Virus record (IMG/VR): IMGVR_UViG_3300006802_000775
Location: 1-20,482 of that record
Reading direction: 5' to 3' (one strand)
DNA: 20,482 nt
From: a virus
Shown here piece after piece: positions 1-20,482 of the stretch. The position numbers were made by a program, and so were the translations under genes. The notes under the pieces were generated by a model that searched no databases, was not told the origin of the DNA, and worked only from the letters and a program-made list of their open reading frames with translations. Numbering within the stretch: position 1 is the first letter of the stretch; every line of letters starts with the position of its first letter.

Positions 1-257
1 CGATTACGGGCATCGGCTTTGATGACGATAGCCTTGCCCACTAGAAAAACCCCCCAATACTCAAACAGCACAGGGTTAGGGTCTTGGTCTTTGAGCAGTC
101 CTTCCTCATCGACTAGCGCAAGGTCACCGTTAGGCAATTCCGTGCGTTCAACGTAGCCGCCGATAAAGTCCTGCGCTTCAGACAGCGTGGGTTGATGGTC
201 ACCCTTGTTGATGACCTTCACCCATTTGTTTAGATACAGTTGTGCCTGCGCGTTCAT
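1..257 (-). CDS. DUF3846-like phage protein (partial, C-terminus outside window)
   Basis: Reading leftward from the ATG at 257, the frame is open to base 1 (85 codons), so the C-terminus is missing. The protein starts MNAQAQLYLNKWVKV. It then shows GGYVERTELPNGD (about residues 33-45) and LVDEEGLLKDQDPNPV (about 48-63), followed by a hydrophobic end with VGKAIVI. The sequence of a GYVE segment, an acidic DEEG turn, an N/P motif and a final hydrophobic strand resembles the DUF3846 family of small phage and plasmid proteins, whose role is unknown. The start overlaps the stop of the upstream gene by ATGA, and a GGGGGAA Shine-Dalgarno precedes it. It is the last visible gene of the leftward operon. 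The family match is from memory of the pattern and was not searched. Confidence 0.7.
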   Translation of the reverse strand, partial: MNAQAQLYLNKWVKVINKGDHQPTLSEAQDFIGGYVERTELPNGDLALVDEEGLLKDQDPNPVLFEYWGVFLVGKAIVIKADARN

Positions 258-499
258 GCTAATTCCCCCATCAGTTGAAGCAGTGCAAAAGTTGACTGCG
301 GTTTGATTTCGGCACGGTCAAAGTCACTGCCCAAATACTTGCGGATGTGCTTTGATGTTGTAACCGACCACTTGCGGTCAGTGCGGATGGGGTCACCATC
401 CACATAAGCCGCCACAGGTGTTTCGTAAGAGAACAGAACACGTGCGCCATTGGTCAGCGTGATTTCTGTCATGTTTGATGCGATTTGTTTCAATTCCAT
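254..499 (-). CDS. Small conserved phage protein, DUF8033-like
   Basis: An 81-residue protein starting MELKQIASNMTEITLTNG. Its core is NGARVLFSYETPVAAYVDG (about residues 17-35) followed by RTDRKWSVTTSKHIRKYL (about 39-56). I associate this combination of a VLFSYETPVA strand with a later WSxTTSKHI motif with DUF8033, a small domain of phage and plasmid early genes with no known function. A Shine-Dalgarno AAAGGGG lies 8 nt before the ATG. The stop overlaps the ATG of the DUF3846-like gene, so the two are probably translationally coupled. The family name is an inference from the motif; the coding call is firm. Confidence 0.75.
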   Translation of the reverse strand: MELKQIASNMTEITLTNGARVLFSYETPVAAYVDGDPIRTDRKWSVTTSKHIRKYLGSDFDRAEIKPQSTFALLQLMGELA

Positions 500-501
500 G
501 A

Positions 502-699
502 TTAACCCCTTTCAGCGAACAGCACGAAAGCACAGCCGCTAAGACATAAGATAAAACCCAAGCCCATCACCATCAGCATTTCGCCAATGGTGTTAGCCTG
601 TTCCATACAATGACCGTCACAGTCATTGGCACTGCCGCCAATAGCAAGCAGTCCAACGATGATGCAGGTCAAGCCGAAGTATTTGAAAACCGTCTTCAT
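502..699 (-). CDS. Small two-helix membrane protein, unknown function
   Basis: A 65-residue protein with two clear hydrophobic segments: about residues 8-24 (FGLTCIIVGLLAIGGSA) and about 41-61 (LMVMGLGFILCLSGCAFVLF). They are joined by a polar loop holding DCDGHC. A charged N-terminus (MKTVFKY) and a short C-terminal AERG suggest a helical hairpin in the inner membrane with both ends on one side. The ATG overlaps the stop of the upstream gene (ATGA) and is preceded by GAGG. It sits within the early-type leftward operon. A lysis or superinfection role is possible, but nothing in the sequence decides this; it has no recognisable holin or spanin signature. Confidence 0.65.
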   Translation of the reverse strand: MKTVFKYFGLTCIIVGLLAIGGSANDCDGHCMEQANTIGEMLMVMGLGFILCLSGCAFVLFAERG

Positions 700-929
700 G
701 CTAGAACCTCACTCATTTTGTTGTGGATACCGTTTTTGATAAGTGACAATTCCACGCGGTCAACGACATCAAGCGATGTGCCTAGGTCACGCAGGACAGC
801 GCGAACACACGCGCCAACGTCAGATGACCCGATGCCTTGGTCTTTGTCCCAATCACCGAAGAACCATTCCACGTTGTCAGTGATGACATCAAGCACGTGG
901 TCTACGTTGTGTTGCTTAAATATGCTCAT
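696..929 (-). CDS. Hypothetical 77-residue protein, first gene of leftward operon
   Basis: I place the start at the ATG at 929 (MSIFKQHNVDHVLDVITDN). It has a good Shine-Dalgarno (AAAGGAAT) and lies downstream of a predicted promoter. The longer frame beginning at 995 would start inside that promoter, upstream of the predicted transcription start. The protein is soluble and acidic, with an aromatic patch EWFFGDWDKD near residues 22-31 and a helical C-terminal half (VVDRVELSLIKNGIHNKMSEVL). I do not recognise a family. Its stop overlaps the start of the membrane protein gene by ATGA, so the four leftward genes read as one transcript. Confidence 0.6.
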   Translation of the reverse strand: MSIFKQHNVDHVLDVITDNVEWFFGDWDKDQGIGSSDVGACVRAVLRDLGTSLDVVDRVELSLIKNGIHNKMSEVLA

Positions 930-942
930 TTCTATTCCTTTC

Positions 943-975
943 GCAGTTAGCATCAAGTCGATGCAGTTAACATCA
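943..975. repeat. Two direct 13-bp repeats over the leftward promoter
   Basis: GCAGTTAGCATCA (943-955) and GCAGTTAACATCA (963-975) match at 12 of 13 positions and are offset by 20 bp, close to two helical turns. The second copy overlaps the leftward -10 box and the first lies just past the predicted start, the usual place for repressor binding. An additional GCATC/GATGC inverted pair lies between them. An operator role is inferred from position and spacing. Confidence 0.5.
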
Positions 976-999
976 TAGCACATTTCAAAATACACGCAA
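965..999 (-). promoter_or_regulatory. Predicted leftward sigma70-like promoter
   Basis: On the minus strand TTGCGT (999-994), a 16-bp spacer and TATGAT (977-972) form a good sigma70-type promoter. A TGC just before the -10 adds an extended -10 element. The expected start is near 965, which leaves a leader of about 36 nt with the Shine-Dalgarno AAAGGAAT before the ATG at 929. Confidence 0.55.
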
Positions 1000-1020
1000 G
1001 AATAAATTTATACTATTAAA

Positions 1021-1055
1021 TTGACTTATCCCTACTTTAGGTTAAAATGTTGATA
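1021..1055 (+). promoter_or_regulatory. Predicted rightward promoter of the small terminase gene
   Basis: TTGACT (1021-1026), a 16-bp spacer and TAAAAT (1043-1048) resemble a sigma70 promoter, preceded by a very AT-rich stretch (about 1001-1020) that could act as an UP element. The expected start falls on or next to the ATG at 1055, so the transcript would have little or no leader. The spacer holds an inverted repeat CCTA-CTT-TAGG (1031-1041), which may be a regulator site related to those at 1860-1912. Confidence 0.5.
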
Positions 1056-1492
1056 TGGCTTCTAAAACCCTTACAGATAAACAGAAAGCGTTCGTCCTGC
1101 ACTTTAGTCAGACGGGTAACGCAACACAGTCTGCAATCGCGGCGGGATACAGTCCTGCGACAGCGGAACAACAGGGCTATGAACTCAAGAACAAGTTAGT
1201 GAATGAGATAGACGAAGCCACTAGGCAGATGCTAGGCAGTAGCGTCCCACTAGCAGTAGAGAAACTGCGTAGCCTGATGACTGATGACAAGGTATCGCCT
1301 GCCGTCCGTCTTGGGGCAATCAACAGCGTCCTTGACCGAACAGGCTATCAGACAGTCCACAAGGTAGAGGATGTCACCAAGCAACGTAGTGACGAAGAAC
1401 TAGAAGCAGAACTAAACCACCTGCTAGGTTCAATGGGCATCAGCCGCGCATCTATCGGCGGCGGTCTTGAAGAAGAAGACACCAAACACTAA
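1055..1492 (+). CDS. terS: Terminase small subunit (Terminase_2 type)
   Basis: A 145-residue DNA-recognition subunit of the packaging motor. The N-terminal part has the family's helix-turn-helix pattern: LTDKQKAFVLHF (about residues 6-17), then TGNATQSAIAAGYS (about 20-33) and a following helix ending YELKNKLVNEI. A helical middle (about 60-95) with AVRLGAINSVLDRTGY fits the oligomerisation region. The tail is acidic (SDEELEAELNHLLG, then GGGLEEED). The length fits the family. No Shine-Dalgarno is seen before the ATG (AAAATGTTGAT), while the -10 box ends only 6 nt upstream, so leaderless translation is likely. The gene is separated from the nuclease and large terminase by a long non-coding stretch, which is unusual since terS and terL are often adjacent. 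Confidence 0.9.
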   Translation: MASKTLTDKQKAFVLHFSQTGNATQSAIAAGYSPATAEQQGYELKNKLVNEIDEATRQMLGSSVPLAVEKLRSLMTDDKVSPAVRLGAINSVLDRTGYQTVHKVEDVTKQRSDEELEAELNHLLGSMGISRASIGGGLEEEDTKH

Positions 1493-1839
1493 CCCCATCT
1501 TCCCTTCATCCATATAGAGGGAACACATAGGGACAAGACATCCCTTCCATCGTAGCCCGTAACAGGCGCAAACATGGTTTCCTGCACACTCACACACGCG
1601 CCCACAGCAAAGCACGGGCAGGGGCGTATCGTGTCTGCGGTCTTGTTAAAGGGCTAGCATCATCACCATTACATTCCACACAGGGGCAGGCATACATCTT
1701 CTGCGGCGCGTAGGTGCGCGTGTGTGCGCGTGGGGGCAGGCATGGGTGCGCAGGCGTGGGAAAAAGTAGGCGCAGTTGGGGCGCAAATCGACACCCCACC
1801 CCCCAAAGTGCCGCGCCGTCAGTAATACAATGGTTTAAT

Positions 1840-1861
1840 CCGCACAGCGGTGGGCTTTTTT
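1840..1861 (+). terminator. Possible weak intrinsic terminator
   Basis: CCGC (1840-1843), loop ACA and GCGG (1847-1850) form a short GC hairpin followed, after TGGGC, by a run of six T (1856-1861). The stem is only 4 bp and the T-run is offset, so it is a weak candidate. It would end transcription from the small terminase promoter before the nuclease/terL promoter. Confidence 0.3.
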
Positions 1862-1912
1862 AGGTATTAACCTAAGTTAACACACATCACATTAGGTATT
1901 GCCCTAAGTTAA
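1860..1912. repeat. Two near-identical 21-bp palindromic repeats (operator-like)
   Basis: Copies at 1860-1880 and 1892-1912 match at 19 of 21 positions, 32 bp apart (about three helical turns). Each holds an inverted repeat: TTAGGT-ATTA-ACCTAA in the first and TTAGG-TATTGC-CCTAA in the second, both followed by GTTAA. The second copy contains the predicted -35 box of the nuclease gene promoter (1899-1904). Spacing, symmetry and position fit cooperative binding of a dimeric regulator. Confidence 0.6.
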
Positions 1913-1934
1913 GTATGGGGGTATGATGGGTGTA
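1899..1934 (+). promoter_or_regulatory. Predicted promoter of the nuclease-terL operon
   Basis: TTGCCC (1899-1904), a 17-bp spacer and TATGAT (1922-1927) form a moderate sigma70-like promoter. The -10 ends 6 nt before the ATG at 1934, the same geometry as at the small terminase gene. The -35 lies within the second palindromic repeat, so a bound regulator would block or alter polymerase binding. Confidence 0.45.
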
Positions 1935-2221
1935 TGGGTGATAAAGCATGGAAACAACGGGAAAGACAGGTTGCCGCCTACTTTGGGGGGGAACGCACAC
2001 CGTTGTCAGGGGGTAACGGCAAGATAACCCGTGCCGATGTGGTGCATGATGACCTGTTTATAGAGGTTAAACTGCGCCAAAAGCACAGTGTGGTCACCTT
2101 ATGGGATGCAACCAAGGAACTAGCGGACAAAGAAGACAAAACACCTGTCATCTGTCTTGCTGAAAAGAACCGCAAGGGTTTTTGGATAATGGTTCATAGC
2201 GATGATTTGGCGAAATTATGA
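1934..2221 (+). CDS. PDDEXK nuclease, Holliday-junction-resolvase-like
   Basis: A 95-residue protein with the compact layout of small PDDEXK nucleases. RERQVAAYFGGERTPLSGG (about residues 9-27) is followed by an active-site D in RADVVHD (D35) and by the E-x-K motif in FIEVKLR (E44, K46). A helix with WDATKELADKE and a final strand GFWIMVHSDDL complete the fold. This arrangement is that of Holliday-junction resolvases and related phage endonucleases that cut branched DNA. It overlaps terL by 4 bp (ATGA at 2218-2221). This suggests a linked role in resolving replicated concatemers or cutting genome ends for packaging, which is inferred from position. No clear Shine-Dalgarno precedes the ATG; a leaderless transcript is possible. 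Confidence 0.8.
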   Translation: MGDKAWKQRERQVAAYFGGERTPLSGGNGKITRADVVHDDLFIEVKLRQKHSVVTLWDATKELADKEDKTPVICLAEKNRKGFWIMVHSDDLAKL

Positions 2222-3636
2222 GCAGTGCATTAGCAAAAGCGGTGGAAATTGCAAAAGAATTAGAATTCCGCAAAGCAACTAACCGTATGGCGCACTATGC
2301 GCCCTATGACTATCAGGTCAAATTCCACAATACACAGGCACAACAGCGGCTACTGATGGCGGGTAACCGTATCGGCAAGTCTTTCTGTGGGGCTATGGAA
2401 ATGGCTTACCATCTGACGGGTCAATACCCTGATTGGTGGGAAGGCAAAAAATTTGAACGCCCTATACGGGCGTGGGCAGGGGGTGCATCTAACGAAACTA
2501 CCCGTGACATCTGCCAAAAAGAACTGGTTGGACAGCCTGATGACCCTACGGCTAAAGGAACGGGGTCTATTCCACTAAAATACATTGGGGAAACGGTGCG
2601 TAAAGCGGGTGTGCCTAATGCTATGAACAGTCTTGTTGTTAAGCACAAGACAGGCGGGTGGTCACGCCTAGCGTTTAAGGCGTATGAAATGGGCAAGGAA
2701 AAATGGATGGGTGAATCACTAGACGTGATTTGGCTAGACGAAGAACCGCCACAATCAATCTACACACAAGCGTTAACCCGAACCGCTGACAAAGGCGGTA
2801 TTGTCTATATGACCTTTACACCTGAAAACGGCATGACCGAAACAGTCGCGCAGTTTGTGAATGACCTACGCGCAGGACAGGCATTGATACAAGCAGGGTG
2901 GGATGATGCCCCGCATATGACAGCCGAAGTGCGTGAACAGATACTTTCGGCACTGCCACCCCATGAAAGAAAGATGCGTGAGCAAGGCATACCGCAACTA
3001 GGTTCAGGTCTTGTCTTTCCGCTACCTGAAGACCAAATGGTGTGCGAACCGATTGAAATACCTGCGCATTGGGCAAGAATGGCGGGTATCGACTTTGGTT
3101 GGAATCACCCAACAGCAGGGGCTTGGATTGCTTGGGATAGAGATAGTGACTGTATTTATGTCTACGATACATACGCTATGCGTCAAGAAGCAGTGCCTAT
3201 TCACGCAAGTGCGTTTAAGGCTAGGGGTAATTGGATTCCTGTTATTTATCCGATGGACGGAAGGCAAGCCGATAAGGGTTCAGGTAAGTCACTTGCAGAA
3301 CAATATCGCAATGAGGGAGTGAACCTAACACGTGAACACTTCACAAACCCACCACAAAAGGGAATGAAGGAAGGAACGGGCGGTATATCAGTAGAAGCAG
3401 GTATACAAGAAATGTATACACGCTTTACAACTAACAGATTGAAAATTTTTAGTAATCAAGGTAAACTATTAGAAGAACTGAGAATGTATCATCGTAATGA
3501 CGGTAAAATTGTTGCCGCCAATGATGACATTATCAGTGCTTTGCGTTATGCAGTTATGTCAGTAAGGAAGGCACGGGTTAAGGATTACGAACCTACGCAA
3601 ATGTTTTCCGATAATGACTTTAACGTATTCGCTTAA
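2218..3636 (+). CDS. terL: Terminase large subunit
   Basis: A 472-residue packaging motor that couples ATP hydrolysis to DNA translocation and cuts the concatemer. The ATPase half shows Walker A GNRIGKS (residues 49-55), an adenine-binding-like YAPYDYQVKFH just before it (27-37), and Walker B VIWLDEE (170-176) with catalytic E175 or E176. A TFTP motif near residue 200 fits the coupling motif. The RNase H-like nuclease half shows AGIDFGW (D292), YPMDG (D347) and NDDIISALRY (D436/D437), the expected acidic metal-binding triad. The length is normal for the family. It is translated from an ATGA overlap with the nuclease gene, so coupling is expected. All key residues are present. Confidence 0.95.
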   Translation: MSSALAKAVEIAKELEFRKATNRMAHYAPYDYQVKFHNTQAQQRLLMAGNRIGKSFCGAMEMAYHLTGQYPDWWEGKKFERPIRAWAGGASNETTRDICQKELVGQPDDPTAKGTGSIPLKYIGETVRKAGVPNAMNSLVVKHKTGGWSRLAFKAYEMGKEKWMGESLDVIWLDEEPPQSIYTQALTRTADKGGIVYMTFTPENGMTETVAQFVNDLRAGQALIQAGWDDAPHMTAEVREQILSALPPHERKMREQGIPQLGSGLVFPLPEDQMVCEPIEIPAHWARMAGIDFGWNHPTAGAWIAWDRDSDCIYVYDTYAMRQEAVPIHASAFKARGNWIPVIYPMDGRQADKGSGKSLAEQYRNEGVNLTREHFTNPPQKGMKEGTGGISVEAGIQEMYTRFTTNRLKIFSNQGKLLEELRMYHRNDGKIVAANDDIISALRYAVMSVRKARVKDYEPTQMFSDNDFNVFA

Positions 3637-3651
3637 TGAAAGGGGCAAAAC

Positions 3652-3924
3652 ATGGGTGCAGTTAAAAAATTATTCAAAGCAGTGGCGAAAGTCATTGCAC
3701 CTACGCCAAAAGTTACCGCACCTACTGTAGCAAAAGCGGCTGTTGAAAAAGCACAGACGGCTAAAGCGGCAGTAGCAAAAGGTGTAACAGGCGGTTCACT
3801 GTATGGTGGTTCAACCATTATGAGTGGCGCAGGTGGCGTAGAGGAAGAAGCAAACGTAGCAAAGACGGTGCTTGGCGGGACAAAGAAAAAAGTCAAGAAC
3901 CTGATGGGCGAAGGTGGCGCATAA
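3652..3924 (+). CDS. Small basic phage protein with GVEEEA/KTVLGG motif (paralog 1)
   Basis: A 90-residue protein with a Lys/Ala-rich N-terminal half (MGAVKKLFKAVAKVIAP and repeats of AxKAAVxKA) that is probably helical and could bind DNA or a membrane. The C-terminal half has GGSTIMSGAGGVEEEANVAK (about residues 54-73) and then TVLGGTKKK. The GVEEEAxxAKTxLGGT motif recurs in the 70-residue protein at 4360-4572. I recall small proteins ending in a KTLLG-like motif near the portal gene of many podoviruses, thought to be structural, but the role is not established. It starts after a strong AAAGGGG Shine-Dalgarno, 15 bp after terL. Confidence 0.8.
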   Translation: MGAVKKLFKAVAKVIAPTPKVTAPTVAKAAVEKAQTAKAAVAKGVTGGSLYGGSTIMSGAGGVEEEANVAKTVLGGTKKKVKNLMGEGGA

Positions 3925-3940
3925 CGGATAAGGTGGCATC

Positions 3941-4369
3941 ATGGTTGAAGTCAGGGTGGATAGGGCGATTTATGACAAAGCCTATGAATACCTTCAGCCA
4001 AGGGCGCACATCCTTAGACCGCTTGAACACGAAGACCGTGTTATTGCGTTTACAAAAGATGATGAAGTCGTTGGTGCATTGCTGTTTAGCGACTATGATG
4101 GGAACAACATCATGGTGCATTTAGCGTTAGATGACCCAAAGATTGCGTCAAGGCGCAACATTAAATTGATGTTTGATTATGCGTTTAACCAGTGTAAATG
4201 TAATAGGATGACAGGAATTTGTGTAGATGGATACGAGCGCAATGAACGGTTACTAGCAGGTGTCGGCTTTAAAAAAGAAGGCATCATAAGAAATATAATG
4301 AATGTGGATGGCACTTGTGTTGACGGTGCAATCTACGGAATTTTGAAAGGGGAATGTAAATGGGTATGA
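3941..4369 (+). CDS. GNAT-family N-acetyltransferase
   Basis: A 142-residue protein with the GNAT layout. An N-terminal helix and strand are followed by strands with VIAFTKDDEVVGALLFSDYD (about residues 34-53). Next comes the acetyl-CoA-binding helix region SRRNIKLMFDYAFNQC (about 69-84). The hallmark C-terminal part VGFKKEGIIRN (about 108-118) is followed by an aromatic-rich end, ILKGECKWV. Many podoviruses carry such an acetyltransferase between terL and portal; its target is unknown, but a virion or host protein is likely. It would transfer acetyl groups from acetyl-CoA. The Shine-Dalgarno AAGGTGG precedes the start. The C-terminus overlaps the next gene by 10 bp. The Q/RxxGxG/A loop is degenerate, which is common in phage members. 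Confidence 0.85.
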   Translation: MVEVRVDRAIYDKAYEYLQPRAHILRPLEHEDRVIAFTKDDEVVGALLFSDYDGNNIMVHLALDDPKIASRRNIKLMFDYAFNQCKCNRMTGICVDGYERNERLLAGVGFKKEGIIRNIMNVDGTCVDGAIYGILKGECKWV

Positions 4370-4572
4370 AATCCGCACCACAGATGCCGCCCCCTGTTGA
4401 CACTTCTGTTATAGACGAAACCAAGAAGAAGGAAGCCGCGCTAAAAGCAGAAAAAGATAAAATGCTTAGTGTCAATAAGCAGGGTAAATACGGCACTATC
4501 CTAACATCAGGTCTTGGTGTTGAGGAAGAAGCATCTACGGCAAAGACCATGCTTGGTGGAACGGTGGTGTAA
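4360..4572 (+). CDS. Small phage protein with GVEEEA/KTMLGG motif (paralog 2)
   Basis: A 70-residue protein: MGMKSAPQMPPPVDTSVI, a charged helix (DETKKKEAALKAEKDKML), then YGTILTSGLGVEEEASTAKT (about residues 47-66) and a terminal MLGGTVV. The last 25 residues clearly repeat the end of the protein at 3652-3924, while the N-terminal parts differ. It begins within the end of the acetyltransferase gene, with AAAGGGG 8-9 nt before the ATG; a second in-frame ATG at 4366 is possible. It ends one base before the portal start. The KTMLGG end resembles short structural proteins near portal genes in podoviruses, an association recalled but not checked. Confidence 0.8.
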   Translation: MGMKSAPQMPPPVDTSVIDETKKKEAALKAEKDKMLSVNKQGKYGTILTSGLGVEEEASTAKTMLGGTVV

Positions 4573-4573
4573 C

Positions 4574-6253
4574 ATGGCAGAATCCTACGCATCACCATAC
4601 GAATATATTAAAAAACGCCAATCCTATTTGGCATCACAGCGTGGAACGTGGGAAGACCATTGGCAAGAAATTCTTGACTATGTTATGCCGCGAAAAGCGG
4701 ACATTACGTTTGTTCGTTCAAGAGGTGAAAAGCGGTCAGAAAAACTGTTTGATAGCACTGCAATCACTGCAAATACCCTACTAGCCGCATCACTACAAGG
4801 CACACTGACATCCCCATCACTGCCTTGGTTCAGCCTTAAACTGCGCGATAAAGCCTTAAACGAAAATCGTGACGTTAAGATTTGGCTAGAAGACACTGCA
4901 CGTAGAATGTATGACACATTCAGCGACAGCAATTTCAATACCGAAGTCCACGAAATGTATTTAGACCTGACCAGTATTGGCACAGGTTGTCTTTTTGTTG
5001 AGGAAGGTAAAGGTGGCTTTGCTGAAAGCAGTATCCACTTCAATACACTTCACATAAGTGAATTTTACATAGCCGAAAACATTAACGGGTATGTAGATAC
5101 GGTGTATAGACGCTACAAAATGAACGCCCGTCAAGCCATGCAAGAGTTTGGTGAAGACAATATTGGCGAAAAAATTAAAGAAGCAGTCGAGCAAAAGCCT
5201 GATAAAGAATTTACGTTTATCCATGCGGTAGAACCGTCTGAAGATTACAAACGTGCAACAGGCAAAGTCGCTACAAAACTGAAATACCATTCATGTCACA
5301 TCTGCGAAGAAGACAAAATGGTAGTCAGGACAGGCGGCTACAACGAATTTCCTTATCTTGTTCCTAGATGGTCAAAGGCTACAGGCGAAATGTATGGACG
5401 TTCACCGTCCTACAATGCGTTGCCTGACATCAAGACCATCAACAAGGCTGTAGAGATTGGTCTGAAGGCGTGGGCAAAGGCTATTGACCCACCACTACTT
5501 GTGACCGATGACGGCGTTATAGGGCGCGTTAGAACTACGCCTGCGGGTATTACCGTGGTTCGTAGCGAAAACGCTATCAGACCGCTTCAAATCGGCAGTA
5601 ATTGGCAAATTACAGACCTAAAAGAAACGCAGTTACGCACAGCAATTCGTCAGGCTTACTATTCTGACCAACTGCAACTGCAAGAAGGTCCACAGATGAC
5701 CGCAACAGAAGTGCAGGTTCGTTACGAATTGATGCAACGGTTGCTTGGTCCAACCCTAGGACGTTTCCAATCAGAATTTTTGAACCCGCTTATTGAGCGT
5801 GTGTTTGGAATTATGATGAGAGCAGGCGTTTTACTACCGCCGCCACGTCAAATGGAAAAAGGTGGGCAGATGGATGTCGAGTATGTTGGACCGTTGGCGC
5901 GGTCACAGCGTATGGAAGAAGCACAAGCCATTGACCGTCTGTATCAACTAGCCATGAACATTGGTCAGATTGACCCAAGTATCATGGACAACATAGACCA
6001 CGATGAAGCCATTCGTATGAGGGCTAAATTGTTGGGTGTGCCTGCTACTGTAATGCGTGACCCACGTGAAGTTATGGCAGGACGACAAGCACAGCAACAA
6101 ATGGCGGCGCAACAGCAAGCAATGATGGCGGCGCAACAGCAATCACAAGTGGCTAAGACGCAGGCAGAAGCCGCAAACCTTATGGGCAAGGGCGAAACCC
6201 AAGCCGTAATGCAACAGGCTACTGCTGAAGCAGAAAGGCAAATGACAGAATAA
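4574..6253 (+). CDS. Portal (head-to-tail connecting) protein
   Basis: A 559-residue portal of the podovirus head-to-tail connector type (PF12236-like). It forms the ring at one capsid vertex through which DNA is packed and ejected, and onto which the tail is built. The N-terminus (SPYEYIKKRQSYLASQRG then WEDHWQEILDYVMPRK) and the following LFDSTAITANTLLAASLQG and SPSLPWFSL segments are typical of the family. The core has the PYLVPRWSK and YGRSPSYNALPDIKTIN regions (about residues 258-300). The C-terminus is Gln/Ala-rich (AQQQMAAQQQAMMAAQQQ), likely a helical barrel. I choose the ATG at 4574 because the upstream alternative at 4514 would overlap the whole end of the preceding gene and add residues unlike the family. 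Confidence 0.93.
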   Translation: MAESYASPYEYIKKRQSYLASQRGTWEDHWQEILDYVMPRKADITFVRSRGEKRSEKLFDSTAITANTLLAASLQGTLTSPSLPWFSLKLRDKALNENRDVKIWLEDTARRMYDTFSDSNFNTEVHEMYLDLTSIGTGCLFVEEGKGGFAESSIHFNTLHISEFYIAENINGYVDTVYRRYKMNARQAMQEFGEDNIGEKIKEAVEQKPDKEFTFIHAVEPSEDYKRATGKVATKLKYHSCHICEEDKMVVRTGGYNEFPYLVPRWSKATGEMYGRSPSYNALPDIKTINKAVEIGLKAWAKAIDPPLLVTDDGVIGRVRTTPAGITVVRSENAIRPLQIGSNWQITDLKETQLRTAIRQAYYSDQLQLQEGPQMTATEVQVRYELMQRLLGPTLGRFQSEFLNPLIERVFGIMMRAGVLLPPPRQMEKGGQMDVEYVGPLARSQRMEEAQAIDRLYQLAMNIGQIDPSIMDNIDHDEAIRMRAKLLGVPATVMRDPREVMAGRQAQQQMAAQQQAMMAAQQQSQVAKTQAEAANLMGKGETQAVMQQATAEAERQMTE

Positions 6254-6474
6254 TGGACGAACAAGAAGAATTGCACAAAGAACACACTGAATTAGTCGAG
6301 AACTATAAACAGTGTTTTACGTCACCTGCGGGTGCGAAAGTGCTAGAAGACTTGGAAGCGGCATACGGACACAGAATTAGTTTTAGTAGTGACCCTTATG
6401 CCACGGCTTACAAGGAAGGACAGCGTAGTATGGTGCTACGCATATTAACAATGTTAAAAGAAAGGAAAGAATAA
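6253..6474 (+). CDS. Bbp19-family phage protein
   Basis: A 73-residue protein with the pattern of the Bbp19 family: YKQCFTSPAGAKVLEDLEAA (about residues 18-37), a Phe/Ser strand FSSDPY, and the helix TAYKEGQRSMVLRILTML (about 51-68). Members lie between portal and scaffold or capsid genes in Bordetella BPP-1-like and many other podoviruses; the biochemical role is unknown. The start codon overlaps the portal stop (TAATG), so translation is likely coupled. The length fits the family. Confidence 0.85.
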   Translation: MDEQEELHKEHTELVENYKQCFTSPAGAKVLEDLEAAYGHRISFSSDPYATAYKEGQRSMVLRILTMLKERKE

Positions 6475-6477
6475 ACT

Positions 6478-7296
6478 ATGGACGAGCAGACCGTTACCAC
6501 AGAACAGGCAAACCCTGTCGAATCGACATTGATGGGTTCTGTAGATGGTGGCGATAATCTTGATTGGAAATCGTCACTGCCCGAAGACATCCGCAATGAA
6601 CCTACGTTACAGAACTTCAAGGACGTTGAAAGCCTTGCCAAGACTGTAATTCACCAACAGAAGGCTATGGGAAGTCGTATTCCCCTGCCGAAAACTGACG
6701 AAGAACTGTCGGAAGTCTACAACAAACTAGGCAGACCTGAATCGGCTGACAAGTATGAATATCAATTAAATGAAGAAGTTAAGCAGTATTTTGATGAAGG
6801 GGCTTTAAGTCGTTTCAAAGAAGTCGCACACGCTAACGGCTTGAACAGCAAACAGGTTCAGGCATTGATTGATTATCAGTCAGGCGAATTGGCAGAGGTT
6901 ATTCAGAACGAACCTTCACAGTTAGCCGCACAGAAAATTGAAACAGAAGACTACCTAAAGAAAGAATGGGGTGCAGAGTATGACCGTAATGTTCGTGCCG
7001 CACAACGTGCTTTGCAGGTGTATGGCGATGATGAAATCATTGATTTGATGAATACATCGGCAGGCAATCACCCTGCGGTAGTTAAATTGTTTGCAAAACT
7101 TGGCAAAGAAATAACGGAAGATATGGCGCAAAACACGGCTAATAACCGTTTGGCTGTATCACCGCTTGACGCTAAGATGGAAATCGAGCAAGTATTCTCT
7201 AATCCAAACCACCCATACTTCAAGGACAACCATCCTGAACATCGGGCGGCGGTAGAACGTATGCGGGAATTGCACGAAAAAGTTTATGGTAATTAA
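6478..7296 (+). CDS. Capsid assembly scaffolding protein
   Basis: A 272-residue acidic, helical protein directly upstream of the capsid gene. The N-terminal third is low in complexity and ends in the conserved block NEPTLQNFKDVESLAKTVIH (about residues 40-59). Then come GSRIPLPKTDEELSEVYNKL and GRPESADKYEY, a motif set I know from phage scaffold proteins (a linker with L-GRP-D-YE). The C-terminal end (KMEIEQVFSNPNHPYFKDN then HRAAVERMRELHEKVYG) is the part expected to bind the coat protein. It would direct procapsid assembly and leave before or during DNA filling. The Shine-Dalgarno GGAAAG lies before the ATG, 3 bp after the preceding gene. Confidence 0.85.
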   Translation: MDEQTVTTEQANPVESTLMGSVDGGDNLDWKSSLPEDIRNEPTLQNFKDVESLAKTVIHQQKAMGSRIPLPKTDEELSEVYNKLGRPESADKYEYQLNEEVKQYFDEGALSRFKEVAHANGLNSKQVQALIDYQSGELAEVIQNEPSQLAAQKIETEDYLKKEWGAEYDRNVRAAQRALQVYGDDEIIDLMNTSAGNHPAVVKLFAKLGKEITEDMAQNTANNRLAVSPLDAKMEIEQVFSNPNHPYFKDNHPEHRAAVERMRELHEKVYGN

Positions 7297-7474
7297 CCTT
7301 TTATATGGTATAGTTACTTAACTACGTCAGAACCGAAAGGACAATCTGTGTGGTGGGCATGATGCCTTAACAATCCGATTAGTTACCGTAAGTAATGAGG
7401 TTTCCCTGTAAAGGATAAAAACCGTGTAGCAAGTCGAAAGACTTATTTGAACTTAAACGGAAGGAGAACTGATT
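7297..7474 (+). promoter_or_regulatory. Structured leader upstream of the capsid gene, with a candidate extended -10 promoter
   Basis: This is the longest gap in the structural block. TGG-TATAGT (7306-7314) is an extended -10 candidate without a good -35. The leader holds an inverted pair TTACTTA (7314-7320) with TAAGTAA (7389-7395), a small GGCAT/ATGCC palindrome near 7360, and a perfect 5-bp hairpin with a GAAA tetraloop (7431-7444). An ideal AAGGAG (7461-7466) sits 8 nt before the capsid ATG. It probably boosts capsid expression by extra transcription, RNA stability, or both. Confidence 0.45.
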
Positions 7475-8335
7475 ATGTCAGTGCAAATCACTACCGCTTT
7501 TGTAGAACAATACAAAAGCAATGTGTTTCACTTGGCGCAACAGAAAGGTTCACGTTTGAGGGATGCGGTCCGCACTGAAACAGTAACAGGCAAATCGCAT
7601 TACTTTGAACGTATCGGCTCTGTCGCGGCACAGAAACGCACATCACGTCATTCGGACACCCCACGCATGGATACGCCACATAGCAGACGTAAAGTCACTA
7701 TGGACGACTATGATTGGGCAGACCTGATTGACCAAGAAGATAAGGTTCGTATGCTCATTAGCCCACAAAGCGAATACGCTATGGCGGGTGCATGGGCTAT
7801 GGGTCGAGCAATGGACGATGCAATTATTTCTGCGGCTACAGGCAACGCTTTTGGCGGTGTTAGTGGCGGCACATCTATTGCATTACCTGCGTCACAGCAA
7901 ATTGCTGTTGGTGCTTCAGGACTTACTATCGCAAAACTTATCGAAGCCAAGGAAATCTTGGACGGTAACGATGTAGACCCTGATGAACCACGGTTTATGA
8001 TTGTGACCAGTAAGCAGATGACCAATATGCTTAACGAAACCAAAATCACTTCAGCAGACTATGCGTCTGTCAAGGCTTTGGTTCAGGGTCAGATTGGAAC
8101 TTTCCTAGGTTTCAATTTCATCCGAACTGAACGTCTTGGTTTGGATGGTAATGGTGACCGTCAAGTATTGGCGTTCTGCCGTTCAGGTCTAGGGCTTGCA
8201 GTAGGTGCAGATGTATCCACACGGATTTCTGAACGTGCTGACAAGAATTATGCAACTCAAGTGTTTCTTTCAATGACTATCGGTGCTACGCGAGTAGAAG
8301 ACGAAAAAGTCGTTGAAATCGCTTGTTCAGAATAA
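7475..8335 (+). CDS. Major capsid protein (Phage_capsid_2-like)
   Basis: A 286-residue coat protein of the short podovirus type. The N-terminus MSVQITTAFVEQYKSNVFHL followed by QQKGSRLRDAV, then GKSHYFERIG and RRKVTMDDYDWADLIDQED (about residues 72-90), matches the Phage_capsid_2 family. The following AMGRAMDDAIISAATGNAFGG helix (about 108-128) is the likely spine helix of the HK97-like fold. Later PDEPRFMIVTSKQMTNML (about 168-185), GFNFIRTERL and a terminal domain with GVATRVE-like GATRVEDEKVVEIACSE fit the P- and A-domain pattern. It has the strongest Shine-Dalgarno in the window, in line with high demand. It makes the icosahedral shell, with help from the scaffold just upstream. Confidence 0.92.
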   Translation: MSVQITTAFVEQYKSNVFHLAQQKGSRLRDAVRTETVTGKSHYFERIGSVAAQKRTSRHSDTPRMDTPHSRRKVTMDDYDWADLIDQEDKVRMLISPQSEYAMAGAWAMGRAMDDAIISAATGNAFGGVSGGTSIALPASQQIAVGASGLTIAKLIEAKEILDGNDVDPDEPRFMIVTSKQMTNMLNETKITSADYASVKALVQGQIGTFLGFNFIRTERLGLDGNGDRQVLAFCRSGLGLAVGADVSTRISERADKNYATQVFLSMTIGATRVEDEKVVEIACSE

Positions 8336-8348
8336 GGGGGAGTAGAAA

Positions 8349-8813
8349 ATGGCTACAGTTTACTCTGTTCAAAAGACTAAATGGTCTGTGAATAACCCCT
8401 CTGAAAAGGTCAACACTAACGAATTGGCAGGACGTGTGCGTGTCGCTTATGGCGAATACACTACTGCTTCTACCGCTAGTGGTGACGTAATAGAAATGTT
8501 TAACTTGCCGAATGGCGCACGAATTGTTGGTGCTAAACTAGGTCACGAAGCCCTAGGTGCATCGACTACTTTGAGCGTTGGTTATGCGGCGCACACTGCT
8601 TCTGACGGCTCTGCCGTATCAGCGGCGGCGGCGGCGTATAAAGCGGCGGCGGCTTCTACTTCTGCACAAGTAGTAGATGCGGCGGCAACACTTGCACTTG
8701 GCTTTGCTTCTGTAACAGATGCAAACGAAGGCGGTGTGCCAGTTACCGTTACTATCGGGGGTGCGGCGGCAACGGGCAAAGTCACGTTGACCATGCTGTA
8801 TGTAACCGACTAA
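8349..8813 (+). CDS. Probable capsid decoration or accessory structural protein
   Basis: A 154-residue protein between the capsid gene and a terminator. It starts MATVYSVQKTKWSVNNPSEK, then has RVRVAYGEYT and DVIEMFNLPNGARIVGAKLG (about residues 47-66), a beta-type pattern. Its second half is rich in Ala, Thr, Val and Gly. Two alanine runs near residues 92-102 are encoded by GCG repeats, (GCG)5 at 8622-8636 and (GCG)3 then GCT at 8643-8654. Proteins of this size with the 'LPxGARI' strand often follow the short capsid gene in podoviruses and are taken as decoration or head proteins; no direct function is known. The Shine-Dalgarno is GGGGGAG, 13 bp after the capsid stop. Confidence 0.75.
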   Translation: MATVYSVQKTKWSVNNPSEKVNTNELAGRVRVAYGEYTTASTASGDVIEMFNLPNGARIVGAKLGHEALGASTTLSVGYAAHTASDGSAVSAAAAAYKAAAASTSAQVVDAAATLALGFASVTDANEGGVPVTVTIGGAAATGKVTLTMLYVTD

Positions 8814-8820
8814 AAGGGCT

Positions 8821-8846
8821 TGATGGGGGGGTAAAACCCCCCGTCA
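8821..8846 (+). terminator. Strong hairpin terminator after the capsid cassette
   Basis: TGATGGGGGG (8821-8830), loop GTAAAA and CCCCCCGTCA (8837-8846) form a 10-bp stem with one T-G wobble and six consecutive G-C pairs, followed by TTCTT. It lies 8 bp after the decoration gene, like the T7 terminator behind capsid gene 10. The T-run is short, so partial read-through into the tail genes is expected. Confidence 0.7.
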
Positions 8847-8861
8847 TTCTTAGGTGTTCAT

Positions 8862-9440
8862 ATGGCTACAGACGTATCAATTTGTTCAAACGCCCTACGT
8901 AGGTTGGGTGACAGCCCAATTACGTCTTTAACTGATGACACAGAACGCGCCCGTTTGTGTAATGCTTTTTTTGCAGACGCAAGGGATTCGGTTTTAAGAA
9001 GTCACCCGTGGAATTTTGCAATCACACGGGCAACACTGACGAAACTTACAGCAACACCCGCATACGGATATGACTATCAGTATGCCCTACCTACAAACCC
9101 ATATTGCTTGCGCGTATTGGGAATGGAATACCCTGACTACGAATTCAAAATCGAAAACGATGCGACATTCGGACGGGTGTTACTGACCAATGAAGGCACA
9201 GCCAATATCTTATATATTGCACGGGTCACTAATGCGGTCTTGTTTGACAGTATGTTCGTTGACGTGTTGACAGCAAAGTTGGCTGTTGATTTGGCTTACC
9301 CTGTAACTGGTAGTGTCCAATTACAAGGTCAGATGGAAAAGTTATATCAGCAAAAACTTTCTGAAGCACGTAGTGTAGACGGACAAGAAGGTGTCATTGA
9401 TGACCTTGTATCCGATACATTTACGGACTTTAGAAGATAA
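8862..9440 (+). CDS. Tail adaptor, tail tubular protein A-like (T7 gp11-like)
   Basis: A 192-residue helical adaptor that connects portal and nozzle. The start VSICSNALRRLGDSPITSL (about residues 5-23) and the block RARLCNAFFADARDSVLRSH then PWNFA (about 29-53) are the family signature. They are followed by ATPAYGYDYQYALPTNPYCL (about 63-82), a beta strand region, and a C-terminal helix with LTAKLAVDLAYPVTG (about 135-149). All are typical of phage tail tubular protein A. A TAGGTG Shine-Dalgarno lies near the start, just after the capsid terminator. The stop overlaps the next start (TAATG), so adaptor and nozzle are translationally coupled. Confidence 0.9.
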   Translation: MATDVSICSNALRRLGDSPITSLTDDTERARLCNAFFADARDSVLRSHPWNFAITRATLTKLTATPAYGYDYQYALPTNPYCLRVLGMEYPDYEFKIENDATFGRVLLTNEGTANILYIARVTNAVLFDSMFVDVLTAKLAVDLAYPVTGSVQLQGQMEKLYQQKLSEARSVDGQEGVIDDLVSDTFTDFRR

Positions 9441-11908
9441 TGGCGCGTGTTCATCCTTTCCAAACAAATTTCACCGCAGGTGAACTAACACCAAAACTTG
9501 CAGGTCAGACTGACTTCAAGAAGTATTCTAATGGTGTAGAAATCCTAGAAAACATGACGGTGTTCCCCCAAGGGGGTGCAACGCGGCGTTATGGAACGCG
9601 ATTTGTTGCTGAAGTAAAAGACAGCACAAAGAAATGTCGTCTAATTCCTTTTGAATTTAACGTAGAACAATCCTACGTGTTGGAATTTGGTGACCAGTAT
9701 ATAAGGTTCTACAAGGATGGTGGGCAGATTACAGAAGCCGCCAAGACCATCACAGCAATTACGCAAGCAAATCCTGCAAACGTCACGTCTGTCGGTCATG
9801 GATATACTACGGGTGACGATATTTGGATTTATGCTGTTGTTGGTATGGACGGCATCAATGGCAGGCGTTATCGCATTACTGTTGTGGATGCTGATAACTT
9901 TACTTTAAATGGCATAGATACGACATCTTTTACTGCATATACGTCAGGCGGCACAGCAAACAAAGTTTACGAGATTGCTAGCCCCGTCACTGAAGATATA
10001 CTGTATGAAATCCAATATACGCAGTCTGCGGACGTTATGTATATTGTTCACGAAACCATACCGCCAAAAAAACTATCACGAACAGGACATACATCGTGGA
10101 CGCTAGTAAGCGAAGCATTTGAAAATGGTCCATATCTTGATAAAAACACATCAAGTTTTACGTTTACATCATCTGCAACAGGTGTAGGCACAGGAAGAAC
10201 GCTAACAGCATCAGGTTTGTTTCCTGACGCATTAGGTCTTACAGGTTTTCACCCTGACGATATTGGGCGTTTAGTGCGTATGACCGCAGGTTGGGGCGTG
10301 ATTACAGGCTACAATTCACCTACGCAAGTCGTGTGGGAAATTAAAAAAGCACTGACATCGGCTTCTGCAACAACCGATTGGTCATTAGGTGCATGGTCAG
10401 AACACACAGGTTACCCACGAACCGTATCATTCTTTGAACAAAGGTTAATGTTTGCGGGGTCTACGGCTTATCCACAGACTATTTGGGCATCACAATCAGG
10501 TCTATACACAAACTTTTCCACAGGAACTTCACTAGCGGCAGAAGCCTTTATCTATACGATTGCGGCTAACAGAGTTAACACAATTCGTTGGCTAGCACCT
10601 GCGCGTGACTTAATTGTCGGCACAGCGGGTGGTGAATTCAAAGTGGGCAGACCTACAGGCGAACCGCTAAAGCCTGACAACGTGTCGATTACACAGCAAA
10701 CTACCTACGGTGGTTGGACTACAGAACCAATTCAGATTGGTAACGTGGTTCTATTTGTGCAGAAACAGCGTAAGAAAATCCGTGAATTTGCGTATCAGTT
10801 TGAAGACGATGCGTATGCCGCACCTGATATGTGCCTATTGGCAGAACATATCTTAGGAAACGGCGCGGTAGACGTAGCCTATGCACAAGAACCTGAAAGT
10901 ATTTATTGGGTGGTTCGTGAAGACGGAACACTGTGCGGAATGACCTATCAGCGTCAAGAAGACGTGGTGGCATGGCACAGGCACATTCTAGGCGGCTACA
11001 ACGGCTATTCGTTCAATGCGGCTACTGCGGTAACTGGTTCTGCGTCAGACGCGCTGAACAACGGTTATATCACGATTACGGCGCATGGTTATGCGATAGG
11101 TGACAAAGTAACGTATGACGCAAACGGCAATACCAAGATTGCGGGTCTTGAAGATGGGAAAGACTATTATGTCGTAGTGCGCAGTGCCAATGAAATTGAA
11201 TTGGCAGAAACATACCAACAAGCGTTAGACCGCACGATTGTGCAGATTGGCACTGGCACTGGCACACACTATATTCGTGCCGCCGCAAAATGCAAGTCTG
11301 TTGCGACTATTTCTGAAGACGAAGAAAACCAAGTATGGCTTTGTGTGGAACGCACGATTGGCAATACTAAACGCGCATACATCGAATACCTAAGTAACAC
11401 CGTAAATATGGATTCCTGCCTATCAGGAACGGTTAATGGTTCGTCTACAGATGTGACAGGACTAGACCATTTAGAAGGCGAATCAGTCCAAATCCTAATT
11501 GGTGACGCTGTTTATCCTAACCAAACAGTAACAAACGGAAAAATAACAGTTAACTTACCTGCCAATACAGGGTATAAGAGTATAGAGATAGGACTGAAAT
11601 ACGTCAGTAAGATTAAAACAATGCGAGTAGAAGCAGGGGCGCAAGCAGGAACGGCACAAGCCCGTCCAAAAAGGTATAATGAAGTTACCGTGCGTTTATA
11701 TAAAACGGTCGGTGTAACTATAAACGGTGACCAAATACCGTTTAGGTCTTCATCTACCCCTGTTGGGCAGAACATTGAAGAATTTACAGGCGACAAACGG
11801 GTGACCAACCTAGGATGGGATAGAGATGGTCAGATAATAATAGAACAAACGCAACCATTGCCAATGACAGTCCTAGGTGTCACAGGCACATTGGTTACGA
11901 GTGATTAG
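9440..11908 (+). CDS. Tail nozzle-like protein (tail tubular protein B-like) with two extra beta modules
   Basis: An 822-residue beta-rich protein beginning with the marker NFTAGELTPKLAGQTDFKKY (about residues 10-29). Then come NMTVFPQGGATRRYGTRFVA (about 38-57) and RLIPFEFNVEQSYVLEFGD (about 66-84), shared by nozzle-type proteins of many podoviruses. A first inserted module (about 105-180) has GHGYTTGDDIWIYAV, the pattern annotated in such proteins as a ubiquitin-activating-E1 FCCH-like domain. A second (about 530-620) has a similar AHGYAIGDKVTYDANG start. The propeller part between them includes FFEQRLMFAGSTAYPQTIW and WLAPARDLIVGTAGGEF. It would form the distal tail opening. The middle of the gene holds a (TGGCAC)3 run near 11251-11268. 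The function is inferred from family and position. Confidence 0.85.
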   Translation: MARVHPFQTNFTAGELTPKLAGQTDFKKYSNGVEILENMTVFPQGGATRRYGTRFVAEVKDSTKKCRLIPFEFNVEQSYVLEFGDQYIRFYKDGGQITEAAKTITAITQANPANVTSVGHGYTTGDDIWIYAVVGMDGINGRRYRITVVDADNFTLNGIDTTSFTAYTSGGTANKVYEIASPVTEDILYEIQYTQSADVMYIVHETIPPKKLSRTGHTSWTLVSEAFENGPYLDKNTSSFTFTSSATGVGTGRTLTASGLFPDALGLTGFHPDDIGRLVRMTAGWGVITGYNSPTQVVWEIKKALTSASATTDWSLGAWSEHTGYPRTVSFFEQRLMFAGSTAYPQTIWASQSGLYTNFSTGTSLAAEAFIYTIAANRVNTIRWLAPARDLIVGTAGGEFKVGRPTGEPLKPDNVSITQQTTYGGWTTEPIQIGNVVLFVQKQRKKIREFAYQFEDDAYAAPDMCLLAEHILGNGAVDVAYAQEPESIYWVVREDGTLCGMTYQRQEDVVAWHRHILGGYNGYSFNAATAVTGSASDALNNGYITITAHGYAIGDKVTYDANGNTKIAGLEDGKDYYVVVRSANEIELAETYQQALDRTIVQIGTGTGTHYIRAAAKCKSVATISEDEENQVWLCVERTIGNTKRAYIEYLSNTVNMDSCLSGTVNGSSTDVTGLDHLEGESVQILIGDAVYPNQTVTNGKITVNLPANTGYKSIEIGLKYVSKIKTMRVEAGAQAGTAQARPKRYNEVTVRLYKTVGVTINGDQIPFRSSSTPVGQNIEEFTGDKRVTNLGWDRDGQIIIEQTQPLPMTVLGVTGTLVTSD

Positions 11909-11923
11909 GAAAGGGGGTTCATA

Positions 11924-12367
11924 ATGGCTTGGTGGGTTGTTCCTGCTATGCTTGCTTCAACGGCAGTGACCGTTATGGGCATCTCACAGCAAAAAAAGGC
12001 AATGAAAGCAAATGCGGCTTGGGCAGAATACGAGCGCACACTTAACTTTCATTACGAAAAACAGAAGCGTCTTAAAGATGAAACTGCGCGACTAAGTGAA
12101 AACCGCGCACGTGCAGGTGCGTCAGGAACACAAATGTTCACAGGAAGCAGTCTATTGATTGCCGAAGCAGATGCGCAAGAATTTGAGAACGATATGTGGT
12201 TCTTGGAAAAAGGCGTATTTGTAAAAAATGCGGCGGCAAATGCAGAACTGCAAGGACAGTTAACGGCGGCTAATTATAAGATTGGTCAGACAATACTTAG
12301 CGGTGCGGCACAGGCAGGCGATTACGATGCCCGATTTAACGATGCCAAATTCTTTGGAAGTGCGTAA
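11924..12367 (+). CDS. Internal virion protein, gp14-like
   Basis: A 147-residue protein with a hydrophobic N-terminus (WWVVPAMLASTAVTVMGI, about residues 3-20), then a long helix with QQKKAMKANAAWAEYER and NFHYEKQKRLKDETARLSEN. A small-residue motif ARAGASGTQMFTGSSLLIAE (about 62-81) and a second Ala-rich helix to the end follow. The layout and place right after the nozzle gene are those of the small T7 gp14-type protein, which is ejected first and forms the outer-membrane part of the DNA-entry channel. That role is inferred by analogy. The Shine-Dalgarno is AAAGGGGG. Confidence 0.75.
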   Translation: MAWWVVPAMLASTAVTVMGISQQKKAMKANAAWAEYERTLNFHYEKQKRLKDETARLSENRARAGASGTQMFTGSSLLIAEADAQEFENDMWFLEKGVFVKNAAANAELQGQLTAANYKIGQTILSGAAQAGDYDARFNDAKFFGSA

Positions 12368-12369
12368 TC

Positions 12370-14232
12370 ATGGCTATTAAATTATCAAGATACGCAGGCA
12401 GTCTAGGAAGCGCACCACTACAAAGTGGACGAACTATTACTACGGGCGTTACCGAAGGTGGATTGCAAGACCTTGGTAAAGGAATTATGGATATTGCCAA
12501 AATGTATGGCGAAGCAAGTATCCGTAGGGAAGCCAAACTGCGTGACCTTGACCTAGTTTCTAAAAACGAAAACGGTAAGAACGAAAGCCTGCTTCACAAT
12601 GATAATTTTACTTTTGACATAGAAACGTCAGGTAGAACCGATTGGCAGTCTTGGGAAGATGAATTTAAGACCAGTTATCAAACAAATGTAACTGACAAAA
12701 AACTCAATGGCGATTTCAAAGACGATGAAGTCGCATGGAAAAAACATGAGCCGTTCAATGACCTAGGTTACATTGAAGGGCTACGTGCTATCCGCACATT
12801 GGCAAAAAATCAGCGTCTTAAAAATGCGCAACGTGCGTATGACCAGTCATGGGTAAGCACCCAAGGTAGCATCGACAAAGCAACGTCAGCCGAAGAAGTA
12901 AAAAGTATTTACGACACATGGGCGACAGGCACGTTAGGTAACTACGCTAAGACTGAATTTATTACGGGTGAACGCTATAAGTCTGACAATGAAGGCATGG
13001 CGGCATATGCAAACAATGCCTATATGTTTCATCAGGTCAGCAAAGGTGTTGCACCATTACAAGCACCTAATGGTAGCGGGGCAATAAATTGGGCTGAACT
13101 AGCCAACAAAGCCGCAGACCCTACTTACAAAATGCAGGACATTCAAGGTAATGAACTTACCGTTGATGACCCAATCCGCAAAGGTCTTATTAAACATTAC
13201 CGTGAAAAAGACGGTGAACAAGACACGTTCTTTGAGCGTGAACGTAATGACCGTCAACGCGAATCAAAAGGTTTTTTTACTGACCGAATCATCAGAATGT
13301 CTACAGGTAAGCCTGATGCTGACTTCCTAGGTGATTTGCAAAAAGACCAAAGTCTTGAGCCTGAAACCAAGTTAGCCCTAAGAAATTCTTACTTTACTAC
13401 TGTCGGTAACTTGAAAGACAAAACAAAACCGTGGGAAACACAGCAAGGCATTGCCGCAGAAGGTATGTTGCGTGTTTTGGTTTCTGCGGGTGTGATTGAT
13501 ACGCAAGAAGAAAAAGGCATTATCCGCGATATGTGGCTAAACGGGCAGTTAATCAGTCCTGAAACCGTTTCTACGCTTGATAAACTTGTTGACGAAAAAA
13601 TTGCACAAAGCAATAAGCCTAACCAAGTGCTTTATAAACGCACAGTAGGCACGATTATGAAAGAAATGGGCGAAAAACAAAGCCCAATAGCCGCGTTATC
13701 AAGTCTTGATGCAGGTGCAGGTTCACTTAAAAGCCTGTCTGATGTTCAAAATCTGATTGATTCAATGTCAGGTCAGATGTCTAAAGAAGCATTGTTGGCT
13801 ATTCAAAACCTAGATTACATGATTGCTGAAGGTCAACGTAAAGGGTTTACTGTCCAAAATATGTTGGGCAACCCAAGTAGTCCAAACTATATCGTTAACG
13901 ATGTTATCAAGGTATATAAAGAACTGAAGTCAGAATCAGACTTAACTAAGTTTAATACTTCAGCGCAAAACTATCTCAACGCAAATTGGTATACAGACGG
14001 CAAGTTTGGTATTGATGCGGCGGCTTGGGCGGCAAGTCCATTGCGTTCTGCACCTGTTGTTAAGAATGTTCCATTGCGCAGGGAAGGCGAAACTATAACG
14101 GATTACTTGCCTAGATTAGATAAGTGGATGCAAGAAAACAAAATGTCTAACAATTCAATGCTACCAATGTTTATGTATGGTGACCAACCAAATGTAGGCG
14201 GGGCGGGTATGAACATTATTGGAACTGAATGA
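12370..14232 (+). CDS. Putative internal virion protein in the gp15 position
   Basis: A 620-residue soluble, mostly helical protein that starts two bases after the gp14-like gene. It begins with a small-residue stretch (SRYAGSLGSAPLQSGRTITT, then GGLQDLGKGIMDIAKMYGEA, about residues 6-48) and continues as long charged helices. Visible blocks include LGYIEGLRAIRTLAKNQRL (about 133-151), FFERERNDRQRESKGFF (about 288-304) and a helical C-terminal region with DYLPRLDKWMQ. I do not recognise a catalytic motif. Order and size match T7 gp15, the periplasmic-tunnel protein ejected with gp14 and gp16, so a similar role is likely but not shown by sequence motif. The stop overlaps the start of the next gene. 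Confidence 0.7.
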   Translation: MAIKLSRYAGSLGSAPLQSGRTITTGVTEGGLQDLGKGIMDIAKMYGEASIRREAKLRDLDLVSKNENGKNESLLHNDNFTFDIETSGRTDWQSWEDEFKTSYQTNVTDKKLNGDFKDDEVAWKKHEPFNDLGYIEGLRAIRTLAKNQRLKNAQRAYDQSWVSTQGSIDKATSAEEVKSIYDTWATGTLGNYAKTEFITGERYKSDNEGMAAYANNAYMFHQVSKGVAPLQAPNGSGAINWAELANKAADPTYKMQDIQGNELTVDDPIRKGLIKHYREKDGEQDTFFERERNDRQRESKGFFTDRIIRMSTGKPDADFLGDLQKDQSLEPETKLALRNSYFTTVGNLKDKTKPWETQQGIAAEGMLRVLVSAGVIDTQEEKGIIRDMWLNGQLISPETVSTLDKLVDEKIAQSNKPNQVLYKRTVGTIMKEMGEKQSPIAALSSLDAGAGSLKSLSDVQNLIDSMSGQMSKEALLAIQNLDYMIAEGQRKGFTVQNMLGNPSSPNYIVNDVIKVYKELKSESDLTKFNTSAQNYLNANWYTDGKFGIDAAAWAASPLRSAPVVKNVPLRREGETITDYLPRLDKWMQENKMSNNSMLPMFMYGDQPNVGGAGMNIIGTE

Positions 14233-17200
14233 TGAATAGTTTAACGGTCACACAACTTAGACAGGCAGGGTTTTCTGATGAACACATCATTAACTTTACC
14301 AATTCTAAAAGACCGTTCCTAAAAGGCGCAGGTTTTTCTGACAGCGAAATCAATGACCATTTTGGTATTGCGCAATCGTCATGGGATATGTTTGCCAAGT
14401 CACAGGTAGTCGGTCAAGACCGTAGCCTAATTGTTGATACAGACGGTGACCAACTATCTGTTAAACCAAAAGACGAAAACGCAACACTTGCAGAAGTCGC
14501 GGCGAAACAGGACAACAATCTTGTTACTAAAGACAATCAGGTTGTAAAGCCTGACGGGGTAACACAGCCTGACACTGTTTCGGCTGATGGACAGCCTGTG
14601 GCTGATACACAGGGCAAAGATTTGATGCGCCCTGAAAACGTCAATCAGCCTACGTTTAACACCAACCTAGCGACAAGCATTGCCGAAGCAGAAAAAAACA
14701 AACCACCAGTTTATAAATGGGAAGATTTAACTGACGTTCAAAAAAGACAACTTAAAATGGGCGGTTCGTTTTGGACTGAAGACGCAAGTGGTAAAACGGG
14801 CGGTAGCGGCAAAAGAATCAGCAGTAAGGACGTTTTGTATCCAAACAAGGAATACACACAGCGTGAAGAAGAAGCGCGTGAAGAACGATTTTCTGTTCTA
14901 AATACTTTAGTTAGTAGTGGTCCATCTACTTTACGTCTACTAGACGGCATACAAAAGACCAATGGGTTTACTGACTTTCAGATAGATACCATTAACGAAG
15001 CATTGTCGTTTGTTTCGGCTATTGAGAGTGACAACAAAAACATTCTCAACGAAATGGGCAATAAGGGCGGCGTGTTTCAGATACGTCAAGACGAAATGGT
15101 TTCATTGATAAACCGTTACGTTAACCTGTCTAAACAGTTTGACCCATCATTTGTTAAGCCTGATTGGGTAGACAAAGCACTAGAAGATAAACGTGCTACA
15201 TCGTTGCCATTGGATGCACAACGTGCGCTGATGCTAACTAAGATGTTTACCATTACACAGCCTGCTTATGCAGACGGTAATTATTCCACAACAGGTAATT
15301 TTCAGTTTAGTGAACTAAGCGATACTGAACGAGCAGAACTTCAACAAATTCGCGTTGACGTAGGTGAAAGCGTAAAAGCAGTAGTCGAAGGTGTTGGCGA
15401 CAGAAATGCACTTCTACAACAAATAGAAGCCAAAAAAGCCGAAATTGAACTTGTTACGGCTAATCCTGCTATTACGATTGGCGAAATTCAAAGACAACAG
15501 GTTGAAATACTTAAACTAGACGAAGCACTAGCCCACCTTGAAAAACAATATGCCGCATTGCAACTGCGCTTAGATAAGCAAGCCAAACTAGCCTATGACG
15601 ATACAGATGCGGGGGCAGAAGCAGACTTTAACAATGCACCGCTAGAAGTGCGTCAGTCATTGTTTGAGTTAATTCGTAAGGACAAACGTGTGCCTGACGA
15701 AAACGCTATGTCTTTGCCTATGCGTATTGCCAAGGGTGACCCTGAAGCAATCAAAGAATTCTATTTGAAATACCACAACCCACCAAATCCTGACCAAGAT
15801 ACCCCTGCGCTTACAGAACGTGTAGACAAGTATCTAAGCAAGTGGAACACCGTGGACTACAAATACGAACTGCCGCAAATGGCAACGTGGTCACAAGACG
15901 GTTGGGTGACTGAATTTGCAAAAGACAGTTACGCAGGACGTAAGTTTATTAAGTATTCAGGTGGTGCAGGCGAACAGAACGTATTCGGCAACGGCATGAA
16001 TTTGTCGGTGTCAGGTCTAATGTCAGCCTATCACTATGAAGTCGGCGTAAACGGTAAAGACCCACGCAAGGCGTATGAAGAAATTTTCATGCACCAAAGT
16101 CAAGACGGAATGTTGGGCTTTTCGCAGGATGTTGCTAAGTCAATGTCGCAAATCCTAGGTGATACGCCGTGGATGGGTGTAGGTTGTGCCGCCGCTGTAG
16201 CACCCCCTGCGGTTGGTATGTTAACCCCTGCCGCACCCGCTGTTGCCCCAACATTGCCGTTCTTCTGTGCCGCAGGTGCATTTGCGTTGCCTGAATCAAT
16301 GCGTGATACCTACATTCGCGGCATTATGAATGGCGAAGTAAACAACTTTGACGAATTTCAAAAAGAATTTATGTCGGCACGAACTGCCGAAGTCGCAGGT
16401 AAATACGGCGTAGTCGGCGCAGTAACTATGGGCGCAGGTAAAGGTGTTCAGGCAATGGGTGGTGGCAGATTGCTACAACTTAGTGCAGAAGTGCCAACAA
16501 TGGTTACCTTGTCCGCAGTGCTAGAAGGACACGTTCCTACTAGACAAGACTTTGCCCATGCCGCTGTCTTGATGTTTGGTATTCATGGCGCAGTAAAAGG
16601 CACAAATGCACTGTATCAAATCTACAAGCGACATGGCGTTCACCCACGTGATGTAGTAACGCTAGCAGAAGCACGTGAAGATATTGCCGCAGATTTGGCT
16701 GAAGGTAGAGTGCCACGTTACTTCACTGAAGTAGGCGAAGCATTGCTTAATGCCGCAGAAGAAACTACAGGCACAAAACTAATACCGCCGCCAAAGGTTG
16801 AAGTAAACCAAACCGTTAAGACTAGCGTTGCAGGAACAGAAACAGGCAAGGTTGTCGGGCGTGAACAGGTAGATGGCGCAGAAGCCATTATCAGCATTGA
16901 AAAGCCAAATGGCGAAGTCATTAAGGTTGGCGAATCAAAAGTAGAGCCGTCAAACTCTGAACACATCACTGTTGAAATTACGCCTGAAGGTCAGGTTCGG
17001 TTTGGCGAAGTTAAAGAAACTAACTTTGAAGCCCGTAAAGCGGCAGGCGAATTTGATGCAGACGTTATTCTGCTTGACGAAATTGTAGTTAAAGCCCCCA
17101 AAGTCGATGTTGCTGTTGATACTGTGGTTAAGAAACAGGAACAGGCAGTCAAATGGGAATCAGACGATGCAGTCGGAACAGTAGACGTTTGGGTCAAGAA

Positions 17201-20200
17201 AGAAGTTTACCCTGAACTAACAGCCGAATTTAAGAACAAAGACGTAGGCAGGGTATCTTACGAAGGCAAAGAAGCGTCTGCAAAAATTAAGTCTGACATA
17301 ATTGGTAGGGTTGAAGAAACCACCAAAGTAGACGTTGTTTACGGTATTGAAAAAGGCGGTCCAAGTGGAATGACCGAAGCATCTACTGTGGTTCGTGCCG
17401 CAGATGGATATTACGTTGTTCCACGTGAAATGTTTGAAGCACTGCGTAAATACACTGACCCTTTGACCAAAGAGGTAAAAGACGCAGATGTTGGCTTTAG
17501 CGAAGGTAATATTGTCTTTATTGCTAAAGATAGCGTAACTGGCAAAACGTCACTGATTGGCAGTCTTCACGCTAAAAAGGCTGAAGGCAAGGTAGAAGCA
17601 CAGGCATCGTCTTACTACACAACCCACATGGACAGCACAGGAAAAACGTGGTCTAGGGAAAATTCTACTAAAGGCGGTAGTCAGCGTAAGATACCTGATG
17701 AACCTAATCAGCCACCACCATTTAACGGCGAACTGAATTGGAAGGGTCTGTTTGAATACGGACGTGGCTTAGACACGTTTGACCTTGTAGAACTTACCCG
17801 CGCATTGATTGACCATACCCCGTTCCTAGAAAACCTGAAGGAAGGCTATTACGGCTATTTCCAATACGGTGGAATTAAGGGTGGTAAAGTCAGACAGTTT
17901 ACTAAGGAAGAACTGAAGGTAGTGGTAAACCGCGCCCTACAGGAAAATCCAAAGCAATTCATTATGACCTTGGCGCATGAGATTGGTCACTTGATTGACT
18001 ATCTGCCACAGGAAACAATGAACAAAGGTAACATCCTTGGTTCACTAGCCGCTATCAAAGACTACCTAAACAAATGGATTGATGGACGTGCAGACGGCGC
18101 GAAACCATTAACCAAGGTAGAAATTGAAGCCTTGCGCAAAGAAGCAGAAGCAGAAGCACTAGCCAAAGAACCTGTGATAGATGCAGAAATCACAGGTGAA
18201 CTAGCGATTACGCCTAAGAAAATCCTAGATATTTGGAAAGACCCTGACATCAGAAGCAAGATTGACCCTGAATTCTATTCGGTCATCCAAGGTCTTAGCA
18301 ATGCGCTGAAGAAGCAGGTAACACGTAGTGCGATGAAGGGCATGATTGACCCGCACATCAAAGCAATCGTGGACAAAATCAATGGCAAGAAAAACATTGA
18401 CCCTGATGTTCTCAAAAAAGCAGAGGACATTCTTGCGGCGAAGGTTGAGAAAGAAATTAAAGAACGTGGTCTTGTTTCTAGGGAAGAAATAATGGCTGAA
18501 TTGAAGGCTTTGACGCAAGAGTGGAAGCCATTCGATGATGCCGCCAACCCTAACTTTACTGCGTATCGTTACAGCCCACGTGAATTGATGGCTGACTTTA
18601 TGATGGCGTTTATGCTACGTCCACAGTGGACTAAAGTTAATGCGCCAAAAGCGTTTGAAGTGTTGATGAACCACTTCCACAAACGCCCTGAAGTCATGCA
18701 GGAATTCCTAAAGATACAAAACGCATTGAACGCAGGCGGCGACAAAATGTTTGCGCCTATTCATACCGCAACAATGGAAATGATGCGGTCAGGTTCAGAG
18801 CGTGTTGGCAAGAAAATGATTGAGGATGCCGAAACAGGACCATCTGTTCGTGATGCGGTAGAAACTGAATTCATTGACATATTTGGTTGGTTCTACAGAC
18901 GCTTTGGTGGACCGAATGGATTTTTTGGTTCTGACAGGGCGGCACGTTGGTTCAATGAAGCCACAATGTATTTTGGCGGCATGATTGAGAAATTCCGCTA
19001 TCGCCATGCTTATATGCAGTCATACCAAAAGGCGATGATGCGCGAAGTGTTTGAACCGCTAAACAAGTCAGGCAAAAGCCATGACGTATTAGGCACGATG
19101 CTACTGTATCGAAACCTAGCGTTTAGTATTCAGCGTGGCGGCAAAGCAAACCCATTAGGTTTGTGGTCACAAATGAAAGAAGCCGTTCAGAAAGATGCTG
19201 AAGGCAACCCTGAACTTGTCAGGATTGTTACCGAAATCGAAGGTGGACGTGACGCAAAGTCTATTTACGAAAACTTTGCCAAACTACACCCTGACGTTGA
19301 TGCGCTAGCCACAAAGTTTTTTGAAATCCGCGCTGAATATATGCACCCTGTCTTAAAAGACAGCATGATGTTTGATGCCGAAACATTACAAAAGATGTTG
19401 GACAACAACGAATACATCACGTTTAGCGTCAGCAAATGGGTAGAAAAGAAGATTGGTAAATATGGCAACAAGGCGTTTATGTCTGCACACATTAAGCGGA
19501 CTGAAGGCACATTGGCAGACATTCTGAACCCACTACACACTACGTTAGAAAAAGACTTCATGCTGTTAACGGCATTGAAGAAAAACCGCCTAATTATTGA
19601 AGCCGTCAAATGGATGCAAGACAACAAGTCTTGGATGGAAACATTTGATATGAACACAAAACTTGGTGGTTCAAAGAAAGATGTGGTGATTGAAAAAGCC
19701 AAGTCGATTGGTAAGGGCGTTTATGAGCCACCGCCAAAAGGTATGCACCAAATTATGTTGATGCGTAACGGCAAGGTAGAAATGTGGAACATGAATAAGT
19801 TTGCCGCTGATGCGTTCTTAGATAACCCTTATCGTTGGATTATGGGAACAAGCATATTAGCGTCTACTAATGCTTGGTATCGCGGCATATTTACTGAATA
19901 TAACCCATTGTTTTGGGGTAAGAATATGTTCAAGGATACAGGACGTGCGGTTCGTAACCTTGAAAACGCCCGTTACTTTGACATTTTGAAGGGCGGTAAA
20001 AACAGTTACGTTAAGTATCTAATCAAATCTATTCGTCCAACATGGAAATCTATCTTTGGCGATGGCACAAACCTAACCAACTTGATGGAAAAGGAAGGCT
20101 ATTTGATTTCGGCAATGGAAGGATACCGTGGTCAAGCAGGTGAACTAGCCATTAGACGTATGGTTAAAGACGGCACATTGACAGCAGATAATGTGATTGT

Positions 20201-20482
20201 CGAAAAACTGTTGCAGAAATTAGACCCCAAAAAGTATGAAACTTTCTACAGCAATACGATGGGTAGGATGTTGGAATACGTTGGGAACATTGCGCGTGTT
20301 TTAGAGCGTATGCACAAAGTCGCAGGTAAGATGTATTTAGATGACGCTGTTAAACGCGGCGAACTAAAGATGTCCGATATGGAAATCTTACAGCGTGTTC
20401 AGGCTGACGTTGGTTCACCATCATTCCTACGCACAGCGCGTATGCACCCTATTATGAACAACGTATTCCTTTTCTCAAACGC
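14229..20482 (+). CDS. Giant polyvalent ejection protein: transglycosylase, metallopeptidase and LPD38-like regions (partial, C-terminus outside window)
   Basis: I translated this frame to the window edge without a stop: at least 2084 residues. The start is ATGATG at 14229/14232, overlapping the previous stop. Residues about 230-310 form a lytic-transglycosylase-like domain: catalytic E266 in FVSAIESDN and, 18 residues on, Q284 in GGVFQI. A helical region follows. An Ala/Pro-rich hydrophobic stretch lies at about 649-688, then LPESMRDTYIRGIMNGE. Repetitive beta-type sequence spans about 850-1060. A zinc metallopeptidase motif AHEIGHLIDYLP (H1250, E1251, H1254) has the likely third ligand E1452 in RELMADF. 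The last 220 residues (PLFWGKNMFKDTGRAV, then GSPSFL and NVFLFSN) resemble LPD38 of large polyvalent phage proteins. The place matches T7 gp16, which enters the host and opens peptidoglycan. Confidence 0.88.
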   Translation, partial: MMNSLTVTQLRQAGFSDEHIINFTNSKRPFLKGAGFSDSEINDHFGIAQSSWDMFAKSQVVGQDRSLIVDTDGDQLSVKPKDENATLAEVAAKQDNNLVTKDNQVVKPDGVTQPDTVSADGQPVADTQGKDLMRPENVNQPTFNTNLATSIAEAEKNKPPVYKWEDLTDVQKRQLKMGGSFWTEDASGKTGGSGKRISSKDVLYPNKEYTQREEEAREERFSVLNTLVSSGPSTLRLLDGIQKTNGFTDFQIDTINEALSFVSAIESDNKNILNEMGNKGGVFQIRQDEMVSLINRYVNLSKQFDPSFVKPDWVDKALEDKRATSLPLDAQRALMLTKMFTITQPAYADGNYSTTGNFQFSELSDTERAELQQIRVDVGESVKAVVEGVGDRNALLQQIEAKKAEIELVTANPAITIGEIQRQQVEILKLDEALAHLEKQYAALQLRLDKQAKLAYDDTDAGAEADFNNAPLEVRQSLFELIRKDKRVPDENAMSLPMRIAKGDPEAIKEFYLKYHNPPNPDQDTPALTERVDKYLSKWNTVDYKYELPQMATWSQDGWVTEFAKDSYAGRKFIKYSGGAGEQNVFGNGMNLSVSGLMSAYHYEVGVNGKDPRKAYEEIFMHQSQDGMLGFSQDVAKSMSQILGDTPWMGVGCAAAVAPPAVGMLTPAAPAVAPTLPFFCAAGAFALPESMRDTYIRGIMNGEVNNFDEFQKEFMSARTAEVAGKYGVVGAVTMGAGKGVQAMGGGRLLQLSAEVPTMVTLSAVLEGHVPTRQDFAHAAVLMFGIHGAVKGTNALYQIYKRHGVHPRDVVTLAEAREDIAADLAEGRVPRYFTEVGEALLNAAEETTGTKLIPPPKVEVNQTVKTSVAGTETGKVVGREQVDGAEAIISIEKPNGEVIKVGESKVEPSNSEHITVEITPEGQVRFGEVKETNFEARKAAGEFDADVILLDEIVVKAPKVDVAVDTVVKKQEQAVKWESDDAVGTVDVWVKKEVYPELTAEFKNKDVGRVSYEGKEASAKIKSDIIGRVEETTKVDVVYGIEKGGPSGMTEASTVVRAADGYYVVPREMFEALRKYTDPLTKEVKDADVGFSEGNIVFIAKDSVTGKTSLIGSLHAKKAEGKVEAQASSYYTTHMDSTGKTWSRENSTKGGSQRKIPDEPNQPPPFNGELNWKGLFEYGRGLDTFDLVELTRALIDHTPFLENLKEGYYGYFQYGGIKGGKVRQFTKEELKVVVNRALQENPKQFIMTLAHEIGHLIDYLPQETMNKGNILGSLAAIKDYLNKWIDGRADGAKPLTKVEIEALRKEAEAEALAKEPVIDAEITGELAITPKKILDIWKDPDIRSKIDPEFYSVIQGLSNALKKQVTRSAMKGMIDPHIKAIVDKINGKKNIDPDVLKKAEDILAAKVEKEIKERGLVSREEIMAELKALTQEWKPFDDAANPNFTAYRYSPRELMADFMMAFMLRPQWTKVNAPKAFEVLMNHFHKRPEVMQEFLKIQNALNAGGDKMFAPIHTATMEMMRSGSERVGKKMIEDAETGPSVRDAVETEFIDIFGWFYRRFGGPNGFFGSDRAARWFNEATMYFGGMIEKFRYRHAYMQSYQKAMMREVFEPLNKSGKSHDVLGTMLLYRNLAFSIQRGGKANPLGLWSQMKEAVQKDAEGNPELVRIVTEIEGGRDAKSIYENFAKLHPDVDALATKFFEIRAEYMHPVLKDSMMFDAETLQKMLDNNEYITFSVSKWVEKKIGKYGNKAFMSAHIKRTEGTLADILNPLHTTLEKDFMLLTALKKNRLIIEAVKWMQDNKSWMETFDMNTKLGGSKKDVVIEKAKSIGKGVYEPPPKGMHQIMLMRNGKVEMWNMNKFAADAFLDNPYRWIMGTSILASTNAWYRGIFTEYNPLFWGKNMFKDTGRAVRNLENARYFDILKGGKNSYVKYLIKSIRPTWKSIFGDGTNLTNLMEKEGYLISAMEGYRGQAGELAIRRMVKDGTLTADNVIVEKLLQKLDPKKYETFYSNTMGRMLEYVGNIARVLERMHKVAGKMYLDDAVKRGELKMSDMEILQRVQADVGSPSFLRTARMHPIMNNVFLFSN

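What the first reader, a model, noticed from the sequence alone, without database searches (positions are those of the whole stretch)
1..20482. Five tetranucleotide palindromes seem to be absent from the whole window
Line-by-line reading found no GATC, GGCC, AGCT, CCGG or GTAC anywhere; about 80 of each would be expected in random sequence of equal base composition. I also noticed no CCWGG. Other palindromes such as CTAG, AATT, TTAA, CATG, TGCA, TCGA, ACGT, GCGC and CGCG are present, so this is selective rather than a general effect of composition. Selective loss of several 4-bp sites is a known phage response to type II restriction. Full loss of five or six at once suggests a long history in hosts with several such systems, and no self-protecting methyltransferase is seen in this part of the genome.
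Basis: seen in the sequence. Interest (0 to 1): 0.75.

Follow-up and report, generated by a model that had tools for sequence, protein, structure and literature searches.

The report
Phage fragment lacking many restriction sites
This piece of a marine-type phage genome has lost five four-letter and most six-letter palindromic words of the kind that bacterial cutting enzymes recognise, and in related phages new copies of such words are still being removed, so the genome reads like a record of the enzymes it meets.

Summary
Confirmed, and larger than reported. GATC, GGCC, AGCT, CCGG and GTAC each occur 0 times (Markov expectation 54, 60, 45, 42, 70). CCNGG, GCWGC and GGNNCC are also absent, as are 47 of 64 six-base palindromes (300 codon-preserving simulations: mean 4, maximum 10). 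The effect is on or off for each word: 21 of 37 testable hexamer palindromes are absent while others sit near or above expectation; only 18 of 1588 non-palindromic hexamer pairs are absent. GCWGC is 0 but GCSGC is 90, which is enzyme-like resolution. Related phages eliminate different sets (14 patterns, one empty, among 69 loci). In three of six relative pairs tested, substitutions creating words eliminated in a third phage are 3-6% of expectation against 68-80% for control palindromes; the other three were uninformative or mixed. Isolated SAR11 phages show 3-5%, although published surveys report restriction systems in few SAR11 genomes. Best explanation: known restriction-site avoidance against Type II-like nucleases, at an extreme, with turnover. 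The window's host and the enzymes are unidentified. A phage-encoded agent was looked for and not supported.

The parts
1..20482 (.). Whole window: no GATC, GGCC, AGCT, CCGG, GTAC, CCNGG, GCWGC, GGNNCC, RGCGCY, GRCGYC, RCATGY, GDGCHC or CGACG; 47 of 64 hexamer palindromes absent
   Evidence: exact counts and codon-preserving nulls
2129..10110 (+). Stretch shared with L002 (99.65%, 28 differences), used as an independent test of the void
254..995 (-). Three small genes (254-499, 502-699, 696-995) left of the terminase genes; 254-499 matches phrog_5643 (unknown function), the other two matched no PHROG or Pfam family
1055..1492 (+). Terminase small subunit
   Evidence: phrog_51 E 4.7e-15
1934..2221 (+). 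Small protein with weak match to phage Holliday junction resolvases
   Evidence: phrog_2002 E 8.6e-8; no Pfam match
2218..3636 (+). Terminase large subunit, 77% identical to Pelagibacter phage Baldr
3941..4369 (+). Acetyltransferase-like protein
   Evidence: phrog_4470 E 9.6e-22; no Pfam match at 0.001
4562..6253 (+). Portal / head-tail adaptor
   Evidence: phrog_332 E 6.7e-164
6478..7296 (+). Capsid assembly / protease-like protein (best match is a family of unknown function, phrog_3742)
   Evidence: phrog_458 E 8.1e-21; homologue named capsid assembly protein in Baldr
7475..8335 (+). Major capsid protein
   Evidence: phrog_3437 E 5.7e-100
8862..9440 (+). Tail tubular protein A (tail protein family)
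   Evidence: phrog_394 E 4.6e-54; Baldr homologue named tail tubular protein A
9440..11908 (+). Tail tubular protein B (tail protein family)
   Evidence: phrog_376 E 1.8e-192; Baldr homologue so named
12370..14232 (+). Late protein shared by 14 of 24 genomes compared, without family match
14229..20480 (+). Very large late protein (at least 2084 aa, runs off the window), without family match

Best explanation
The void is the footprint of present-day selection by many separate sequence-specific nucleases of Type II restriction kind, encoded by the bacteria that this lytic-looking podovirus lineage infects. Any genome that gains a site by mutation or recombination is cut with some probability at entry and leaves fewer descendants, so each specificity that is common in the host pool drives its own word to zero. 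When hosts and enzymes change, words are purged anew or allowed to return, so related phages carry different sets of missing words. Shown here: the counts; the on/off, palindrome-centred, degenerate-base pattern; lineage-specific turnover; removal of new sites in relatives. Inferred: that the agent is host restriction, that cleavage at entry is the step selected, and that the window's own lineage is under the same live selection (tested only with 28 differences).
For: Five tetramers at 0. 47 of 64 hexamer palindromes absent against at most 10 in 300 simulations; 27 of 44 whose central tetramer is present are absent against at most 5; 21 of 37 testable absent against 18 of 1588 non-palindromic pairs; uniform thinning rejected (0 of 20,000 draws). 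Enzyme-like resolution: GCWGC 0 with GCSGC 90, mirrored in relative L270 (GCSGC 0 with 9 expected, GCWGC 47-48). Turnover: of 105 aligned AGCT of G015, 0 survive in G013 and 65 differ by one base, while the 13 other palindromes with at least 20 aligned copies survive at 22-48%; 14 patterns of elimination, one empty, among 69 loci. Live selection: substitutions creating words eliminated in an outgroup number 2 against 47 expected (controls 309/389), 1 against 32 (198/249) and 3 against 52 (651/953); in SAR11 isolates 5/159, 8/182 and 8/154 (controls 0.70-0.73). Elimination is known to concern mainly orthodox Type II sites of non-temperate phages (PMC6286503; parts 1, 3 and 4 of 5 read).
Against: No host and no enzyme was identified for the window; the MAG matches look like mis-binned phage contigs. 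For SAR11, host of the nearest isolate Baldr, published surveys report few restriction systems: one of more than 100 genomes (PMC7029224 passage) and 19 of 172 Ca. P. ubique genomes (PMC11066056 passage), yet SAR11 phages show the same purge. Some eliminated words are non-palindromic (GGAG, CGACG, GTCTC) or depleted trinucleotides (GAG), which do not look like simple palindromic sites. CCGG is eliminated in all 18 testable clade A loci and AGCT in 51 of 55 clade B loci, more constant than rapid host turnover would lead one to expect. In the other three pairs the contrast was weak or absent: G008/G009 had only 19 SNPs (1 against 1.9 expected; controls 3 against 6.4), and G018/G019 (0.30 against 0.60) and G008/G013 (0.21 against 0.59) used outgroups with partly different sets. 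G015/G016 and G015/G014 share a member, as do the SAR11 pairs, so they are not independent. In the reverse direction one L002/window difference does create a listed word (TTTAAA). Controls also lack many hexamer palindromes (T7 19 of 61, LUZ24 8 of 57), so the window differs in degree.
Confidence: 0.8

Rival explanations
1. Phage-encoded or co-infecting-phage-encoded site-specific endonucleases degrade host or rival DNA, and the phage protects itself by having no sites.
For: CCGG loss is nearly constant through clade A and AGCT loss through clade B, as expected of a clade-wide agent; SAR11 hosts are reported poor in restriction systems; the four contigs with the closest copies (52% identity or more) of an Endonuclease VII-like gene all have low GATC (1/23, 4/19, 2/26, 0/32), two of them being the records in which the gene was noticed.
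Against: Only 6 of 27 contigs carrying relatives of that gene have GATC eliminated, and an 81% identical copy coexists with 4 GATC (L225). In 113 accessory-protein representatives (of 158 listed; core families and some short frames dropped) no restriction endonuclease appears in the 25 families shown of 39 (Pfam), of 82 (PADLOC) or of 114 (PHROGs); the families not shown were not seen. Core nucleases look like recombination exonucleases and a Ref-like protein. One phage would need tens of such enzymes.
Confidence: 0.1
2. General avoidance of palindromes (for instance hairpins, dimeric DNA-binding proteins) rather than enzyme-specific loss.
For: The absent words are mostly palindromes; total hexamer palindromes 79 against 268 expected.
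Against: Some palindromes are at or above expectation (CACGTG 8/4.5, GTTAAC 9/5.1, TGCGCA 7/4.0; CCTAGG 9/2.4) while others are zero; uniform thinning gives 6.6 zeros against 21 seen, dispersion never reached in 20,000 draws. Relatives lack different palindromes.
Confidence: 0.02
3. Codon usage or base composition artefact.
For: GAG, CTC, TCC and CCC codons are rare in the window.
Against: Nulls that keep every protein and the phage's own codon usage still expect 33-69 of each tetramer and only about 4 absent hexamer palindromes; the 1,047 non-coding bases lack the five words too, although few would be expected there.
Confidence: 0.01
4. Sampling artefact: DNA digested before sequencing, or an assembly oddity.
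For: None found.
Against: A separately assembled contig L002 carries the same void; relatives from the same collection lack other words, and the more distant L130 (from a MAG) has no tetramer eliminated (57 CCGG, 49 GATC); cultured isolates show the same kind of pattern.
Confidence: 0.01

Closest known systems
Restriction-site avoidance in non-temperate dsDNA phages (Rusinov et al. 2018, PMC6286503; parts 1, 3, 4 of 5 read)
   Same: Elimination of orthodox Type II-like sites in a dsDNA phage without a visible modification gene; most eliminated words with known counterparts are palindromic Type II sites (counterparts recalled).
   Different: Here, by my estimate, about 20-25 or more specificities are gone at once, the set turns over between relatives, and removal of new sites is measured directly between relatives; the host enzymes are unknown.
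Phage T7
   Same: Podovirus with a similar late-gene order, eliminated GATC (5/124) and many missing hexamer palindromes (19 of 61 testable).
   Different: 3 of 55 tested specificities eliminated in T7 against 20 of 53 in the window (one motif appears twice in that list under two spellings).
Pelagibacter phage EXVC032P Baldr (OQ414636)
   Same: Same clade (terminase 77% identical); 17 of 44 tested specificities eliminated, CCGG and GCWGC among those shared.
   Different: Lacks ACGT, GCGC, TCGA and CTNAG, which the window has (TCGA and CTNAG at about half of expectation), and keeps GATC, GGCC, AGCT and GTAC.
GANTC depletion in about half of 33 pelagiphages (PMC9516812, section 12 and passages read)
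   Same: Motif loss in SAR11 phages that follows phage phylogeny.
   Different: One motif, discussed through a host methylation mark; here many motifs and a substitution-level test.

Membership tests
Restriction-site avoidance | Recognition words far below expectation (elimination: under 0.1 of expected) | tested here: met
   0 of five tetramers; 20 of 53 listed specificities eliminated
Restriction-site avoidance | Loss concentrated in palindromic, Type II-like words | tested here: met
   21 of 37 palindromic hexamers against 18 of 1588 non-palindromic pairs absent; GCWGC against GCSGC
Restriction-site avoidance | Selection, not mutation bias: new sites are removed | tested here: met
   met in relatives and SAR11 isolates: creation ratio 0.03-0.06 against 0.68-0.80 for controls in three of six pairs and all four tests; in the window itself only suggestive (4.7 expected, 0 in one direction, 1 in the other)
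Restriction-site avoidance | Host encodes enzymes of these specificities | not testable with these tools
   host unknown; only MAG contigs that look mis-binned were found
Restriction-site avoidance | No other anti-restriction device (modification, methyltransferase) | tested here: inconclusive
   none among the 19 called genes against PHROGs or ten against Pfam, but about half the genome is missing
Restriction-site avoidance | Non-temperate life style | tested here: inconclusive
   no integrase match in the half that is held
Phage-encoded self-avoiding nuclease | A phage nuclease gene co-occurs with loss of its word | tested here: not met
   one candidate tested, the Endonuclease VII-like gene: GATC eliminated in 6 of 27 carriers; other genes not tested

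The most novel reading that the evidence does not exclude
The words are being purged by nucleases that are not ordinary resident restriction-modification systems of the hosts: for example nucleases carried by rival phages, satellites or rare mobile islands, or an unrecognised defence in streamlined marine bacteria. SAR11 phages would then be a living read-out of tens of DNA-cutting enzymes in a host group thought almost free of them.
Probability: 0.15. Interest if true: 0.85.

Novelty: new member of a known kind. Interest (0 to 1): 0.6.

Why it matters
A phage genome that lacks tens of enzyme words, each on or off, can be read as a list of the DNA-cutting enzymes active in its hosts, without knowing or growing the host. 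Because relatives differ and, in those tested, new sites are still being removed, the list is current rather than ancient. The SAR11 case poses a sharp question: cultured SAR11 phages are under strong live selection against many words, while surveys report restriction systems in only a small share of SAR11 genomes. Either rare carriers dominate selection, or the cutting enzymes sit somewhere not yet looked at.

Tried and rejected
Host assignment through genome contigs: four loci came back, two clade A contigs in one Verrucomicrobia MAG and one distant contig each in a Gemmatimonadetes and an Actinomycetota MAG; I take them for mis-binned phage contigs. A cytosine-methylase search of two of those genomes gave 2 matches in one and 0 in the other and says nothing about the window's host.

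Finding the missing half of the window's genome by its word fingerprint: the best candidate, L264, has 7 GGCC, 26 AGCT and 18 GTAC and was rejected. Of the loci held, none matches the window at 90% or more except L002 and L001, the latter a part of the window.

Phage-encoded nuclease: families shared only by AGCT-less G008, G009 and G013 are a 109-118 aa acidic protein and an 82-89 aa reading frame that looks spurious, judged too weak. The Endonuclease VII-like gene did not hold up.

GAG and CCAG: all 14 residual CCAG are RCCAGT, so a longer or mixed specificity seems likely; the greedy motif search gave plausible words (CGASG, GAGNC, CTCRG) but they are not proven units.

Dropped rows: in the non-palindromic hexamer control, pairs containing any of the five tetramers, GCWGC, CCAG, GAG or CGACG were left out before counting. 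In one search, loci under 5 kb were left out (11 of 80 in clade A, 25 of 80 in clade B), and words with a Markov expectation under 7 in a locus were not testable, so short loci with no eliminated word may simply lack power.

Literature: nine answered searches. No listed title or abstract described tens of specificities eliminated in one phage or a substitution-level test, but only parts or passages of five papers were read (PMC6286503, PMC9516812, PMC9004378, PMC7029224, PMC11066056), so this is not a claim that nothing is in print.
Full report
What was checked. The window is a whole IMG/VR record of 20,482 bases. GATC, GGCC, AGCT, CCGG and GTAC occur 0 times; the maximal-order Markov model expects 54, 60, 45, 42 and 70. 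The void is even: no occurrence in any of five overlapping 4.5 kb slices or in the 1,047 non-coding bases, and the summed Markov expectation is about 270. A null that keeps every protein and the phage's own codon usage still expects 33-69 of each. That null is conservative, because the codon usage itself is already depleted.

Whole-window counts are also 0 for CCWGG, CCSGG, GCWGC, GGNNCC, RGCGCY, GRCGYC, RCATGY and GDGCHC (zero-order expectations 29, 24, 29, 54, 13, 13, 20, 32) and for CGACG (29). GCSGC, one degenerate base away from GCWGC, occurs 90 times against 24 expected. Of 64 hexamer palindromes 47 are absent; 300 simulations gave a mean of 4.0 and a maximum of 10. Of the 44 whose central tetramer is present, 27 are absent (simulations: mean 1.5, maximum 5). 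Of 37 of these with expectation of at least 3, 21 are absent. A uniform thinning of all palindromes would leave 6.6 absent, and none of 20,000 draws reached the observed dispersion. Of 1588 comparable non-palindromic hexamer pairs 18 are absent (2.2 expected). So the loss is palindrome-centred and switched on or off word by word, which points to discrete recognition specificities.

What the window is. Its genes are terminase small and large subunits, portal, major capsid, tail tubular A and B and large late proteins. The closest isolate terminase is that of Pelagibacter phage Baldr, 77% identical. Complete-looking relatives are about 36-39 kb, so about half the genome is missing. No methyltransferase or integrase matched among the 19 called genes against PHROGs or ten against Pfam.

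Relatives. 80 loci with terminase relatives were fetched (called clade A) and 80 of a sister group (called clade B). Using loci of at least 5 kb (69 and 55), CCGG is eliminated (at most 10% of expectation) in all 18 clade A loci where it is testable; over the 69 loci 4 are seen against 356 expected. CCGG does occur now and then: 5 in all 80 loci (L061, L074, L078) and 5 in G008 and its near-twin G009. Other words are lost in subsets: GATC 15 of 69, AGCT 9 of 69, TCGA 6 of 48, CGCG 4 of 33, and ACGT, CATG and GCGC 2 each; GGCC and GTAC are each eliminated in 1 locus, L002, which is the window's own phage. There are 14 patterns, the empty one (32 loci) included; part of the difference between loci reflects their length. 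Clade B loses AGCT in 51 of 55 loci and, among tetramers, otherwise only CGCG once; its longer records also lack 13-28 testable hexamer palindromes. Non-palindromic tetramers are eliminated in 5 of 8096 and 0 of 6600 cells. A more distant relative, L130 (7.9 kb), has no tetramer eliminated (57 CCGG against 51 expected, 49 GATC against 55). L270 mirrors the window: GCSGC 0 (9 expected), GCWGC 47-48.

Turnover. G013 and G015 are 76% identical. Of 105 AGCT of G015 that align to G013, 0 are kept and 65 differ by one base. The 13 other palindromes with at least 20 aligned copies are kept at 22-48%. In the other direction G015 has lost TCGA, which G013 retains (1 of 24 kept). Five CCGG of G008 sit within 570 bases (9629-10199), which looks like a recent import. 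In clade B, L160 (25 AGCT in 10 kb) is nested among AGCT-less relatives in the terminase tree, so words seem to return when selection stops.

Selection is current in relatives. L002 matches window 2129-10110 with 28 differences. Words were defined on the other 12.5 kb of the window. Inside the shared stretch they occur 3 times in the window and 2 in L002. Matched for base change and codon position, 4.7 of the 28 differences should create a listed word; 0 do in the direction window to L002 (probability about 0.005), 1 does in reverse (TTTAAA). Larger pairs were tested with words defined by an outgroup and expectations matched for base change only: G015/G016, 858 SNPs, 2 creations against 47 expected (control palindromes 309 against 389); G015/G014, 1 against 32 (198/249); G003/G011, 3 against 52 (651/953). 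Three further pairs were less clear: G008/G009 had too few SNPs (19; 1 against 1.9, controls 3 against 6.4), and G018/G019 and G008/G013, with outgroups whose sets differ in part, gave 0.30 and 0.21 against 0.60 and 0.59. Pairs that share a member are not independent.

Controls and hosts. With the same pipeline T7 has GATC eliminated and 19 of 61 testable hexamer palindromes absent, KIT05 19 of 56, LUZ24 8 of 57, HTVC010P 12 of 34, HTVC011P 16 of 35, HTVC019P 11 of 35, G013 28 of 50 and the window 31 of 47. So broad hexamer loss is common in podoviruses and the window is the far end of a range. Of a recalled list of specificities the window eliminates 20 of 53 testable, Baldr 17 of 44, HTVC019P 14 of 47, T7 3 of 55 and LUZ24 0 of 55 (GCAGC and GCWGC in that list are the same word, and RGATCY and GGSCC follow from GATC and GGCC). 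Ten SAR11 phage isolates were analysed. Eight are recorded on strain HTCC1062 and show six different sets of eliminated tetramers; GATC is eliminated in six of the eight and near expectation in Baldr and HTVC010P, ACGT is eliminated in Baldr alone (low, 4/30, in HTVC010P), and TCGA in three. The set is therefore not dictated by the laboratory host. In three pairs among HTVC019P, HTVC022P and HTVC131P, creations of words eliminated in HTVC201P are 5 against 159, 8 against 182 and 8 against 154 expected, while controls run at 0.70-0.73; with HTVC021P as the word source, HTVC019P/022P gives 12 against 225.

The puzzle. PMC7029224 (passage) states that one of more than 100 SAR11 genomes encodes a restriction-modification system; PMC11066056 (passage) finds putative systems, all restriction-modification, in 19 of 172 Ca. 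P. ubique genomes and none in 14 bloom MAGs. Strong live selection against many words in SAR11 phages therefore needs rare but effective carriers, other hosts, or another source of nucleases. The window's own host is unknown and need not be SAR11 (G+C 45%).

Phage-encoded agent. 113 of 158 listed protein representatives were scanned. Among the families shown (25 of 39 in Pfam, 25 of 82 in PADLOC, 25 of 114 in PHROGs) there was no restriction endonuclease; there was one clear cytosine methylase, in G023, and matches to MT-A70 and N6_N4_Mtase in members that I did not identify. Clade B core genes include an exonuclease, a Rad52/Erf-like annealing protein and weak PD-(D/E)XK matches. An Endonuclease VII-like gene seen in GATC-less G018 and G019 occurs in 27 contigs, of which 6 have GATC eliminated. 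This rival is not supported but not excluded, since such enzymes diverge fast.

Verdict. The mechanism is most likely ordinary Type II restriction pressure (known kind; PMC6286503), here at the extreme end of what I examined, with clear turnover and a direct demonstration in relatives that new sites are still being purged.

Noticed in passing
window 1-20482: GAG/CTC is depleted to 88 against about 575-592 expected; codon GAG 41 against GAA 422. GGAG is 3, and all 14 remaining CCAG are RCCAGT, which suggests unrecognised longer or mixed non-palindromic specificities.
   Followed up: partly
L270 1-15587: Relative with GCSGC, GCGC and CGCG at 0 but GCWGC at 48, the mirror image of the window.
   Followed up: partly
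L132-L211: Sister clade of podoviruses that has lost AGCT in 51 of 55 loci of 5 kb or more; L160, nested inside, carries 25.
   Followed up: partly
L085 9629-10199: Five CCGG clustered in 570 bases of an otherwise CCGG-free phage (G008), possibly a recently imported segment.
   Followed up: no
L099 4621-5529: C5 cytosine methylase gene in phage G023, which still lacks CCGG (0/16).
   Followed up: no
L117-L119 (G028): 60.6 kb contig that holds two sets of terminase and capsid-assembly genes, possibly two phages joined in assembly.
   Followed up: no
L128, L129: Two phage contigs of this clade sit in one public Verrucomicrobia MAG (TMED56), probably mis-binned.
   Followed up: no
L095 75-470: Endonuclease VII-like gene just left of the terminase genes in GATC-less phages G018 and G019; the four closest copies sit in contigs low in GATC, more distant ones mostly not.
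   Followed up: partly

Follow-up and report, generated by a model that had tools for sequence, protein, structure and literature searches.

A predicted zincin metallopeptidase at a fixed position in a giant, probable gp16-type ejection protein of marine podoviruses

Introduction

The T7 gp16 protein, the last of the gp14-15-16 set, has its N-terminal transglycosylase in the periplasm, while its C-terminal part crosses the inner membrane to reach the cytoplasm (PMC8954989). In N4-type phages, the equivalent of gp16 is a giant polymerase, vRNAP (PMC10925440), in whose described structure a zincin-motif domain, C1, is followed by a large helical domain, C2, without known structural relatives (PMC12633501). 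It is an established prediction that giant phage proteins destined for ejection can join a zincin to a lysozyme domain (Iyer et al. 2017, PMC5512222). Predictions of zincins in injected giants of this kind date from 2017 onward, and the reported structure of the N4 polymerase shows one of them (PMC12633501).

The polyvalent proteins and N4 vRNAP are the closest precedents for the protein described here. As characterized in those sections, the former are giant multidomain late proteins whose zincin has an HExxH motif, a downstream Glu and an Asp three residues after HExxH, and is joined to lysozyme-like and LPD-type domains; these features recur in our protein, the LPD-type one as sub-threshold matches in its close relatives, and ART-PolyVal and other domains listed there occur in its distant relatives (PMC5512222). 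N4 vRNAP resembles it in having a zincin and then a large helical C-terminal domain, as far as the published structure describes them (PMC12633501); unlike N4 vRNAP, our protein has a transglycosylase-like domain, and no RNA polymerase domain was found in it with Pfam. The likeness to T7 gp16 lies in its place at the end of the gp14-15-16 set, a transglycosylase-like domain in the N-terminal part, a hydrophobic region and a long C-terminal part, whereas it exceeds gp16 in size by a factor of about 1.7-1.9 and has a zincin inserted. The original prediction had set the protein apart from T7 gp16 as joining a peptidase to the lytic part; the contrast is right, but zincin plus lysozyme is a theme already described among the polyvalent proteins treated in PMC5512222.

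A giant predicted ejection protein in the gp16 slot

The window, which is the whole 20,482-base source record from a virus, holds a module of podovirus structural genes, encoded on the + strand, where all coordinates given below lie. The genes are ordered terminase, portal, capsid-assembly/protease-like gene, major capsid, tail tubular proteins A and B, a 147-aa gene, a 620-aa gene and the giant open reading frame. The capsid-assembly position (6478-7296) is taken by a separate protease-like gene with a match to PHROG 458 (E 8e-21). Tail tubular protein A (8862..9440) matched PHROG 394 (E 5e-54), and tail tubular protein B, the nozzle (9440..11908), matched PHROG 376 (E 2e-192) and stands at 65% to Pelagibacter phage Baldr. 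The 147-aa protein (11924..12367), with a hydrophobic stretch in its N-terminal part, is a gp14-like internal virion protein by a weak match to PHROG 418 (E 0.0016). The 620-aa gene (12370..14232), whose stop overlaps the start of the giant reading frame, was assigned to the slot of gp15, the periplasmic tunnel, by position and size; its PHROG search gave nothing below E 0.009. The order of these last three genes matches T7 gp14-15-16 (PMC8954989). The gene of N4 vRNAP and its Schitoviridae counterparts likewise occupies the gp16 slot, in an operon with partners of about 16 kDa and 66 kDa, as given in the descriptions of these phages (PMC12633501, PMC10925440).

The giant reading frame (14229..20480) runs for 2084 codons without a stop and is open at its 3′ end, where the contig ends, in agreement with the predicted length of more than 2080 residues. 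Intact relatives, all environmental apart from Baldr (2330 aa), have about 2246-2500 aa, so that about 250 residues are absent from the end of the window's protein. The Baldr protein (Pelagibacter phage EXVC032P Baldr, WDQ27601.1, in OQ414636) is a full-length homologue with 34% identity, and Baldr is the sole isolate found to have one. It is annotated merely as a hypothetical protein, lies in the same gene order with the tail fibre as the next gene, and retains the HELGHLID motif and the Glu discussed below. Phages of SAR11 are among the relatives of the giant protein. In cellular genomes, only two distant relatives were found, both on MAG contigs and with a polyvalent-type architecture.

The whole protein had no match in Pfam or PHROG, and a sequence search with it did not retrieve T7 gp16. 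Two observations support its predicted role in ejection. It comes after the genes of gp14 and gp15 type, and HTVC010P-type relatives have, in the corresponding slot, homologous genes annotated as internal virion proteins. On this support, we regard it as the ejection protein that occupies the gp16 slot in a Baldr-related podovirus, and infer that it is located in the virion.

Lysozyme-like and hydrophobic domains

Two unrelated predicted enzymatic domains, lysozyme-like and zincin, are encoded in one polypeptide within a structural gene cluster. The domain order is common to the relatives: an N-terminal segment, the lytic domain, a hydrophobic middle domain, a variable linker, the zincin and a C-terminal helical domain. 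The N-terminal segment (residues 5-60, 14241..14408), recognized by profile matches, is common to the short forms described below and to HTVC010P gp17.

The lysozyme/lytic-transglycosylase-like domain covers residues 222-345 (14892..15263), as against residues 1-156 in T7 gp16. It has a conserved ES-N...G-FQ motif, in which E266 (15024..15026, within SAIES at 263) is the candidate catalytic Glu. This residue is identical in all 11 relatives that cover the position; it is retained in most relatives and lost in some distant ones, being V in one clade and lying in a disrupted motif in others. No match to Pfam was obtained for the domain. Its AF2 model is all-helical (pLDDT 80, pTM 0.78); the top matches of the PDB fold search were a goose-type lysozyme and a phage transglycosylase, but at E values of at least 1.8, and the PDB profile search gave lysozyme 6ukc (E 0.019) and phage transglycosylase 3bkh (E 0.8). 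The transglycosylase-like domain with E266 foreseen in the original prediction is thus supported by motif and conservation, while E266 is not universal and the modeled fold is only suggestive.

The middle domain (residues 540-830, 15846..16718), also common to the short forms, contains a hydrophobic Ala/Pro/Gly segment. The hydropathy scan placed this previously proposed segment at residues 647-688 (16167..16292), and it is a candidate for the membrane-crossing part. The variable linker (residues 850-1150, 16776..17678) leads from the middle domain to the peptidase.

An invariant zincin motif

The zincin-like metallopeptidase domain covers residues 1170-1500 (17736..18728). Its HEIGHLID motif (17976..17999), with HEIGH at 1250-1254, supplies H1250, E1251, H1254 and D1257, and E1452 (18582..18584; RELMADFMMAFMLRP), in RELMADF at 1451, is the candidate third zinc ligand. 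The HEIGH motif and E1452 thus lie where they had been predicted and are invariant in the relatives: the five residues are identical in 14/14 aligned relatives and are among the 17 invariant columns, out of 331, in an alignment of 39 diverse peptidase domains with identities down to 28%. This collection was seeded on HE[LI]GHLID and ELMADFM, which biases its conservation toward the motifs. Rescans free of the motifs, seeded in the C-terminal and middle domains, yielded 58 unique zincin sequences, in which HExxH and the following Asp are retained in 57/57 readable sequences and the Glu in all 55 that reach it. The same invariance without motif seeding indicates that the conservation is not due to ascertainment, and the loss of these residues from most relatives, against which the prediction was to be checked, was not found.

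D1257, the Asp three residues after HExxH, is invariant in both the 39-domain alignment and the motif-free scans. No invariant His was found upstream of H1250 in that alignment, in contrast to the common phage-type polyvalent zincin, which has an extra conserved His at the end of strand 2; PMC5512222, where it treats this His, states it for one common clade and not for the entire class.

AlphaFold2, run on the 39-sequence alignment, gave a model (pLDDT 78.5, pTM 0.62) comprising an N-terminal helix, strands, an HExxH helix (72-89, domain numbering) and a Glu helix (281-294), the latter two separated by a long helical insert. HExxH and E1452 are therefore predicted by the model to sit on the two expected helices. 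Variable inserts at the same place are described for polyvalent-protein zincins in the corresponding part of PMC5512222. The PDB fold search with the 331-residue model returned nothing at E<0.5, and its match list consisted mostly of proteins with long helices, a likely effect of the model's own helical insert. In BFVD, a viral fold library, weak matches to SprT-like, IrrE-like, zincin and putative hydrolase entries appeared besides a direct homologue, and member-by-member Pfam scans gave weak matches to SprT-like in 20 of the 39 domains and to Peptidase_M78 in 13 (best E 3e-4). Metallopeptidase identity is well supported at the sequence level by the invariant HExxH...E and by these weak but consistent zincin-family matches. 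For the zincin and the lytic domain alike, the support from motif and conservation is good and that from the fold only moderate. Common descent of the zincin and C-terminal domain with those of N4 vRNAP was also considered and was ruled out at the profile level (hhalign probabilities 0.4-0.6%).

The zincin and C-terminal domain as a fixed pair

The C-terminal helical domain, incomplete in the window (residues 1540-2084, 18846..20480), directly follows the zincin in 95/95 peptidase ORFs with at least 200 residues downstream, a set that includes some loci from the same contig. Among the most distant relatives, the pair formed by zincin and C-terminal domain is unchanged behind an unrelated N-terminal cargo. 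This cargo consists of ART-PolyVal in one relative (L091), of radical SAM, RadC and ART-PolyVal in a second of 3774 aa (L094), and of an SNF2 helicase with a weak methylase match in a third of 3778 aa (L129). A changing cargo ahead of a fixed zincin/C-terminal pair is the pattern of polyvalent proteins.

On one contig (L012), the giant protein appeared as two proteins, split before the peptidase. The split comes down to one stop codon in frame, and the peptidase part is not preceded by a start codon; an error or a dead allele is thus more probable here than a genuine two-protein form.

The C-terminal domain leads into an LPD38-like end that lies past the window. An LPD38-like end had been ascribed to the protein itself, which is not borne out: LPD38 is absent from the window, and the protein as read has no Pfam match. 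In close relatives, LPD38 matches begin roughly 50 residues beyond the position that corresponds to the window's end and stay at 13-16 bits (best 15.9) against a Pfam cut-off of 27, in which these relatives differ from the polyvalent proteins.

Short forms without enzymes

Short forms (1200-1280 aa), among them MW202898 and L230-L235, lack both the lytic domain and the zincin. A search of viral contigs with single-sequence patterns found no relatives of MW202898; these were recovered through an alignment of the middle domain. The short forms possess the middle domain and, in most cases, a recognizable C-terminal domain; some match the N-terminal segment weakly or not at all. They end in LPD38 (PF18857; E 3e-43 to 2e-15, 58-149 bits), and in a profile alignment, the long family's C-terminal domain matches MW202898 over 550 columns, into the LPD38 region (probability 91%). 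In HTVC010P, the core is apparently split between gp17 (N-terminal segment and middle domain) and gp20 (C-terminal domain, hhalign probability 94%). No profile match to the motif region revealed the peptidase as a separate gene in the HTVC010P, HTVC035P and MW202742 loci.

Since the short forms combine the N-terminal segment, the middle domain and the C-terminal/LPD38 part with neither enzyme, both enzymes look like separate modules. The core looks like an ejection protein of ordinary gp16 size, to which the two enzymes were added or from which they were lost.

Discussion

The best explanation, which we consider about as likely as not, is that the zincin processes its own polypeptide or the ejectosome at entry. 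The entry machine would be the core, made of the N-terminal segment, the hydrophobic middle and the helical C-terminal domain with its LPD38-like end, and would bear two added enzymes, the lysozyme/transglycosylase-like one before the hydrophobic part and the zincin directly before the C-terminal domain. As in T7, the protein would be packaged in the virion and then ejected, the lytic domain would thin the peptidoglycan in the periplasm, and the hydrophobic part would cross the inner membrane. With a topology of the T7/N4 type, the zincin and the C-terminal domain would be delivered to the cytoplasm. The zincin may then cut the ejected protein itself or an ejectosome partner, releasing or remodeling the C-terminal part; one such cut might separate a C-terminal hub in the cytoplasm from the lytic part in the periplasm. 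We infer this membrane topology, the substrate of the peptidase and catalysis by the enzyme domains; no cleavage site could be pinpointed in the protein. The peptidase is fixed to a position and not to a cargo, and processing of the polypeptide or entry complex would fit this better than an attack on one host protein. Of the two roles named in the original prediction, self-processing during entry and the cutting of a host protein, the fixed pairing favors the phage side. Against the processing explanation, the short forms function without the peptidase, and neither enzyme domain has a significant fold match in the PDB.

The zincin may instead be an injected effector that cuts a specific host protein of defense, envelope or transcription, with the C-terminal domain as its delivery partner. 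The distant relatives that join it to ART-PolyVal, radical SAM/RadC or an SNF2 helicase in one polypeptide speak for this, as PMC5512222, in discussing such combinations, treats them as a polyvalent-protein theme of host conflict, and the hydrophobic segment upstream means that the zincin would reach the cytoplasm. However, its place beside the C-terminal domain is fixed, and its residues are near-constant across very different phages and presumably hosts, whereas host-specific effectors usually vary or get exchanged; we consider this role unlikely.

Trimming by the zincin of the giant protein or its neighbors in the procapsid, during virion assembly and for fit or readiness for ejection, would be in line with a size about 1.7-1.9 times that of T7 gp16 and with P1 DdrB and DarA, which are cut before or during head maturation according to the portions of PMC5512222 and PMC12810830 devoted to them. 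Such a role is improbable, as the separate protease-like gene at 6478-7296 is already in the capsid-assembly position and N4 vRNAP, the closest parallel, with its zincin in the equivalent place, is packaged whole and uncut in the account of PMC5512222. The same parallel bears on processing at entry: cutting need not precede entry and may not occur at all. The HExxH domain could also be a zinc-stabilized structural part for packaging or ejection, or carry out another HExxH chemistry, and not be a working peptidase. The zincin-containing region of N4 vRNAP is needed for encapsidation, and no protease activity is reported with its structure, as far as the relevant parts of PMC5512222 and PMC12633501 go; the zincin model moreover had no significant match in the PDB fold search. 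The catalytic Glu, E1251, is nevertheless as invariant as the zinc ligands, although a purely structural site need not retain it, and we judge this last reading likewise improbable.

We found no earlier description of this family's setting in the gp16 slot of pelagiphage-like podoviruses, of its short forms lacking both enzymes or of the strict pairing of zincin and C-terminal domain; the polyvalent-protein sections of PMC5512222 hold no account that we found of a fixed ejection scaffold with two enzyme inserts in such podoviruses.

Zincin-bearing giants can be compared directly with their natural zincin-free relatives, the short forms and the split form of HTVC010P; with these relatives and with cultured Baldr on a cultured SAR11 host, what the zincin cuts becomes testable. 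SAR11 are among the most abundant bacteria of the ocean. We tentatively propose, though we deem it less likely than not, that in a widespread family of marine phages a position-fixed zincin in a gp16-type ejection protein cuts the ejectosome during entry. To our knowledge, a protease step in genome entry has not been demonstrated for any podovirus; if the proposal is true, an ejectosome-cutting zincin would be a protease step in phage genome entry.

Domain organization in relatives of the giant protein

Distant relatives carry other N-terminal cargo. A Planctomycetes MAG contig (L129, 3-11336) encodes a 3778-aa polyvalent protein that combines an SNF2/ResIII helicase with a zincin of the same type as the HEIGHLID domain of the giant ejection protein and with the C-terminal partner of this zincin, together with a weak match to an Eco57I-type methylase. 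In the 3774-aa protein of locus L094 (150-11471), ART-PolyVal, radical SAM and RadC domains lie upstream of the zincin/C-terminal pair found in the giant. The relative encoded by an Acidobacteria MAG contig (L128, 2-5218) displayed a near-threshold match to WLM, also a zincin, upstream of its HEIGHLID domain, and this protein possibly harbors two zincins.

In locus L012, a single in-frame stop (12049-12051) splits the giant ORF immediately upstream of the peptidase into pieces of 1020 and 1236 aa, with no start codon between the stop and the peptidase. This stop, observed in one contig also listed as L049, L148 and L213, probably reflects either an error or an inactivated allele. The ejection-protein core of Pelagibacter phage HTVC010P (L125, 13027-16346) appears to be divided between gp17 (N-terminal segment and middle domain) and gp20 (C-terminal domain), all genes of this split core being annotated as hypothetical.

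Neighboring structural genes

In some relatives, an acetyltransferase-annotated gene separates tail tube B from the gp14-like gene (L126, 10254-10709; L003, 2056-2487); the corresponding interval in the window is too small for it. The window gene at 6478-7296, in the capsid-assembly position, matched PHROG 458 'protease' (E 8e-21), and its product could be a second virion protease within the structural module that holds the giant.
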